From the NCBI RefSeq assembly GCF_008704395.1, contig NZ_CP023695.1:6386001-6450000 (forward strand): a stretch of 64,000 nt of DNA, given 5' to 3'. This document shows, piece after piece, positions 1-64,000 of this stretch; within the stretch, counting starts at the first letter, position 1, and each line of letters starts with the position of its first letter. The stretch comes from Streptomyces alboniger (GTDB taxonomy: Bacteria > Actinomycetota > Actinomycetes > Streptomycetales > Streptomycetaceae). A program made the translations under genes and the position numbers. Under the pieces are notes generated by a model. That model ran no database searches, had not been told where the DNA came from, and worked only from the letters and a program-made list of their open reading frames with translations.

Positions 1-1003
1 CCCGGCTGACGTTGATGGACGCGGCGTGCGAGAGGCCGACGGCGACCTGGAAGACGATGTACACGAGCTGGTTGACGGCCGTGTGCGCGGCGAGCGCCGC
101 CGGCCCGAACGCGCCCGCCATCAGCGCCGTCACGGAGAAGAACCCCGCCTCCGAGCCGTACGTCGCGGCGATCGGCACCCCGAGCCCGATCAGCCGCTTC
201 ACGGCGGCGGGATCGGCCTTGGCGGCGTTCAGCGTGAGCAGCGGCGCCAGGGCGGCGTCGCGCTTGGCGGAGGCGTACAGCGCGAGGAACGACAGGAGAT
301 AGACCGTGGACGTGGCCACGCCGATGCCGGTCAGGCCGAGCTTCGGAAGGCCCCACGTGCCGTGGATGAGCACCCAGTTGAGGCCGGCGTTGACCGCGAT
401 CGAGGCGATCGTGATGCGCAACAGGGCCTGCGGGCGGCGCATGCCGACGGTGAACTGGCGGATCGCCTGGAACCACAGACACGGCAGCAGGCCGGGCGCC
501 AGCGCGATCAGCATCGTCTGCGTGCGGTCGACGACGGCGGCGTCCTGGCCGAGCCAGGTCAGGCACTGGCCGATGAGGACCATGAGGACGGCACCGACGA
601 GCCCGGCGAGCGTGGCGACGGCCATGCTCGCGCGGACGATCCCGCGGACCTCCTCGTGATCGCCCCCCGCACCCTCCTCCCCGGCCTTCTCGGCGCGCGC
701 GGCGGCCGCGGCTATCTGGTTGCCGACCGAGGTGACCAGGCCGACACCCATCGTGCGGAGCTGGTTGAAGATGACGATGGCGAGGCCGCCCGCGGCCAGC
801 TCCTGGGTGCCGAGCAGGCCCATCATCACCGTGTCGGTGGTGGTCAGGGCGACCTGGGCGAGCTGGGTGAGGATGAGCGGAACGGCGAGCGTGGCCAGCG
901 CGCGGCTGTCGCCGAGCAGTGTGGCGAGCGCCGAGGGCGGCGCGTCCCGGTGGGGGGCTTCGGGAGCGGCGGGCGAGTCGGGCTTGGGGGGCATCGAGGT
1001 CAT
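1..1003 (-). CDS. MATE-family efflux transporter (3' end beyond window)
   Basis: Reverse-strand translation from the ATG at 1003 gives a multi-span membrane protein that stays open to the window edge, so the C-terminus is missing. After a short Pro/Ala-rich tail come typical MATE segments: the LAVPLILTQLAQVAL helix, the TTDTVMMGLLG stretch, and a second half with GVPIAATYGSEAGFF and LAAHTAVNQLVY. MATE proteins export small organic molecules using H+ or Na+ gradients. The ATG overlaps the stop of the upstream SbnA-like gene as ATGA, so it is the last visible gene of the iron-box operon. In that context the likely cargo is the product of the operon; this is inferred from position only. Confidence 0.88.
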   Translation of the reverse strand, partial: MTSMPPKPDSPAAPEAPHRDAPPSALATLLGDSRALATLAVPLILTQLAQVALTTTDTVMMGLLGTQELAAGGLAIVIFNQLRTMGVGLVTSVGNQIAAAAARAEKAGEEGAGGDHEEVRGIVRASMAVATLAGLVGAVLMVLIGQCLTWLGQDAAVVDRTQTMLIALAPGLLPCLWFQAIRQFTVGMRRPQALLRITIASIAVNAGLNWVLIHGTWGLPKLGLTGIGVATSTVYLLSFLALYASAKRDAALAPLLTLNAAKADPAAVKRLIGLGVPIAATYGSEAGFFSVTALMAGAFGPAALAAHTAVNQLVYIVFQVAVGLSHAASINVSR

Positions 1004-2031
1004 CGGTTCCTGCGGAGCTTGGTGAGGAGCTCGTCGATCTCGCGTTCCGCGTCGGGATCGAGGAGGTTGCGGGCGTTCATCCAGGCGTCGTCGAAGACGG
1101 TGTCCAGGTACTTCTCGCCGCCGTCGTTGATGAGGGCGACCATAGTGCTGCCCGGGGGGAGCGTGCCCAGGCGGGTCAGTGCCTCGTACACCACACCGCC
1201 CGCCGAGCCGCCGATGAGCAGCCCGGTGCGGGCCACGGCGCGGCAGGTCGCGAACGCCTCGACGTCCCCGACCTTGACGCCCTCGTCGATGAGGTCGAAG
1301 TCGACGAGCGCCCCGATCTCGGCGCCCTCCGGCGTACCCGTGCCGGACTGGTAGTAGTCGTGGGCGGGCCCACCGAACGCGATCGACCCCTTGGGCTCGA
1401 CCCCGACCGTCGCGAAGTCCGGTACGAGCTTGCGCAGTTCACGGGTGGTGCCGCACAGGGCGCCGCCCGTGCCGACCGCCCCGATGAGCACGTCGATCCG
1501 GCCGTCGAGGGCCTCGTGCAGCTCGTGGGCGACGGGGAAATAGCCGACGCCGTTGCTCGGGTTGTTGTGCTGCTCCGTGAAGATCGTGTTGTCCTTGCCG
1601 CGCGCCATCTCCTCGGCGAGTTCCTCGCGGGCGGCGGTGGCCAGCTCCTCGCTCTCCCCGCCCTCGTCGACGTAGACCAGCTCCGTGCCGAGGGCCTTCA
1701 TCGCGCGCAGCTTGTCCGTGCAGGCGTGGTGGTCCACGACGGCGGTGAAGGTGTAGCCGCGCTCGGCGGCCACGACCGCGAGACCGAGGCCGGTGTTGCC
1801 GGACGTGGACTCGATGATCCGGCCGCCCGGGCGCAGCTCGCCGCGCTCCTCGGCGTCGAGGACCATCTGCCGGGCCATGCGGATCTTCGCGGTGCCGGTG
1901 GGGTTGAACATCTCCAGCTTCAGCAGCAGCCGGCTGCCGGTCTCGGTGGTGGCGAGCTCCAGAAGGGGGGTGCGGCCGATGAGGTCGGACACGTGGGAGA
2001 CCACGGCGGGGCGCTGAAGGGCTCCGGGCAT
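1000..2031 (-). CDS. SbnA-like PLP-dependent synthase (cysteine synthase family)
   Basis: 343 residues of the cysteine synthase/SbnA fold type II PLP family. Visible motifs are FNPTGTAKIRMA with the PLP-binding lysine, the substrate loop TSGNTGLG, and the glycine-rich phosphate loop GAVGTGGALCG. In staphyloferrin B synthesis SbnA joins O-phosphoserine and glutamate to make the precursor that SbnB cleaves to L-2,3-diaminopropionate. An SbnB-like gene lies two genes upstream, so this role is favoured over plain cysteine synthesis. A CAGGAG ribosome site precedes the ATG. The stop overlaps the MATE gene start (ATGA). The exact donor and acceptor amino acids are not shown by the sequence. Confidence 0.85.
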   Translation of the reverse strand: MPGALQRPAVVSHVSDLIGRTPLLELATTETGSRLLLKLEMFNPTGTAKIRMARQMVLDAEERGELRPGGRIIESTSGNTGLGLAVVAAERGYTFTAVVDHHACTDKLRAMKALGTELVYVDEGGESEELATAAREELAEEMARGKDNTIFTEQHNNPSNGVGYFPVAHELHEALDGRIDVLIGAVGTGGALCGTTRELRKLVPDFATVGVEPKGSIAFGGPAHDYYQSGTGTPEGAEIGALVDFDLIDEGVKVGDVEAFATCRAVARTGLLIGGSAGGVVYEALTRLGTLPPGSTMVALINDGGEKYLDTVFDDAWMNARNLLDPDAEREIDELLTKLRRNR

Positions 2032-2078
2032 CGATGTGCTCCTGTACGGGAGGGGAGGGGCGGGGGCGGGAGGGGGCG

Positions 2079-3491
2079 TCAGGTGAAGTGGCGGTCCAAC
2101 CGCCAGCGCGGGCGCGGCAGTTCGGTGCGGTCGACGACGACCTTGGGCGGCAGCGGCAGGTCGTGGAAGGGGGATTCGTTGGAGTCCATCTGGTAGCCGG
2201 CCGTGTTGGGGTAGACCAGCAGGTCACCGACGCGCGGCTGCCGTCGGAAGGGGATTTTCCGCCAGGTGACCATGTCCGACTCCAGGCAGGTCGCGGCGCC
2301 GACGCTGGAGGGATACGTACCTTCGGTGGCGGCCGGGCCCGCGGCGCCGCCCGTCTCTTCGGCGCCCCCGCGGGGAACCAGCACCGGGTCGGGCAGGTAC
2401 TCGCTGGCGAACCACTGCTCCGACAGGCTCAGGCTGCTCCCGTCCACGGTCAGCAGCCGGTAGCCCGCCCGCTCCTTGACGCCCTGCACGCGGAACACCG
2501 TCCCGCCCGCGCGGTCGAGCAGCGCCCGGCCCGGTTCGAGCAGCAGGCGTACGCCCGCGTCTCGAAGCACGGCGGCCAGCGCGCGCCCCCCGGTGCGATG
2601 CGCCAGCAGCGCCCGGAGCGCGTCCGCGCCCGCGACGGGCGAGTGGTACGGATAGAAGTCGCCGTCCTCGAACGACTTGCGCGCGTGGAAGTGCCCGTCG
2701 TGCCGCGCGGCGAGGAAGGCCCGCCAGTCGTCGGCGCCGACGTAACTGATCGGCAGCCCTCCGCCGATGCTGACGCGGTCGGCGTGCAGCCCCAAGGTCC
2801 GCGCTTTGACGCACAGTTCGGCGAGCGAGGCCGCCGACTCCGCGCGCGCCGCGACGTCGTATCCGGAGAGGTGGAAGCTGAAGCCCTCCATGCGCAGGGC
2901 GGTCTCGCCCGCGTGCGCGCAGCGGTCCATGGCCGTGGCCAGCTCGGCCTCGGTCAGGCCGAAGCGGCTGTGCGGCTGGCCGGGGGGCAGGGCACGCAGC
3001 AGGACGCGGGCGGGCCGCGTCACATGGCCGGCGCCCTCGCCGGCCACGAGGGAGAGGAGCGCGTCGAGTTCGTCCAGCGCGTCCACGGCGATGAGCGCGC
3101 CCTGGCGCACCGCGAGCCGCAGCAGGTCGTGCGCCTTGGCGGGCCCGGTGACCACGAGGTGCTCGCCGGGTACGCCGTGACCGAGCGCCTCGCGCAGCTC
3201 TCCGAGGGAGGCGACGTCGACGCCCGCGCCCTGGGCCGCACACCGCTCGACCCACACGGCGGCCTTGTTGGCCTTCTTCGCGTAGTACACGAACCCGGCG
3301 ACTCCCGCGTCCTCCAACGCCCCGCGCATCGCACGCAGGTTGGCGTCGAACGCGTCCGGCAGCAGGAAGTGGAAGGGGCCGCCGAAGGCGTAGGAAAGCT
3401 CCTCGACGAGCCCGGAGGCCAGCACGGAGTCGGTGGCGGGGTCCGGCAGTGCGGGCAGCCCCGCGGAGACCTCCGCCCCGCTCACCGCCAC
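2079..3491 (-). CDS. Y4yA-type PLP-dependent decarboxylase-like enzyme
   Basis: About 470 residues of the alanine racemase/group III decarboxylase fold (DAP/ornithine decarboxylase, SbnH, Y4yA). The N-terminal barrel carries VYYAKKANK with the PLP lysine. Later motifs are FHLSG, the glycine-rich phosphate loop SIGGGLP, the arginine-containing RLLLEPGRALLD, and a late SSVGAATCLESD resembling the second-subunit cysteine motif. Family members decarboxylate basic or diamino acids, so decarboxylation of a diaminopropionate adduct is plausible. Start is GTG 3491; GTG 3485, which forms a GTGA overlap with the SbnB-like stop, is an equally good alternative. It sits between the SbnB- and SbnA-like genes. 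Confidence 0.82.
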   Translation of the reverse strand: MAVSGAEVSAGLPALPDPATDSVLASGLVEELSYAFGGPFHFLLPDAFDANLRAMRGALEDAGVAGFVYYAKKANKAAVWVERCAAQGAGVDVASLGELREALGHGVPGEHLVVTGPAKAHDLLRLAVRQGALIAVDALDELDALLSLVAGEGAGHVTRPARVLLRALPPGQPHSRFGLTEAELATAMDRCAHAGETALRMEGFSFHLSGYDVAARAESAASLAELCVKARTLGLHADRVSIGGGLPISYVGADDWRAFLAARHDGHFHARKSFEDGDFYPYHSPVAGADALRALLAHRTGGRALAAVLRDAGVRLLLEPGRALLDRAGGTVFRVQGVKERAGYRLLTVDGSSLSLSEQWFASEYLPDPVLVPRGGAEETGGAAGPAATEGTYPSSVGAATCLESDMVTWRKIPFRRQPRVGDLLVYPNTAGYQMDSNESPFHDLPLPPKVVVDRTELPRPRWRLDRHFT

Positions 3492-4537
3492 ACCGCCACC
3501 TCGGTCCCGAGGCCCTGCTCCAGCGCGAGCTGTGCGAAGCGGTGCCCCAGGGCGATGTCCGTGACGACCAGACCGCTGTTGTACGCGAAGATCCGCTCCT
3601 CGGCGCCGGTGCGGCCGGCCGCGACGCCCGCGAGCACCGGGGGGAACTCCGTGTCCACCGCGGGCAGTTTGCCCTCGGCGTCTGCCATGTCCGTCCCGGT
3701 GACGTTCATCTGCGCCTCGCTCGTGGCGACGACGCGGTCGGCCCGGTGCAGGGTCGAGGGGGCGAGGCCGTGGCCGACCAGGATGGAGAGGGCGCCCGGC
3801 TTCAGCCAGTCCGCCTCGATCGCCGCGGGGGTGTGCCCGCCCGCGGTGGCCACGATGACGTCGGCGTCCCCGGCTGCGGCCCGCAGGTCCTCGACCAGTT
3901 CCAGCTCGCGCCCGGGGAAGTGCCGGTGCAGCTCGTCGCGTACCGCCTGGATGCCCTCGGGGTGCGTGCCGGACAGCATCAGCCGCTCCAGGCCGGGCAG
4001 CGCGGTCAGCAGGAACGGCAGCGCCAGCCGCCCCTGCGTCCCGGTCCCCACGACCAGGGCGCTGCGGGCGCCGGGCGCGGCCAGCTCGCGGGCGAGCAGC
4101 GCGGAGACGGCCGGGGTGCGCAGCGAGCCGATGCGGGAGCAGTCCATCATCGCCACCGGCAGTCCGGTCACGTCGTCGTAGAGCGTGAGCGAGGTGTAGT
4201 AGTGCTGCTCCTCGCGGCCCTTGTCCAGGCCGTGCTTGTACGAGGTCTTGATGGCGACGACGTCGCGGGAGCCGTCACGGCCGAGCATCGCGTACGAGAC
4301 GGAGTGCCCGTCCTTCGGCTTCACGGTGAGCTTGCGCGGGTTGTCCGACTCCCCGGCGTACAGCGTGCGGTAGGCGCCCTCGACGGTCGCGATCACGTCG
4401 GAGAGGGAGATGTCGATGCCGGCGAGGTCGCTGGTCGACAGGATCCGCAGATGCTGGTCGTCGCCGGATGTCCGGGGCTCGGCGGGGCTGCCGGGTATTC
4501 GGTCCTCGGTGGGGCTGGGCGGGGTACTGCCGGTCAT
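3482..4537 (-). CDS. SbnB-like ornithine cyclodeaminase/opine dehydrogenase family protein
   Basis: 351 residues of the ornithine cyclodeaminase/mu-crystallin family. It has the substrate-side KTSYKHGL and DCSRIGSLRTPAVSALLA segments and the Rossmann NAD-binding motif VVGTGTQGRLALPFL. SbnB of this family oxidatively hydrolyses the SbnA adduct to release L-2,3-diaminopropionate and 2-oxoglutarate. Co-occurrence with the SbnA-like gene in one operon is the main support for that role; lysine or ornithine cyclodeaminase activity is the alternative. A GGAAGGAA ribosome site precedes the ATG, and the gene follows the oxygenase by 33 bp. Confidence 0.83.
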   Translation of the reverse strand: MTGSTPPSPTEDRIPGSPAEPRTSGDDQHLRILSTSDLAGIDISLSDVIATVEGAYRTLYAGESDNPRKLTVKPKDGHSVSYAMLGRDGSRDVVAIKTSYKHGLDKGREEQHYYTSLTLYDDVTGLPVAMMDCSRIGSLRTPAVSALLARELAAPGARSALVVGTGTQGRLALPFLLTALPGLERLMLSGTHPEGIQAVRDELHRHFPGRELELVEDLRAAAGDADVIVATAGGHTPAAIEADWLKPGALSILVGHGLAPSTLHRADRVVATSEAQMNVTGTDMADAEGKLPAVDTEFPPVLAGVAAGRTGAEERIFAYNSGLVVTDIALGHRFAQLALEQGLGTEVAVWR

Positions 4538-4570
4538 GATGTCCGTTCCTTCCGTTCCGTGGGGGCGCGT

Positions 4571-5569
4571 TCAGGCGGCGTGCGCTTCGAGCGCCGCCTG
4601 ACCGTAACCGTGCTCGTCGGCCTCGGCCAAGGGGCGTCCGCGCCGCCCGGGCACCCGCACGGAGGCCCGCTTGAGCCAGCGGTCGGTCCCGTCGTAGCGC
4701 GCCTTGAAGGGCACCCGGCCGTGCACGACCAGGTCGTTGTCGACGACGAGGACCTCCCCGGGGTCGAGGCTGACCGCGACGGAGACGCGGGCGAGTTCGT
4801 CCTCCAGGCGCTGGTACGCGGCTCGGTACTCCCCGTCCGCCTGGTCGAGGGGCGTGTACGCGGGGTCGAAGCGCAGGGTGAGCCCGTCCTCGGCGGCGAA
4901 GAGCGTGGGCACGGGCGGGGGAGCGGCGTCGGCGTAGCCCTGGGCCTCGGCGTAGGCGTCGTCGGGCAGGATCGGCAGGGCGGGCCGGGAGAGCAACTCC
5001 ACGTCCTCGTCGGTGAGCCGGACCTTGCGGACACTGGCCGCGGTGGTCGCGATGCGGTCGTGGTTGCGCATGCAGCCCAGCATCAGCAGATGCGCGCGGC
5101 CGGGGTGGAAGGCGTCCTCGGTGTGCGGGCTGAGGAGCACCGCGCTGCTCGCGCCGGTCTGCTCGGACTCATGGCCGGGCGAGGGCACGATGTTGTGCAC
5201 GAACCTGCCGTCCTGCTGGCCCTGCCAGGCGATGGGGTTGCCCATCACGCTGGCCAGCAGCAGGAGCACGATGTCGTGCACGGCTCCGCTGTCGCCCGCG
5301 TGGGCCCAGCCGGGCGGGGTCGGCCCCACCTGGGCGTCGTCGACTTCCAGGCCGCGCAGGACGAAGAGGCCGTCGTCGGTGTCGACGGGGCGGCAGTGGT
5401 GGCGCAGGGTGGCGCCGAACTCCGCCGCCGACTCCTCAACTCGTGCGAGAAGCTGGGGAGATGTCGCGGAAGTGCCGAATTCGGCGAGAATCTTCTCGGC
5501 TGCGGTGCGGAGCTCGCCCACGGAGTGGGGATCGAGCTGGCGGACGGGTGCGGCTGCGGCCGTGCTCAT
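4571..5569 (-). CDS. Fe(II)/2-oxoglutarate oxygenase, TauD/clavaminate synthase-like
   Basis: 332-residue oxygenase. The iron facial triad is visible as HTED (His and Glu of the HxE/D motif) in SPHTEDAFHPGR and a distal histidine in DNDLVVHGRVPF. The 2-oxoglutarate arginine is probably in KRASVRVPG. The nearest recognisable group is clavaminate synthase/AsnO/VioC, which hydroxylate free amino acids. It is the first gene of the leftward operon, 85 bp from an iron-box-like sequence. Inferred role: hydroxylation of the amino-acid backbone or tailoring of the product, possibly adding a metal-binding oxygen. The substrate is unknown. Confidence 0.82.
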   Translation of the reverse strand: MSTAAAAPVRQLDPHSVGELRTAAEKILAEFGTSATSPQLLARVEESAAEFGATLRHHCRPVDTDDGLFVLRGLEVDDAQVGPTPPGWAHAGDSGAVHDIVLLLLASVMGNPIAWQGQQDGRFVHNIVPSPGHESEQTGASSAVLLSPHTEDAFHPGRAHLLMLGCMRNHDRIATTAASVRKVRLTDEDVELLSRPALPILPDDAYAEAQGYADAAPPPVPTLFAAEDGLTLRFDPAYTPLDQADGEYRAAYQRLEDELARVSVAVSLDPGEVLVVDNDLVVHGRVPFKARYDGTDRWLKRASVRVPGRRGRPLAEADEHGYGQAALEAHAA

Positions 5570-5653
5570 CGCGAAATTAGTCCGTTTCCGTCGAGTTGGT
5601 GGAGGAATCCGGGCGTGCGATCACCGGTGACGAGTCGAACGCTAGCAGTAAAC

Positions 5654-5672
5654 TTAGGTAAGGCAAACCTTC
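5654..5672. promoter_or_regulatory. Iron box (DmdR/IdeR-type), oxygenase side
   Basis: TTAGGTAAGGCAAACCTTC matches 15 of 19 positions of the actinobacterial DmdR/IdeR consensus TTAGGTTAGGCTAACCTAA. It lies 85 bp upstream of the oxygenase ATG, a usual place for repression of the leftward operon by iron-loaded regulator. The site is read from sequence; the regulation is inferred. Confidence 0.72.
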
Positions 5673-5766
5673 CTGATTCATGGTTGAACCATCCCCTACC
5701 GGGCGGCAAGTTGGAAGGTGGGGGGCGCACTTGGCGGCGTGCGCGGGGTTGCGCACACAAGGGCCA

Positions 5767-5785
5767 TTAGGGTAGGCAACCCTAA
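5767..5785. promoter_or_regulatory. Iron box (DmdR/IdeR-type), importer side
   Basis: TTAGGGTAGGCAACCCTAA matches 16 of 19 positions of the iron-box consensus and has perfectly symmetric 7-bp arms (TTAGGGT/ACCCTAA). It is 92 bp upstream of the GTG of the ABC binding protein, so it probably represses the rightward importer operon when iron is plentiful. Confidence 0.75.
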
Positions 5786-5805
5786 GATTTTCCGATCGTA
5801 TTTCT

Positions 5806-5846
5806 GCTTCGACACGCGCTTCGATCGTGCTTCGATCGCGCTTCGA
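5806..5846 (+). repeat. Four GCTTCGA direct repeats at helical spacing
   Basis: The heptamer GCTTCGA starts at 5806, 5818, 5829 and 5840, i.e. 12, 11 and 11 bp apart, about one DNA turn each. It lies between the iron box and the start of the importer operon. Heptamers with 4-bp spacers are how SARP/OmpR-type winged-helix activators bind in Streptomyces; no such regulator is encoded nearby. Confidence 0.6.
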
Positions 5847-5877
5847 CAGGCCGCTCTGAACTGGAACGAGGACGTAC

Positions 5878-7425
5878 GTGGACATCACCAGGCGCCAAGT
5901 GCTGTGGGCCGGCGGGGCATTGGGTACGGCGACACTGCTCACCGCGTGCTCGGGGGGCGACGACACCTCGTCCAAGGCGGGCGGCGGAGGCAAGCCCCGC
6001 AAGGGCGGCACCCTGCGCGTCGGAGCCCTCGGCCGGGCCTCGGCGATCACCCGGGACCCGCACGGCACCCAGGCCAACGAGAGCGACTACCTCATCATCG
6101 CCCTCGTGTACGACACCCTCACCGCGCCCGGCGCCAAGGACAACACCGCCGCGCGCCTCGCGGCCAGTTGGAAGCCGTCCGCCGACCTGAAGACCTGGCG
6201 CTTCAAGATCGCCGAGGGCGCCGAGTTCCACGACGGCACCCCCGTCACCGCCGACGACGTCGTCTGGTCCCTCAAGCGCCTGCGCGGCACGCCCTCCGGG
6301 GCCTCCCGGCTGCCCGGCATCAAGGCCGAGAACATCAAGGCCGAGGGCAAGGACACCGTCGTCCTCGTCTCCGACTACGCCAACGCCGAACTGCCCCTGC
6401 TCACCCGCCTGTCCACCTTCGTACTGAAGAAGGACACCAAGGAGAAGGACCTCGGCAAGGCGCCCGGCACCGGTCCCTTCAAGCTCGACTGGTTCCGCTC
6501 CGGCAACGCGCGCCTCGTCCGCAACGACAAGTGGCACGGCGGCGAGGTGCTCCTCGACGCCATCGAGGTCAAGATCTTCGAGTCCCCGCAGGCCATGTCC
6601 AACGCCCTGCTCGCCGGCCAGATCGACCTCGCCTCCAACGTCGGCGCGGTCGCCGCCCGTACCGCCGAGAAGCGCAGCGACATCCAGGTCGTGCGCCGCC
6701 CCGACGACATGGCGATGCCGATCATCATGCGCGCGGGCGACGGCCCCTTCGCCGACCCCAAGGTCCGTGAGGCGCTGCGCCTCGCCGTCGACCGCAAGGC
6801 CATGGTCAAGCAGGTCCTGTCCGGCTACGGCACCGTCGGCAACGACATCATGGGCACCGGCGACCCCGCCTACGAGTCGGGCATCCCGCAGCGCGCACGC
6901 GACCTCGCCAAGGCCAAGTCCCTCCTGAAGGAAGCGGACTTCGACACCTCCAAGACGTACAAGCTGATGACGACCGAGGACGTCCCGGGCCTCGCCGAGT
7001 CCGCGACGCTCTTCGCGAGCCAGGTCCGCGAGGCGGGCGTGAAGGTCCAGGTCGTCAAGCAGGAGTCCGCCACCTTCTACGACAAGACGTGGCTCAAGGC
7101 CGACCTGTACACCACCTACTGGGGCACCAACGACTCGGTGCTCTTCTTCGCCAGCAAGACCATGGAGTCCAAGTCCGCCCAGAACGAGGCGGCCTGGAAG
7201 AGCAAGGAGTTCGACGCCGCCTACCGCGAGGCCATCGGCGGCAAGGACGCGGCCGCGCGCGCCAAGGCCCTCAAGAAGGTCCAGCAGATCCAGCACGACG
7301 ACTCCGGTTACCTCCTGTGGGGCGTCGCCGAGGGCATCGACCTCGCCGCGGCCCCTGTGCACGGCCTGCCCAAGCTGCCCGGCTACGGACGCGTCCAGCT
7401 CGAGCGGGCATGGCTGGCCCGCTGA
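5878..7425 (+). CDS. ABC transporter substrate-binding lipoprotein (peptide/nickel family 5)
   Basis: 515 residues. The N-terminus is a lipoprotein signal with RR at residues 5-6 (Tat-like) and lipobox LTAC with Cys24, followed by a Gly/Ser/Lys linker. The mature part is a family 5 solute-binding protein, showing LAASWKPSADLKTWRFKIAEGAEFHDGTPVTADDVVWS. This family binds oligopeptides, nickel complexes or opine metallophores such as staphylopine. GTG start with GAGGA upstream. First gene of the rightward iron-box operon; the downstream permease ATG overlaps its last codons. Ligand is inferred to be the metal complex of the neighbouring pathway's product. Confidence 0.9.
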   Translation: MDITRRQVLWAGGALGTATLLTACSGGDDTSSKAGGGGKPRKGGTLRVGALGRASAITRDPHGTQANESDYLIIALVYDTLTAPGAKDNTAARLAASWKPSADLKTWRFKIAEGAEFHDGTPVTADDVVWSLKRLRGTPSGASRLPGIKAENIKAEGKDTVVLVSDYANAELPLLTRLSTFVLKKDTKEKDLGKAPGTGPFKLDWFRSGNARLVRNDKWHGGEVLLDAIEVKIFESPQAMSNALLAGQIDLASNVGAVAARTAEKRSDIQVVRRPDDMAMPIIMRAGDGPFADPKVREALRLAVDRKAMVKQVLSGYGTVGNDIMGTGDPAYESGIPQRARDLAKAKSLLKEADFDTSKTYKLMTTEDVPGLAESATLFASQVREAGVKVQVVKQESATFYDKTWLKADLYTTYWGTNDSVLFFASKTMESKSAQNEAAWKSKEFDAAYREAIGGKDAAARAKALKKVQQIQHDDSGYLLWGVAEGIDLAAAPVHGLPKLPGYGRVQLERAWLAR

Positions 7426-8420
7426 GCGGCACGGTGAGCGAGCGGGTCGCGGGTCCTCGCCCGCGGCCCGCCGGTCCCGCGCTCTCCGGGACCCTGCGCC
7501 TGGCCGGGCTGCTCGCCCGCCGGGCGCTGCTGCTCGCCGTCCTGCTCGTCACCGTCTTCGTCGCCGTCGAACTCCTGCCGGGCGACGCCGCCAACGCCAC
7601 ATCGGAGCGCGGCGAGAGCGCCGCCGACCTGGCGCGCCGCCGCGAACTCCTCGGCCTGGACCGGCCCGTCCTCACCCGCTTCTGGGAGTGGATGACCGGC
7701 CTGCCCACCGGCGACTTCGGCACGTCCGCGCGCGGCGAGCCCATCGCCGACATCCTCTCCAAGCCGCTGCCCAACACCCTGCTCCTCGGCGGTCTCGCGC
7801 TCCTGGTGACCCTCGCCGTCTCGATCGCGCTCGGCTGCTGGGCCGCGCTCAAGCCGGGCGGTGCCACGGACCGGGCCGTCTCCGCGACCGCCACCGGGAT
7901 CCTCGCGCTGCCGGAGTTCGTCGTCGCCGTCGCGCTCGTCCTGGTGTTCGCGCTCTGGACCGACCTGCTGCCCGCGGTCACCCTCACCGACGCCGACGGC
8001 TCGCCCGCCTCCTGGCGGATGCTGATCCTGCCCGTCCTCGCCCTCGCGATCCCGCAGATCGGCTGGAACGTCCGCATCGTGCGCGCGGCCCTCGCCGACG
8101 AGGCCAAGGCGCCGCATGTGGAGAGCGCCGTCATCGACGGGCTGCCGCGCCACCGCGTCTTCACCCACCACCTGCTGCCGGGCGCGCTGCCCACCATCGC
8201 CGCGGGCATCGCCACCTCCACCGGCATGCTGCTCGGCGGCGCCGTCGTGGTGGAGACCATCTTCAACTACCCGGGTATCGGCTCGGTCCTCGCGGGCGCC
8301 GTCACCGACCGCGACGGCCCCCTCGTCGCCGGCGTCGTCGCCGTCACCGGAGCCGTCATCACCGGCGTGCTGCTCCTCGCCGACCTCGTACGTTCCTGGG
8401 CTTCGGGAGGCCGAACATGA
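7410..8420 (+). CDS. ABC transporter permease (DppB/NikB-type)
   Basis: 336 residues, polytopic. After a basic Pro-rich tail come the first membrane helix (LLLAVLLVTVFVAVELLPGD, with the LPGD typical of DppB-type permeases), several further helices, and the EAA-type cytoplasmic loop APHVESAVIDGLPRHRVFTHHLLPGALP. The chosen ATG (7410) overlaps the binding-protein gene by 16 bp; GTG 7434 is an alternative just after it. It forms the membrane channel with the next gene. Confidence 0.9.
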   Translation: MAGPLSGTVSERVAGPRPRPAGPALSGTLRLAGLLARRALLLAVLLVTVFVAVELLPGDAANATSERGESAADLARRRELLGLDRPVLTRFWEWMTGLPTGDFGTSARGEPIADILSKPLPNTLLLGGLALLVTLAVSIALGCWAALKPGGATDRAVSATATGILALPEFVVAVALVLVFALWTDLLPAVTLTDADGSPASWRMLILPVLALAIPQIGWNVRIVRAALADEAKAPHVESAVIDGLPRHRVFTHHLLPGALPTIAAGIATSTGMLLGGAVVVETIFNYPGIGSVLAGAVTDRDGPLVAGVVAVTGAVITGVLLLADLVRSWASGGRT

Positions 8421-9268
8421 CCGCGCCCCTCACCCTGGCGAAGCGGGCCGCACGCCGCCTCCCGCGCCGCGGCGTCGTCCTGCGCGTCCTGCCCGCCCTG
8501 CTGCTCGTCGCCCTCGCCTTCGCCGGGCCCTGGCTCGCGCCGCACGCCATCGACACCCCCGTCACCGCCCCCTACGCCGAACCGGGCGGCGAGGCGGCGC
8601 TCGGCGGTGACCAGCTCGGCCGCGACGTCCTGAGCCGCCTGCTCGCCGGCGGCCGCGAACTCATCGCCACCTCCCTGCTGGTGGCCGCCCTGGTGACCGG
8701 CGCCGCCGCGTTCCTCGGCGCCCTCGGCGCGCTGCGCCCCGCCGTCGGCCGCGTCGTCGAACGCTGCGCGGACGTCCTCATGCTGCTGCCCGCCGTCCTC
8801 GGCATCCTGCTCATCGCGCTGTCCTGGCCGGGCGGCGGACGGTTCGCCGTCATCGCGGCCGCCGTGGTGATGGGCGTGCCCTACGCCGTACGCCTGGTCG
8901 CGGGCGCCGCCGCGCCGGTCGCCGCCTCCGGGTACATCGAGGCCGCGGCGGTCGGCGGGGAACGCCTGTGGCACCTCGTCGTACGCGAGGTCCTGCCCAA
9001 TCTGCGGGCCACGCTGCTCGCCCTCTTCGGCCTGCGCTTCGTCGCCGCCGTCTACATCGTGGCGACGGCCGGTTTCCTCCAGGTGGGCCCACAACCACCC
9101 GCCGCGGACTGGGCACTGATGATCCGCGAGAACTCCGGCGGAATCGTCCTGAACCCCTGGGCGGTCCTCGCACCCTCCCTCGCCATCGGCCTCCTCGCCA
9201 TGAGCGTCAACCTCGCGGCCTCGGCGCTGGTGCCGCGGTCCGGCAGGAGAGAGGTGACCGCGCTGTGA
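8417..9268 (+). CDS. ABC transporter permease (DppC/NikC-type)
   Basis: 283 residues, second permease of the importer. It has an N-terminal helix after a basic stretch, the DppC-like GGDQLGRDVLSRLLAGGRELI, and the EAA loop GYIEAAAVGGERLWHLVVREVLPNLR that contacts the ATPase. ATG 8417 overlaps the previous stop (ATGA), so translation is probably coupled. Confidence 0.9.
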   Translation: MTAPLTLAKRAARRLPRRGVVLRVLPALLLVALAFAGPWLAPHAIDTPVTAPYAEPGGEAALGGDQLGRDVLSRLLAGGRELIATSLLVAALVTGAAAFLGALGALRPAVGRVVERCADVLMLLPAVLGILLIALSWPGGGRFAVIAAAVVMGVPYAVRLVAGAAAPVAASGYIEAAAVGGERLWHLVVREVLPNLRATLLALFGLRFVAAVYIVATAGFLQVGPQPPAADWALMIRENSGGIVLNPWAVLAPSLAIGLLAMSVNLAASALVPRSGRREVTAL

Positions 9269-9348
9269 AGCGCGAGCCCGTCTCCGCGAAGCAAGAGCCC
9301 GTCTCCGCGAAGCAAGAGACCGCGATGACCCGGGGGGTCGCCTCGTGA
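9265..9348 (+). CDS. 27-residue linker ORF with repeated EPVSAKQ, between permease and ATPase
   Basis: A GTG at 9265 overlaps the permease stop (GTGA) and opens a 27-codon frame whose own stop overlaps the GTG start of the ATPase (GTGA at 9345-9348). The peptide starts VKRE, contains PVSAKQE twice from a 21-bp tandem repeat, and has no membrane segment. It may be only a translational bridge keeping ribosomes moving through the gap, not a functional peptide. No family is recognised. Confidence 0.35.
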   Translation: MKREPVSAKQEPVSAKQETAMTRGVAS

Positions 9349-10880
9349 ACCACATGCCCGACTGGTACCCGAAGGGGCAGGTCCCCTCCTCCGGGGTGGC
9401 GGTGCGCGTCGACGGACTGAGTGTGGCCGCCGCCGACGGACGGCTCCTCCTGGAGGGCGGCGGCATGGAGGTGCGGCCCGGTCGCGTCACCGCGCTCGTC
9501 GGGCCCTCGGGGTCCGGCAAGACCACCCTCCTGCGGGCTGTGGCCGGGGTCCTGCCGCCCGGCGCCCGGCGCACCGCGGGCACGGTCGAGGTGCTCGGCC
9601 AGGACCCCTTGGCGCTCGGCGCCGCCGACCTGCGCGCCCTGCGCCGCCACCGCCTCGCCTACCTCGGCCAGGACCCCGGCTCCGGGCTCAACCCCCGCAT
9701 GAAGGTGCGCCGCCTCATCGCCGAGGTCGCCGTCGACCGCGGCGCCGAGGCCTTGCGCGCCCAGCTGGAGGAGGTACGGCTCCCTCTCGGCCAGGGGCTG
9801 GAGAACCGGCGCACGGGCGAGCTGTCCGGCGGCCAGCAGCGTCGCGTCGCCCTCGCCAGGGCCCTCGCCCGCCGCCCCGCCGTCCTCCTCCTCGACGAGC
9901 CCACCGCGGGCCTCGACCCGGAGGTGCGGGACGAGATCGCCGAACTGCTGCGGCACCTGGCGGCCCACCACCGCCTCGCGGTCGCCCTCTCCTGCCACGA
10001 CACCGACCTCGTCACGCGCCTGGCGGACGACGTCGTCGACCTGTCCGCCGCCGGCGCGCCGCCCCTGCCCCTGCCCGCGCCCCGCCCCCGTACGGTCGAG
10101 GCCCGGACCCCTGCGGACGGCACCCCCAAGCTCGCCGTCGCCGGACTGTGCGCGTCCTTCACCCACCGCGGCCGCGCCGTCCCCGTCCTGCACGACGTCG
10201 GCCTCACCGTCACCGCCGGATCCAGCACGGGCATCGTCGGCGCCTCCGGATCCGGCAAGACCACGCTCGTACGCGCTGTCGTCGGGCTGCACCGGCCCGC
10301 CGAGGGCACCGTCACGCTCGACGGCGTACGCCTCCACCCCGCCGCCCACGGCCGCACCCGCGCCCAGCGCCGCGCGCTCCAGCTCGTGCCGCAGGACCCG
10401 CTCGGCACCCTCAACCCCAGCCGGACGGTGGGCGAGACCCTCGGCCGGCCGCTGCGGCTGCACGGCCGCGCCCCGCGCGCCGAGGTCCCCGGGCGCGTCC
10501 TGGAACTCCTGGAGAGCGTCGGCCTGCCCGCGAACTTCGCCGACCGCTACCCCCACGAACTCTCCGGTGGGCAGCGGCAGCGCGCCTCCATAGCCAGGGC
10601 GCTGGCGGCCGACCCCGACGTCCTGGTCTGCGACGAAGTCACCTCGGCCCTGGACGACAGGACCGCGGGGGCGGTCATGGACCTCCTCGAAGAGCTGCGG
10701 GAGAGCCGTGCCCTCGCCCTCATCCTCATCAGCCACGACCTGCGGCTGGTGGCGAGCCGCACGGACGCGCTGCTGGTCCTCTCCGACGGCCGGGCCGTGG
10801 AGTCCGGCGCGACCGAGCGGATCCTCGCGGGCGTGGCGGGGGCCGCGGACGTACGTTTGCCAGGGGAGCGGCCGGTGTGA
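9345..10880 (+). CDS. Fused double ABC ATPase of peptide/nickel-type importer
   Basis: 511 residues carrying two complete ATPase domains. Domain 1: Walker A GPSGSGKTT, signature LSGGQQRR, Walker B VLLLDEPTAGLD. Domain 2 (from about residue 265): Walker A GASGSGKTT, signature LSGGQRQR, Walker B LVCDEVTSALD. These replace the separate DppD/DppF or NikD/NikE pair and would power the two permeases. The GTG start overlaps the stop of the 27-codon linker ORF; ATG 9354 is an alternative. Last gene of the importer operon. Confidence 0.9.
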   Translation: MNHMPDWYPKGQVPSSGVAVRVDGLSVAAADGRLLLEGGGMEVRPGRVTALVGPSGSGKTTLLRAVAGVLPPGARRTAGTVEVLGQDPLALGAADLRALRRHRLAYLGQDPGSGLNPRMKVRRLIAEVAVDRGAEALRAQLEEVRLPLGQGLENRRTGELSGGQQRRVALARALARRPAVLLLDEPTAGLDPEVRDEIAELLRHLAAHHRLAVALSCHDTDLVTRLADDVVDLSAAGAPPLPLPAPRPRTVEARTPADGTPKLAVAGLCASFTHRGRAVPVLHDVGLTVTAGSSTGIVGASGSGKTTLVRAVVGLHRPAEGTVTLDGVRLHPAAHGRTRAQRRALQLVPQDPLGTLNPSRTVGETLGRPLRLHGRAPRAEVPGRVLELLESVGLPANFADRYPHELSGGQRQRASIARALAADPDVLVCDEVTSALDDRTAGAVMDLLEELRESRALALILISHDLRLVASRTDALLVLSDGRAVESGATERILAGVAGAADVRLPGERPV

Positions 10881-10920
10881 CAGGTTTCCGGTCATGAACA
10901 TGGGCATGGTGGTCGGTGAC

Positions 10921-10984
10921 GTCTCCTCGCGCGCCGCGACGCGGGAGACGGACCTGCCCTGATGCCCTGACGTCCGTCAGGGGC
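10921..10984 (+). terminator. Two hairpins after the importer operon
   Basis: The first inverted repeat pairs GTCTCC(T)CGCG at 10921-10931 with CGCGGGAGAC at 10940-10949. The second pairs CCCTGACG at 10965-10972 with CGTCAGGG at 10975-10982. No U-run follows, as is usual in high-GC actinobacteria. They lie between the ABC operon and the methyltransferase and probably end transcription. Confidence 0.45.
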
Positions 10985-11061
10985 CGTCACCCAGGAGGTC
11001 CGCCCCCTCCTCGTCGAAGCGCGCTTCGTGTCCCGGCGCCCACGACCAGGAGGAGACCCCG

Positions 11062-12219
11062 ATGCCCCGCATCGAGTGGACCGAGAACGACAACACCCCC
11101 ACCCAGTACGCCCGTTGGCACTCCGAAAGCGACGCGGCCCCGCCCCGCCGGGTCGTCGTCGCCGACGACCGGACGAAGGCCGACGCCGCCCACCGCCTCG
11201 CCTGCGAGGGCACCGCGCTGCTCTGGCGCGGCGACTTCCACGGCGCCCGGCAGCTGCTCGCCGCCCTGGCGCGCCGCGTCGACAGGAAGCCCACGCCCTC
11301 GGGCGCCACCCCCGCCGACGGCTTCCACCTGCACCGGCGGGCCCGCGGCCACCGCGCCCGTGTGCTCGGCATGCTGCTCGTACGCCTCGACGAGGAGTAC
11401 GGCCTGACGCTGCGCAGGGCGCCCGACGTCCGCGCCGCCTGCCGGGAGGCGTACGGGCCGCCCGACGGCCCGATGGTGGTCTCCCTGCGGGAACTCCTCG
11501 GCGTCATCGGCGCCCACGAATGGCGGACGAAGGGCGTGGAGGTACCCGCCCTCGACGGTGACCGCATCCACCCCCACTACGGCGTGTTCTCGCCGGTCAG
11601 AGGGGAGTACGTCGACCTGGTGGCGTGCGCCCCGCTGCCGCCCGTGGCGGACCGGCCAGGGGCCCTGCCTTCCGCCGCGCCGCGTACGGCGTTCGACATC
11701 GGCACCGGAACGGGCGTCCTCGCCGCGGTGCTCGCCCGGCGCGGGTTCGACCGGGTCGTGGCCACCGACATCAACCCGCGCGCCCTCGCCTGCGCGCGCG
11801 ACAACGTCCGGCGCCTCGGGCTCGACGGGCGGGTGGACGTGGTCGACGCCGGGCTCTTCCCGGCGGGCCGGGCCGCGCTCGTGGTGTGCAACCCGCCGTG
11901 GCTGCCCGCCCGCCCGGCCTCCGCCGTCGAGCAGGGCGTGTACGACCAGGGCAGCGCGATGCTGCGCGCCTTCCTGACCGGGCTCGCGGAACACCTGGAG
12001 CCGGGCGGCGAAGGCTGGCTCGTCCTCTCGGACCTGGCGGAACACCTCCAACTGCGGTCGCGAGCCGACCTGTTGGCGCTCTTTGACGCGGCGGAGCTGC
12101 GGGTCGTCGACCGGCTCGACACCGTCCCCCGCCACCCGCGCGCCGCGGACACCACCGACCCGCTGCACACGGCCCGCGCGGCCGAGGTCACGTCGCTGTG
12201 GAGGCTGGCGCCCCGCTGA
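11062..12219 (+). CDS. Class I SAM-dependent methyltransferase, PrmC/HemK-like
   Basis: 385 residues. The C-terminal half has the Rossmann methyltransferase motif I FDIGTGTGVLAAVLA, an acidic ATDINPRALACA, and NPPW, which matches the NPPY/W catalytic motif of N5-glutamine and N6-adenine methyltransferases. The N-terminal ~190 residues are a separate Arg/Ala-rich region of unknown function. A strong AGGAGGAG site precedes the ATG. Substrate unknown; glutamine in a protein is the best guess from NPPW. Confidence 0.8.
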   Translation: MPRIEWTENDNTPTQYARWHSESDAAPPRRVVVADDRTKADAAHRLACEGTALLWRGDFHGARQLLAALARRVDRKPTPSGATPADGFHLHRRARGHRARVLGMLLVRLDEEYGLTLRRAPDVRAACREAYGPPDGPMVVSLRELLGVIGAHEWRTKGVEVPALDGDRIHPHYGVFSPVRGEYVDLVACAPLPPVADRPGALPSAAPRTAFDIGTGTGVLAAVLARRGFDRVVATDINPRALACARDNVRRLGLDGRVDVVDAGLFPAGRAALVVCNPPWLPARPASAVEQGVYDQGSAMLRAFLTGLAEHLEPGGEGWLVLSDLAEHLQLRSRADLLALFDAAELRVVDRLDTVPRHPRAADTTDPLHTARAAEVTSLWRLAPR

Positions 12220-12264
12220 CCCCGCTGGTTACCCGACCGGCTCCCCGGTCGGCTCCACCGTTAT

Positions 12265-12278
12265 GGAGCAACTGCTTC
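12265..12278. promoter_or_regulatory. Operator-like palindrome 1 upstream of MFS exporter
   Basis: GGAGCAACTGCTTC, a 14-bp near-perfect palindrome (one mismatch), flanked by TTAT and AGAA. It matches the second site at 12311-12324 in both arms and flanks, 46 bp away centre to centre. A possible -10 (TAGCGT, 12288-12293) lies between the two sites. Likely bound by a TetR- or MarR-type repressor. Confidence 0.55.
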
Positions 12279-12310
12279 AGAATGTGTTAGCGTCCTCACT
12301 CGTCAGTTAT

Positions 12311-12324
12311 GAAGCAGTTGCTTC
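12311..12324. promoter_or_regulatory. Operator-like palindrome 2 upstream of MFS exporter
   Basis: GAAGCAGTTGCTTC, a perfect 14-bp palindrome, flanked by TTAT and AAAA. Second copy of the 12265-12278 site; it lies 33 bp upstream of the exporter ATG. Confidence 0.6.
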
Positions 12325-12356
12325 AAAAAGGTCTCGGCACGTCGGAGGACGTTTCC

Positions 12357-13574
12357 ATGCCACCTGCGGTGTACATAGTGGGGCTCGGTATCTTCACCCA
12401 GGGAACCTCGGAGTTCATGCTGTCCGGCCTGTTGCCGGGTATGGCCGACGACTTGGGGGTGTCGATCCCGGACGCCGGACTGCTCATCTCGGCCTTCGCT
12501 GTCGGCATGGTCATCGGCGCGCCGCTGCTCGCCGTCGCCACGCTCGGCTGGCCGCGCCGCACGGCGCTCGTCTCCCTCCAGGCCGCCTTCGTCGCGGCCC
12601 ACGTGGTGGGCGCCCTCGCGCCCGGCTACACCGTCCTGTTTGTCTCACGCATCGTCAGCGCACTTGCCTACGCCGGGTATTGGGGCGTATCCGTGGCCAC
12701 CGTGGTGGCGCTCGTGCCCGCGGCCGCCAAGGCGCGGGCGATCGCCGTGGTGGGGTGCGGACTGACGCTCGCCACCATCGTCGGCGTCCCCGCGGGCACG
12801 GTGCTCAGCCAGTACTCCGACTGGCGCGCCGCCTTCTGGGCGGTGGCCGCGGCGACCGTGGTGAGCCTGGTGGGCACGCTGCTCGTGGTCCCCGGCGGCC
12901 GCGGCGCAGGCGAGCGCCTGTCGGTCAGGGCCGAACTGCGGGGCATGGCACGGCCGCAGCTGTGGCTCTCGTACGCCATCACGGCCTTCGCCTTCGGAGC
13001 GGTCATCGTCACCTTCAGCTATCTGGCGTCACTCCTGACCGAGGTCAGCGGCGTCTCCGAGGGGTGGGTGCCGGGGATGCTCGCCCTCTTCGGCGTCGGC
13101 GGCATGGTCGGCATCGTGATCGGCGGACGCACGGCCGAGGCGCGGCCGCTGGGCACGCTCGGCGTCGGGCTCGGCGGGCTCGCTCTGTTCTCCGCGCTGC
13201 TCGCCCTCACGGCGCACGTGACGGCCGTGGTGATCGTCCTGGTCTTCCTGCTCGGCCTCGTCGGCTACGTCACCAACCCGGCCTTGCAGTCCCAGGTGTT
13301 CACCCTGGCGCCGGGCGCCCCGACGCTCGTCGGCGCGACCAATACGGCCGCGTTCAACGTCGGCAACACCGTGGCCCCGCTGCTCGGCGGCCTGGCCATC
13401 GACGCCGGGTTCGGCTACGCCTCGGTGGCCTGGGTCGGGGCCGCGCTGGCCGCGGCGGGTGTGGCCGGTGTGCTGTGGGCGGCGTACCTTCAGCGCTCGG
13501 GGCCGAAGCGGGTGCCGACGCCGGGCCCTCGTACGGCCGTGATCGCCCGCGAGACCGCCAAGGCGGAGGCGTGA
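12357..13574 (+). CDS. MFS drug efflux transporter, Cmx/CmlR-like
   Basis: 405 residues with about 12 membrane helices. The first helix region YIVGLGIFTQGTSEFMLSGLLP and LLISAFAVGMVIGAPLLA are typical of the DHA1 chloramphenicol-exporter (Cmx/CmlR) group. ATG 12357 is chosen because GGAGGA lies 8 bp before it; an upstream in-frame ATG at 12309 falls inside the operator. The stop overlaps the RidA start (GTGA). Two matching palindromes upstream suggest repression relieved by a ligand. Confidence 0.87.
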   Translation: MPPAVYIVGLGIFTQGTSEFMLSGLLPGMADDLGVSIPDAGLLISAFAVGMVIGAPLLAVATLGWPRRTALVSLQAAFVAAHVVGALAPGYTVLFVSRIVSALAYAGYWGVSVATVVALVPAAAKARAIAVVGCGLTLATIVGVPAGTVLSQYSDWRAAFWAVAAATVVSLVGTLLVVPGGRGAGERLSVRAELRGMARPQLWLSYAITAFAFGAVIVTFSYLASLLTEVSGVSEGWVPGMLALFGVGGMVGIVIGGRTAEARPLGTLGVGLGGLALFSALLALTAHVTAVVIVLVFLLGLVGYVTNPALQSQVFTLAPGAPTLVGATNTAAFNVGNTVAPLLGGLAIDAGFGYASVAWVGAALAAAGVAGVLWAAYLQRSGPKRVPTPGPRTAVIARETAKAEA

Positions 13575-14014
13575 GCACCGGCGCGCGGGAGGACCACGCC
13601 GCCCCACACGCCACCCGCGCCCCCCACGCCACGCGCGTCCGCGTCACCGCCGAGCCCGACTGGTACGAGTCGGCGGGCATCTCGCTCGGCATCCGCGTCG
13701 GCGGCCTCGTCTTCACCTCGGGACAGGCGCCGGTCGACGAGCGCGGTGCCACGGTCGGCGCCGGGGACTTCGAGGCGCAGGCCCGGCGCGCGCTCGCCAA
13801 CCTCGCCACGGTCCTCGGCCGCGCGGGCTCCGGCCTGGACCGGCTGGTCAAGCTCACGGTCTTCGTCACCGACATGGCCCACCAGGACGTCTTCGCCCGG
13901 CTGCGTGCCGAGTACTACGTCGCGCCGTTCCCCGCGGAGTCCTTCGTCCAGGTCGCCGCGCTCGCCGATCCCGCGTGGCTGATCGAGATCGAGGCGATCG
14001 GCGCCGTGGAGTGA
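13571..14014 (+). CDS. RidA (YjgF/YER057c) family protein
   Basis: 147 residues. After a short disordered tail the Rid fold is clear: GLVFTSGQAPVDERG, ANLATVLGRAGSGLDRLVKLTVFVTDM, and the final ESFVQVAALADPAWLIEIEAIG. Classic RidA uses an arginine in this last segment to hydrolyse enamine/imine intermediates; here the motif reads differently, so imine deaminase activity is uncertain. GTG overlaps the exporter stop, so the two are co-translated. Confidence 0.85.
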   Translation: MSTGAREDHAAPHATRAPHATRVRVTAEPDWYESAGISLGIRVGGLVFTSGQAPVDERGATVGAGDFEAQARRALANLATVLGRAGSGLDRLVKLTVFVTDMAHQDVFARLRAEYYVAPFPAESFVQVAALADPAWLIEIEAIGAVE

Positions 14015-14021
14015 CACCCCG

Positions 14022-14054
14022 CGTTTTGTGAGAGCGTTCCAAAACGTCTACTGT
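14022..14054 (+). promoter_or_regulatory. TetR gene promoter with embedded operator
   Basis: -35 TTGTGA (14026-14031), 17-bp spacer, -10 TACTGT (14049-14054), then ATG only 6 bp later, so the transcript is probably leaderless. An inverted repeat CGTTTTG-N11-CAAAACG (14022-14046) covers the -35 and spacer, which fits autorepression by the TetR protein. Confidence 0.6.
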
Positions 14055-14060
14055 AGGGCC

Positions 14061-14639
14061 ATGGCCAGGCCACGAGAGTTCAGCGAGGACCGCGTCGTCA
14101 CCGCGGCCATGGAGACGTTCTGGCGCCATGGGTACGAGGGCACCTCGACCCGGGACCTGTGCGACAGCACGGGTCTGGGCCCGTCCAGCCTCTACAACAC
14201 CTTCGGTGGCAAGCGGCAGCTCTACCTCCGCGCCCTGGGGCACTACTACGACACCGCCACCGCCGAACAGGTCGAGATCCTGCGCGGCCCCGGCCCGGCG
14301 AAGGAGCGGCTGCGCGCGATGATGCTCCACGCCCTCGACGCCGACCTCGACCCGGCGGACGCGCGCGGCTGCTTCGCGATCAATGCCGCCGTCGAGGCCG
14401 CCGCGCCCGACCCGGAGGTCAAGGAAGCGGTGCGGCGCAGCTTCGACCGGGTCGAGGACGAGCTGTGCGCGGTCGTGGAGGAGGGTCGGCGGGCCGGTGA
14501 GATCCGCTCCACGGGTGACGCGCGGACGGTGGCCCGCCGGGTGCAGAGCGCCTACTACGGACTGCGCGTCCTCAGCCGCGTACACGACGACCGGGAGATC
14601 CTGCTCGCCACGGTGGAGGGCGCGCTCGCCGATCTGTGA
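14061..14639 (+). CDS. TetR-family transcriptional regulator
   Basis: 192 residues. The N-terminal helix-turn-helix is typical: AAMETFWRHGYEGTSTRDLCDSTGLGPSSLYNTFGGKRQLYLRAL. The C-terminal ligand domain includes the ARGCFAINAAVEAA segment common in regulators of this subgroup. ATG 14061 is chosen from the leaderless promoter; an upstream in-frame GTG lies inside the operator. It may control the RidA/MFS pair or itself, but its own operator differs from the exporter palindromes. Confidence 0.88.
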   Translation: MARPREFSEDRVVTAAMETFWRHGYEGTSTRDLCDSTGLGPSSLYNTFGGKRQLYLRALGHYYDTATAEQVEILRGPGPAKERLRAMMLHALDADLDPADARGCFAINAAVEAAAPDPEVKEAVRRSFDRVEDELCAVVEEGRRAGEIRSTGDARTVARRVQSAYYGLRVLSRVHDDREILLATVEGALADL

Positions 14640-14765
14640 CCCGCGGCGCGCTCACGTACCGCTCACGCGTCACCCGGGTCCGTTTATCGGCTGTTGATCG
14701 CTTCACCGGACGCTTCGCTGGTCCAAGTCCGTCGTGAACCAACGGAATTGACCGGAGGTATGTAC

Positions 14766-14846
14766 ATGAAGATGATCCGCTCGCTCAAGAAGAAGATCAC
14801 CGGGGAGAAGAGCCTGAAGGCGTACGCCTGGTACCACTGGTACTAA
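14766..14846 (+). CDS. Atropopeptide-like RiPP precursor peptide (core AWYHWY)
   Basis: A 26-residue peptide with GGAGG 7 bp before ATG 14766; ATG 14760 is too close to that site. The leader is basic (MKMIRS, then LKKK, then GEKSLK) and the C-terminus is AYAWYHWY. The last six residues AWYHWY match the tryptorubin A sequence Ala-Trp-Tyr-Ile-Trp-Tyr with His replacing Ile. A P450 gene begins 94 bp downstream on the same strand. In that family a single P450 crosslinks the aromatic side chains. The precursor assignment is strong from core plus neighbour; the final structure is not predictable. Confidence 0.85.
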   Translation: MKMIRSLKKKITGEKSLKAYAWYHWY

Positions 14847-14939
14847 ACCGGCGAATCGTCCCTCTGTGTTCCGTGTGTCCCGTGTCCGGCGTGCCCGAGC
14901 GGCCGCCGGGCGCGGGCCCTCCGCCCTGGGAGACCACCG

Positions 14940-15998
14940 ATGCCCCTCTCCGGTACCGACCGGTCCGCCCGCTCCGCCCGGACCACCGTCTTCACGCCGC
15001 GGCTCGACGCCCTGCTGCGCGGCCACCGCGGCGAGGACGTGTTCCGCCTGGACGCCGACACCGTGGGCGTCGCCGGGCCCGAGCTGACCGACCGGATCCT
15101 CGCCGCCCGGCCCGCCACCGAGCACGAACGCCCGACCTTCAAGCCCCTGCACGGCCGTTCCATCCACCGCACCGAGGCGTCGCACGTCATGCGGGCCATC
15201 GGCCGCGACGTACGCGCGGCGCTGCGCGGGCCCGGGCCGGGGGACGTCGACCTCACCGGGGAGTGGCCGCACGTCGGCCACGTCCACCTGCGCGACCTGA
15301 TCCTCGGTGCCGACCCCTACCGGCTGCGCATCCTCATGGACCGCACCCTGGAGCTGACGCCCAAGCTGACGTGGACGGTCATCGCCGTCGGCGCCGCGCT
15401 CCCCGGCAGACCGCGTCCGGGCGCGCCCGTGACGGAGATCGCGGGCCTGACCGCCGAGGCCGCCACCTACAGCGACCGGCGGTACGCGATGGGCCTGTAC
15501 CGGCGCGCGGCGGCGCCCGTCTGCTTCACCGTCTCCACGCTCGTCGCGAGCGCGTACTGGCTCGGGGCGCCCTTCGACGACGACACCCCGAACGAGCACA
15601 TCCTGTACGAGGCCATGCGCCTGCTGCCCCCCTCCTGGAACATCCTGCGCAACGCGTCCCCCGAGTACCCGGCGCTCGACGCCCGCATCGGCGCGGGCGA
15701 CGACGTCCTGCTGCTGCCGCTGCTCAGCCACCGCGACCCGGCGCTCTGGGACGACCCCGACGAGTTCCGCCCCGGACGCTGGGCCGCCCTCGACCCCGAC
15801 GACCACCCCGGCTACCTCCCCTTCGGCCACGCCTCCGAACGCTGCTGGGGACGGCACATGGTCATGCCGCTGGCCGGGATGCTGCTCGACCTCCTCCGCG
15901 CCGAGGGGCTGACGGTCGACCCCCGGCAGACCACCGCCAGGGTGCCGCTCGCGGGGCTGCTCGGAGTCGACAAGGTGCGGCTCGTACGGCCGTCCTAG
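14940..15998 (+). CDS. Cytochrome P450, probable atropopeptide-crosslinking enzyme
   Basis: 352 residues, short for a bacterial P450 (about 400). The haem motif is FGHASERCWGRH with Cys302; ExxR is EAMR at 224-227. The usual I-helix acid-Thr pair (AGxDT) is not seen; the equivalent region reads VCFTVSTLVASAYW, which is unusual and may suit crosslinking rather than hydroxylation. It follows the AWYHWY precursor on the same strand and would form the Trp/Tyr/His side-chain bonds. GGGAG precedes ATG. Its stop and the stop of the convergent methyltransferase share the palindrome CTAG. Confidence 0.88.
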   Translation: MPLSGTDRSARSARTTVFTPRLDALLRGHRGEDVFRLDADTVGVAGPELTDRILAARPATEHERPTFKPLHGRSIHRTEASHVMRAIGRDVRAALRGPGPGDVDLTGEWPHVGHVHLRDLILGADPYRLRILMDRTLELTPKLTWTVIAVGAALPGRPRPGAPVTEIAGLTAEAATYSDRRYAMGLYRRAAAPVCFTVSTLVASAYWLGAPFDDDTPNEHILYEAMRLLPPSWNILRNASPEYPALDARIGAGDDVLLLPLLSHRDPALWDDPDEFRPGRWAALDPDDHPGYLPFGHASERCWGRHMVMPLAGMLLDLLRAEGLTVDPRQTTARVPLAGLLGVDKVRLVRPS

Positions 15999-16732
15999 GC
16001 GGCGCGGCGGAACAGGCCCGTCCAGAGGAACGGCTCGCCGAAGAGCGCGGACTCGGCGGGCTCGTCGCGCATGCGGCGCAGTTCGACCTCCGTCAGGTCC
16101 CCGAAGATCCGCCGCAGCGCCCGGTCGTCGTAGGCGATACCGCCGTGCAGGGCGGACTGCCGGTAGAACTCCGCGTCCGGCAGTTCGGATCCCATGCCCC
16201 CCGCGCCGGCCGCGAAGCAGGTGAGGGCGAAGTGGCCGCCGGGCGCGAGGACGCGGTCCAGGAGGGCGAGGTAGCTGACGCGGCGGTGCGGCGGCAGGTG
16301 GTGGAAGCAGCCCGAGTCGTAGACCAGGTCGTACGGACCGGCCAACTCGGCCTGCGTGAGGGCGAAGGCGTCGCCCTGGTGGAACCGTACGGCGGCCCCC
16401 GTCGCGCGGGCGCGGTCCTCGGCCCAGGCCAGCGCGGCCGGCGACAGGTCGACGGCGTCGACCTCGAAGCCGAGCGAGGCGAGATGGAGGGCGTTGCGGC
16501 CGGGCCCGCAGCCGAGGTCGAGCGCGCGGCCCGGCGCGATGAGGCCCCGCTCGGCGTACGAGACGAGGTTTTCGTCCGGCTTCGCCACGAAGAACGGCAC
16601 GGGCCTGGAGCGGTCGGCGTAGAAGTCGTCCCACCAGGCCGCGCCGCCGGCCGTCCAGCGGTCGGCCTCCGGTGCGAACAGGCCGTCCAGGAGGTTCAGC
16701 ACGTCGTCGGCCGTGCGGATGTCGCGGTCCAT
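15995..16732 (-). CDS. Class I SAM-dependent methyltransferase
   Basis: 245 residues. Motif I is ALDLGCGPGRNALHLA, followed by VDAVDLSPAAL, GDAF, and DLVYDSGCFHHLPPH, typical of small-molecule methyltransferases (tellurite/thiopurine-type fold). ATG 16732 is chosen because GGGGAC lies just before it; TTG 16756 is a weaker alternative. It converges on the P450, and the two stops share CTAG at 15995-15998. It might methylate the peptide product, but convergent orientation means separate transcription, so this is only possible. Confidence 0.85.
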   Translation of the reverse strand: MDRDIRTADDVLNLLDGLFAPEADRWTAGGAAWWDDFYADRSRPVPFFVAKPDENLVSYAERGLIAPGRALDLGCGPGRNALHLASLGFEVDAVDLSPAALAWAEDRARATGAAVRFHQGDAFALTQAELAGPYDLVYDSGCFHHLPPHRRVSYLALLDRVLAPGGHFALTCFAAGAGGMGSELPDAEFYRQSALHGGIAYDDRALRRIFGDLTEVELRRMRDEPAESALFGEPFLWTGLFRRAA

Positions 16733-16845
16733 CAAGTCCCCTTTCCCAAGGGGCAATTGTAGGTCGCGGGCCAGGGAAAGCCCAGGTCAGGGTCGGTGTG
16801 GTGAGGGGGCTTTCCGGACCTCGCCGCCGCTCCTTCCGGTGAGCC

Positions 16846-16939
16846 GAACAGTGTGTTCACGCGCTGTATCCCCAGAAGTAATCACAGCTGCTTGGATGTG
16901 CGAGCGCCGGAACAACGGCCGCTTCCGGCCAGTCCGGAA
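16846..16939. promoter_or_regulatory. Palindromes upstream of the phosphodiesterase gene
   Basis: In the 242-bp gap before the GTG there is a perfect palindrome GAACA-GTG-TGTTC (16846-16858) and an inverted repeat TTCCGG-N5-CCGGAA (16923-16939). These may be operators or mRNA structure; no regulator is identified. Confidence 0.35.
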
Positions 16940-16974
16940 ACAGCAGCAACAGCCCCCCACCGTCAGGAGTTTCA

Positions 16975-17961
16975 GTGCCGTACTCAGCGCCGCGCAGGTC
17001 CCAGGCGGCCGCGATCGCCACCGTGCTCGCCGCCGCCACGCTCGCCGCCGTCGCCCCGTCCGCGACCGCCGCCGACGCCTCCGCCGCGACGCCCTCGCTC
17101 AAGGTGCTCACGTACAACACGTTCCTGTTCAGCAAGACGCTCTACCCGAACTGGGGCCAGGACCACCGCGCCAGGGCCATACCGGCGGCGGACTTCTTCC
17201 AGGGGCAGGACGTCGTCGTCCTCCAGGAGGCGTTCGACAACTCCTCGTCCGAGGCTCTGCTGGCCGGGGCCAAGGGCCGCTACCCGCACCAGACACCGGT
17301 GATGGGCCGCGGCAGGAGCGGCTGGGACGCCACCGGCGGTGCCTACTCCTCGGTGACACCGGAGGACGGTGGCGTGACGGTCCTCAGCAAGTGGCCGCTC
17401 GTGCGCAAGGAGCAGTACGTCTACAAGGACGCGTGCGGCGCCGACTCGCACTCCAACAAGGGGTTCGTCTACGCCGTGCTGGACGTGAACGGCACCAGGG
17501 CGCACGTGGTGGGGACGCACGCCCAGTCCACCGACCCGGGCTGCGGCAGCGGCGAGGCGGCAGCCACGCGCGCGAAGCAGTTCAAGGAGGTGGACGCCTT
17601 CCTCGACGCCAAGAACATCCCGGCCGCTGAACAGGTCATCGTGGCGGGCGACTTCAACGTCGACTCGCACAGCGCCGAGTACGCCTCGATGCTCGCCGAC
17701 GGAGGCTTCGCCCCCGCCGACGCCCGCACGGGCCACCCGTACTCCTTCGACACCCGGGACAACTCGATCGCCTCCGAGCGCTACCCCGACGACCCGCGAG
17801 AGGACCTCGACCACGTCCTGCACCGCAAGGGCCACGCGCGCCCCGCCACCTGGCACAACAACGTGGTCAAGGAACAGAGCGCGCCCTGGACGGTCTCCAG
17901 CTGGGGCAAGAAGTACACGTACACGAACCTGTCGGACCACTACCCCGTGACGGGGTACTAG
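16975..17961 (+). CDS. Secreted sphingomyelinase-type phosphodiesterase
   Basis: 328 residues with an N-terminal Sec-type signal (SQAAAIATVLAAATLAAVAPSATAA). The mature protein is an endonuclease/exonuclease/phosphatase-fold enzyme of the bacterial sphingomyelinase C group: LTYNTFLF, VVLQEAFDN (metal Glu), GTHAQSTD, AGDFNVD, EDLDHVLH and the final LSDHYPV with catalytic His. It hydrolyses phosphodiesters outside the cell, probably sphingomyelin or related lipids. CAGGAG precedes the GTG. Only 11 bp separate it from the convergent PhoX-like gene. Confidence 0.87.
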   Translation: MPYSAPRRSQAAAIATVLAAATLAAVAPSATAADASAATPSLKVLTYNTFLFSKTLYPNWGQDHRARAIPAADFFQGQDVVVLQEAFDNSSSEALLAGAKGRYPHQTPVMGRGRSGWDATGGAYSSVTPEDGGVTVLSKWPLVRKEQYVYKDACGADSHSNKGFVYAVLDVNGTRAHVVGTHAQSTDPGCGSGEAAATRAKQFKEVDAFLDAKNIPAAEQVIVAGDFNVDSHSAEYASMLADGGFAPADARTGHPYSFDTRDNSIASERYPDDPREDLDHVLHRKGHARPATWHNNVVKEQSAPWTVSSWGKKYTYTNLSDHYPVTGY

Positions 17962-17972
17962 GGCGTCGGCCG

Positions 17973-19334
17973 CTAACTGTGCCAGGGCCCGGTCACGGCG
18001 AACGTCGTGCCGGGCGTGTAGCAGTTGACGTACATCGTGGCGTGGTCGGGGGAGAAGGCGACGCCCGCGAACTCGCCCCATTCGGGCTTCTCGGGGCTGC
18101 CGATGTTCTGGCGGTTGCCGGCCATCGCGTAGACCTCGCCGCGCCGGGTCACGCCGTAGACGTGCTGGGCGCCGTCGCCGTCCTCGCAGACCATCAGGCC
18201 GCCGGTGGGTGCGAGGCAGATGTTGTCGGGGGACTCGCCGGGCAGCTGGATGTCCGTGCTCGGGCCGAAGACGATCACCAGGGTGAGACGGCGCGCGGCC
18301 GGGTCGTACCGCCAGATCTGGCCGAAGTGGTCGCCCGCCGAGCCCTCCGCCTTGCGCGCGAAGGACGACACGAAGTAGACGGACGAGCCGCCCCAGTAGC
18401 AGCCCTCCAGCTTCTGCGCGTGCGTGATGCCCTTCGGGCCGAAGTCCTGGTGGCGGATGGGCGTCTCCTTGGCCAGCGGGTCCGGTACGTCGACCCACTC
18501 GACACCGTCGAAGCTCGCGCCCGTCTTCTGGATCGAGGACAGGTCCGGTACGCCCGGCACGCGCATCGCCTGAAGCCTGCCGCCCGCGCGCAGCGAACCG
18601 CGGCCGCCCCCGGGCTTCTTGGGCAGGAAGCGGTAGAAGAGGCCGAAGGGCTTCTGGAAGGCGTCCTCGGTCTCGTAGACGATCCCGCGCTCGGGGTCGA
18701 CGGCGATCGCCTCGTGCTGGAAGCGGCCCATCGCGGTGAGCGGTACGGCGCCGGTACGGCGCGGATCCACCGGGTCGACCTCGAAGACGAAGCCGTGGTC
18801 CTTGGTGTAGCCGTTCGTGCCGGCCTTGTCCTCGGTCTCCTCGCAGGTGAGCCAGGTGCCCCAAGGGGTCGGCCCGCCCGCGCAGTTCACGGCGGTCCCG
18901 GCGATCGCCACGCGCTCGTCCAGGACGTCGTTTCTCCGGTCGAGCGCGAGCGCCGTACAGCCGCCCTTGGCGGCCGGGTCGTACGTGAGTCCGCTGACCG
19001 TCGGCACGCCGATCTTGGCGGTGACGCGGTTCTCGTGGTTGCGCACGAGGTGGACACCGCCGCGCCTGCCGCGGAAGGCGGCCATGCCGTCGTGGTTGCT
19101 GGGCACCTTGCCCTCACCCGAACGGAGGTTCTCACCCTCGCGCGAGAGGACCCGGTAGCGGAAACCTTTCGGCAGATCGAGCAGGCCCTTGGGGTCGGGG
19201 ACGAGGGGGCCGTAACCGGCCCGCCCGTGGGCGGCGGCCGTCCCCGCGAAGAGCTCCGAGAGAGCGCCCGTGAAGGCGATTCCCGCGCCCACGGCACCGG
19301 TGCGGGCGAGAACCTGACGTCGAGTGGCAGACAT
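17973..19334 (-). CDS. PhoX/DUF839-family secreted protein (Tat signal)
   Basis: 453 residues. The N-terminus has a twin-arginine signal, ATRRQVLARTGAVGAGIAFTGAL. The body matches the DUF839/PhoX family: GKVPSNHDGMAAF, HLVRNHEN, WGTWLTCEETEDKAG, and a C-terminal beta-propeller. PhoX enzymes are Ca/Fe-dependent alkaline phosphatases of the cell surface. ATG 19334 is chosen for its upstream AGGAGG and because it begins the Tat signal. Substrate is not shown; phosphate scavenging fits its phosphodiesterase neighbour. Confidence 0.85.
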   Translation of the reverse strand: MSATRRQVLARTGAVGAGIAFTGALSELFAGTAAAHGRAGYGPLVPDPKGLLDLPKGFRYRVLSREGENLRSGEGKVPSNHDGMAAFRGRRGGVHLVRNHENRVTAKIGVPTVSGLTYDPAAKGGCTALALDRRNDVLDERVAIAGTAVNCAGGPTPWGTWLTCEETEDKAGTNGYTKDHGFVFEVDPVDPRRTGAVPLTAMGRFQHEAIAVDPERGIVYETEDAFQKPFGLFYRFLPKKPGGGRGSLRAGGRLQAMRVPGVPDLSSIQKTGASFDGVEWVDVPDPLAKETPIRHQDFGPKGITHAQKLEGCYWGGSSVYFVSSFARKAEGSAGDHFGQIWRYDPAARRLTLVIVFGPSTDIQLPGESPDNICLAPTGGLMVCEDGDGAQHVYGVTRRGEVYAMAGNRQNIGSPEKPEWGEFAGVAFSPDHATMYVNCYTPGTTFAVTGPWHS

Positions 19335-19395
19335 GATGGGCAACCTCCTGCTGGCGGACAGGAATGTGACCGGATGTGTGTACCACGCGCCCTGA

Positions 19396-20484
19396 CTAGT
19401 GCACGAGACCCTTGGCATCCCGGGCGAGCGCCGTGAGCCGCGAGATGGCCCGGAAGTACTTCTTCCGGTACCCGCCGTTCAGCATCTCCTCGCTGAACAG
19501 CCGGTCGAAGGGCACACCGGAGGCCAGCACCGGCACCTCCCGGTCGTACAGCCGGTCGGCGAGTACCACGAGCCGCAGCGCGGTCGACTGGTCCGGCACC
19601 GGCGTCACCTCGGTGAGGCAGACGGCCGCGATGTGGTCGGTCAGCGCGCCGTAGCGGCTGGGGTGGACCTTGGCCAGGTGCGCGAGCAGATGCGGGAAGT
19701 CGTCGAGCGAGGCGCCCTCGGTCGCGTACGCCGCCTTGGTGACCTGCTCCTGCGAGTACGGCTCCGGAGCCTGCGGCAGGCCCCGGTGGCGGTAGTCCTC
19801 ACCGTCGATGCGCAACGCCTTGAAGTGCGCGGAAAGGCCCTGGATCTCCCGCATGAAGTCGGTGGCGGCGAAGCGGCCCTCACCGAGCTTGCCGGGCAGC
19901 GTGTTCGAGGTCGCGGCCAGCGCCACGCCCTGCTCGACCAGCTTGGACAGGAGCGAGGACACCAGCACGGTGTCACCGGGGTCGTCGAGTTCGAATTCGT
20001 CGATGCAGAGCAGCCGGTGATCGCTGAGTGTGCGCACCGTCTGCTGGAAGCCGAGGGCGCCGACCAAATTCGTCAGCTCGACGAAGGTGCCGAACGCCTT
20101 CTGCTCGGGCGCCGCGGGCGTCGCGTGCCAGAGGGAGGCCAGGAGGTGGGTCTTGCCGACGCCGTAGCCGCCGTCGAGATAGACCCCGCGCGGCCCGGTC
20201 GGGGCCGGGGCCTTCTTCTGGAACCAGCGCTTCCTGCCCGCGCCGGAGGCATGCGCTCCGCCGAGGCCCGCCGCGAACCCGCTCAGGACGCGGACCGCCT
20301 CGGTCTGGCTCGGCTGGTTCGGGTCCGGGATGTACGTATCGAAGCGGACCGAGTCGAAGCGCGGCGGCGGCACCATCTCGGCGACCAGACGGTCGGCGGG
20401 GACGTGGGGCTCGCGGGCGCACAGGGACAGCGGAGCGACTTCGGCTATGGGGCCGGGCCCATGGGCTGCGGTGGAGGACGACAC
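19396..20484 (-). CDS. zapE: ZapE/AFG1-like AAA ATPase
   Basis: 362 residues. Walker A GGYGVGKTHLL, Walker B LLCIDEFELDDPGD, and the AFG1-type ATSNTLP sensor are visible. ZapE-type proteins associate with the Z ring or handle protein quality control; the role in Streptomyces is not known from this sequence. GTG 20484 chosen; the gene is divergent from the RibD-type reductase with about 36 bp between starts, so the promoters overlap. Confidence 0.85.
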   Translation of the reverse strand: MSSSTAAHGPGPIAEVAPLSLCAREPHVPADRLVAEMVPPPRFDSVRFDTYIPDPNQPSQTEAVRVLSGFAAGLGGAHASGAGRKRWFQKKAPAPTGPRGVYLDGGYGVGKTHLLASLWHATPAAPEQKAFGTFVELTNLVGALGFQQTVRTLSDHRLLCIDEFELDDPGDTVLVSSLLSKLVEQGVALAATSNTLPGKLGEGRFAATDFMREIQGLSAHFKALRIDGEDYRHRGLPQAPEPYSQEQVTKAAYATEGASLDDFPHLLAHLAKVHPSRYGALTDHIAAVCLTEVTPVPDQSTALRLVVLADRLYDREVPVLASGVPFDRLFSEEMLNGGYRKKYFRAISRLTALARDAKGLVH

Positions 20485-20520
20485 GGTTCCCCACCTTAAG
20501 GGGCGTGCAAGACTGCGGAT

Positions 20521-21330
20521 ATGCGACGCCTGTTCCCTGTGACCGACCAGACAACCGAGACGAACGCCGCGGACGGACGTGGCGCGAGCACCGAGGCCGC
20601 ACGGGAGTGGAGCCTCGACGAACTGGCCGAGGCCTACGCCTACCCGGCGGGAACCGCCGCGGGGACGGGCACCTGGCTGCGCGCCAACATGGTGTCCACG
20701 CTCGACGGCGCCGCCCAGCACGACGGCCGCTCCCGGCCGATCTCCAACGACACCGACATGCGGATCTTCGGCACCCTGCGCGGGCTCGCCGACGCCGTGG
20801 TGGTGGGGGCCGAGACGGTCCGTCTTGAGGGCTATCGTCCGGCACGCGCGCGTGACGCCTTCGCCGCGCGCAGGGCCGCCGCCGGGCAGACCCCGGCGCC
20901 CGCCATCGCGGTCGTCAGTGCGAGCCTCGACCTGGACTTCTCACTTCCGCTTTTCGCCGAGCCGCCGACCCCGACGCTCGTGGTGACCGGGGCCGCCGCG
21001 TCCGCCGACAGGATCGCCGCAGCCGAGCGGGCGGGCGCCGTCGTGGTGATCGCGGGCGAGGGCGCGACCGTGGACCCCGCGCGAGTGGCGCCCGCCCTGG
21101 CCGAACGCGGGCTCACCCGGCTGCTCACCGAGGGCGGGCCGCGCCTGCTCGGGCAGCTCGTGGCCGCCAAGGCGCTGGACGAGCTGTGTCTGACGGTCTC
21201 GCCGATGCTCACCGCGGGGGACGCGCAGCGGATCGCGGGCGGGCACGCGCTCGCGACGCCCGATGAATTCGTACTGACGTCCGTACTGGAGGAGGCCGGG
21301 TTCCTCTTCACCCGATACCGTCGTAGCTGA
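20521..21330 (+). CDS. RibD C-terminal/pyrimidine reductase family protein
   Basis: 269 residues of the dihydrofolate reductase-like RibD C-terminal fold: WLRANMVSTLDGAAQHDGRS, SNDTDMRIFGTLRGLADAVVVGAETVR, and LLTEGGPRLLGQL. Members reduce ribosylated pyrimidines with NADPH in riboflavin-type pathways. No deaminase domain is attached and no rib genes are near, so the substrate is uncertain. No clear ribosome site precedes the ATG, so translation may be leaderless. Confidence 0.82.
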   Translation: MRRLFPVTDQTTETNAADGRGASTEAAREWSLDELAEAYAYPAGTAAGTGTWLRANMVSTLDGAAQHDGRSRPISNDTDMRIFGTLRGLADAVVVGAETVRLEGYRPARARDAFAARRAAAGQTPAPAIAVVSASLDLDFSLPLFAEPPTPTLVVTGAAASADRIAAAERAGAVVVIAGEGATVDPARVAPALAERGLTRLLTEGGPRLLGQLVAAKALDELCLTVSPMLTAGDAQRIAGGHALATPDEFVLTSVLEEAGFLFTRYRRS

Positions 21331-21334
21331 CAAT

Positions 21335-21368
21335 CAGCGGAATCAGCCGTTCCGTTTGGCTTCCGCTG
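21335..21368 (+). terminator. Hairpin after the RibD-type reductase
   Basis: CAGCGGAA (21335-21342) pairs with TTCCGCTG (21361-21368), with an inner GCC/GGC pairing. It starts 5 bp after the stop codon and before the next gene's leader. Confidence 0.55.
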
Positions 21369-21462
21369 GGCACACTAGATCTCGCAGACCCCGTGCGGCC
21401 ACGGGGCAGGATGGTTTCCGCAAGGGCCTCAGTACGGCCTACGGAGGAGAAGGGCGCCTGTC

Positions 21463-21933
21463 GTGTTCACAAGCGTATTGATGATCGAGAAGGCCCTGAC
21501 GTCCGCCGACGTGGAGTTCGTCACCACCTTGCACGGCGACGAGCCGGTCACCTTCCACGTGCTGCTCCAGCCCCGGGGCGATCAGGCGGACCGCCTGCTG
21601 CGAGCCATCGACGACGTCGCCCTGGGCGAGCTGGACGAGGCGGCGCGCGAAGGAGAGACCCCCGAGGGCAAGGACGCGGCGGCCCTCGGCGAGCAGGCGC
21701 TGCGGGTCTCGCTGACAGCGCTGCGCGCGGCGGGCTGCGAGGCGCAGGGGCGGCTCATCCAGGACCACCCGCTGGACGCGCTCCAGGCGCTGGTCGACGA
21801 CGTGGGCGCCGACGAGGTGATCGTGCTGACCGATCCCCACTACGTGGAGGAGTTCTTCCACCGGGACTGGGCCTCGCGGGCGCGGCACAAGGTGGGGGTG
21901 CCGGTCCTGAAGTTGTTCTCGCACAGCGAGTGA
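21463..21933 (+). CDS. Conserved actinobacterial hypothetical protein
   Basis: 156 residues, no signal or membrane helix. The sequence alternates hydrophobic strands and acidic helices (FVTTLHGDEPVTFHVLLQP; LQALVDDVGADEVIVLTDPHYVEEFFHRDW), resembling a universal-stress-like alpha/beta fold. Homologues are sometimes labelled indole-3-glycerol phosphate synthase, which the sequence does not support. GTG start preceded by GGAGGAG at some distance. Function unknown. Confidence 0.75.
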   Translation: MFTSVLMIEKALTSADVEFVTTLHGDEPVTFHVLLQPRGDQADRLLRAIDDVALGELDEAAREGETPEGKDAAALGEQALRVSLTALRAAGCEAQGRLIQDHPLDALQALVDDVGADEVIVLTDPHYVEEFFHRDWASRARHKVGVPVLKLFSHSE

Positions 21934-22022
21934 CGCTGCCCGCTGTGGGTGGGCGGTTCTTTGTTGTGCGGGGTCGCTGCCGCTGGGGGGCGGGTCTCTG
22001 TCGTGCGGGTTTGTTCGTGGCT

Positions 22023-22051
22023 GGGCGCGCAGTTCCCCGCGCCCCTTTGGG
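22023..22051. repeat. Streptomyces intergenic REP-like hairpin
   Basis: GGGCGCG (22023-22029) pairs with CGCGCCC (22038-22044) around an AGTTCC-containing loop, next to GCCCCTTTGGGGC. This GCGCGCAGTTCCCCGCGCC type is a well-known dispersed intergenic repeat in Streptomyces. It lies in the 215-bp gap before murC, together with G/T-rich sequence in which I see no other feature. Confidence 0.6.
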
Positions 22052-22148
22052 GCGCATCCCTGCGGGCGCTTTACCGCGGGGCGCTTAGGCTGGGGCCGTT
22101 CACACCGTACGAACGCGACACCGTCGCACCACCAGGGGAGACACACGC

Positions 22149-23552
22149 ATGGCACCCGGCCTGCCCCAGTCCATGGCCGACATGGACCGACCGCACTTCA
22201 TCGGCATCGGCGGCGCCGGAATGTCGGGCATCGCCAAGATCCTGGCCCAGCGCGGCGCCAAGGTCGCGGGCAGCGACGCCCGGGAGTCCGCCACGGCCGA
22301 CGCGCTGCGCGCGCTCGGCGTCACGGTCCACATCGGGCACGACGCCGCGCACCTCGCCTCCGACGCGACCTGCGTCGTCGTCTCCTCCGCGATCCGCGCC
22401 GACAACCCCGAGCTGGCCCGCGCCGCCGAGCTGGACATCCCCGTCGTCCACCGCTCGGACGCCCTGGCCTCCCTGATGGACGGCCGGCGGCCGATCGCCG
22501 TGGCCGGTACGCACGGCAAGACCACGACGACGTCGATGCTCGCCGTCACGCTCGCAACCCTCGGCCTCGACCCGTCGTACGCGATCGGCGGCGACCTGGA
22601 CGTGCCCGGCTCGAACGCGCTGCACGGCGAGGGCGACATCTTCGTCGCCGAGGCCGACGAGAGCGACCGCAGCTTCCACAAGTACGCGCCCGAGGTCGCC
22701 ATCGTCCTCAACGTGGAGCTGGACCACCACGCCAACTACGCGTCGATGGACGAGATCTACGAATCCTTCGAGATCTTCGCGGGCAAGGTCGTCCCCGGGG
22801 GCACGCTGGTGATCTCCGCGGACCAGCACGGGGCCGTCGAGCTGACCGGGCGGCTGCGGGACCTCGGACAGCTGAAGGTCGTCACGTACGGCGAGTCCGA
22901 GGACGCCGACCTGCGCATCCACAAGATCACCGCGCGTGGTCTGACCAGCGAGGTCACCGTCGTACTGAACGGCAAGTTCCTCACCTTCCAGGTCTCGGTG
23001 CCCGGCCGCCACTACGCGAACAACGCGGTCGCCGCCCTCGCCGCGGGCATCGCCCTCGGCATCCCGGCGCACAACCTCGCCTCCGCGCTCGGCTCCTACA
23101 CGGGCGTCAAGCGCCGCCTCCAGCTCAAGGGCGAGGCCGCGGGCGTCCAGGTCATCGACTCCTACGCCCACCACCCCACCGAGATGACGGCCGACCTGGA
23201 GGCGATGCGCTCCGCCGCAGGCGACTCCCGCATCCTCGTCCTCTTCCAGCCCCACCTCTTCTCGCGCACCCAGGAACTGGGCACCGAGATGGGCCAGGCC
23301 CTCGCCCTCGCCGACTCCTCCGTGGTCCTGGACATCTACCCGGCCCGCGAGGACCCGATCCCCGGCATCACCAGCGCCCTGATCATCGACGCGGCCCGCG
23401 CGGCGGGCGCCGAGGTGACGGCCGCCCCGGACAAGGAAGCGGCGGTCGCGACGATCGCGGGAATGGCCAGGCCCGGCGATCTCGTTCTCACCATGGGAGC
23501 GGGCGACGTCACGGACCTCGGCCCGCGGATCCTGGCCGAACTGTCCAAGTGA
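22149..23552 (+). CDS. murC: UDP-N-acetylmuramate--L-alanine ligase
   Basis: 467 residues. It adds L-alanine to UDP-MurNAc in cytoplasmic peptidoglycan precursor synthesis. Visible: FIGIGGAGMSGIAKIL nucleotide fold, ATP loop AVAGTHGKTTTT, EADESDRSF, NVELDHHANYAS and DSYAHHPTEMTADL. Full length for the family. It is followed by msrB with a GTGA junction. An ordinary housekeeping gene supporting a chromosomal core location. Confidence 0.95.
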   Translation: MAPGLPQSMADMDRPHFIGIGGAGMSGIAKILAQRGAKVAGSDARESATADALRALGVTVHIGHDAAHLASDATCVVVSSAIRADNPELARAAELDIPVVHRSDALASLMDGRRPIAVAGTHGKTTTTSMLAVTLATLGLDPSYAIGGDLDVPGSNALHGEGDIFVAEADESDRSFHKYAPEVAIVLNVELDHHANYASMDEIYESFEIFAGKVVPGGTLVISADQHGAVELTGRLRDLGQLKVVTYGESEDADLRIHKITARGLTSEVTVVLNGKFLTFQVSVPGRHYANNAVAALAAGIALGIPAHNLASALGSYTGVKRRLQLKGEAAGVQVIDSYAHHPTEMTADLEAMRSAAGDSRILVLFQPHLFSRTQELGTEMGQALALADSSVVLDIYPAREDPIPGITSALIIDAARAAGAEVTAAPDKEAAVATIAGMARPGDLVLTMGAGDVTDLGPRILAELSK

Positions 23553-23566
23553 AGGGGACCCCACCC

Positions 23567-23974
23567 ATGGCGTACGACGTCGAGAAGCCGGACGAGCAGT
23601 GGCGCGCGGAGTTGACCCCGTCGGAGTACGCGGTCCTGCGTCAGGCCGGCACGGAGCCCGCCTTCGTCGGTGAGTACACCGACACGAAGACGAGGGGCGT
23701 CTACTCCTGTCGCGCGTGCGGCGCGGAGCTGTTCACCTCGGCGGAGAAGTTCGAGTCGCACTGCGGCTGGCCGAGCTTCTTCGACCCGAAGGACACCGAC
23801 GCGGTCGAACTGATCCAGGACACCTCGCACGGCATGGTCCGCACCGAGGTGCGATGCGCGCGCTGCGGATCGCACCTCGGACACGTCTTCGAGGGTGAGG
23901 GTTACCCCACCCCCACCGACCAGCGGTACTGCATCAACAGCATCTCGCTGCGGCTCACGCCGGACGAGGGCTGA
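23567..23974 (+). CDS. msrB: Peptide-methionine (R)-S-oxide reductase
   Basis: 135 residues. Two zinc CxxC motifs (CRAC, CARC) and the catalytic Cys in RYCINSISLRL identify MsrB, which repairs methionine-R-sulfoxide using thioredoxin. ATG 23567 has AAGGGGA upstream; an earlier GTG (23549) overlapping the murC stop is less likely. Convergent with the aminopeptidase gene 19 bp later. Confidence 0.94.
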   Translation: MAYDVEKPDEQWRAELTPSEYAVLRQAGTEPAFVGEYTDTKTRGVYSCRACGAELFTSAEKFESHCGWPSFFDPKDTDAVELIQDTSHGMVRTEVRCARCGSHLGHVFEGEGYPTPTDQRYCINSISLRLTPDEG

Positions 23975-23993
23975 GCCGGCCCGGGGACGGGAC

Positions 23994-25499
<1,506 letters not shown>

Positions 25500-25544
25500 T
25501 CAGCCAAGTTCGTATAGCGGACAACCCTCCGGCGCCGTCCGGTC

Positions 25545-25934
25545 TCAGAAGAAGACCCCGCACCTCAACAGCACATTCGCGTACGGCCGGGCCTCCCCGG
25601 TGCGGACCACCAGACGGGCCCGCGCCGAGAGGCGTTTCAGCTCCTCGTGCGGGACCAGCTCCAGCGCGGGGATGCTCTCCCGCAGCAGCCGCGCTGCCTG
25701 CGGGTTGGCCTCCCCGACCTCCCGCGCGGCCGTTCCGCCCTCCACCACCAGCTCGGCGAGCAGCCCGTCGAGGACCTCCGCGAAGGCGGGGACCCCGGCG
25801 CGGAACGCCAGATCCACCACGCGCGGGCCCGCCGGGATCGGCATGCCCGCGTCGCAGATCAGGACCGTGTGCCCATGGCCCAACTCGGCCAGCGCGCCCG
25901 CGAGATGACGGTTCAGGATGCCCGACTTCCTCAC
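25545..25934 (-). CDS. rbsD: D-ribose pyranase
   Basis: 129 residues. GILNRHLAGALAELGHGHTVLICDAGMPIP with the catalytic His and the C-terminal RTGEARPYANVLLRCGVFF are typical RbsD, which interconverts ribose pyranose and furanose forms for the kinase. The GTG start overlaps the rbsK stop (GTGA). Last gene of the ribose operon. Confidence 0.92.
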   Translation of the reverse strand: MRKSGILNRHLAGALAELGHGHTVLICDAGMPIPAGPRVVDLAFRAGVPAFAEVLDGLLAELVVEGGTAAREVGEANPQAARLLRESIPALELVPHEELKRLSARARLVVRTGEARPYANVLLRCGVFF

Positions 25935-26881
25935 CGGGACGAGACCTCGGGGGCGGCCTCCGCAAGCTCCGACGCCGTCGGGTAGGAGCCCTGCGCGCCC
26001 TTGCGGGTGACCGCCGCCGCGCCCACGCGGACGGCGTAGGCGGCCGCCGTCGCGAGGTCCTCGCCGAGGCCGAGGCGCCAGCCGAGCGCCGCGGTGAAGG
26101 CGTCGCCCGCTCCCGTCGTGTCCACCGCGTCGACCTTCGGACTCGGGACCCGGACGGCGTCGGAGCCGTCCGCGGTGAGCGCGCCCGCCGAACCCAGCGT
26201 GATCACCACCGAACGGGGCCCGAGCGCGAGCAGCCCGCGCGCCCACTCCTCCGGGGCGTCTCCCGCGTCCTCGCCGAGGATCACGCGCGCCTCGTGTTCG
26301 TTGACCACCAACGGGTCGCAGGCGGCGAGCACTTCGGTGGGCAGCGGCGCGGGCGGCGAGGGGTTCAGGACGAAGCGGGTGCCGGGCCGCAGCGTGCGGA
26401 CGACCTCGGCGACCGTGTCCAGGGGGATCTCCAGCTGACTCGAGACCACCCGCGCCGCCGCCAGGAGACCGCTCGAGGCGCGGATGTCCTCGGGCGACAG
26501 GCGGGCGTTGGCGCCCGGCGACACCACGATGCTGTTGTCGCCCGACGGGTCGACCGTGATCAGCGCGACGCCGGTGGGCGCGCCGCCCACCAGGACGCCG
26601 GCGGTGTCCACCCCGGCCGCGCGCTGCGCGTCCAGCAGGAGCGTGCCGTGCGCGTCGTCGCCCACCCGGGCCAGGAGCGCCGTGCGCGCGCCGAGCCGGG
26701 CGGCGGCCACCGCCTGGTTGCCGCCCTTGCCGCCCGGATGGACGGCCAGGTCGGAGCCGAGGACGGTCTCGCCAGGCGCGGGGCGGCGCTCCACCCCGAC
26801 CACCAGATCGGCGTTGGCGGAGCCCACGACGAGCAGTTCGAGGTCCGTGTCGCCCGTGCTGCCGGCGTTGTTGTCGTTCAT
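25931..26881 (-). CDS. rbsK: Ribokinase
   Basis: 316 residues of the PfkB family. GSANADLVVGVERRPAPGETVLG, HPGGKGGNQAVAAARLG at the N-terminus and DTTGAGDAFTAALGW (catalytic Asp) near the end identify ribokinase, which makes ribose 5-phosphate. ATG 26881 follows the binding-protein fusion by about 41 bp. Coupled to rbsD. Confidence 0.93.
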   Translation of the reverse strand: MNDNNAGSTGDTDLELLVVGSANADLVVGVERRPAPGETVLGSDLAVHPGGKGGNQAVAAARLGARTALLARVGDDAHGTLLLDAQRAAGVDTAGVLVGGAPTGVALITVDPSGDNSIVVSPGANARLSPEDIRASSGLLAAARVVSSQLEIPLDTVAEVVRTLRPGTRFVLNPSPPAPLPTEVLAACDPLVVNEHEARVILGEDAGDAPEEWARGLLALGPRSVVITLGSAGALTADGSDAVRVPSPKVDAVDTTGAGDAFTAALGWRLGLGEDLATAAAYAVRVGAAAVTRKGAQGSYPTASELAEAAPEVSSR

Positions 26882-26922
26882 GTGCTGCTTCCTGCTTTCG
26901 TACGGTGATGAGGCGAGGGCGG

Positions 26923-28887
26923 TCAGGAGAAATTCTTCACGTTCTTCGACGTGACGACCTTCACCGGGACCTTCACCATCTCCCGCACCTCCTTGCCCTG
27001 CGCCGCCCGCACCGCGTTGCGTACGGCGATCCTGCCCAGCTCCCTGGGCTGCTGCGCCACGGAGGCGTACAGCGTGCCCGCCTCGACCGCCTTGAGGCCG
27101 TCGGGGGTCCCGTCGAAGCCGACCACCGGGACGGACGTCCCCGCCTTGTCGCCGAGCGCCTTGACCGCGCCGAGCGCCATCTCGTCGTTCTCGGCGAAGA
27201 CGCCGTTCACGCCCTTGTTGGACTGGAGGAGGTTCGTCATGACGTCCAGGCCCTTGGTGCGGTCGAAGTCGGCGGGCTGCTTGGCGACGACCTCGATGCC
27301 CGGGTACGCCTTGATGCCCTCGGCGAAACCCTGCCCGCGCTCGCGGCTCGCTGAGGTGCCCGGCGTGCCCTGGAGGACGACGACCTTGCCCTTGCCGCCC
27401 AGCTTCCCGGCGAGGGCCTTCGCCGCGAGCCTGCCGCCCGCCACGTTGTCGGAGGCGACGAGCGTGGCGGTCTTCGCCTTGTTCACACCGCGGTCGGCCG
27501 CCACCACCGGGATGTCCTGCTTGTTCGCGCCGCGCACGGCCGGGCCCGCCGCGTCGGAGTCCACCGGGTTGACGATGATCGACTTCACGCCCTCGCCGGT
27601 GAAGTTCTGGAGCTGGTTCGTCTGCTGGGACGCGTCGTTCTGCGCGTCGGTCACGGTCAGGTCGACGCCCGCCTTGTCGGCCTCCGCCTGTGCGCCCTCC
27701 TTCATCTGTACGAAGAAGGGGTTGTTGAGGGTGGAGAGGGACATGCCGACCTTCGTCGAGGTGCCCGAGGTGCCCGAGGTGCCCGAGTTGAAGAAGGAGA
27801 CGGCACCGATCACCGCCGCGACGACCACGGCGGCCACCGCGTACTTCATCGCCTGCGGCCCCTTGCCCCGTATGCCTCCGGACGCGCCCGAGGAAGCTCC
27901 CGGAGTCGCCCCGGCCCGCCTGCGCAGCGTGTCCAGCAGGACCGCCAGCGCGATGACGACACCGATCACGACCTGCTGCCAGAAGGCCGACACCGAAAGG
28001 AGGTTGAGGCCGTTGCGCAGCACCGCGAGGATCAGCGCGCCGACGAGCGTGCCGGACGCCTTGCCGACGCCGCCCGCGAGGCTCGCGCCGCCGATGACGA
28101 CCGCGGCGATCGCGTCGAGTTCGTACCCCTGCGCGGCCTGCGGCTGCGCGGAGACCAGGCGGGAGGCGAGCACGATGCCCGCGACGGCCGCGAAGAGACC
28201 GGAGAGCGCGTAGATGACGAGCTTCTGGCGCTTGACGCGCAGGCCCGAGAGGCGGGCGGCCTCTTCGTTGCCGCCGATCGCGTACATGGAACGGCCGATG
28301 AACGTACGCCCGAGGACGACGGCCGTCACCAGGCCCATCACGACCATCACGATCACCGGGACCGGCAGCCAGCCGCCCACGGTGTCGCCGAGGTGGGAGA
28401 CCGAGTCGGGGAACGCGATCGGGCTGCCCTGCGAGATCACCAGGGAGAGGCCGCGGGCCACCGACAGCATCGCGAGCGTCGCGATGAACGGCGGGAGCTT
28501 CCCGTACGAGACGAGCAGGCCGTTGACGAACCCGCACGCCATGCCGGTGCCGACGGCGAGGACGACCGCGAGCCAGACCGGCAGCCCCTCCGAAGTCGCC
28601 GACCAGGCAAGGACGGTGGCCGACAGCGCGGCCACCGAACCGACCGAGAGATCGATGCCGGCCGACACGATCACGAACGTCACGCCGAACGCGAGGATCG
28701 CCGTCACGGCGGCCTGCACACCGACGTTCAGCAGGTTCTGCGTGGTGAGGAAGTCGCCGGAGAGCAGCGACATCGCCACGACCAGGACGATCAGGGCGCT
28801 CAGCGCGCCGTTGTCGAGCAGGACGCGGCGGAGCGTGGCCGCACCACTCGCGCCGCCCGCGTCACGCTTCACGGTTTCAGTGGCCAC
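26923..28887 (-). CDS. Ribose ABC permease-substrate-binding protein fusion (RbsC-RbsB)
   Basis: 654 residues. Residues 1-330 are an RbsC-type permease with repeated membrane helices and the GIDLSVGSV and GGNEEAARLSG motifs. A second transmembrane anchor follows at about 350-370 (KYAVAAVVVAAVIGAVSFF) with a GTSGTSGTS linker. The last 285 residues are an RbsB-type sugar-binding domain (MSLSTLNNPFFVQMKEGA, NPVDSDAAG, FAENDEMALGA). The binding protein is therefore tethered to its own permease instead of diffusing as a lipoprotein. It overlaps the rbsA stop and is followed by rbsK. Confidence 0.92.
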   Translation of the reverse strand: MATETVKRDAGGASGAATLRRVLLDNGALSALIVLVVAMSLLSGDFLTTQNLLNVGVQAAVTAILAFGVTFVIVSAGIDLSVGSVAALSATVLAWSATSEGLPVWLAVVLAVGTGMACGFVNGLLVSYGKLPPFIATLAMLSVARGLSLVISQGSPIAFPDSVSHLGDTVGGWLPVPVIVMVVMGLVTAVVLGRTFIGRSMYAIGGNEEAARLSGLRVKRQKLVIYALSGLFAAVAGIVLASRLVSAQPQAAQGYELDAIAAVVIGGASLAGGVGKASGTLVGALILAVLRNGLNLLSVSAFWQQVVIGVVIALAVLLDTLRRRAGATPGASSGASGGIRGKGPQAMKYAVAAVVVAAVIGAVSFFNSGTSGTSGTSTKVGMSLSTLNNPFFVQMKEGAQAEADKAGVDLTVTDAQNDASQQTNQLQNFTGEGVKSIIVNPVDSDAAGPAVRGANKQDIPVVAADRGVNKAKTATLVASDNVAGGRLAAKALAGKLGGKGKVVVLQGTPGTSASRERGQGFAEGIKAYPGIEVVAKQPADFDRTKGLDVMTNLLQSNKGVNGVFAENDEMALGAVKALGDKAGTSVPVVGFDGTPDGLKAVEAGTLYASVAQQPRELGRIAVRNAVRAAQGKEVREMVKVPVKVVTSKNVKNFS

Positions 28888-30451
28888 GGGAGCCCTCCGC
28901 TTCTTCTTCGTCGTTCCGTACGTCCGTGTGGTGCGCCGTGTGGTGCGCCGTGTCGGTCGGGGCCGCAGTGCTGACGGCGAGCGCCATCACCGCGTCCTGG
29001 GTCGCCTCGTCGCGGTGCAGCTCACCGGCGATCCGGCCCTGCGCCATGACCAGGACCCGGTCGCTCATGCCGAGCACCTCGGGCAGATCGCTGGAGATCA
29101 TCAGGACGGCGTGCCCGGAGGCCGTCAGCTCGTTGATCAGCTGGTAGATCTCGACCTTCGCGCCCACGTCGATGCCGCGCGTCGGCTCGTCGAGGATCAG
29201 CACCTCGACGTCCGCGAGCAGCCACTTGCCGATGACGACCTTCTGCTGGTTGCCGCCGGACAGCGTGCGCACGTGCTGGCCGAGCCCGGCCATGCGCACT
29301 TTCAACTGCTCGGCGATCCGGGCGGCGTCCCGCGCCTGGCCCTTGAGGTCCACCAGACCGGCCCGGGTCGCCGAACGCAGCGTCACCAGGCCGAGGTTCT
29401 CCCGCACGGACGCGTCGAGGACGAGCCCCTGGCCCTTGCGGTCCTCCGGTACGAGGCCGATGCCCGCGCCCATCGCGGCGTTCACGTCGTGCCGGGGCAG
29501 CCGCGCGCCGCGTACGCCGACGCTGCCCGCGTCGTAGGGATCGGCGCCGAAGACCGCCCGCGCCACCTCGGTGCGGCCCGCGCCGACGAGCCCCGCGAGG
29601 CCGACGACCTCACCGGCCCGCACCTCGAAACTGACGTCGTGGAAGACGCCGTCACGGGTGAGGCCCTCGACGGACAGCAACGGCGGGCCCGTCTCGGGCC
29701 GTTCGCGCGGGTACTGCTGCTCGATATTGCGCCCCACCATGAGGCGTACGAGTTCCTCCTCCGGGGTGGAGGCGGGCACCTGCTGGACGCTGCGGCCGTC
29801 CCGCAGCACGGTGACGCGGTCGCCGAGCGCGGCGATCTCCTCCAGGTGGTGGGTGATGAAGACGATGCCGACGCCGTCCTCGCGCAGCGTGCGCACGATG
29901 GCGAAGAGCTTGTCGACCTCCTCGGAGGTGAGCACGGCCGTCGGCTCGTCCATGATGAGCACGCGCGCGTCCAGGCTCAGCGCCTTGGCGATCTCGACCA
30001 TCTGGAGCTGTGCGATGCCCAGTTCGCGCACCTTGGCGCGCGGTGACACCCGGACGCCGACCCGCTTCAGCAGCGCCTCGGCGTCCGCCTCCATCCGCTT
30101 CCGGTCGATCATGCCGAAACGCCGCGGCTGGCGTCCCAGGAAGATGTTCTCAGCGACCGTGAGATCCGGTACGAGGTTGAACTCCTGGTAGATGGTGGCG
30201 ATGCCGAGCCTCTCGGCGTCCTGCGCACCGTTGATGCGCACCTCGCGTCCCTCGGCGAGGATGCGGCCGCTGTCGGGGCGGTAGGCGCCGGAGAGCATCT
30301 TGATGAGGGTGCTCTTGCCCGCGCCGTTCTCGCCGAGCAGGACGTGCACCTCTCCGCGCCGCAGATCGAAGTCGACGGCGTCGAGCGCGACGACGCCGGG
30401 GAACGTCTTGCGGATGCCTTCGATGCGCAGCAGTTCGTCCGCGTGGGTCAC
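28877..30451 (-). CDS. rbsA: Ribose ABC transporter ATP-binding protein
   Basis: 524 residues with two ABC domains as in RbsA/MglA. Domain 1: Walker A GENGAGKST, Walker B LIMDEPTAVL. Domain 2: degenerate P-loop GLVGAGRTE, signature LSGGNQQK, Walker B LILDEPTRGID. His/Asp-rich tail. GTG start overlaps the LacI stop (GTGA), so regulator and transporter are co-translated. Confidence 0.92.
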   Translation of the reverse strand: MTHADELLRIEGIRKTFPGVVALDAVDFDLRRGEVHVLLGENGAGKSTLIKMLSGAYRPDSGRILAEGREVRINGAQDAERLGIATIYQEFNLVPDLTVAENIFLGRQPRRFGMIDRKRMEADAEALLKRVGVRVSPRAKVRELGIAQLQMVEIAKALSLDARVLIMDEPTAVLTSEEVDKLFAIVRTLREDGVGIVFITHHLEEIAALGDRVTVLRDGRSVQQVPASTPEEELVRLMVGRNIEQQYPRERPETGPPLLSVEGLTRDGVFHDVSFEVRAGEVVGLAGLVGAGRTEVARAVFGADPYDAGSVGVRGARLPRHDVNAAMGAGIGLVPEDRKGQGLVLDASVRENLGLVTLRSATRAGLVDLKGQARDAARIAEQLKVRMAGLGQHVRTLSGGNQQKVVIGKWLLADVEVLILDEPTRGIDVGAKVEIYQLINELTASGHAVLMISSDLPEVLGMSDRVLVMAQGRIAGELHRDEATQDAVMALAVSTAAPTDTAHHTAHHTDVRNDEEEAEGSRGH

Positions 30452-31554
30452 GGCTTGCTCCTTTGCGTGCTCGGGTCCGTGTCCGGGGCCGGGGCCGTGC
30501 TCGGGTCCGTGCCCGCCCGCCTGCCCGGCTGCGTGCGCCGGACGGCGGGCTCGCCGCAGGATCGCCGGACGACGAGGCGCGCGGGCAGGGTCACGGACCG
30601 CGGGCTCCTGCCCTCGATCCGGTCGATCAGCGCCTGTACGGCGGCCCGGCCGAGGTCGCCGGTCGGCTGGGCGATCGCGGTGATCGGCGGATCGGTGTGC
30701 ACGAACCAGGGGATGTCGTCGAAGGCCGCGAGCCCGATGTCGTGCGGGACGCGCAGGCCGTGCGCGCGGATCGCGTCGAGGGCGCCGAGCGCCATCAGGT
30801 TGTCGGCGGCGAAGACGACTTCGGGCGGCTCGGGCAGGGAGAGGAAGCGTTCGGTGGCGCGGCGGCCGCTGTCGGCCTGGAAGTCGCCCTGGCCGATGTA
30901 GGCGTCGGGCAGGGCGATGCCGTGCTCGCGCAGCGCGTCGCGGAAGGCCTCGACGCGCTCGCTGCCGGTCGTGGTGGCGGCCGGCCCCGCGATGATGGCG
31001 AGCCTGCGGTGACCGAGGCCGTGCAGATGGGCGACGAGGTCGCGAACGGCCTGGCGGCCGTCGGAGCGGACGACGGGCACCTCCACGCCGGGGATCCACC
31101 GGTCGACGAAGACCATCGGCGTTCCGGCCCGCACGGCGTCGAGCATCAGCGGCGAGCCGCCGTCGGTGGGGGAGACGAGCAGCCCGTCGATCCGCCGGTC
31201 GAGCAGCGTCCGCACGTGATGGTCCTGGAGCTCGGGCCGCTCGTCGGCGTTGCCGATGATCACGCTGTAGCCGAGCGCGCGGGCCGCCTCCTCGACGGAG
31301 CGCGCCAGCTCCGTGAAGTACGGGTTGAGCACGTCGCTGATGACGAGCCCGAGGGTGCGGGTCTGGTCGGTGCGTAGGGACCGGGCGACGGCGTTGGGCC
31401 GGTAGCCGAGCGCCTCGACGGCGGCGAGCACGCGGGCGCGGGCCGCGGGGCTGACCGAGGGGTGACTGTTCACCACCCGCGACACGGTGGCGACGGAGAC
31501 GCCCGCCTCGGCGGCGACGTCCTTGATGCTCACGGAGCCCGAGCTTGCGGCCAT
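30448..31554 (-). CDS. LacI-family regulator of the ribose operon
   Basis: 368 residues. The LacI helix-turn-helix is clear (SIKDVAAEAGVSVATVSRVVNSHPSVSP) followed by the hinge YRPNAVARSLRT and a sugar-binding core. First gene of the operon it most likely represses, with AAGGAGGT before the ATG and two operators upstream. A Pro/Thr-rich tail after residue 340 is unusual for the family. Confidence 0.92.
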   Translation of the reverse strand: MAASSGSVSIKDVAAEAGVSVATVSRVVNSHPSVSPAARARVLAAVEALGYRPNAVARSLRTDQTRTLGLVISDVLNPYFTELARSVEEAARALGYSVIIGNADERPELQDHHVRTLLDRRIDGLLVSPTDGGSPLMLDAVRAGTPMVFVDRWIPGVEVPVVRSDGRQAVRDLVAHLHGLGHRRLAIIAGPAATTTGSERVEAFRDALREHGIALPDAYIGQGDFQADSGRRATERFLSLPEPPEVVFAADNLMALGALDAIRAHGLRVPHDIGLAAFDDIPWFVHTDPPITAIAQPTGDLGRAAVQALIDRIEGRSPRSVTLPARLVVRRSCGEPAVRRTQPGRRAGTDPSTAPAPDTDPSTQRSKP

Positions 31555-31571
31555 CGTCGGTCCACCTCCTT

Positions 31572-31609
31572 GTGGAATCGATTACACGGAGGATTGGAAA
31601 CGATTACAC
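31572..31609. promoter_or_regulatory. Tandem LacI-type operators of the ribose operon
   Basis: Two sites share the half GATTACAC: GTGGAATC|GATTACAC (31572-31587, one mismatch in 16) and TTGGAAAC|GATTACAC (31594-31609, less symmetric). Centres are 22 bp apart, two helical turns, and site 1 overlaps the leader. The CG centre is typical of LacI-family operators, supporting cooperative autorepression. Confidence 0.65.
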
Positions 31610-31691
31610 GGGGGTGTGGCAAGGGGATGGAGGGGGCGATGGGGGGAGTGAGATCCGATCGTGATGAAGCGGGGAGGGGCAGGCCGGCGGG

Positions 31692-32966
31692 TCAGGCCGA
31701 CCGGAAGGGGACCGTCAGCCAAGGGCTGTCCGGGTCCGAGGTCAGGGCGCGGTGGGCGTGCAGTACGTCCGTGTACCAGGAGCCGAACGACTCATCGTCG
31801 AAGTGGAGGCAGCGGCCCAGGATGTAGCCCGCGGAGAACTCCTCCCACGAAGCGTACGCGGCCCGCGCGGCATGCGAGGTCCGCTCGACGGCCGTACGCA
31901 GCTCCGCCTCGGTCGCGTACCGGGCGCCCCGCCCCCAGCGGGCCATCTTGGAGGCGCGGCCGATGTCCCACGCCGCGACCGTGCGGACGAAACCGTCCGG
32001 CGGCAGCAGCTCGTCGGCGCGGAAGCGGGCCTCGTAGCGCAGGATCTTCCCGACCAGGCCGCGCATGGCGGCGACGAAGTCGTCCAGCTCGGGGTCGTCG
32101 CCCGGGCGGTGCGGGGTGTCCGGGCCGCCCGTCTCCACGACGCGGTTGCGCAGCGTCACCTCGACGCACTCCCGCCACCGCTCCGGGTCGAGGCGCGGCC
32201 CGACCTCGGCCAGCACCGCGAGGCGGGCACCGAGGACGAAGTCCCAGTACCAGGGGCTGACTTCGCGCGTCAGCAGACGCTCCTGGACGGCCAGCCAGTC
32301 CTCTCGGCCGGCCACTCCCCAGGACTCCGCCAGGCGGTCCACCTCGTTGCGGTGGCCGGCGCCGTGCCAGTAGAGCGTGTTCCACGGGTCGCCGTTGGCG
32401 AAGCACAGATGCGCGCCGCACGCCAGGCCGTGCAGGAGCGGGCCGGGCCCGGGCGCCCCCGTGCGGCGGGTCTCGATGCGGTCGCCGAGGCCGCCGTCGC
32501 GGTGGTGGCGCTCGTGCAGGTCGGCCCAGACCTGCCGCTCCTCGTCGGTGGTGAGGTAGTACTGCTCGCACGGCGTCGCCGCGTTGACCACCAGGATGTC
32601 CACGTCGTCGGGGCAGCCCTCGGCGAGCGCGCCGAGCGTCACGAACTCGTATACGACGGCGGGGTGCGGGCGCGGCAGCAGCCCCGCGGTGTACACCTGC
32701 GCCGCCTTGCGGCCGTCCGGCAGATCGACGGTGAGCAGCGGGCTCGCGTCCGCGTCGGGGTCCTTCTCGTGCAGCGCCACCGGCCGGTACAGGCCCGCCA
32801 CGGCCACGGCCCGCAGATACGTGTACGCGTCGTCGGCCTCGCGGAGTTCGTACAGGTGCTCCTCGAGATCGGCGGGCGCCTGCCACCGGCTGCCGTCCTC
32901 CGGAGCGGGGACGAACGGGAAGATCTCGTCGTGGAACTCGTCCTCGGCCTCGGGCGCCGCGTGCAT
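31692..32966 (-). CDS. DUF1266-like protein with SseB-like N-terminal region
   Basis: 424 residues, soluble. The C-terminal part reads VRTVAAWDIGRASKMARWGRGARYATEAE, and SWEEFSAGYILGRCLHFD, matching the DUF1266 pattern. The N-terminal 130 residues (LEEHLYELREADDAYTYLRAVAVAGLYRPV, then LVVNAATPCEQYYLTTDE) resemble an SseB-like region. GGAG precedes the ATG. Last gene after hydrolase and P450. Function unknown; DUF1266 proteins are often found near toxin/immunity loci. Confidence 0.72.
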   Translation of the reverse strand: MHAAPEAEDEFHDEIFPFVPAPEDGSRWQAPADLEEHLYELREADDAYTYLRAVAVAGLYRPVALHEKDPDADASPLLTVDLPDGRKAAQVYTAGLLPRPHPAVVYEFVTLGALAEGCPDDVDILVVNAATPCEQYYLTTDEERQVWADLHERHHRDGGLGDRIETRRTGAPGPGPLLHGLACGAHLCFANGDPWNTLYWHGAGHRNEVDRLAESWGVAGREDWLAVQERLLTREVSPWYWDFVLGARLAVLAEVGPRLDPERWRECVEVTLRNRVVETGGPDTPHRPGDDPELDDFVAAMRGLVGKILRYEARFRADELLPPDGFVRTVAAWDIGRASKMARWGRGARYATEAELRTAVERTSHAARAAYASWEEFSAGYILGRCLHFDDESFGSWYTDVLHAHRALTSDPDSPWLTVPFRSA

Positions 32967-33003
32967 CGTCGTTCTCCGCTTCCAGGTGTGTGGATCTTGC
33001 ACC

Positions 33004-34284
33004 TTACGCGGGGACCTCCAGCCGCAGCGACTTCAGGCCGTTGATGAAATGCGAGACCAGCCGCCGGGGCGGTGCCGCGAGCCGCAGCACGGGCAGGGCG
33101 CGCGTCACCTCCTCGTAGAAGACGCGCAGTTGGAGACGGGCGAAGTGCGCGCCAAGGCAGACGTGCGGGCCCTCGCCGAACGCCACATGGGGGTTGGGTG
33201 AACGGGCCAGGTCCAGTCGGTGCGGATCGGTGAAGACCCGTCCGTCGTGGTGGGCGGAGGCGTGGAAGACGACGACCTTGTCACCGGCCGCGACCGGCGT
33301 CCCCGCCAGCTCGGTGTCGCGGGCGGCGGTACGCCGGAAACTGAGGACCGGCGGGTGCGCGCGCAGCAGTTCGTCCACGGCCGTGCCGAGGCCGGCCGTG
33401 CCGTCGCGCAGCCGCTCGTACTCTCCAGGGTTCTCGGCGAGCGCGAGCAGCCCGCCCGGCGCGGCGGCGCGCACGGTGTCGTTGCCCGCGACCGTGAGCA
33501 GGAAGAAGAACATCTCCAGCTCAGGGGCGGCGAGTTCGGCGTCCGTGGCGAGGGTCGTCAGGATGTCGTCGGCGGGGTGGCCGCGCTTGTACGCGGCCAG
33601 CGTCCGCGCGTAGTCGAACATGTCGCGCAGCATCGCGGGGGAGCGCGGATCCACGGGCGTGCCGTCGGGGCCGTGCGCGGTCGGCGCCGCCTCGTCCGGG
33701 TCCTGGTAGCCGATGACGCGCCGCGTCCAGTGCAGCAGCAGGCCGCGGTCGCCCGGCGCCACGCCCAGCAGGTCGGCGAGGTTGAGCAGGGCGTAGTCGT
33801 CGGTGACCTCGGTGACGACGTCGAACGTGCCGTCGCCCGCGCGGGCCCCCTCCACGGCCCCGGCGATGAGGGCGCGGGCCCGCTCGCGCACCCGCGCCTC
33901 GAAGCGGGCCACCCGCTTCGGCGTGAACGCCCGGCTCACCCGGCCGCGCAACCGGTTGTGCGCGGGCGGGTCCTGATTGAGCATCATGCGGCGGATGAAC
34001 GGGAGGTCGTCCGGCGCGGGGTCGCGGATCTGCGTGGCTCCCAGATGGGAGGAGAAGGCGGCCGGGTCCTTCAGGACGCGGACGACGTCGGCGTGCCGGG
34101 TGACGGCCCAGAAACCCGGGCCCGCGGGCCAGCCCAGCACCCCGGGCTCCTCCTGCCAGGCCACCGGGTGGTGGTCGCGCAGGACGCGGTAGCGGTCGTG
34201 GGGGACCGCGTCCGCGTACAGACGAGGATCGAACACGTCGGGGACGGGCGGCGTCGGCGGCCCGCCACCGCGCGCCTCCCTCAT
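33004..34284 (-). CDS. Cytochrome P450
   Basis: 426 residues. Haem motif FGEGPHVCLGAHFA, I-helix LTVAGNDTVRAA with the acid-Thr pair, and ExxR as ELLR. These are typical of soluble actinobacterial class I P450s that hydroxylate small molecules. Its ATG overlaps the hydrolase stop (ATGA), so both are probably one pathway. No redox partner is nearby and the substrate is unknown. Confidence 0.9.
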   Translation of the reverse strand: MREARGGGPPTPPVPDVFDPRLYADAVPHDRYRVLRDHHPVAWQEEPGVLGWPAGPGFWAVTRHADVVRVLKDPAAFSSHLGATQIRDPAPDDLPFIRRMMLNQDPPAHNRLRGRVSRAFTPKRVARFEARVRERARALIAGAVEGARAGDGTFDVVTEVTDDYALLNLADLLGVAPGDRGLLLHWTRRVIGYQDPDEAAPTAHGPDGTPVDPRSPAMLRDMFDYARTLAAYKRGHPADDILTTLATDAELAAPELEMFFFLLTVAGNDTVRAAAPGGLLALAENPGEYERLRDGTAGLGTAVDELLRAHPPVLSFRRTAARDTELAGTPVAAGDKVVVFHASAHHDGRVFTDPHRLDLARSPNPHVAFGEGPHVCLGAHFARLQLRVFYEEVTRALPVLRLAAPPRRLVSHFINGLKSLRLEVPA

Positions 34285-35102
34285 GCCCCGGAGCCTCCAC
34301 GGCCCGCGCTCCCCGGGTGGGGGTCCGCCGCGTCATCGTCCGCGCGCAGGAAGTCCTCCACGGTGCGGATCAGTTCGAGGGGGGTCTCGTCCATCGCGTA
34401 GTGCCCGGCCCCCGGCAGCTCGGCCAGCTCCCCCCGGGGATACGTGCGCAGCCACGTGTCCCGCATGAGGTCCGCCGACAGCGCCGGGTCGAGCGCGCCG
34501 GCGACCGCGAGCGCGGGCACCGACGACCGCGCCACCTCGGCGTGGAAGTCCTCGCCCGCCCAGGAGTCCAGCCAGGCGCGGAACGCCTTGACGTCGCTGA
34601 CCGCGAGGGAACGGTCCACCATGCGGTCCAGCCAGGCGCCGGGGCGTACGCCACCCGTGGTGAAGTCGATGATCGCGCGCCGGTTCGCCGGGGTGTGCGC
34701 GGCGGACGCGAACAACTCCCACTGTTCGGGAGAGAGCCGCAGGCCCGAAGCGGGCACCGGCGACACCCCGACGAGGCGGCGCACCCGGTGCGGGGCGGCT
34801 GCCAGCACCCGCTGGGCGACGCTGCCGCCCATCGAGTGGCCGACCAGCGAGAACCGCTCCCAGCCGAGCCGGTCGGCGAGGTCGAGCACATCGGCCGCTC
34901 CCTCACCCGTCGTGTACGAGCCGACCGCGTCCTTCGCCTCGCCGTAGCCCCGCAGGTCCACCACCGCGTACTGGAACGATCCGACGTCGAGGTCGGCGAG
35001 CACGGGATCGTACGCCGACCGGTCGGCGAGCCAGCCATGGACCGCGACGACCTTGTGCGGGCCCTCGCCGAGCAGGGTGCGGGGAAGCTGGAAGGAGGCC
35101 AC
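34281..35102 (-). CDS. Alpha/beta hydrolase
   Basis: 273 residues. HGWLADRSAYDPVLADL oxyanion region, nucleophile elbow GHSMGG, an acid near AGALDPALS and His in PGAGHYAMDETP. GTG 35102 chosen for GGAG five bases before it. First gene of a three-gene operon with the P450 and the DUF1266-like protein. Substrate unknown. Confidence 0.87.
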   Translation of the reverse strand: MASFQLPRTLLGEGPHKVVAVHGWLADRSAYDPVLADLDVGSFQYAVVDLRGYGEAKDAVGSYTTGEGAADVLDLADRLGWERFSLVGHSMGGSVAQRVLAAAPHRVRRLVGVSPVPASGLRLSPEQWELFASAAHTPANRRAIIDFTTGGVRPGAWLDRMVDRSLAVSDVKAFRAWLDSWAGEDFHAEVARSSVPALAVAGALDPALSADLMRDTWLRTYPRGELAELPGAGHYAMDETPLELIRTVEDFLRADDDAADPHPGSAGRGGSGA

Positions 35103-35299
35103 ATCGACTCCGATCGCCGGCACGGTCCGGGCGACGCCGGTCGGCACCGGCCCGCGACCACGGTGACCCCAACTCCGACGCCGCGCAAGGGTGCCCCTGC
35201 TCCCGCGAGCGCCTCCCCGGTACGGGTGGTGCGCGCGATGGCGGGGATGAACTTGCCGGACGGCCTGCGGTCCGGTGCCGTGACTGGTCAGAATGTGGC

Positions 35300-37792
35300 A
35301 TGGCCATCCGTCGTCGCAGCTACCGGCTCGATCAGGAGCCCGAAACCGGAGCCGTCCGACTGATCCCCGCGGGCGCCTCGCCCGGGGCGGACGGACAGGT
35401 CCCCGGACAGGTCCCCGGACAGGACCCCGGTCAGGAACACCCAACGGATCTTGCCGAGTTCGGGCCCGCGGTCGAACGCGTCATCGGGGCGGCCTCCGAG
35501 CTGAGCTACAGCCTGCTCCCGGACGGCGGCCGCCTCCTGTGCGCGGCGCTTCCCGGACAGCGCGTGGAGGCGCTGTACCTGAGCGCGGACACCCCGGGGC
35601 CCGGCCCCGTGTGGCCGATCGACACGTGGCGCTCGGCGACCTGGGAGCCGGGCGCGCAGGAGACACTCGGCGCCGGGTTCATCGAGTCCGAACTGCCCGT
35701 CCCCGAGGCGCACTTCGACCGCGAGCTGCTGGTGGAATTCGCCCGGGAGCGCGCGGACCGTGTCGCGCCCTTCCTCGCCGATGTGCGCCGCCTCTTCGAA
35801 GACCCGGCCGGACGGCAGATCGTCCTCGTCGAGAAGGACTCCGAGACCGTGGCCCGCTGGGTCGCGCTCGCCTGCGCCTCGCTGCCCGAGGCGTACGTCC
35901 CTCTGCTCACGTTCACCACCTGGACCACCGCCCCGCACCAGTCCCCGCAGCAGATCATCGGGATCGGCCCGGAGACGGAGTTCGACCGGACCGACCCCGC
36001 CACGGTCACGTACCTGTACCGCGTGCACGACGGCACGGGCGGCCCCCAGAGCCCGCCCCCCGACCGCGACCCCTGGGCCCGGTTCACCGCCGAGCGCTGG
36101 ATCTCCGGGAACCCGCCGCGGCCCGGCCCCGGGGCCATGCCGCGGCCCGAGGACGCCTTCGCGCTGCTCCCGCTCATCGCCAGAGGCGGCGGCAGCGGGA
36201 GTGACGGCGGCGACGGGAGCGGGGGCGGCGACGGGAGTGAGGGCGGTGGCGCGGGCCTCACGAGAGCCCCCTCGGGCGCCGACCTCGCCGGGCTCGGCGA
36301 AGACTCCCTCCGCGCGGTCTTCGATGACCTCGCCGGGTCCGTGGCGCGGGGCGAGACCGACTCCCGCACGCTCGGCGAACTCGACCGGCTCTGCCGAGGG
36401 CTCGACGACGACCGGGCCCGCGCGGCCCGGCCGCTGGCCCTCGCTCTCGTCAAACACCATCTCGACGCGCCCCGCGCCCGTGACATCCTGCCCGATCTCA
36501 CCGCCTTCGAAGGGCTGCCGCTCGGCCAGGAGGCCTGGCGGCAGCTGCGCGAGGAGTACGGCGACCGCGCCGACGACGCGCTGCGCCGCAGACTCTCCGA
36601 CCCCCTCCACACCTGGACGGAGCCGCTGAGGCTCGCCCTCGCCGTGGGCACCGACGGCGGACCGGGGCTCGACGAGGCCATGAACCGGCTCGCGGGAGCA
36701 CTGCTGCGCCCCGACCGGGGCGAGTGCGCCCACGCGGTCCGCGTCCTCGACGAGGTCGGACACCTCCCCCTCACCCGCCGGGTGCTGCGCCTGCTCATCA
36801 AGGACTTCACCGAGCGCAAGCTCGACCGTCTGCGGGAGCTGGCCCGCTCCCCGCACGGCGACTGGCTGCGGCGGCACATCGAGGAGGCGCCGCTCACCGT
36901 CCGGCTCGCCGCCGCCGCCGCGCAGTGGCACGGCCCCCCGGACCACCTGCGCGGCGCCGAACTGTTCAAGCGGCTCACCGAACTCCTTCCCACACGGAAG
37001 GTCGAGGACAAGACCACTCTGGGCCTGCTGTGGCACATCGTGTGGCGCGCCAACCCGCCGGACCGCGCCGAGCAGCCCTGGATCGCCCGCACCTGCACGC
37101 CCCGCCTGATCGTCGAGGCGGACCTCGGCCGTCGCGTCATCGGCTGGCTGAGGGAGCCGGACCGCTGCGACGCGGAGCTGGTCGACTTCGCCCGGGCGAT
37201 GTGCGGTGACTCCAAACTGGGCGCGGGAGACCGGCACACCGCCGCCCTGCTCGTGACCGCCCAGGACCTCGCGGACGGCCGTACGCTCCTCACCCGCTCC
37301 GCCGTCGAGCGCCTCGGAGAGCTGTTCCGCAAGGCACCGCCGCCCGGCCTGGTCCTGCGGCAGGGCATCGACGAGCGGGTGGGCCACGCCCTCGCCCGGG
37401 CGAACCCCCTCGACGTGTGCGACTCCCACGGCGTGCGGATCCTCTTCGCCGCCGGACGGGAACTGCTGCGGCCCTACCGCGCGTACTTCCTGGACGACCG
37501 CACCCGCGACCGCCTGCTGCGCGAACTGCCCGAGCAGCCCGCCGAGTTGGCCGCGTACTTCCACATCTGGCGGCCCCGGCAGCGGCACGGCGTCAGCCCG
37601 GAATGGAACACGGTCGCCGAGGAACTGCTCGACGAGGTCCTCGCGCCCGTCCTCGCGCACGTGGACGACCATCACCTCGGCCGCGTGGCGACCGTCCTCC
37701 AGCGTGAGAACCAGGACGTGCAGGGATGGACGGCGTGGCGCCACCGGATCAGGCAGCGGACCGAGCATCCGACCGCGCCCCAGGACGAGTAG
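35300..37792 (+). CDS. GTPase-associated protein 1 (GAP1)-like protein
   Basis: 830 residues, soluble. The N-terminal domain (RRRSYRLDQEPETGAVRLIPAG; LSYSLLPDGGRLLCAA; SWEPG-type insert) and the LTFTTWTTAPHQSPQQIIG stretch resemble GAP1-related proteins that accompany small GTPases, vWA proteins and other regulators in conflict-type gene neighbourhoods. The rest is helical and repetitive. A Gly/Ser/Asp linker is at about 294-313. A 12-bp tandem repeat near the start encodes VPGQ units. ATG 35300 is 6 bp after a CAGAAT -10-like sequence, so the transcript may be leaderless. First gene of the right-going arm. Confidence 0.72.
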   Translation: MAIRRRSYRLDQEPETGAVRLIPAGASPGADGQVPGQVPGQDPGQEHPTDLAEFGPAVERVIGAASELSYSLLPDGGRLLCAALPGQRVEALYLSADTPGPGPVWPIDTWRSATWEPGAQETLGAGFIESELPVPEAHFDRELLVEFARERADRVAPFLADVRRLFEDPAGRQIVLVEKDSETVARWVALACASLPEAYVPLLTFTTWTTAPHQSPQQIIGIGPETEFDRTDPATVTYLYRVHDGTGGPQSPPPDRDPWARFTAERWISGNPPRPGPGAMPRPEDAFALLPLIARGGGSGSDGGDGSGGGDGSEGGGAGLTRAPSGADLAGLGEDSLRAVFDDLAGSVARGETDSRTLGELDRLCRGLDDDRARAARPLALALVKHHLDAPRARDILPDLTAFEGLPLGQEAWRQLREEYGDRADDALRRRLSDPLHTWTEPLRLALAVGTDGGPGLDEAMNRLAGALLRPDRGECAHAVRVLDEVGHLPLTRRVLRLLIKDFTERKLDRLRELARSPHGDWLRRHIEEAPLTVRLAAAAAQWHGPPDHLRGAELFKRLTELLPTRKVEDKTTLGLLWHIVWRANPPDRAEQPWIARTCTPRLIVEADLGRRVIGWLREPDRCDAELVDFARAMCGDSKLGAGDRHTAALLVTAQDLADGRTLLTRSAVERLGELFRKAPPPGLVLRQGIDERVGHALARANPLDVCDSHGVRILFAAGRELLRPYRAYFLDDRTRDRLLRELPEQPAELAAYFHIWRPRQRHGVSPEWNTVAEELLDEVLAPVLAHVDDHHLGRVATVLQRENQDVQGWTAWRHRIRQRTEHPTAPQDE
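35393..35428 (+). repeat. 12-bp tandem repeat (GGACAGGTCCCC x3) in the GAP1-like gene
   Basis: Three consecutive units, the last with one change (GGACAGGACCCC), followed by a partial GGTCAG. It encodes GQVPGQVPGQDPGQ after the N-terminal strand, probably a flexible spacer that can vary in length. Confidence 0.7.
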
Positions 37793-37876
37793 TCCGCCCG
37801 TTCGAGCGGCTCCCCCTCGGAAGCCCCCGAAGCCCCCGCCCCCCGCACCCTTCGCGCTCCATAGGAAAGGACCAGC

Positions 37877-38587
37877 GTGAGCGACACCAGCGACACTGTC
37901 GTCGTCGACAACTTCCCCGGCGGAAGCATGGCCAGCCGCCCCGTGCACTTCATCTGGATGCTCGACTGCTCGGGCTCCATGGGAGTGAACGGCAAGATCG
38001 GCGAGCTGAACTTCGCCATCCGCGAGGCCATCCCCGAGATGCAGCAGGCCGCCCAGTCCAATCCCGCCGCCTCCCTGCTCGTGCGGGCCATCACCTTCGC
38101 CAGCGGGGCGAGCTGGCACGTCAGCGACCCCACCCCGGTCGACCAGTTCTCCTGGGAGGACGTGCACATCTACGGCGGCACGGACATGGGCGCCGCGTTC
38201 AAACTGGCCGCCGGTGCGCTCCAGACGCCGCCGATGCCGCAGCGCGCCCTGCCGCCGGTGCTCGCCCTCGCCTCCGACGGGCAGCCCACCGACGACTGGC
38301 GGGCCGGGCTGCGCGCCATCGACAGCACCCCGTGGGGCAAGCGGGCCGTGCGCGTCGCGGTCGCCATCGGTGACGACGCCGACAAGAGCATGCTCAAGGA
38401 GTTCCTCGGCAACCCCGAGCTGGAGCCGCTCCAGGCGAAGAACCCCCGCCAGCTCGCCGCGGCCATCCGCTGGATGTCCACCGCGGTCGTCAAGGACGCC
38501 TCCACGCCGAAGGTCGACGACGGCTCTCGGCCCACGACGCCGATCGACGTCCCGTCGATGACCAAGGGCGAAGACGACATCTGGTGA
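37877..38587 (+). CDS. vWA-domain protein, TerY-like
   Basis: 236 residues almost wholly a von Willebrand A domain. The metal-binding MIDAS motif is MLDCSGSMG, with later threonine in YGGTDMGAAF and aspartate in LASDGQPTDDW. TerY-type vWA proteins form a triad with a PP2C phosphatase and a kinase, as here. AGGAAAGG precedes the GTG. The stop overlaps the phosphatase GTG (GTGA). Probably an adaptor that assembles or presents partners rather than an enzyme. Confidence 0.85.
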   Translation: MSDTSDTVVVDNFPGGSMASRPVHFIWMLDCSGSMGVNGKIGELNFAIREAIPEMQQAAQSNPAASLLVRAITFASGASWHVSDPTPVDQFSWEDVHIYGGTDMGAAFKLAAGALQTPPMPQRALPPVLALASDGQPTDDWRAGLRAIDSTPWGKRAVRVAVAIGDDADKSMLKEFLGNPELEPLQAKNPRQLAAAIRWMSTAVVKDASTPKVDDGSRPTTPIDVPSMTKGEDDIW

Positions 38588-39492
38588 CGGGACCGCAGAC
38601 AGCGACCGGACCGGATCCGGTGTCCGGCCCCATGACGGCCGCACCCTGGGCGCTGCTCAGCGGCGCGGTCAAGGGAGTGGCCAAGAAGTACAGCCAGGAC
38701 CGCAGCGCCGCGCTGTCCGTCGCCGGGGGCCGCGCGGTCGTCCTCGTGGTCGCCGACGGGCACGGCAGCGCCGCCCACTTCCGCAGCGACCTCGGGGCGA
38801 GTTGGGCGGTCGAGGAGTTCACCGCGTGCGCGCGGGCCTTCGCGTACGAAGCGGTCCGGGTCGGCGGCGACGCCTCGGGCTGGACCGGGCTGCGCGAGGA
38901 GGCGCGCCGCCTGCCGCAGCAGGTCGGCCACCGCTGGCACGAATGGGCCCTGCTGCACGACCGCAACTCGCCCGCGCACGGCGCCCGTTCGCACCGTGCG
39001 GGGCGCGCGGAGACGGAGCGCGACCGCAAGGAGCCCCCGGACCTCGCCGCCTACGGCAGCACCCTCATCGGAGCCGTGCTGACCGAACGTATGGTGTTCT
39101 GCTGGCAGTTGGGCGACGGCGACATCGTGTTCGTCGACGACGCGGGCGTCCCGCACACCCCGCTCTCCACCGGCCCCGACATGGGCGACGAGACCGACTC
39201 GCTCTGCGCGCCCGAGCCCTGGCGCAAGATGCGCTCGCACTGGCAGCCCTTCACGGGCGGCGCCCCGCCGTGCGTACTGCTCTCCACCGACGGGCTCTCC
39301 AAGAGCTTCGCCGACCACCAGGGGTTCCTGGACTTCGCCACGGGCCTCAGCGGCCGCGCCGCAGAGCAGGGCGTGGCGGCGGTCCAGAGCCAGCTACCGG
39401 ACTGGCTGGCGCGGGCCGCCCAGTTCTCCGGGGACGACACGACCCTCGTGGGCGCCATCGCGGCGCCCGCGCGGCGCAGCGACGAATCGTAA
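38584..39492 (+). CDS. PP2C-type protein phosphatase
   Basis: 302 residues. PP2C motifs are complete: VVADGHGSA, AYGSTLIGAVL, QLGDGDIVFVDD, LLSTDGLSKSF and SGDDTTLVGA, giving the metal-binding aspartates. It would dephosphorylate Ser/Thr in partners of the kinase two genes along. GTG 38584 overlaps the vWA stop; ATG 38632 is an alternative. Confidence 0.88.
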   Translation: MTGPQTATGPDPVSGPMTAAPWALLSGAVKGVAKKYSQDRSAALSVAGGRAVVLVVADGHGSAAHFRSDLGASWAVEEFTACARAFAYEAVRVGGDASGWTGLREEARRLPQQVGHRWHEWALLHDRNSPAHGARSHRAGRAETERDRKEPPDLAAYGSTLIGAVLTERMVFCWQLGDGDIVFVDDAGVPHTPLSTGPDMGDETDSLCAPEPWRKMRSHWQPFTGGAPPCVLLSTDGLSKSFADHQGFLDFATGLSGRAAEQGVAAVQSQLPDWLARAAQFSGDDTTLVGAIAAPARRSDES

Positions 39493-39517
39493 GGGCAGAA
39501 AGGCAGAGAGGAACAGA

Positions 39518-40869
39518 ATGGTGAACGGCATGCTCGCCGCCGGAAAGACCCTGGTGGCCGAGTCGGGGGAGAAGCTCAAGGTCGCCGAGCTCTTCGGCTC
39601 CGGCGGCCAGGGCGAGGTCTACCGCGTCACGACGCCCACCGGCGACCACGCGGTCAAGTGGTACTACCCCCAGCTGGCCGACGCCCGCCAGCGGGAGATC
39701 CTCGAAGGGCTCATCGCCAAGGGCTGGGACGACGACCGCTTCCTGTGGCCGCGCTCCATCGTGATGGATCCCGCGGGCAAGCAGCCCGGCTTCGGCTACC
39801 TCATGGACGTACGGCCCGCCCGCTTCTGCGACCTGCCCGCCCTCTTCCGCCGTGACCCGTCGGTGTCCGCCGCGACGATGCGCACTCTGGTGACCGTGGC
39901 GCTGCACACCGTCGAGGCGTACCGCGCGCTGCACTCCCGGGGCATCGCCTACCGCGACATCAACTGGGGCGCAACATCTTCTTCGACCCGCGCACCGGCG
40001 ACGTCCTCGTCTGCGACAACGACAACGCCGTCGTGGAGGGCGCCGAGGCGGGCGTCGCGGGCACCATGGACTTCATGGCGCCCGAGCTGGTGCGCGGCGA
40101 CAAGGGCATCCAGCCCGGCACCCAGAGCGACCTGCACTCGCTCGCCGTCCTCCTCTTCTACCTCCTGATGAACGATCACCCGCTCAATGGAGCCCTGGAG
40201 TTGAACATCCGCTGCCTCGACATGGCCGCCAAACGCAAGCTGTACGGCACGGATCCCGTCTTCGTCTACGACCCCAAGGACACCCGCAACCGCCCGGTCC
40301 CCAGCGAGCAGCCCACCGTCGTTGCCAGTTGGAACGCGCTGCCGCAGATCCTGCGTGACCTGTTCGTGCGCACTTTCACGGACGGCCTGCACAACCCCTC
40401 CCTGCGGGTGCGCGAGTCACAGTGGCGCGAGGCGCTCAGCCAGGTCCTCGACGCCATCACGCAGTGCGGCGCGTGCGGCAAGCAGAACCTCACCCAGCCG
40501 GACGGAGCCCCGCCCAACTGCTGGAAGTGCCGCACCACCCTGACCCTGCCGCCCCGCCTCGAACTGGTCACGGGCACCGGCACGCTGCGCACCCGCCGGG
40601 GCATCCGCCTCGCTCCCAGCGCCCGCGTCTACGCCCATCACCTGCGCGACGACCCCGACCGCCACGACTTCACCGCCGTGGTCGGCGAGGTCACCGAACA
40701 CCCTCAGCAGCGTGGCCGGTTCGGCCTCACCAACCGTACGAGGTCGGTGTGGACGGCGCGCAAGGACGACGGCACGGTCCGGGACGTGGAACCGGGCAAG
40801 ACGATCGCCCTGCGCTCGGGACTGCTCATCGAGTTCGGCGGCGGCACGGAGGCCGTGGTCAAGGAGTGA
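39518..40869 (+). CDS. Ser/Thr protein kinase of the TerY-type triad, reading frame broken at ~39970
   Basis: The 5' frame (39518 to ~39970) encodes the glycine loop GSGGQGEVYRV, Lys47 in AVKWYY, and catalytic YRDINWG (Asp147). The 3' frame resumes with NIFFDPRTGDVLVCDND (D-N-D in place of DFG), TMDFMAPEL, kinase C-lobe, a zinc ribbon (CGACGKQN, NCWKC) and an FHA-like beta domain to 40869. The frames differ by an extra GC (GGCGC) at 39970-39972 or an equivalent one-base loss. Without correction the kinase ends at 40168 without its C-lobe. Error, real mutation and programmed shift are all possible. GAGAGGA precedes the ATG. Confidence 0.75.
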
Positions 40870-40881
40870 CGCAGGGCCGTC

Positions 40882-42971
40882 TCACGGCCGCCACCAGCGC
40901 CGCCACCACCCCCGCCACCAGGGAGGCTCCGAGGGTAGCGGGGGTGGTGGCGGAGGCGCCGCGGGGAGTGTCGCGCTGGCCGGGGGCGTGTCGATCGCGA
41001 CGGCGTCGGGGCGGGGCAGCGGCACCGCGGTGACCACGCACACGTCGGCGGACACGGGGATCTCCACCCGCCCGGCGAGCAGCGCGCTGCGTGCCACATG
41101 CCGCTCCCCGCCCCGCAGGCCGTCGCCCCACGCCACGCGGACCAGGACCGCCGGTTCCGGCCAGTCGAAGCGCACCTCGGCGCGGTCCGCATCGATCCGA
41201 CGCACCATCAGATCCCTAATCGGCGCCGGGCTTTCGATGACCAGGCTCGGTCCGGACACGGCCCGGTCGCCGAGCACGCTCACCGCCGTCACACGGACGC
41301 GCCGCTCGGGCCGCGGTGTCAGCTCGGCGCACGACTCGGCGCCGGCCGACCGCGCCGGGACGGCGTCCACCGTACCCACGAGGTCCGACACGTCCGTGCC
41401 CGGCGGGACGGGGCCCGCCGTCCAGGGGATGAGCAGCCCGTCGCCGACGGCGGGGGGCCGCCAGGTGATGGTCACGCGCTCGCCGTCCGCGTGCCGCCGC
41501 ACGGTGAGTTCCTCCACCGGCGACGGCCACCGCTCGGCCCGCTCGGTGAGGGTGACGCCGCGGGACCACACGAGGTCGCCGTCCGGATCGCGGTAGCCGC
41601 AGCGCACCTCGTAGGTGTACGTCCCCGGCGCCAGGGGCGCGTCGAGCAGCCCGTCGTGGGCGCAGGGGACCCGCACCAGCGACGCCCCCCCCAGCCCTCG
41701 GTGGCGTCACCGAAGCCCGAGCGCGTCACCCGTACCTCGGCCGCCGCCGGGTCGGGCCGCCAGCGCAGCCGCACCCCGCCGGGGACGACGTTGGCGCGCA
41801 GCTCCGTCACCACAGGAGTGAGCAGCACCGGCCCCGTGACGCGGGGCACCCCGGCGAGGCGATCGCGGCGCAGCGGGACGACGGCGTATCTCAAGGGGCG
41901 GCCCACCGGGGCTTCGGTGTCGACGCTGCCGAGGCCCGTCTCGCCCGCCGCCGTCTCGACCGCCAGCTGGGGGGCGCCGTCGGGAAAGCGCAGGACGCGG
42001 TAGGTGACGCCGTGGGCGCGGCGCGGCGGCGCGCACCAGGACAGGCGTACGGCCCGGTCGTCGGTCACGGCGCCGACCTCGGCGTCCGCCGGGGCGAAGG
42101 GGTCGTCGGCAAGGAGCGTGGCCACGCGCAACAGCTCCGTGTGGGCGTGCGGGTCGTCCCGCGCCAGGCGCAGCGCGCCGAGCCGCGCGGTGGCGGCGGC
42201 ACGCAGCGCGCCCTCGGCCTCGGACCGTGCGGCCTCGGCGGTGAGCCGGTCGACGTCCGCGGCTCGCGCGCGGAGGGAGCCCACCAGTGCGCTCAGGCGG
42301 TGGTCCTGCGGCCCGTCCGGGGAGGCGGAGCCGCGCGGCAGCCGCGCCACGACCCGCTCCGCCTCGCGCAGCCGCGGGCCCGGCCATACGTCGTTGAGCG
42401 TCTCGGCGGCGTGCCGGGCGGGCCCGGGGCCGGGGAATCCGGCGGCCACCGCCGCGGCGAGCTGTCCCGCCTCGCTGCGGTGCACTCCGAGCGCCACCGC
42501 GTCGGCGGCCCCCGGGCTGTCACCGGCGTCCGTGAGGAGGCAGCACACCTCCCACAGGACGATGCGGCGCAGGCCCATCGCGTCGTCGGTCAGGACCGTC
42601 TCCAGAATGTCCACCAAGGCCGCGGCCTGACGGGCACGAGGCTCCCCGGAGGCCTGCCAGCGGGCGCCCGCCCGCTGGACGTACGGCCGGTCGACGCGCT
42701 GCCAGATGCCGCCGCGGCCGGGGAACCAGAGGCCGTCGAGCACCCGGAAGCCGTCGTCCTGTTCGGCCCTCGGGAGCGTGCCGAACAGGGCGTCCGTCGC
42801 GGGCGCGGCCGCCGGGGCCCGCAGCACCTCCGCCGCATGCCTGAAGCCCGCCTCCCGCATGGCCTCGCGCAGCGCGACGTACCCGCGCATGCCGGGGCAG
42901 CGGGGCAGGACGGGCAGCGGCGGGCGGGCGCCGCTCGCCTTCGGGTGTTCGCCGGGGCGCAGGACCGCCAT
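40882..42971 (-). CDS. FN3-domain protein, frame broken in a G8 tract at ~41692
   Basis: About 696 residues if joined. The N-terminal ~300 residues are helical and Ala/Arg-rich. Fibronectin type III-like repeats follow (VRLSWCAPPRRAHGVTYRVLRF; VTITWRPPAVGDGLLIPW; AEVRFDWPEPAVLVRVAWG). The C-terminus is Pro-rich and ends with a Trp/Arg cluster (WWRGWWRRWWRP). The frame shifts where the coding strand has eight G after EGWGG; nine would restore it (42971-~41692 joined to 41676-40882). No signal peptide. Last gene of the left-going arm, 12 bp from the kinase gene end. Likely a binding or scaffold protein. Confidence 0.68.
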
Positions 42972-42974
42972 GCC

Positions 42975-43466
42975 TCAGCCGCCCGGCGCCGTGTAGAAGT
43001 ACACGCGGACCACGGCGGTCTCGGGCCGCTTGCCGAGGTTGTGGAAGTCGTCCGTCGCCGTCTTCTTGGTGAACATGTCCGGACGGCCCTTGCCGAGGAG
43101 GCCGTTCACGCGGTGGGCGTAGACCGTGCCGTTCGGGCCCCCGCCGAAGGTGAGCACGAGCGCGGCCCGGCGGCCCGACCACTTCCGGGTGCCCTTCGAG
43201 ATCTGCGCGACGAGGTCGCCCTTGCCCCGACCCGACACCTGGAACTCCTGGGGGTCGCGGTCCACGGCGAGGGGCCCGGTGGGAGTGGGGGAGGGCTTGC
43301 CGCCTTTGGACGGCGGGGGCTTGGGGCGGTCGTCGGCCTGCGGGTCGGGGCGGTCGGCCATCGACACGAGTGCGAGGACGAGCAGCAGGTCGGCGAAGAG
43401 CCACCCCGCGAGGAACACCACGCTGAACCGGTTGCCACGCCCGCGCACCGGCCGCCCTCGGCTCAC
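42975..43466 (-). CDS. Short single-TM protein of the large locus
   Basis: 163 residues. A basic N-terminus precedes one membrane helix (RFSVVFLAGWLFADLLLVLALVSM), then a Pro/Lys linker and a ~100-residue extracytoplasmic domain. No OmpA or other known motif was recognised. GTG overlaps the upstream stop (GTGA). Paired with the two-TM coiled-coil protein, it probably forms a membrane complex. Confidence 0.68.
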   Translation of the reverse strand: MSRGRPVRGRGNRFSVVFLAGWLFADLLLVLALVSMADRPDPQADDRPKPPPSKGGKPSPTPTGPLAVDRDPQEFQVSGRGKGDLVAQISKGTRKWSGRRAALVLTFGGGPNGTVYAHRVNGLLGKGRPDMFTKKTATDDFHNLGKRPETAVVRVYFYTAPGG

Positions 43467-44998
43467 GCGGGGCCCCCGTCACGGGGCGCGGGCGGGGGCA
43501 GCCGGGTCGTCGGCGGGTCGGCGGGCGGGCTCGGCGCGGGCACGGGTGAACCGTCCTCGGCGGCATGTCCATGGGCCGCCCCGCTGTTGGCCGTCCCGGC
43601 TCGCCCTGCACGCGGCTCGCTCGCCGCTGCCTCGGCCCGTGGCTCGCCCGCGCTTCCGTTCGAGCCACCGGAACCGTACGAACCACCCGAACCGTTCGGG
43701 CCGCCGCTCGGGCCGTTCGGACTGCCGCTCGGGCCGAACGCCCCGCTCTGGGAGCCGTACGCCCCGCTTGGGGAGCCATACGCCGCGCCGGAAGAGCCGT
43801 ACGCCCCATTGCCCCTGCCGTGCGACGCGCCGTACGCCTCGCCTCGCGGCGACAGCGAGGGCAGGGCGGTCGCCAGCGTGTCCATGCGGGCGTCCAGGCG
43901 GGCCGCCGCGTCCTGCCAGTGGGCCGCCGCCGCGTCCCACCGCTCCGTGGCCTCGCGCATGCCGTCCACCGCGTCGCCCGTGCGGCCCGTGCTCGACACC
44001 AGGGCCTGCGAGGCCAGTTCGGTCGCCTTCGCCACCGACTCGGACTTCGTGACGAGCGTCTGCTGCGCGGCGACCAGCGCCTTCAGGGAGGCCTCGACCG
44101 TGTCGCCCGCCGCCTTGACGTGGTCGGCGATCCCGCGGGCCGCGAGCGCGTTGGCCCGGCCCGCCTTCGCGGTCGCCGCCGCGCCGTCGCGCAGGGTGGT
44201 ATCGATGCGGTCCGCCGCGGCGCCGAGCTTGGGCACTTCCTTCGTGAGGGACAGCGCCGCGTTCTTCAGGGCGTCGGTGGCGTGCCCCACGGACGCCGTG
44301 GCCCCGCTGAGCGCCTTGTGGCTCTGCTCCGCCTTCGCCGCCACGTCGCCCATCTCCTTGGCGGCCTGCCTCAGCTCCGCGATGAACTGCTGCGGCGTCG
44401 CGCTGCGGTACGGCGCGAGCAGCATCTGCGCACGGGTGAGCACCGACGCCAGCTGGGCGAGGACCTGCTCCCGCTCCTCCTCCCGCTCCGCGTCGTCGCG
44501 CTCGGCGCGCACCCGCACGCGCGCGTGCCACACCGAAAGGCCCACGAGCAGGGCGATGAGGAGTACGGCCATCAGCGCCACGTTCTCGAACCGCCCGAGC
44601 GACGACAGATGGCCGCCGAAGCCCGTCTGCCACAGCTGGAGGAAGGGGCGCGTCGCCTGCTTGGGGTCCTCGTCGGCCAGCTCGCCGTACGCCCGCACGG
44701 CCTCCCGCAGTCCGAACCAGGTGATCAGGAGCGGAATGAAGACGAGCACCCCGAGGGCCGCCTCCAGGAGCCGGTCACGCCGCCCGGACGTCCGTTCAGG
44801 GGGTGTGCGTACGCTCTCCGGTCGTACGTACGTCTGTACGAGGTCGACCTCCGCCCAGCTGTCGAGCCGGGTCATCGTGCCCATGTCCCGGTGCAGCGCG
44901 GTCAGTTCGGCGCCGCGCGGCTCCAGCGCGGGCAGGGCGGCGAGCCGTCTCAGCTCGGTGATGATCAAGGCCTTGTCGAGCAGTTGGTCGGGCGTCAA
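43463..44998 (-). CDS. Two-TM coiled-coil protein with Gly/Ser/Tyr repeats
   Basis: 511 residues. Two membrane helices (about 80-97 and 139-157) are followed by a long charged and Ala-rich coiled-coil region (~160-390) and a low-complexity tail of AYGS/GPSG/GSGG repeats. TTG 44998 is chosen for GGAGGGG at the right distance. No family match. The layout (two helices and long tail next to a one-helix partner) suggests a membrane anchor or signalling stalk for the complex. Confidence 0.68.
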   Translation of the reverse strand: MTPDQLLDKALIITELRRLAALPALEPRGAELTALHRDMGTMTRLDSWAEVDLVQTYVRPESVRTPPERTSGRRDRLLEAALGVLVFIPLLITWFGLREAVRAYGELADEDPKQATRPFLQLWQTGFGGHLSSLGRFENVALMAVLLIALLVGLSVWHARVRVRAERDDAEREEEREQVLAQLASVLTRAQMLLAPYRSATPQQFIAELRQAAKEMGDVAAKAEQSHKALSGATASVGHATDALKNAALSLTKEVPKLGAAADRIDTTLRDGAAATAKAGRANALAARGIADHVKAAGDTVEASLKALVAAQQTLVTKSESVAKATELASQALVSSTGRTGDAVDGMREATERWDAAAAHWQDAAARLDARMDTLATALPSLSPRGEAYGASHGRGNGAYGSSGAAYGSPSGAYGSQSGAFGPSGSPNGPSGGPNGSGGSYGSGGSNGSAGEPRAEAAASEPRAGRAGTANSGAAHGHAAEDGSPVPAPSPPADPPTTRLPPPAPRDGGPA

Positions 44999-45086
44999 GC
45001 CAGTTCCCCTCCATGACTCACGGGCGACTCACAGGCAACTCACGGGCGGCTCGCGAGCGGCGGCGCACGCGGGGCGCGACCGGCCT

Positions 45087-47030
45087 CTATCCGAGGACGT
45101 CCCCCCTGCCGCGCCGGTTCCTGCCGTCACGGTTGAGCCGCGCCAACAGTGCCTCGGCGGCGGAGTGTTCAGGGTCCCACGTCAGACACTTCCCCAGGGC
45201 CTCAATGGCCTCATCGCGCTCGCCGCGCCGGTCCAGCTCCACGGCGTGCCGGTAGGTGCGCTCGGCGAGCAGGCCGCGCACCCGTACGTTCGTCGGATCG
45301 TGGTTGTACGCGCACTTCAGCCACTGCTCGGCGCCGGTGAAGTGCTCCGGCGACATGTCGGCCATCGCGGCCTCGCAGTGCACGTCGATCATCGCGTCCA
45401 GCATGTCGGCGCCCGTCGGCCTGGTCGCCGCGTCCTGCCAGGCGATGTGCGCGGCCCGCACGGCGTGCTCGTACCGGCCGAGGGACAACAGTGCGCGGGC
45501 GCGGGCCAGTTGGCGCTGCGAGGCGTAGTCGAGGGCAGGCGCGGGCTCCGGTGCGGCCGGCCGGGTGGTCGGCGCGGGGTCGGGCCGGGGCGAGGGGCGG
45601 TCGAGGTCGTCCAGCAGCCCCTGGGCCTCGACGATGATCTCGCGCAGCAGGGCGCCGGCCTCTCGCGGGCGTCCCTGCCGGACGAGCAGCCGTGCCTGTT
45701 CCAGGTCGCGGGCGCCGTGACTCCCGCGTTCCTCCCGCACGCCGTGCGGGGCGGTGGCCTCACGGGGGTCCCGTACGGCGGCGCGCGCGGGCCGCGGATC
45801 GCGTGCGGCATCGTGATCTTTTGGGGCACCCGGGACTCGTGGTTCCCGTACCTCTTCGACGTCGGCCCCCACCAGCGTCGCCGTCAGCGGCGGTGCGTCC
45901 GAGAGGGTGTCCTGGGCCGGCGCCGCCGGTTCCAGAGGGCCCTCCTCCAGGGCCGAGGGGCCCGAGGACGCCGTGCCGCCCGCGAGCCGCACCGCGTGCT
46001 TCAACGCGCCGAGCGCCAGCAGCTCGGGCGACGCCTGGACGCTGCGCTCCCCGAGCCCGGCGATCCGTGAACGCACTTGCTCCATACGGGTGTTGCCGCC
46101 CACGAGCAGTAGCGTGTCGACGTCCGACGGCTCCATCCCCGCCTGGTCGAGCAGCGCCCGCGCCCGGTCGAGGGTGCGCCGCACATGACGGTCCAGATAC
46201 GCGTCGAGGTCGGGCCGCTCGATCCGCAACCACAGCGGGACTCCGGCGCCGGGCATCATGTCCAGCACCGCCGCCTCCGGGCCGCCCGGCGACCCGAGCG
46301 CCTCCCGCGCCTCCTGCCCGCGCGCGCGAAGGCCCTGCCACACGGCCGCGTCGAGCCCGGTGACCGAGGACGGGGCGCGGTGCCTGCGCAGCAGCCGGAC
46401 CGCCGACGACAGCAGCGCCGCGTCGAACGCGCGCCCCCCCGACGTGGTGCCGCCCTCGTAGCCCAGCGAGCGGAAGTGCCCGCGCACGCTGCGGACCAGA
46501 CCCAGCTCGAACCCCTCGTACCCCATGCCGTAGACCAGGCACGTGCCGCTGTCCCGCTCCGTCATGTGACCGATCACCGCGGCCATGGAGTCGCTGACCA
46601 GCCGCGCCGGGTCGAGCCCCGCCTCGCGCGCCGCGTCCCGCAGCGCCGCCCGCTGCGCCGAGCCGAACCGCGCGGGCACGCTGATCACGGTCTGCGTCAC
46701 CCGCCCGGGCGCCGCCGCCTCCACCCGCTCCCGCACGGACCGCAGCAGCCGCACGACGAGCTGGTCCGGGTCCACGGGCTTGTCCCCGACCCACACCGGA
46801 CGCCCGCTGCCCAGGCGGCTCTTGAGGCTGGGGAAGGTCACCGGCAGCTCCCCCGTCTCGGCGGGTTCGCACAGCAGCCACGGCCCGTCCTCCGCGTCCG
46901 TGTCCAGGCGCCGCCCCGGGCGGCCCGGCAGCGCGAAGAGCGCCCGCACCCCCGTGGCGCCGAAGTCGATGCCGAGACTGACAGCGGCCGTCCCCGGCGC
47001 GGGGCGGCCGTCCTGCCGCGCCTGGTTCAT
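45087..47030 (-). CDS. Degenerate Hsp70-like ATPase domain fused to TPR
   Basis: 647 residues. Phosphate-1 motif DFGATG (22-27) and the adenosine motif LLLVGGNTRMEQV are kept, but phosphate-2 is GMGYEG (168-173) where DnaK has DLGGGT, so its catalytic Asp is lost. No substrate-binding beta domain follows; instead a Pro/Arg linker and TPR-like helices (RYEHAVRAAHIAW, GERDEAIEALGKCLTWDPEHSAAEALLARL). ATG 47030 overlaps the upstream Hsp70 stop (ATGA). Probably a nucleotide-binding scaffold rather than a folding chaperone. Confidence 0.8.
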   Translation of the reverse strand: MNQARQDGRPAPGTAAVSLGIDFGATGVRALFALPGRPGRRLDTDAEDGPWLLCEPAETGELPVTFPSLKSRLGSGRPVWVGDKPVDPDQLVVRLLRSVRERVEAAAPGRVTQTVISVPARFGSAQRAALRDAAREAGLDPARLVSDSMAAVIGHMTERDSGTCLVYGMGYEGFELGLVRSVRGHFRSLGYEGGTTSGGRAFDAALLSSAVRLLRRHRAPSSVTGLDAAVWQGLRARGQEAREALGSPGGPEAAVLDMMPGAGVPLWLRIERPDLDAYLDRHVRRTLDRARALLDQAGMEPSDVDTLLLVGGNTRMEQVRSRIAGLGERSVQASPELLALGALKHAVRLAGGTASSGPSALEEGPLEPAAPAQDTLSDAPPLTATLVGADVEEVREPRVPGAPKDHDAARDPRPARAAVRDPREATAPHGVREERGSHGARDLEQARLLVRQGRPREAGALLREIIVEAQGLLDDLDRPSPRPDPAPTTRPAAPEPAPALDYASQRQLARARALLSLGRYEHAVRAAHIAWQDAATRPTGADMLDAMIDVHCEAAMADMSPEHFTGAEQWLKCAYNHDPTNVRVRGLLAERTYRHAVELDRRGERDEAIEALGKCLTWDPEHSAAEALLARLNRDGRNRRGRGDVLG

Positions 47031-49168
47031 CCGCCGGCCGTCTCTTCGGCGAACCGCAGGATGCCCTCGTAGTCCGGCCGGTCGGGAAGCGTCGGCACCG
47101 CACGCTCGGACTGCGCGACCGCCACCAGGTTCACGAGGTTGCGCGCCTGCTGGGCGGTCTGGACGTTGTTGCCCTGGCGGTGGGCCTGCTTGACGTACTC
47201 GACTGCTTCGTTGATCTGCCGGACCGTCTCCGGAGGAGCGCCCTCCGACGCCAGCTCGGCCTGCCGGAACTGGCTCGCCAGACCGCACTGGCGGTACATG
47301 TCGTCGAGCAGCAGCTCGGTCAGGCGCTTGTATTCGTTGCTGTCGCCCATCGTGACGGCCCGCTGCGCCTGCTCGATGTCCCTGCGGACCTTCATCGCCT
47401 GCACCGGCTCGATGTAGGGCCCGTACCGCTTCAGGAAGTGGTCGGCCTCCCGCTCGGCGAAGGCCAGCTGCTCGCGCAGGACGGCGCTGTCCAGCTCCTC
47501 CACCGGCTCGGGCGGCGGCGTGCGCGGCTTCTCCCGGTTCGGCGTGGCCTCCAGGACCATGTCCGTGCCGCGCACGCTGATCTTCACCGTGATGATGCGG
47601 TCCGCCGAGTAGTTGAAGGAGACGTCCACCTGGCGGTTGATCTCGATCTCCTGCGGCAGCTCGAACTCCACCACGCCCTGCTCGTGGTTCTCGCTCGCCA
47701 CCTTGCTGTCGCCCTCGTAGACCGGCACCCGGATGCGGCGGCTGTCCGTCGCGTGGAACGTGCGCTGCCGCGGCTCGGAGAGCGGGTACGGCGAGCCCGC
47801 CTCGATGATCTCGACGAACACGTCGCGCTGGCTGCCCTTGATCGCGGCGATGCCCATCGCCATCGGCGTCGACTCGTACAGACCCGTGTCGCCCTTGGAA
47901 CGCCCGTCGGCCAGGCTCCTGCCGCAGGCCGCGCAGGCGCTCGCCCCGTACTCGTTGACCTTCGCGCAGCCCGTGTCCGAGCACTCCACGCCCCGCAGCG
48001 TCTCGGCGAGGACGCCCGCGCCGAACGCGACGCACTCCATGGGGTTGATGTTCCTGCGCACCTTGTCCGCGCCGAAGAACGCCTCGACCGCCTCGTACAC
48101 GGGCCGCGTGAGCGTGCCGCCGCCCACCAGGAGCACGTCCGAGATGTCGTCGGTCGAGAGTTCGTAGCGCGCCAGGGTCTCCTGGACGAGCGACATGGTG
48201 CGGCCCACCAGCGGCGCGATCATCGCGGTGAACTCGCGGCGCGTCAGGTTCATCTCGACGTCGAGCACGCCGTTCTCGCCCTTGTACGCGGCGGGGATCA
48301 CGATGTACGTGTCCTCCATGTCGTTCAGCTCCCGCTTGGCGCGCTCGGCGGCCTTCTTCGCGTGGAAGAGGAACGCCTTGTCGCCGGACGGGTCCACGTG
48401 GTGCTCCTCGCGCATCCACGTGATGATGCGCTCCACGATCGCGAGGTCGAAGTCGTCCCCGCCCAGCCAGATGTCGCCGGCCGAGCGCAGCACCTGGAAC
48501 TGGCTCCTGCCCTCCTGGTCCTTGACCGCGTTCAGCACGGAGATGTCGAACGTGCCGCCGCCGAGGTCGTAGACGAGGACCCGGCTGCGCGCCCCGCCGG
48601 GCTTGTGCAGGCCGAAGGCGACCGCGGCGGCCGTCGGCTCGTCCACGATCTTCTTCACCACCAGGCCCGCCTTCTCGGCGGCCTCGCGTGTGGCGGCGCG
48701 CTGCGCGTCACGGAAGTAGGCGGGCACGGTGATGACCGCGTGCGTCACCGGCTCGCCGAGGGTGCGCGAGGCGTCCCTGACCAGCTTGTCCAGGATCACG
48801 CTGGAGATCTCGGCGGGGGTGCGGGCCCGGCCGCCGAGCACCACGTGCGCCCGCGGGTCCTCGTCGGGCCCCGCCACGATCTCGTAGCTCATCCGGTCGC
48901 GGGCCTGCGCCACCGACGCGTCGGCGAAGTCCCGGCCCATCAGCCGCTTCACGGAGACGATGGTCTCCTTGGGCTGCCTGATCGCCCAGTTCAGCGCGTC
49001 CTCGCCGACCAGCGGCTGGTCCTTGCCGTCGCGGCTCTTGATGCCGACGACCGACGGGGTGAGCCGCTCGCCCTTGCTGTTGGTGAGCACCGCGATGTCC
49101 GCGCGGTGCGGATCGTGGGCGGCGACCGCGCTGTTGGTGGTGCCGAGGTCGATGCCGATGGCCTTCAT
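47027..49168 (-). CDS. Hsp70/DnaK-family protein with zinc-ribbon insertion
   Basis: 713 residues. Intact ATPase motifs: GIDLGTTNSAV, VYDLGGGTFDIS, VGGGTLTRPVYEA. Between the ATPase and beta domain lies Cys396-x4-Cys401-x10-Cys412-x2-Cys415, a likely zinc ribbon absent from DnaK. A beta domain like the DnaK substrate site and a helical tail follow, with no standard DnaK lid end. GrpE overlaps upstream. It is distinct from the housekeeping dnaK and likely dedicated to this locus. Confidence 0.85.
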   Translation of the reverse strand: MKAIGIDLGTTNSAVAAHDPHRADIAVLTNSKGERLTPSVVGIKSRDGKDQPLVGEDALNWAIRQPKETIVSVKRLMGRDFADASVAQARDRMSYEIVAGPDEDPRAHVVLGGRARTPAEISSVILDKLVRDASRTLGEPVTHAVITVPAYFRDAQRAATREAAEKAGLVVKKIVDEPTAAAVAFGLHKPGGARSRVLVYDLGGGTFDISVLNAVKDQEGRSQFQVLRSAGDIWLGGDDFDLAIVERIITWMREEHHVDPSGDKAFLFHAKKAAERAKRELNDMEDTYIVIPAAYKGENGVLDVEMNLTRREFTAMIAPLVGRTMSLVQETLARYELSTDDISDVLLVGGGTLTRPVYEAVEAFFGADKVRRNINPMECVAFGAGVLAETLRGVECSDTGCAKVNEYGASACAACGRSLADGRSKGDTGLYESTPMAMGIAAIKGSQRDVFVEIIEAGSPYPLSEPRQRTFHATDSRRIRVPVYEGDSKVASENHEQGVVEFELPQEIEINRQVDVSFNYSADRIITVKISVRGTDMVLEATPNREKPRTPPPEPVEELDSAVLREQLAFAEREADHFLKRYGPYIEPVQAMKVRRDIEQAQRAVTMGDSNEYKRLTELLLDDMYRQCGLASQFRQAELASEGAPPETVRQINEAVEYVKQAHRQGNNVQTAQQARNLVNLVAVAQSERAVPTLPDRPDYEGILRFAEETAGG

Positions 49169-49596
49169 TCCCGCTCCGTCCCTTGCTCCGTGCCGCCGTC
49201 GACGGCGACAACAACCCGGGCGGCGCGCAGCACTTGCCCCCGGTATCGATACCCGCGCTGGAGGATCTCAAGGACCTCGTCGTCGGCGCTCCCGGGCGGC
49301 GCGGCGCGCACCTCGGTCACCTGGTGCGTCGCCGGTTCGGCCCGCTCGCCGACCCGCCCGACCCGCTCGAGACCCTCCTCGGCCAGCGCCGCCTCCAACT
49401 GCCCGGCGATCAGCGCGAGGCTCCTTCTGTACGTCTCCACATCGCTCGCCGCGCCGTCCGAGAGCAGCCGGTCGAAGGAGTCGAGGACGTCGGCGCAGCG
49501 CAGCAACAGCCGTTCGGTGAGCGCCTGGTGGACCGCGTCGCGGGCGGCCAGGTCGCGGGCGTGCTCGTAGGCGAGCCGGGCCGTCGGGTCAGACAT
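49165..49596 (-). CDS. GrpE-like nucleotide exchange factor
   Basis: 143 residues. N-terminal helix region, then the GrpE head signature LAEEGLERVGRVGERAEPATHQVTEVRA and VLEILQRGYRYRGQVLRAARVVVA. GrpE releases ADP from Hsp70, so this should serve the adjacent Hsp70. ATG overlaps the upstream stop. Shorter N-terminal coiled coil than housekeeping GrpE. Its end overlaps the Hsp70 ATG. Confidence 0.83.
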   Translation of the reverse strand: MSDPTARLAYEHARDLAARDAVHQALTERLLLRCADVLDSFDRLLSDGAASDVETYRRSLALIAGQLEAALAEEGLERVGRVGERAEPATHQVTEVRAAPPGSADDEVLEILQRGYRYRGQVLRAARVVVAVDGGTEQGTERE

Positions 49597-49975
49597 CGAA
49601 GCGGATCAGATCGTCCAGGAGGCGCGCGGTGGCCTCCGGGAGCGGGTGCCCGGGGCGCTCCTGGGGCGTGGCCTCGTCCGCATGCCCCGGGGACGCCGTC
49701 TCGACGGCCAGGCGCCGGTCGATCTCCGCTGCCGCCACCGGGAGTTCGGCGTCGAGGTCGACGTCGTACAGGAGCAGATCGACGAGCATTCTGCGGCGTA
49801 CGACGCGCAGCTCGTCCCACGCCTGCTGGGTGACCGGCGTCATCAGGTGCCGGGCGAGCAGTTCGAAGGAGACGTCCCGCATGTCGGCGTGGGTCGTCCA
49901 GGGTGTCACACCGGCCGGGGCGAGCGCGTCGTAGGGGAAGGGGCCCTCCCAGCTCGCGTCGGGGTCCTTGATCAC
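49589..49975 (-). CDS. Small helical protein of the large locus
   Basis: 128 residues, no signal or membrane helix. WEGPFPYDALAPAGVTPWTTHADMRDVSFELLARHLMT followed by charged helices. No family recognised. GTG 49975 overlaps the CHAT gene stop and its end overlaps the GrpE start, so its place in the coupled chain is firm. Possibly an adaptor between the protease and the chaperone. Confidence 0.65.
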   Translation of the reverse strand: MIKDPDASWEGPFPYDALAPAGVTPWTTHADMRDVSFELLARHLMTPVTQQAWDELRVVRRRMLVDLLLYDVDLDAELPVAAAEIDRRLAVETASPGHADEATPQERPGHPLPEATARLLDDLIRFDV

Positions 49976-52900
49976 GCGACACTGCCTCCTGCTTCGTCCT
50001 CGGGGGTCCCCTGTCCGGGGCTCAGCTCGGCGAGCCAGCGGCGCACCGCGTCCAGGAGCGCGCGCCGGATCCGGCTGTCGGTGGGATCCGCGCGGGTGGC
50101 GCGGATCAGGTGGTGCAGCGCCCACAGGATCTCCCCGCGACGCAGCGCCCGCTCCGCCTTGTCCGTCAACTCCGCCGCCCAGCACGGCAGATCGTCGTCG
50201 TCGGGCGGGGTCTCCTGGCCGTCGCTGCGAATCAGATCGCCCATCCCGCCGACGCCGAGATGCCGGGTGAGGAGCTTCTCCATCTCGTCGAGGGACTCAC
50301 TCAGCGTCTCGCGGTAGCGGTGCGTCAGCGCCTGGCCGAGGCCCACGTCCAGCAGACCCAGCGCCTCGTGGAGGAGTCCCAGGCGGGCCGGCACCTCGTA
50401 CGTCCGCTCGTCGAGGGTGAACACGAGGGCCCGCGCGAGGTTGTCGCGGGCGTGGCTCGACTCCGGGTTGAGGGCGAGGGCGCGGCGCAGGTCGGCCTCC
50501 GCGCCGTACACGTCGCAGCGCATGCCGTGCTTGGTGCGGGTGTAGCCGCGCCACACGCCCCGCAGGGACAGCAGCGCCGAGAGCCTGCCGTTGAGCCGGC
50601 CGAGCAGGTCGCGGTCGAGCGGGTGCAGTACGGCGGTGGCGGACTCGACGAGCCGGACGGCCTCGTCCAGGCAGGGGCCGAGCTGCGCGCCCTCCTCGTC
50701 GGCGAGGGCCTCGGCCCGGCCGAGGACCGTGCGGATCACGGCCTTCTTCGAGCGGGCCTGCATCCCCGCGTCGCGGGAGACCCGCACCAGCTCCCGCCAG
50801 TGCTCAAGGGCCTCGTTGAGCCCGCCGTCACCGCGCGTCAGGGCGGCCCTGGCGAGCGCGAGCCGCACGTGCACGGCCAGTTCGACGCCGTCCTGGAGGA
50901 GGCGGGCGTGGCGGCGCGGCAGGCGTACGTAGGCGGGGTTGCGCAGCAGGAAGTCCTTGCAGTGGTCGCACCCCTCGGCGTGCCCGGCGCGGGAGGCGGG
51001 GCCCGCGCAGTCGTCGGGGAGGGTGCTCAGCGTGCGCAGGGCGGGCAGCGCGCGCAAGGCGGGCCCGAACTTGCGCACCTCGCACAGGGCGAAGCTCCGT
51101 GCCAGCTCCGAGAAGGCCCAGCGCAGCTCGCGTACCGCGTACTCGCCGGGGTCCTTGCCCTGCTGGGCCGCCGCGTCCAGGCTCGCCACCAGATCACCGA
51201 GGGGCGCCTGGAGCCGCAGCAGCCGCAGATAGCGCGGGCCGCACGCCAGCGTGGCGCGCGCGCCCGGCACCGACGGCAGGCCGCCCACGTCCTTCAGCAC
51301 CCGGGCGCCGCCCAGCTCGGACTCCAGGATGCCCGCCAGCGCCTGGTAGGCGGCGGCCTGTCCGGGCCGGTCCTGCTCGGTGTGGCGCTGCTCGTAGGCC
51401 GACAGCTGGCCGAAGAGGTGCTGGCTCAGCTCCCAGCGCAACGACGCCATGTCCTCGTGGGTGAGGTCGCGTTCGTAGCAGACGGCTCGCTCGGCACGCC
51501 AGCCGTCCCAGTACTCGTCGTCGCTGAGCAGCGTCGCCCAGTACGCGAGCGCCGACTCCCAGGCGCCCACGGCGTGTTCCCATGCGCCGCTCTGCTCCAG
51601 CTCCTGCGCCTGCCACAGCCGGGCCGCGGCCAGGCCGTGCACCACGTCCATGTCGCCGGGCGCCTCCTTCAGGCGCCGCTCCCACTCGGCGGCGGCGGCC
51701 TCGCGGTCGCGCGCGAGGAGCAGGAGCAGCGGGGCGTCCTTCGGGAAGCGCTCGCACAGGGTGTCCAGGAGGCCGGGCCCCTCGTCCGGCGAGAGCCCGG
51801 CGAGGGCGTCGCGCAAGGCTTCGGGGGAGTGCCAGCGGTAGAGCAGGGCGTCCAGCCGCAGCCGTCGGGCCGGCAGGCGCAGCCGCTCCAGCGCGACGCG
51901 CTCGTGCCACGACATGGAACCGCGCTCCAGCAGCGCGTACGAGGCGTTCTTCACCACGTCCATGGAGGCGCCGGGATCCACGCCCGCGTCCCGGAGCGCG
52001 AGATACGGAAAGGCCTGGTCCTGTACGGCGAAGGGGTCGGCGACCAGGGGCGCGCTGGTCAGCCCGTCCGCCCACGGGAGCAGCCCGACCAGCCGCCGCA
52101 GCCTGCGGCATCTCACGTCGGCGCGGTCCAGGACACCCCGGGCCCGCTTGTACGCGGCGACGGCCGTGCTCCACTTCCCCGCCGCCTCCAGCAGCCGCCC
52201 CTCGGCGTAGGCGAGATGGGCGTCGGCGTCCTGGTGCCCCGGGCACTGCCGGAAGGCGTCGGCGGCCCGCTGCCACTCCTGGTGCGCGTCGGCGAGACGT
52301 CCGCGCGCGTAGGCGGCGACGGCGTGGGCGTCCCGGTGCGCCCCGAGAGCGTCGGCCTCGGCGGCCGTACGGGCCCAGTCCCCTTCGGCCTCGGCGAGCC
52401 GCACGCGCGCGTACCGCCCGCGCGTGGCGGCGTCCACGCCGTGTGCCTCCTCCCGCTCCAACTCCTCGTACGCCTCGACGACCCCTCGCCACGCCGTGGC
52501 CCCGTCAGCACCCTCTTCGGCGATCCGGGCCCGCATGTAACGCCGACGCGCCCGGACGTCGGCCCACTGCTCGTCCATGGCTTCGTAGACGCCGAGCGCG
52601 TCCTGCCACCGTCCGTCCAGTTCGCGGGTGCGGGCGAGGGCGTAGTGGTAGAGGTGCGCGGGTTCGTCGTCGACGGGGGTGGTGCCGGAGGCGAGGGGTG
52701 CGGGCGGCGGGCCGGGCGGGAGCGGTGCGCCGCGCAGCCGCGGCGGAAAGGCGCGGGCGTGGATCTCGCAGGCCCTCGCCCAGTCGCCCGCCTCCTCCGC
52801 CCTGCGGCCTTCCGCCTTGCGGCGCAGGGCGGCCACCGCGCCCTCGCGGGCCTCGTCCGGTACGCCTGTGAGGAGGCCGAGGACCGCCGCCCAGTCGGCG

Positions 52901-55656
52901 CGCAGATCGGCGGCCACGCGCGCGCGTGCGTAAAGGCGCCGCACGCCGACCTCGCCCTGGGCGTACGTGTCGGGCAGCCGCCCGAACCCATCGATGACCC
53001 CGCCCCACTCGCCCCGCTCGTCGGCGGCCCGCCCGCGCGAGTACAGCACCCGGTCCGGTACGTCCGACAGCTCGGACGGCAACCCGGCGAAGTGGGCGAG
53101 CGCCTGCGCCCAGCGGCCCTGCTCCTGGCAGAGCCGGCCCTCGGCGTACGTGCGCAGGTGGAGCGTGTCGGAGGGCAGGCCGTCCCCGGCGTCACCGCAG
53201 GCCGCCTCCCCGAATGCCTCCGCCGCCGCGCCCCAGTCACCGGATGCCATCGCCGACCGGCCCTGCACATAGCGTCGGAGCGGCCTTGTGGCGCGGTACT
53301 CGGCCGGCAGGGGAGCCAGTTGGGCCAGCGCGGCCGGCCAGTCGGCGGACTCCGCGGCGGCGAGGGCGCCCTCGTATGCGCGGTGGCGCAGCTCGCCGAG
53401 CCACGGCTCCGCGTCCCAACCGTGCGCGGCCGCCGCCGACAGGTCGGTGACCGCGTCGACGACGCGGCCCGCGTCCGCCGCCGCACGCCCCCGCGCGTAC
53501 AGGACCCGCACCCCGCTGTCGAGGAAGCCGTCCGCCGAGCCGTAGCCCGTCACCGCCGCGGCCCACGCCCCCGCCGCTTCCGCCGTCCGTCCCTCGGCAT
53601 ACGCGCACCAGCCGGCCCGCTCGGGCCCCGCCTGCGCGAACGCCTCCCGCGCGCCCGGCCAGTCCCCGTCCCGCGCCGCCGCCCGGCCGCGCGCGTAGGC
53701 CGCCCGTCCCGCCGCGTCCTCCAGGTCCGCGCACGCCCCGTACGCGGCCAGTGCGGCGGGCCAGTCCTCGCTCGCCTCGGCGGCCCGCCCCGCCACGTAC
53801 GCGGCCCACGCCGCGGCTGTACCGTGGCCGGGGCGCAGCGTCAGGACGGTGGCGTACCCCCGCGCGGCCGTCGCCCAGTCGCCCGCCTGCCGCGCCCGCT
53901 CGGCGGCCTCGCAGGTGCGCGCCACGTGCAGTTCGTCGCGTGCGGCCGCGAGCCGCTCCACCACGTCCCGCAGCCCGCCGGGCCGGGCGGCGAGCACGTC
54001 CTCGTAACGGCTGATGGCGGTGGGCCAGTCCGCCGACGCCTCGGCGGCCCGCGCCTCGTCGACGAGCGCGGCCAGGCGCTGAAGCTCGGCCACCTCCGCC
54101 TCCAGGCAGCCCGGCACCGCACCCGGCAAGGCCCGGCGGACCACGTCGAGTTGGGCCGCGGCGGCTGCCGCGTCCCGCTCCCCGGCGAGCAGCGCGCACA
54201 ACTTCTCGACCTGGGGCCAGGCCAGCTCGAAGTCGGCCTCGGCCCGCATCCGGCGCTGCTCATCGGCGTAGCTCTCGGCCGGTGTCCGCAGGATCCGCTG
54301 CACCTGCGCCCAGTCGCCCCGGTCCCGCTGGAAGCGCGCCGCGCCGATCAGGACGGCCGAGCCGACGTGGCCGACGGGGCTCTGGAGCGTCTCCAGCGCG
54401 TGCGCGCCCTCCAGCAGCGGGTCCGGCTCCGCCCGGTCCCGTACCTCCCGTGCCTTGAAGAGCCATCCCTGCCGACAGCCCTCGTGCAGGAACAGCGTGG
54501 GCGTCGCCCACTCCACCGCCGTGTGCTCCGGCTGGTGGGAGATGCGCAGCCGCGCCGCGGCCACCGACTCGTCGACGGTCTTGTTGGCCGCGATGCCCTT
54601 CAGCAGCTCCGGGCTGAACGCTCCCGCCGACACATCGCTGACCAGCCCCCGCATCGCCACCACCGCCGGCACGCCGCCGCCGATCAGCGCCTGCGCGAGC
54701 CCGGAGAAGGGTTCGAGGTGCGAACTGTCCGCCCCGAAACAGAGGTTGAGGGCGACCAGCCGGAGCCGCCGGGATTTCAGCAGGATCCCGCTGAGCAGAT
54801 CCGCGGGCACCCGGTCGCTGCCACCGCTCTCCGTCTCCAGGGCCACCACGCCCTTGCCCAGCTCCTGGTCGTACTCGCCGTGCGCGATCAGTACGACGGC
54901 CGTGGGGAGTTCGTGGTCCTCGGCGAGCGCCGACTCCAGCCCCGCGCGCGTGGCCCGCTCAAGCACCCTGGTCTTCACGGCGACATCGGGCAGATCGTGG
55001 CGCAGGGCGGCCACCTCCGCCGACGTCCGCAGCTGGGCGAGGTCCTTGGGGGAGGCGCAGGCCACCACGAGCCGGATCACGCTCGGCTCGTCCGCCGGCC
55101 CCGGCAGCCGCTGTCCGAGGGACCCGCCCGGCAGGGAACGCGCCAGTGAGTAGCCGTGGTTGAGGGCGAAGGCCTGCTGCGGGCTGCCCGGCGGCCCGCA
55201 CAGCGACTCCAGGGGGAGGTCGCGCAGCTCGGGCGGCAGGTCGAAGCGGAGCCGGATCCCGCGCTGCCTCGACATTCCCTGCGCGCGGTCGTACGCGGTG
55301 TCGACGCAGACGCCGACACGGGTACCGATCCCCTCGCGGGCCTCGCCCTCGGCCCCCTGGCGCGCCTCCTCGTGCTCGCTCTCCTCCGATTCCTTCCCGT
55401 CACCGCCGAACAGCAGGCGGAACACCCCGCGCCCCAGTTCCCGCAGCTGCGCCACGGTGTGCAGTTCGCCCATCGGGGCCAGGCAGAGTTCCGCCGCGAT
55501 CAGCCGGTCCCACTGCTCGCGGAGCGCCGCGGGCTCCGCGCCGACCGTGATGATCTCGGCGGCGGCCGCCGGGCCGTTGGCGGTCACGAGATAGCGGTCG
55601 CCGCCGACGCGGCGGACCCGGATGCGCAGTTCCTCGTAGGTGAGCACGGCCGTCAC
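49972..55656 (-). CDS. Giant CHAT (caspase-like) protease with TPR-type repeats
   Basis: 1,894 residues. An N-terminal strand-rich domain, then a CHAT domain with His259 in VVLIAHGEYDQ and Cys306 in LVALNLCFGADSS, and GVPAVVAMRG afterwards. From about 420 onward are many degenerate TPR-like units with the pattern GDWxxAxxxYxxA and YARGRAAxxxG, then more helical repeats. CHAT proteases cleave after activation by a partner that often binds the TPR region. GTG 55656 overlaps the upstream TPR gene stop. A Cys cluster (HAEGCDHCKDF) is near residue 1555. Confidence 0.88.
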   Translation of the reverse strand: MTAVLTYEELRIRVRRVGGDRYLVTANGPAAAAEIITVGAEPAALREQWDRLIAAELCLAPMGELHTVAQLRELGRGVFRLLFGGDGKESEESEHEEARQGAEGEAREGIGTRVGVCVDTAYDRAQGMSRQRGIRLRFDLPPELRDLPLESLCGPPGSPQQAFALNHGYSLARSLPGGSLGQRLPGPADEPSVIRLVVACASPKDLAQLRTSAEVAALRHDLPDVAVKTRVLERATRAGLESALAEDHELPTAVVLIAHGEYDQELGKGVVALETESGGSDRVPADLLSGILLKSRRLRLVALNLCFGADSSHLEPFSGLAQALIGGGVPAVVAMRGLVSDVSAGAFSPELLKGIAANKTVDESVAAARLRISHQPEHTAVEWATPTLFLHEGCRQGWLFKAREVRDRAEPDPLLEGAHALETLQSPVGHVGSAVLIGAARFQRDRGDWAQVQRILRTPAESYADEQRRMRAEADFELAWPQVEKLCALLAGERDAAAAAAQLDVVRRALPGAVPGCLEAEVAELQRLAALVDEARAAEASADWPTAISRYEDVLAARPGGLRDVVERLAAARDELHVARTCEAAERARQAGDWATAARGYATVLTLRPGHGTAAAWAAYVAGRAAEASEDWPAALAAYGACADLEDAAGRAAYARGRAAARDGDWPGAREAFAQAGPERAGWCAYAEGRTAEAAGAWAAAVTGYGSADGFLDSGVRVLYARGRAAADAGRVVDAVTDLSAAAAHGWDAEPWLGELRHRAYEGALAAAESADWPAALAQLAPLPAEYRATRPLRRYVQGRSAMASGDWGAAAEAFGEAACGDAGDGLPSDTLHLRTYAEGRLCQEQGRWAQALAHFAGLPSELSDVPDRVLYSRGRAADERGEWGGVIDGFGRLPDTYAQGEVGVRRLYARARVAADLRADWAAVLGLLTGVPDEAREGAVAALRRKAEGRRAEEAGDWARACEIHARAFPPRLRGAPLPPGPPPAPLASGTTPVDDEPAHLYHYALARTRELDGRWQDALGVYEAMDEQWADVRARRRYMRARIAEEGADGATAWRGVVEAYEELEREEAHGVDAATRGRYARVRLAEAEGDWARTAAEADALGAHRDAHAVAAYARGRLADAHQEWQRAADAFRQCPGHQDADAHLAYAEGRLLEAAGKWSTAVAAYKRARGVLDRADVRCRRLRRLVGLLPWADGLTSAPLVADPFAVQDQAFPYLALRDAGVDPGASMDVVKNASYALLERGSMSWHERVALERLRLPARRLRLDALLYRWHSPEALRDALAGLSPDEGPGLLDTLCERFPKDAPLLLLLARDREAAAAEWERRLKEAPGDMDVVHGLAAARLWQAQELEQSGAWEHAVGAWESALAYWATLLSDDEYWDGWRAERAVCYERDLTHEDMASLRWELSQHLFGQLSAYEQRHTEQDRPGQAAAYQALAGILESELGGARVLKDVGGLPSVPGARATLACGPRYLRLLRLQAPLGDLVASLDAAAQQGKDPGEYAVRELRWAFSELARSFALCEVRKFGPALRALPALRTLSTLPDDCAGPASRAGHAEGCDHCKDFLLRNPAYVRLPRRHARLLQDGVELAVHVRLALARAALTRGDGGLNEALEHWRELVRVSRDAGMQARSKKAVIRTVLGRAEALADEEGAQLGPCLDEAVRLVESATAVLHPLDRDLLGRLNGRLSALLSLRGVWRGYTRTKHGMRCDVYGAEADLRRALALNPESSHARDNLARALVFTLDERTYEVPARLGLLHEALGLLDVGLGQALTHRYRETLSESLDEMEKLLTRHLGVGGMGDLIRSDGQETPPDDDDLPCWAAELTDKAERALRRGEILWALHHLIRATRADPTDSRIRRALLDAVRRWLAELSPGQGTPEDEAGGSVA

Positions 55657-58478
55657 CGCTCGCTCTCGTCGGGCTGCCACATGACGTGGTCGAGGTCGGC
55701 GACGGCGGCTTCCCGCTGGTCCTCCAGGTCGGGATCGTCCGGGAAGTGCTCCAGGGCGGCGGTGAGCTGGTCGATGGCCTCGCGCAGGGTGTCCCGCGCG
55801 CCGGACAGGCTGCCCGAGCCCCAGCGGGCGGCGGCGAGGCGGCGCAGCACGATGCCGAGGCTGACCTGGGTCCGCAGCAGGTGCGGGTTGAACGCGACGG
55901 AGCGGCGCAGGTCGGCGGCGGGCTGGTCGAGCGGCCCGTCCTCCTCGTTGGCCACGGAGATGCCCCGGTCGGCGAGGACGCGGGCCAACTGTCCCTCCAG
56001 GCGGCCCCGTTCGTTGGCTCCGATCACCGAGCGGGTCGCCTCCAGGGTGGCCACCGCGCGGGTCAGCCGTCCTTCGTAGTGCGCCGCGCGGGCCGCGCCG
56101 AGCGCCATGTCGACGATGGCGGTCTGCGTCTCGCGGTACCGGTCCAGCTCCCGGCTGTGGACCAGGGCGCGGCGCCAGTACGCGGCAGCAGCCGTGAAGT
56201 CGGGCCGGTCGGCGGTGAGTTCGTCGCGCCCCATGCTGAGCCGCGCCTCCAGAGCCAGGCCGCGCGCGTCGAGGGAGAGCCTGCGGTGCCTGTCCGGAAG
56301 CCCGGCGTAACCGGGGTTCAGCTCGTCGAAGCGCGCGCAGTCCGGCTCGCACACGGCCGCCGCCCCGGGCCCGCCCCGCGCGCGACAGCTCGGGCAGCGC
56401 AGCTCGGCGAGGGCGGCGAGGGCGTCGCCGGGCTTGCCGAGACCCAACAGCAGCTGAGCGAAGCCCAGTTCGGAGAAGGCGTAGGTGAGGGAGGTGTACA
56501 TGGGCGGGGCGCCGGCGGCGGGGTCGATGGACGGGTGGCCGGTGACCGCGGCGGTGGCACCGGGCGGGAGTGCGGCGGGCGTGTCCTCGACGGGGTGGAA
56601 GCCGTTCGCCCGGAGCGCGTGGGCCTGCTGCGCGGCGGTGTGCGCGGCGCCCGTGTGCAGCGCACGGGCCTCCTGCGCCGCGGCGAACGCGCCGAACTCG
56701 GCCGACCTGCCCAGCTCCGCGATGCGCAGCGGCCCGCAGAAGAGGGGCACCCCGCCGCCCTGCGCCGAGGGGAAGCCGCCCACGGCGGCGAGCAGCTTCG
56801 CGGCGTCGGCCTCCCGCTGGAGCAGCGGTCCCGGCGCTACACGCGTACCGGCGTCGTCGGGCATGCGCCGCTCCAGCGCCTCGCGCAGACCGGCCCGCAG
56901 GGCAGGCACCAGTGAGGCCTCCACCGCCACGCCGTACCGCCGGGACGCGGTGGCCCGGGCCCGCTCCCAGAACCCCGCGTCGTGCAACACGGAAGCCCAG
57001 GCGGCGATACACCTCTCCCACTCCGGGCCCCGCTGCCCGCCGGGGGAGTTGAGCAGGGCCAGTGCCAAGGTGTGGGTGACCCTGTGGTCGGTGGGGTCGC
57101 GCCGGGCGGCCTCGTGGAGAAGTTCCACGGCGGCGGCGCGCCGGCCGCCGCGCACGAGCACCACGGCGTGCAGCGGAACGAATCCGCCCGGCTCCGGGTC
57201 GAGGCCGCGGGCGGCGTCGACCAGCGCCCCGGCCCGCGCCCGACCGGCGCACTCCCGTGCGGGGTCCGCGCCACGCTCGCTCATCAGCCCCTGGAGCGCG
57301 GCCTTGCGCAGCCGCAGGGCCACCTCGCGCGCGGGGCGGCCCGAGAGCGCCGCCATGACCCAGCGGGCCTCGTCGTCCAGCGGGGCGATCCGGGAGGCGG
57401 CGCGCAGATCGCTGAGCGCCGCTTCCGGGGCGCCCGCGCGCGCGTGGACGTACGCGCGTTGGATCAGGGTGCGGCGGTGCGGGACGGCGCAGGCGAGCGC
57501 GGCGGTGAGGTGGCGCTCGGCGGCGGCGAGGTCACCGCGGTGCGCCGCCGCGCAGCCCAGCCAGTGCAGCGGCCCGGCAGCCGTGGGCCGCAGCCGTCGC
57601 GCCCGCTCGAACTCGACGACGGCCGCGTCGACGTCCCCGGCGGCGAGCCGCACCCGCCCCACCCCGGTCCGAGCCCGCGCCTCAACCCGCCCCCCGCTCC
57701 CCCCAATCCCCCGCTCGCCCCCAGGGCCCCGCCCCCCACCACTTCCCCCACTACCGCCACCCACCACCCCGGAGCAACGTCCCTCACGCTCCGCGCCACC
57801 GCTCTCGTCCCGGCCTTGCCGACCGCCTGGCCCGACCCCCGTGGCGCCGTTTTCCCCGCCCTCCGCGCCGCCGCTCTCGGCTCTGCCTTGCCCGTCGCCC
57901 GCGCCGCCGCTCTCGGCTCTGCCTGCCGGACTGCCTGCGCCGACCCCTTCGGCGCTGTATTCCCCGCGGCCCGCGCCGCTCCTCGGGGTACCGCCTTGTC
58001 CGCTGCCCGCGCTGCCGCTCCTGGTGCTTCCTTCCCGGCTGCCCACGCCGACCCCCGTGGCGCCGTTTTCCCCGCCCTCCGCGCCGCCGCTCTCGGCTCT
58101 GCCTTGCCCGTCGCCCGCGCCGCCGCTCTCGGCTCTGCCTGCCGGACTGCCTGCGCCGACCCCTTCGGCGCTGTATTCCCCGCGGCCCGCGCCGACCCCC
58201 GTGGCGCCGTTCTCCCTGCCGCCCGCACCGCCCCCTTCACCGCTACCTATCCCACCAGCCCCGCCACCATCCCTGAGCCCCTCACCGCCCTCGGCACCCT
58301 CACCGCCGTCGGCGCCCCCCGCCCACGCCGACGTCAGTGTCAGCGCCTCCCGGAAATAGGCTTCCGCCCTCGCGCGGTCGCCGCGATCCAGTGCCGACTC
58401 CCCGGCGGCGCACGCCTGTTCGGCGCGGGTCAGTTCCGCGTCCGACGTCTCCGCGGTGTCCGCGGTCTGCGTAGTCAC
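55653..58478 (-). CDS. TPR-repeat protein with long Gly/Ser-rich repetitive insert
   Basis: About 941 residues. A TPR-like N-terminus (RAEQACAAGESALDRGDRARAEAYFREAL), then a ~200-residue Gly/Ala/Ser/Glu insert containing an exact 49-residue duplication, then TPR helices (VVEFERARRLRPTAAGPLHWLG; AERHLTAALACAVPHRRTLIQRA). A cysteine cluster (RCPSCRARG, VCEPDC) may bind zinc. No enzyme motif. GTG 58478 chosen; TTG 58550 would overlap the previous gene. Coupled to the CHAT gene by GTGA and likely its regulator. Confidence 0.75.
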   Translation of the reverse strand: MTTQTADTAETSDAELTRAEQACAAGESALDRGDRARAEAYFREALTLTSAWAGGADGGEGAEGGEGLRDGGGAGGIGSGEGGGAGGRENGATGVGAGRGEYSAEGVGAGSPAGRAESGGAGDGQGRAESGGAEGGENGATGVGVGSREGSTRSGSAGSGQGGTPRSGAGRGEYSAEGVGAGSPAGRAESGGAGDGQGRAESGGAEGGENGATGVGPGGRQGRDESGGAEREGRCSGVVGGGSGGSGGGRGPGGERGIGGSGGRVEARARTGVGRVRLAAGDVDAAVVEFERARRLRPTAAGPLHWLGCAAAHRGDLAAAERHLTAALACAVPHRRTLIQRAYVHARAGAPEAALSDLRAASRIAPLDDEARWVMAALSGRPAREVALRLRKAALQGLMSERGADPARECAGRARAGALVDAARGLDPEPGGFVPLHAVVLVRGGRRAAAVELLHEAARRDPTDHRVTHTLALALLNSPGGQRGPEWERCIAAWASVLHDAGFWERARATASRRYGVAVEASLVPALRAGLREALERRMPDDAGTRVAPGPLLQREADAAKLLAAVGGFPSAQGGGVPLFCGPLRIAELGRSAEFGAFAAAQEARALHTGAAHTAAQQAHALRANGFHPVEDTPAALPPGATAAVTGHPSIDPAAGAPPMYTSLTYAFSELGFAQLLLGLGKPGDALAALAELRCPSCRARGGPGAAAVCEPDCARFDELNPGYAGLPDRHRRLSLDARGLALEARLSMGRDELTADRPDFTAAAAYWRRALVHSRELDRYRETQTAIVDMALGAARAAHYEGRLTRAVATLEATRSVIGANERGRLEGQLARVLADRGISVANEEDGPLDQPAADLRRSVAFNPHLLRTQVSLGIVLRRLAAARWGSGSLSGARDTLREAIDQLTAALEHFPDDPDLEDQREAAVADLDHVMWQPDESER
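57832..58194. repeat. Exact 147-bp direct repeat (57832-57978 and 58048-58194)
   Basis: The two copies are identical over 147 bp and start 216 bp apart (72 codons). Each encodes the same 49 residues of the Gly/Ala/Ser/Glu insert. The sequence after copy 2 begins a partial third copy. Unit length keeps the reading frame, so copy number can change without breaking the gene. Confidence 0.8.
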
Positions 58479-58530
58479 AGTCAGCCCCCGATCCACGGCG
58501 AACACCCCGCCGTGCCCTCCGGCCGGCGTG

Positions 58531-59001
58531 TCAGCCGGCGGCCTCGTCAAGGACCGAGCGCCAGCGGCCCTGGGCGCGGTCGTAGTGCAGCGGCCCCACC
58601 GCGAACTCCGCCAGGTCGAGCCCGATCAGCGACTCGTACGCCTCGGCGGGCAGATCGGGCTCCAGCACGATGCTCAGCCCGCCCCCGGGGTCCTGGAGGA
58701 CCAGCGGCCTGGCCTCGGCGCCCGCGGGCGACCCCGGACGCGCGGTTTTCCGTACGACCCCCTTGAACGCGGCGTACGCGTCCTTGACCGCCTCCGCCCC
58801 GAGGCCGCTGAGGAACGCCTGCAACGGCAGGGAGGCCAGGACGATCCAGGGGATGTCGGCCGCCCCGCGGTGGACGAGGGTGCGGCGGACCCGGACCGGC
58901 GGGGCGCCGAGCCGGTCGAGCGCGGCGGCCAGCTCCTGCCCGATGTCCTCGGGGACGTCGCGGTCCAGGAGCAGCTCCGCTCGCGGCGGCGCATCGGTCA
59001 T
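58531..59001 (-). CDS. Small alpha/beta protein, first gene of the left-going arm
   Basis: 156 residues. RAELLLDRDVPEDIGQELAAALDRLGAPPVRVRRTLV, then IPWIVLASLPLQAFLSGLG, then LVLQDPGGGLSIVLEPDLP. No known domain was recognised; the size and position fit the effector-associated proteins that accompany CHAT/TPR loci. ATG 59001 with GGAAGGA upstream. It heads the coupled run, 52 bp before the TPR gene. Confidence 0.62.
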   Translation of the reverse strand: MTDAPPRAELLLDRDVPEDIGQELAAALDRLGAPPVRVRRTLVHRGAADIPWIVLASLPLQAFLSGLGAEAVKDAYAAFKGVVRKTARPGSPAGAEARPLVLQDPGGGLSIVLEPDLPAEAYESLIGLDLAEFAVGPLHYDRAQGRWRSVLDEAAG

Positions 59002-59205
59002 GGAGGTGATTCCTTCCGGGGGCGTGGACCGCAGCCTAGAGGCGTAAGCCCTGCGCACGCGGGCAAACTGATGATTCGGCAAAGGCGCATCCAGGCCGCC
59101 GCCCCATGCCTTCGTGCGCCCCTTGTGCGCCCCGGCGCGCCTCCGATTCACGCGATGGTGCGATCATGCGCGGCCGCCCGGATGGCGGGAGAGGGTCATG
59201 GGTAG

Positions 59206-61380
<2,175 letters not shown>

Positions 61381-61393
61381 CCCGCCTCGCGGG
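61381..61393 (+). terminator. Hairpin at the end of geoA
   Basis: CCCGC-CTC-GCGGG begins immediately after the geoA stop and is followed by the convergent amidotransferase end. Short stem, so support is modest. Confidence 0.35.
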
Positions 61394-61408
61394 CCGGCCA
61401 GGCAGGTA

Positions 61409-62158
61409 CTAGGCAGGTACGCGCGCGTGCCGCACGGCGGCCCGCGCCAGCGCCTGGACGACCGGGTGCGGGCGTGAGCCGTCGCCGAACAGCTCGGGCT
61501 GGAAGAGGGTGGCCAGGAAGAAGGGATGGCCGGGGAGTTCGGCGATCCGGACCCGGCCCTCCTCGTCCTGGCCCGTGAAGCGCAGGCCGTGCGCGCGCAG
61601 CGTGTCGAGGTGGGGGCCGGGTCCGTAGGAGCAGTGGTAGCGCTCGATGGACCGGTCGGCGCCGAGCACCGATTCGGCGAGCGATCCGGGGGTGAGCGTC
61701 ACCGTGCCCTCGTGGCCGACCAGCGAGCAGGCGAGCGGCTCGATGAGCAGGTCGCCGGCGCCGGGGTCGTTCTCGGCGTGCGCGACCGCGGTCAGGCCGC
61801 ACACGTTGCGCGCGAACTCGAGCAGCGTGTGCTGGAAGCCGCCGCAGGTGCCGAGGAAGGGAATGCCCTCCTCGCGCGCGGTGCGGATCGCGGTCAGCGC
61901 TCCCGCCTCGCTGCGGTAGGGGCTGCCGGGCAGGACCCACACCGCGTCGAAGCCACGTACGGCTTCCGGCTCCTCGGCGTCCTCGGTCGGGACCCAGTAC
62001 GCGTCGAGGACGAGGCCGTCGTGGGCGGCGAGGGCGTCCAGGAGGAGCGGCAGCCGGTTGTGGGAGGTCACGTTCGGCGAGCGTTCGCCGATCAACGCGA
62101 TACGTGCCGTGGGGGAGTTGTGCGCCGCGTCGGCGGTCATGGCTGTGTCAGTCGTCAT
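61409..62158 (-). CDS. Class I glutamine amidotransferase-like protein
   Basis: 249 residues resembling the CTP synthase glutaminase domain: oxyanion GSPYRS, nucleophile FLGTCGGFQH and the late RYHCSYGP region. ATG 62158 chosen over ATG 62140. No synthase half is attached, so it may act on an unknown partner. Divergent from LysR, whose regulation it may share. Confidence 0.8.
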   Translation of the reverse strand: MTTDTAMTADAAHNSPTARIALIGERSPNVTSHNRLPLLLDALAAHDGLVLDAYWVPTEDAEEPEAVRGFDAVWVLPGSPYRSEAGALTAIRTAREEGIPFLGTCGGFQHTLLEFARNVCGLTAVAHAENDPGAGDLLIEPLACSLVGHEGTVTLTPGSLAESVLGADRSIERYHCSYGPGPHLDTLRAHGLRFTGQDEEGRVRIAELPGHPFFLATLFQPELFGDGSRPHPVVQALARAAVRHARVPA

Positions 62159-62253
62159 GCCGATCATCCTGGGCGCGGCCGGCCGTTCACGTCCAACGAT
62201 GAAATCTGCATTCTCCATAAGTGTTCCTGATGGGGGTGCGCGATCCTTGGCGC

Positions 62254-63120
62254 ATGGATCCACACCTCCTGCGTACGTACGTGACGGTGGCCCGCCTCGC
62301 CTCCTTCTCCGCGGCCGCGCGCGAACTCGGCTACACCCAGTCCGCCGTCTCCCAGCACATAGCGGCCCTGGAACAGGACCTCGGCGCCGCTCTGCTGACC
62401 CGCCGCCCCGTGGCGCCCACCCCGGCGGGCGCGCGCCTCATGGAACACGCGGGCCCCCTGCTGCTGCGCCTCGACGCCGCCCGCGCCGAGGTCATGCGCA
62501 TGGCGGCCGCTCCCGAGCAGGGCCTGACGCTGGCCACCACACCGACCGCGCTGACCCGGCGTACGGCCGAGGCACTGCCACCGGCCGGCGTCACCCTGTC
62601 CGTGCTGCCCCGCGACGAGATTCCCGCGGCCGTCGCGACCGGTGCCGTCGACCTCGGCCTCGTCGACGGCCTCGCCGCACCGAACGACCCGCTGCGCCTG
62701 CCCGACGTGGCACCCCTGACCGCGCGGGGCGTCGGCCAGGAACCCGTCGCCGTGCTGCTCCCCGAAGGCCACCCGCTGGCCCGCCGCACCGGACTGCGCC
62801 TCGGCGACCTCGTGTACGCGCGCTGGATCGACGCGCCCGACACGGGCCTGCCGCTGGCCCAACTCCGCGCCGCGAACGGCACAGCGGGCTTCCGGCCCGC
62901 GCTGCGCTACGACGGCACGGACCTGCGCACCCTCGCCGCGCTGGCCGCCGCGGGCCACGGCCTGACCCTGCTGCCGCGTGCGGCCGCCGCCGAGGTGCCG
63001 GGCGCGGTCGCCGTGCCGCTGACCGCGCCCCGCGTCGTCCACCGCACGGAGCTGCTGCACGCCGGGACCCTGCGCGGGCCCGCCGCGGCGCTGGCGGCGC
63101 AGCTGGACGTCAGAGCCTGA
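62254..63120 (+). CDS. LysR-family transcriptional regulator
   Basis: 288 residues. N-terminal helix-turn-helix MDPHLLRTYVTVARLASFSAAARELGYTQSAVSQHIAALEQDLGAALL, then a typical co-inducer domain. It is divergent from the amidotransferase gene, the classic LysR arrangement, and an AT-rich stretch (ATGAAATCTGCATTCTCCAT) between them is a likely site. Confidence 0.92.
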   Translation: MDPHLLRTYVTVARLASFSAAARELGYTQSAVSQHIAALEQDLGAALLTRRPVAPTPAGARLMEHAGPLLLRLDAARAEVMRMAAAPEQGLTLATTPTALTRRTAEALPPAGVTLSVLPRDEIPAAVATGAVDLGLVDGLAAPNDPLRLPDVAPLTARGVGQEPVAVLLPEGHPLARRTGLRLGDLVYARWIDAPDTGLPLAQLRAANGTAGFRPALRYDGTDLRTLAALAAAGHGLTLLPRAAAAEVPGAVAVPLTAPRVVHRTELLHAGTLRGPAAALAAQLDVRA

Positions 63121-63185
63121 TCTCACCCGTTCGTGAGGCATCGCCGCCGGGTCGCGCCGGGTAGAGCTGTGGCCGGAGGCGAGCC

Positions 63186-63842
63186 ATGGAACAGACCGCG
63201 TTGCGTCCCAAGCCGATGCCAGGCCGGAGCCCCGGCCGCAGCCCAGGCGACCATTCCGAGAAGGGCCGCCGCCCGTACGCCGTGCGGCGTCGCGGCAGGC
63301 GCCTGACGGCCGTGCTCGGCGGCCTGCTCCTCGCGGTGCTCCTGGTGCTGGCGGGCGTCGGCATCGGCACGGTGGGCGTCACCGTCATCGGCATGGGCGG
63401 AGTCGCCGAGACGGCGAAGGCGGCGGCCCCGCCGGGCGCGCTCCGGCAGGCCGCCGGGGGCCTCGGCGCAGAGGAGCCGAAGTCCGAACCGTCGAGGCCC
63501 GAACCGTCGAAGCCCGCGCCACGGAACTCCGGAGCGGCCGACGGCCCCGCCCCCGCCTCCGCGAATCCCGCCGGGGCCTCCACTCTCGGCGTCGAGGCCG
63601 TCGACGCCCCCGACGGCCGGGGCGCGCTGCTCGTCGGCGTGCACCTCCCGGGCCCGGGCTACGCCGCGGGCCTCGTACGCGGCGACACCCTGCTCGCGTT
63701 CGGCGGGGTACGCGTCGGCTCGGCGGCCGCTCTCGCGTCGGCGGTCGCCGCCGCACAGCCGGGCAAGGAGGTGCCCCTGACGGTCCGCCACAAGAACGGC
63801 AACCGCCAGATCCTCTCCGTCAGGCCGGGCATCGTGACCTGA
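63186..63842 (+). CDS. Single-TM protein with PDZ domain
   Basis: 218 residues. Basic N-terminus, one membrane helix (LTAVLGGLLLAVLLVLAGVGIGTVGVTVIGM), a Pro/Glu/Lys linker, then a C-terminal PDZ domain (LLVGVHLPGPGYAAGLVRGDTLLAFGGVRVGSAAALASAV) facing outside. No protease domain, so it probably acts as an adaptor at the membrane. Confidence 0.83.
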   Translation: MEQTALRPKPMPGRSPGRSPGDHSEKGRRPYAVRRRGRRLTAVLGGLLLAVLLVLAGVGIGTVGVTVIGMGGVAETAKAAAPPGALRQAAGGLGAEEPKSEPSRPEPSKPAPRNSGAADGPAPASANPAGASTLGVEAVDAPDGRGALLVGVHLPGPGYAAGLVRGDTLLAFGGVRVGSAAALASAVAAAQPGKEVPLTVRHKNGNRQILSVRPGIVT

Positions 63843-63916
63843 GCCAGCCCCTTCGGCCGGCTCGCGGTCACCCGCGGCGGAAGGGAGGATGCTCGCGTAG
63901 CCAACAGGAGGCCCTC

Positions 63917-64000
63917 ATGAGCACCGCGCCCGCGCCCTTCACCGCCGACGACTACAGGGCCCGTATGGAGCGCGCCGCTGCCACGGCCGCCGACGCGGGC
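63917..64000 (+). CDS. M24-family peptidase (5' end only)
   Basis: Only the first 28 codons are in the window. The start FTADDYRARMERAAATAADAG resembles Xaa-Pro aminopeptidase N-termini of actinobacteria. CAGGAG precedes the ATG. The family call is tentative. Confidence 0.6.
   Translation, partial: MSTAPAPFTADDYRARMERAAATAADAG

What the first reader, a model, noticed from the sequence alone, without database searches (positions are those of the whole stretch)
35300..59001. Large two-arm system: TerY-type vWA/PP2C/kinase triad facing an Hsp70-GrpE-CHAT-TPR operon
The right-going arm has GAP1-like, vWA, PP2C and kinase genes. The left-going arm is a run of ten genes, most overlapping by 4 bp, with a CHAT protease, TPR proteins, a full Hsp70 with GrpE, a degenerate Hsp70-TPR and two membrane proteins. 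The arms meet with 12 bp between ends. TerY-P triads and CHAT/TPR systems are each known; this combination with a dedicated Hsp70 pair is not one I recognise. A model: phosphorylation and chaperone state control a caspase-like protease in a stress or antiviral response.
Basis: partly seen in the sequence, partly recalled or inferred. Interest (0 to 1): 0.93.

Follow-up and report, generated by a model that had tools for sequence, protein, structure and literature searches.

The report
GTPase-less GAP1 system with CHAT protease
A Streptomyces chromosome carries a conserved 14-gene, two-arm cluster in which a phosphorylation switch and a dedicated chaperone set accompany a caspase-like protease; it looks like a rebuilt version of a predicted bacterial conflict system whose usual GTPase switches are missing.

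Summary
In detail: four rightward genes (GAP1, vWA, PP2C, kinase) converge with 12 bp on ten leftward genes (small alpha/beta protein, TPR, CHAT-TPR, small helical protein, GrpE, Hsp70, degenerate Hsp70-TPR, two membrane proteins, FNIII-type protein). Kinase and FNIII genes are each frameshifted in this assembly and intact in WAC 01529. It behaves as one unit: of 10 Streptomyces genomes found with an orthologous CHAT, 9 carry the matching vWA, and in 6 both arms lie on one contig in the same convergent layout. The parts are not unknown: Kaur et al. 2020 describe GAP1-N2 'GTPase-centric' conflict systems with an Hsp70/GrpE theme and a kinase/PP2C/vWA theme, called non-overlapping. This locus merges both, adds a CHAT-TPR protease, and lacks the defining double GTPases: DO-GTPase2 is absent from the whole genome in 9 of 11 and lies on another contig in the other two. 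Its GAP1 lacks a stretch conserved in 12 canonical GAP1 proteins. The leftward arm ends in the FNIII component of the canonical rightward system, which ties the arms together. A mechanism (chaperone- and phosphorylation-gated protease) is inference. Verdict: new variant of a known kind, conserved but rare; antiviral function untested.

The parts
35300..37792 (+). GAP1 protein (830 aa), GAP1-M and GAP1-C present, GAP1-N2 eroded
   Evidence: Pfam PF20052 E=4.6e-60, PF20014 E=1.6e-20, no PF20013; hhalign to canonical GAP1 from residue 67 on, conserved canonical stretch missing
37877..38587 (+). stand-alone vWA protein (236 aa)
   Evidence: VWA_2 E=0.0022; DCSGS motif conserved in the locus type (its metal-site meaning recalled)
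38584..39492 (+). PP2C phosphatase (302 aa)
   Evidence: PF13672 E=5.3e-29; DGHG, GDGD and DDTT motifs conserved (meaning recalled)
39518..40869 (+). Ser/Thr kinase with C-terminal zinc ribbon and beta-rich part; frame changes at about 39970 in this assembly
   Evidence: Pkinase matches in two frames; single frame in WAC 01529; motifs in 7 relatives
40882..42971 (-). FNIII-type component; frame changes at about 41685-41736 in this assembly
   Evidence: WAC 01529 has one 706-aa ORF, 32% over 669 aa to the canonical FNIII gene of G023, E=1.4e-45; Pfam fn3 itself only E=0.17
42975..43466 (-). small protein with one hydrophobic segment carrying an invariant Asp (163 aa)
   Evidence: A7, 7 sequences (membrane helix judged by eye); no Pfam or PDB relative
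43463..44998 (-). protein with two hydrophobic stretches (by eye) and a long helical-looking tail (511 aa)
   Evidence: A8, 7 sequences; only weak matches to JetC and ZorA models (E=2.6e-4, 5.6e-4)
45087..47030 (-). degenerate Hsp70 nucleotide-binding domain fused to TPRs (647 aa)
   Evidence: DLGGGTFD-type motif replaced by GMGY.GFEL in 6 of 7 orthologues, MGYGGYEA in the seventh
47027..49168 (-). full Hsp70 with zinc-ribbon-like insertion between its two domains (713 aa)
   Evidence: PF00012 E=1.7e-113; four-Cys insertion in 9 of 9 locus Hsp70s held, absent from one DnaK of the same genome
49165..49596 (-). GrpE (143 aa)
   Evidence: PF01025 E=1.2e-16
49589..49975 (-). small helical protein (128 aa) sharing a 70-aa region with the CHAT-TPR protein
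   Evidence: 37% over 70 aa to CHAT-TPR residues 1204-1273; AF2 weak
49972..55656 (-). CHAT protease domain followed by TPRs (1894 aa)
   Evidence: PF12770 E=6.3e-19; His259 and Cys306 invariant in 11 of 11
55653..58478 (-). TPR protein (about 941 aa; start uncertain), similar to the CHAT-TPR C-terminal half
   Evidence: 28% between the two proteins across loci
58531..59001 (-). first gene of the leftward arm, small alpha/beta protein (156 aa), no known family
   Evidence: A4, 10 sequences; AF2 pLDDT 78, pTM 0.75; no PDB match at E<=0.001; not EACC1

Best explanation
One two-arm, chromosomal conflict or stress-response system, descended from the GAP1-N2 kinase/PP2C/vWA system of actinobacteria. 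Shown: the canonical double GTPases are gone from the locus and, in 9 of 11 genomes, from the genome; the GAP1 domain expected to meet the GTPase is eroded; the FNIII component now sits at the end of an operon coding for GrpE, Hsp70, a pseudo-Hsp70 with TPRs and a CHAT-TPR protease; the 14 genes stay together in one layout in a Streptomyces clade. Inferred: the Hsp70/GrpE pair and the TPR proteins hold the CHAT protease in a silent complex. Damaged or foreign proteins titrate the Hsp70, or the vWA/PP2C/kinase set changes the phosphorylation of GAP1, FNIII or the TPR proteins, and this frees the protease. It then cleaves a partner in the same cluster (candidates: GAP1, the FNIII protein, the two membrane proteins) and causes dormancy or death of the cell.
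For: Identity: Pfam. Conserved unit; all 14 genes were matched in 5 of the 6 relatives with both arms on one contig, 13 in S. alboflavus, whose contig ends just past vWA. Descent: canonical order FNIII, DO-GTPase2, GAP1, DO-GTPase2, vWA, PP2C, kinase in G023; FNIII homology E=1.4e-45. GTPase loss. GAP1-N2 erosion. Motifs kept in CHAT, kinase of relatives, PP2C, vWA and the full Hsp70. CHAT and Hsp70-TPR share 37 contig lengths among 120 and 119 listed proteins, some outside Streptomyces.
Against: No functional data. The order of signalling and the protease substrate are guesses. PADLOC gave only weak or generic hits for the 10 proteins submitted. The ten neighbouring ORFs scanned are not defence genes. 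One of 10 genomes (S. beijiangensis) has the CHAT arm and no vWA match; that arm runs into a contig end, and GAP1 was not searched there. A GTPase too diverged for PF19993 is not excluded, and PF19975 (DO-GTPase1) was not searched genome-wide.
Confidence: 0.5

Rival explanations
1. Two independent systems that happen to be neighbours: a GAP1/TerY-P-like switch and a separate CHAT/Hsp70 proteostasis operon.
For: The kinase/PP2C/vWA/GAP1 set is common without the other arm (15 of 150 genomes by vWA at 54-62%; 14 of the 15 with GAP1 and FNIII nearby). S. beijiangensis has the CHAT arm and no vWA match. Outside Streptomyces the GAP1 neighbourhood was not read.
Against: The FNIII component of the canonical rightward system is the last gene of the leftward operon. 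In the 150-genome sample the orthologous vWA (95-98% in two relatives, plus the window) is found exactly where the orthologous CHAT is, 3 of 3. 9 of 10 relatives keep both. CHAT and vWA share a contig length in Actinomadura sp. 3N508.
Confidence: 0.12
2. A housekeeping envelope or proteotoxic-stress device: Hsp70/GrpE and TPR proteins service a membrane complex, and CHAT is a regulatory protease, with no role in conflict.
For: Fixed chromosomal site with the same flanks in several species; no orthologue-grade CHAT in plasmids, phages or viral contigs (4 plasmids and 1 phage record gave partial matches at 28-34% identity); two conserved proteins with hydrophobic segments.
Against: Patchy: 3 of 150 genus genomes and 1 of 396 phylum genomes at orthologue level. 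GAP1 diverges fast (44-87% between species, 9 compared) while vWA stays at 85-99% (10 compared), as might be expected of a conflict component.
Confidence: 0.3
3. A decaying system in this strain: the kinase and FNIII frameshifts are real and the arms no longer work together.
For: Both genes change frame in the window and not in WAC 01529.
Against: Both breaks lie at G/C runs, one of them eight G, a usual place for sequencing indels (recalled); no other gene assigned here is split against WAC 01529.
Confidence: 0.1

Closest known systems
GAP1-N2-type GTPase-centric conflict systems (Kaur et al. 2020, eLife 9:e52696, PMC7159879; start of abstract, sections 27 and 29 and search passages seen)
   Same: GAP1-M/C, FNIII-type component, and the gene sets of theme 2 (HSP70, GrpE, second HSP70 without its peptide-binding domain) and theme 3 (active kinase with zinc ribbon and beta-rich part, PP2C, stand-alone vWA).
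   Different: No DO-GTPase; eroded GAP1-N2; two themes described as non-overlapping are in one locus; CHAT-TPR protease added; FNIII gene moved to the opposite-strand operon.
TerY-P triad (passages in PMC11090510; original description by Anantharaman et al. 2012 only cited there)
   Same: vWA, PP2C and a kinase with C-terminal zinc ribbon in one run.
   Different: Linked to GAP1 and FNIII; no ter or restriction gene among ten neighbouring ORFs; no TerY-P label from PADLOC for the vWA, PP2C or kinase.
CoCoNuT type II/III-A systems (PMC11090510, passages seen)
   Same: A TerY-P triad together with an Hsp70-like protein.
   Different: Defined by McrB/McrC homologues, with HEPN nucleases; none found among the proteins of this locus.
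EACC1-caspase two-gene system (Kaur et al. 2020, system 4, passages seen)
   Same: A small 5' gene ahead of a gene for a caspase-superfamily protease (here with a TPR gene between).
   Different: The small protein is not EACC1 by HMM or by profile comparison.

Membership tests
GAP1-N2 GTPase-centric system | GAP1-M and GAP1-C domains | tested here: met
   PF20014 and PF20052 above their cut-offs
GAP1-N2 GTPase-centric system | GAP1-N2 domain | tested here: inconclusive
   No PF20013 match in P0001 or its WAC 01529 orthologue; hhalign finds a shortened remnant without the YTGADYSGRWGNFHAHA-like stretch of 12 canonical proteins
GAP1-N2 GTPase-centric system | DO-GTPase gene next to GAP1 | tested here: not met
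   PF19993: 0 in the window's genome; 0 in 9 of 11 genomes with the CHAT locus, on other contigs in 2; 4 of 4 GAP1-positive comparison genomes have two each
GAP1-N2 GTPase-centric system | FNIII-repeat component | tested here: met
   Homologous to the component of a canonical locus, E=1.4e-45; Pfam fn3 alone E=0.17, not significant
Theme 2 (HSP70/GrpE) | HSP70, GrpE and (in a subset) a second HSP70 without peptide-binding domain | tested here: met
Theme 2 (HSP70/GrpE) | FNIII protein fused to DnaJ or TPR ('typically') | tested here: not met
   No DnaJ or TPR match in the 706-aa orthologue
Theme 3 / TerY-P-like triad | Kinase with zinc ribbon, PP2C, stand-alone vWA in one run | tested here: met
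   kinase frameshifted in the window, intact in 7 relatives aligned; zinc ribbon judged from its cysteines
TerY-P triad | Linkage to ter or restriction modules | tested here: not met
   None among ten neighbouring ORFs scanned; the rest of the window was not scanned
CHAT proteases | CHAT domain with catalytic His and Cys | tested here: met
   PF12770 E=6.3e-19; His259 and Cys306 invariant in 11 of 11 (catalytic roles recalled)
EACC1-caspase system | EACC1 protein | tested here: not met
   No PF19953 hit at this locus in G000, G081, G093, G154 or G158; hhalign probability 0.14%
CoCoNuT | McrB/McrC homologues | tested here: not met
   No such domain in Pfam scans of the locus proteins

The most novel reading that the evidence does not exclude
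A chaperone-switched bacterial caspase system. A GAP1 conflict system replaced its GTPase pair by an Hsp70 pair (one active Hsp70 with a zinc ribbon at the inter-domain linker and one ATPase-degenerate Hsp70 with TPRs), so that protein-folding state, together with a kinase/phosphatase/vWA set, decides when a CHAT protease is released.
Probability: 0.25. Interest if true: 0.85.

Novelty: new variant of a known kind. Interest (0 to 1): 0.6.

Why it matters
It offers a natural experiment on the GAP1 systems, whose function is predicted, not tested, in what I read: where the GTPases are missing, the GAP1 domain thought to meet them lacks its conserved stretch, which supports that contact. It also shows a chaperone theme and a phosphorylation theme joined around a caspase-like protease, which gives concrete tests of how a bacterial caspase could be gated by a chaperone.

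Tried and rejected
J-domain idea for the 128-aa protein: suggested by eye; AF2 weak (pLDDT 62.7, pTM 0.31), no meaningful PDB match, no HPD motif in the 9 aligned sequences; left as an unsupported lead.

EACC1 idea for the first leftward gene: rejected.

Ion-channel pair idea for the two membrane-type proteins (MotB/ZorB-like Asp in the hydrophobic segment, recalled): no Pfam support for the small one, no PDB support for either; only weak JetC/ZorA hits for the larger one.

Mobile origin: no orthologue-grade CHAT in plasmids or phages (4 plasmid records and 1 phage record with partial matches at 28-34%), no relative in viral contigs, no Hsp70-TPR in plasmids at E<=1e-20; no tRNA in the window; no Rfam family at 34000-61500.

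Spread in the genus: 26 of 150 genomes match the CHAT query at E<=0.001, but only the window and two others at 79% or more; the other 23 are partial matches of 30-44% identity, some of them in genomes with canonical theme-3 loci (such as G018, G048, G111, G127), at other places. Spread in the phylum: 10 of 396 genomes match at E<=1e-20; only the window's own is orthologue-grade; the other 9 are lower matches (best E=6.0e-45), taken to be other CHAT proteins; only 4 candidates per genome were scored.

The genome scan used two short peptide patterns, so distant loci will have been missed. Contig-length matching is an indirect sign of co-location, not a read neighbourhood; it covers 120 of 137 CHAT, 119 of 119 Hsp70-TPR and 120 of 1540 vWA proteins (one search left out the shorter vWA contigs, one search has all 120; same result). 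In one search the row own_L003 was a wrong-frame translation and was ignored. In one search one ORF of G023 between GAP1 and vWA was scanned in a wrong frame; the GTPase there was found.
Full report
WHAT IS THERE. The window lies in a 7.96 Mb single-contig genome. Pfam confirms the rightward arm GAP1, vWA (weakly), PP2C and kinase, and in the leftward arm TPR, CHAT-TPR, GrpE, Hsp70 and Hsp70-TPR. Four other leftward genes have no solid Pfam match: the first gene (156 aa), the 128-aa protein, and two proteins with hydrophobic segments. The tenth gene is the FNIII-type component, recognised by homology. The arms converge with 12 bp between stops, and with 12, 66, 9, 19, 27 and 130 bp in six relatives.

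TWO FRAMESHIFTS. The kinase and the FNIII-type gene each run through two frames in the window. In WAC 01529 both are single ORFs of 449 and 706 aa. No other gene assigned here is split in the compared 34 kb. Both breaks sit in G/C runs, so sequencing error is likely but not shown.

ONE CONSERVED UNIT. In 150 genomes of the genus, CHAT at 79-89% identity occurs in two besides the window; 23 more genomes have only partial, weaker CHAT matches. The same two carry the vWA at 95-98%. A scan of named genomes gave 10 Streptomyces loci with CHAT, those two among them; 9 of the 10 genomes have the orthologous vWA. In WAC 01529, S. flavofungini, S. alboflavus, S. aureoverticillatus, S. lasiicapitis and S. 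alfalfae both arms lie on one contig in the convergent layout; all 14 genes were matched in five of these, and 13 in S. alboflavus, whose contig ends just past vWA. In S. silaceus, S. atriruber and S. aurantiacus the arms are on separate short contigs. S. beijiangensis has the CHAT arm at a contig end and no vWA match; GAP1 was not searched there. Abhydrolase and P450 genes flank the GAP1 end, and amidotransferase and LysR genes the other end, in several of them. Pairwise identities of CHAT correlate with those of vWA, GAP1 and PP2C (r = 0.84, 0.86, 0.92; 10, 9 and 9 species; 5, 0 and 0 of 2000 permutations as high). These species form two clades, so this shows absence of discord rather than strong co-evolution.

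DESCENT. In the same genus sample, 15 of 150 genomes carry a vWA at 54-62% (five more have only vWA matches of 30-35%). Of these 15, 14 have FNIII, GAP1, vWA and kinase matches within one stretch of up to 20 kb (13 also PP2C); the fifteenth sits on a 5.3-kb contig without GAP1. None of these stretches gave a CHAT, Hsp70 or GrpE hit. In G023 the order is FNIII, DO-GTPase2, GAP1, DO-GTPase2, vWA, PP2C, kinase. This is theme 3 of the GAP1-N2 systems of Kaur et al. 2020 (PMC7159879, section 29). The same section's theme 2 has HSP70, GrpE and, in a subset, a second HSP70 without its peptide-binding domain; it calls the themes non-overlapping. The present locus carries both.

THE MISSING GTPASES. 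PF19993 (DO-GTPase2) has no match in the window's genome. Among 11 genomes with the CHAT locus, 9 have none at all and two (S. flavofungini, S. alboflavus) have a pair on a contig other than the locus; four GAP1-positive comparison genomes each have two. GAP1 and vWA are 84 bp apart here. The GAP1 N-terminus has no GAP1-N2 match. Profile alignment of 6 locus GAP1 proteins to 12 canonical ones aligns from residue 67 on (probability 99.9%), and shows that a stretch conserved in the canonical ones (YTGADYSGRWGNFHAHA-like) is shortened by nine residues and not kept here. Loss of the GTPase and loss of this stretch fit each other; that the stretch binds the GTPase is inference, though the paper argues from co-variation of types that GTPase and GAP1 interact (section 27).

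THE CHAPERONE ARM. The full Hsp70 keeps GIDLGTTNS, DLGGGTFD and LLVGGGT in the window and carries a four-cysteine insertion between its domains in 9 of 9 locus Hsp70s held; the DVLLLD linker of a DnaK of the same genome is absent. The Hsp70-TPR protein has lost the DLGGGTFD-type motif and keeps an LLVG-type one (7 orthologues), so ATPase activity is doubtful. CHAT has an invariant His259 and Cys306 in 11 of 11. The TPR protein resembles the C-terminal half of CHAT-TPR, which could in part be repeat similarity, and the 128-aa protein resembles CHAT-TPR residues 1204-1273. Neighbouring proteins that share parts would fit a complex.

BREADTH. Proteins related to this CHAT number 137 and to the Hsp70-TPR 119 (only the candidates sharing most words were scored). 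Most named ones are from Streptomyces; others are from Actinomadura, Gandjariella, Saccharopolyspora, Actinophytocola, Amycolatopsis and Glycomyces. 37 contig lengths are shared by the two listed sets; 4 by vWA and CHAT (among them Actinomadura sp. 3N508) and 2 by vWA and Hsp70-TPR. In a sample of 396 genomes of the phylum only the window's own had an orthologue-grade CHAT, so it is rare.

FUNCTION. I found no functional evidence. The conflict reading rests on descent from systems predicted to be conflict systems, on fast divergence of GAP1, and on the protease. PADLOC, given 10 of the proteins, returned generic kinase hits (best PD-T4-6, E=1.8e-14, on the WAC 01529 kinase) and weak hits for Hsp70, CHAT and the larger membrane-type protein. 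The ten neighbouring ORFs scanned are not defence genes.

LITERATURE. Searches (open-access PMC only) listed no paper that, as far as the listings and passages show, joins CHAT, Hsp70/GrpE and GAP1. In the main text of PMC7159879 'CHAT' and 'TerY' occur 0 times, though it speaks of caspase-superfamily peptidases. Its supplement could not be read. CoCoNuTs (PMC11090510, passages) pair a TerY-P triad with Hsp70-like proteins but rest on McrB/McrC. PMC11237479 (passages) mentions a DO-GTPase in a membrane-stress operon only.

VERDICT.

Noticed in passing
59215-61380 (+): Two-domain terpene synthase (721 aa; geosmin/germacradienol-synthase type by recall) directly beside the locus; no match to it at this spot in L117-L122.
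   Followed up: partly
39970 and 41685-41736: Two window-only frame changes in adjacent convergent genes, both at G/C runs.
   Followed up: partly
L085, L099: Streptomyces GAP1 loci with an AAA_2 (ClpB-type) protein and a degenerate Hsp70; DO-GTPase2 genes flank GAP1 there. A third locus, L092, has similar gene sizes and an Hsp70 hit.
   Followed up: partly
L049, L050: Relatives of the first leftward gene (30-35%) lie near distant CHAT genes, so this small protein may be a more general CHAT partner.
   Followed up: partly
47027-49168 (-): Hsp70 with a conserved four-cysteine insertion in place of the usual inter-domain linker.
   Followed up: partly
31692-33002 (-): DUF1266 protein next to P450 and abhydrolase genes upstream of the locus.
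   Followed up: no
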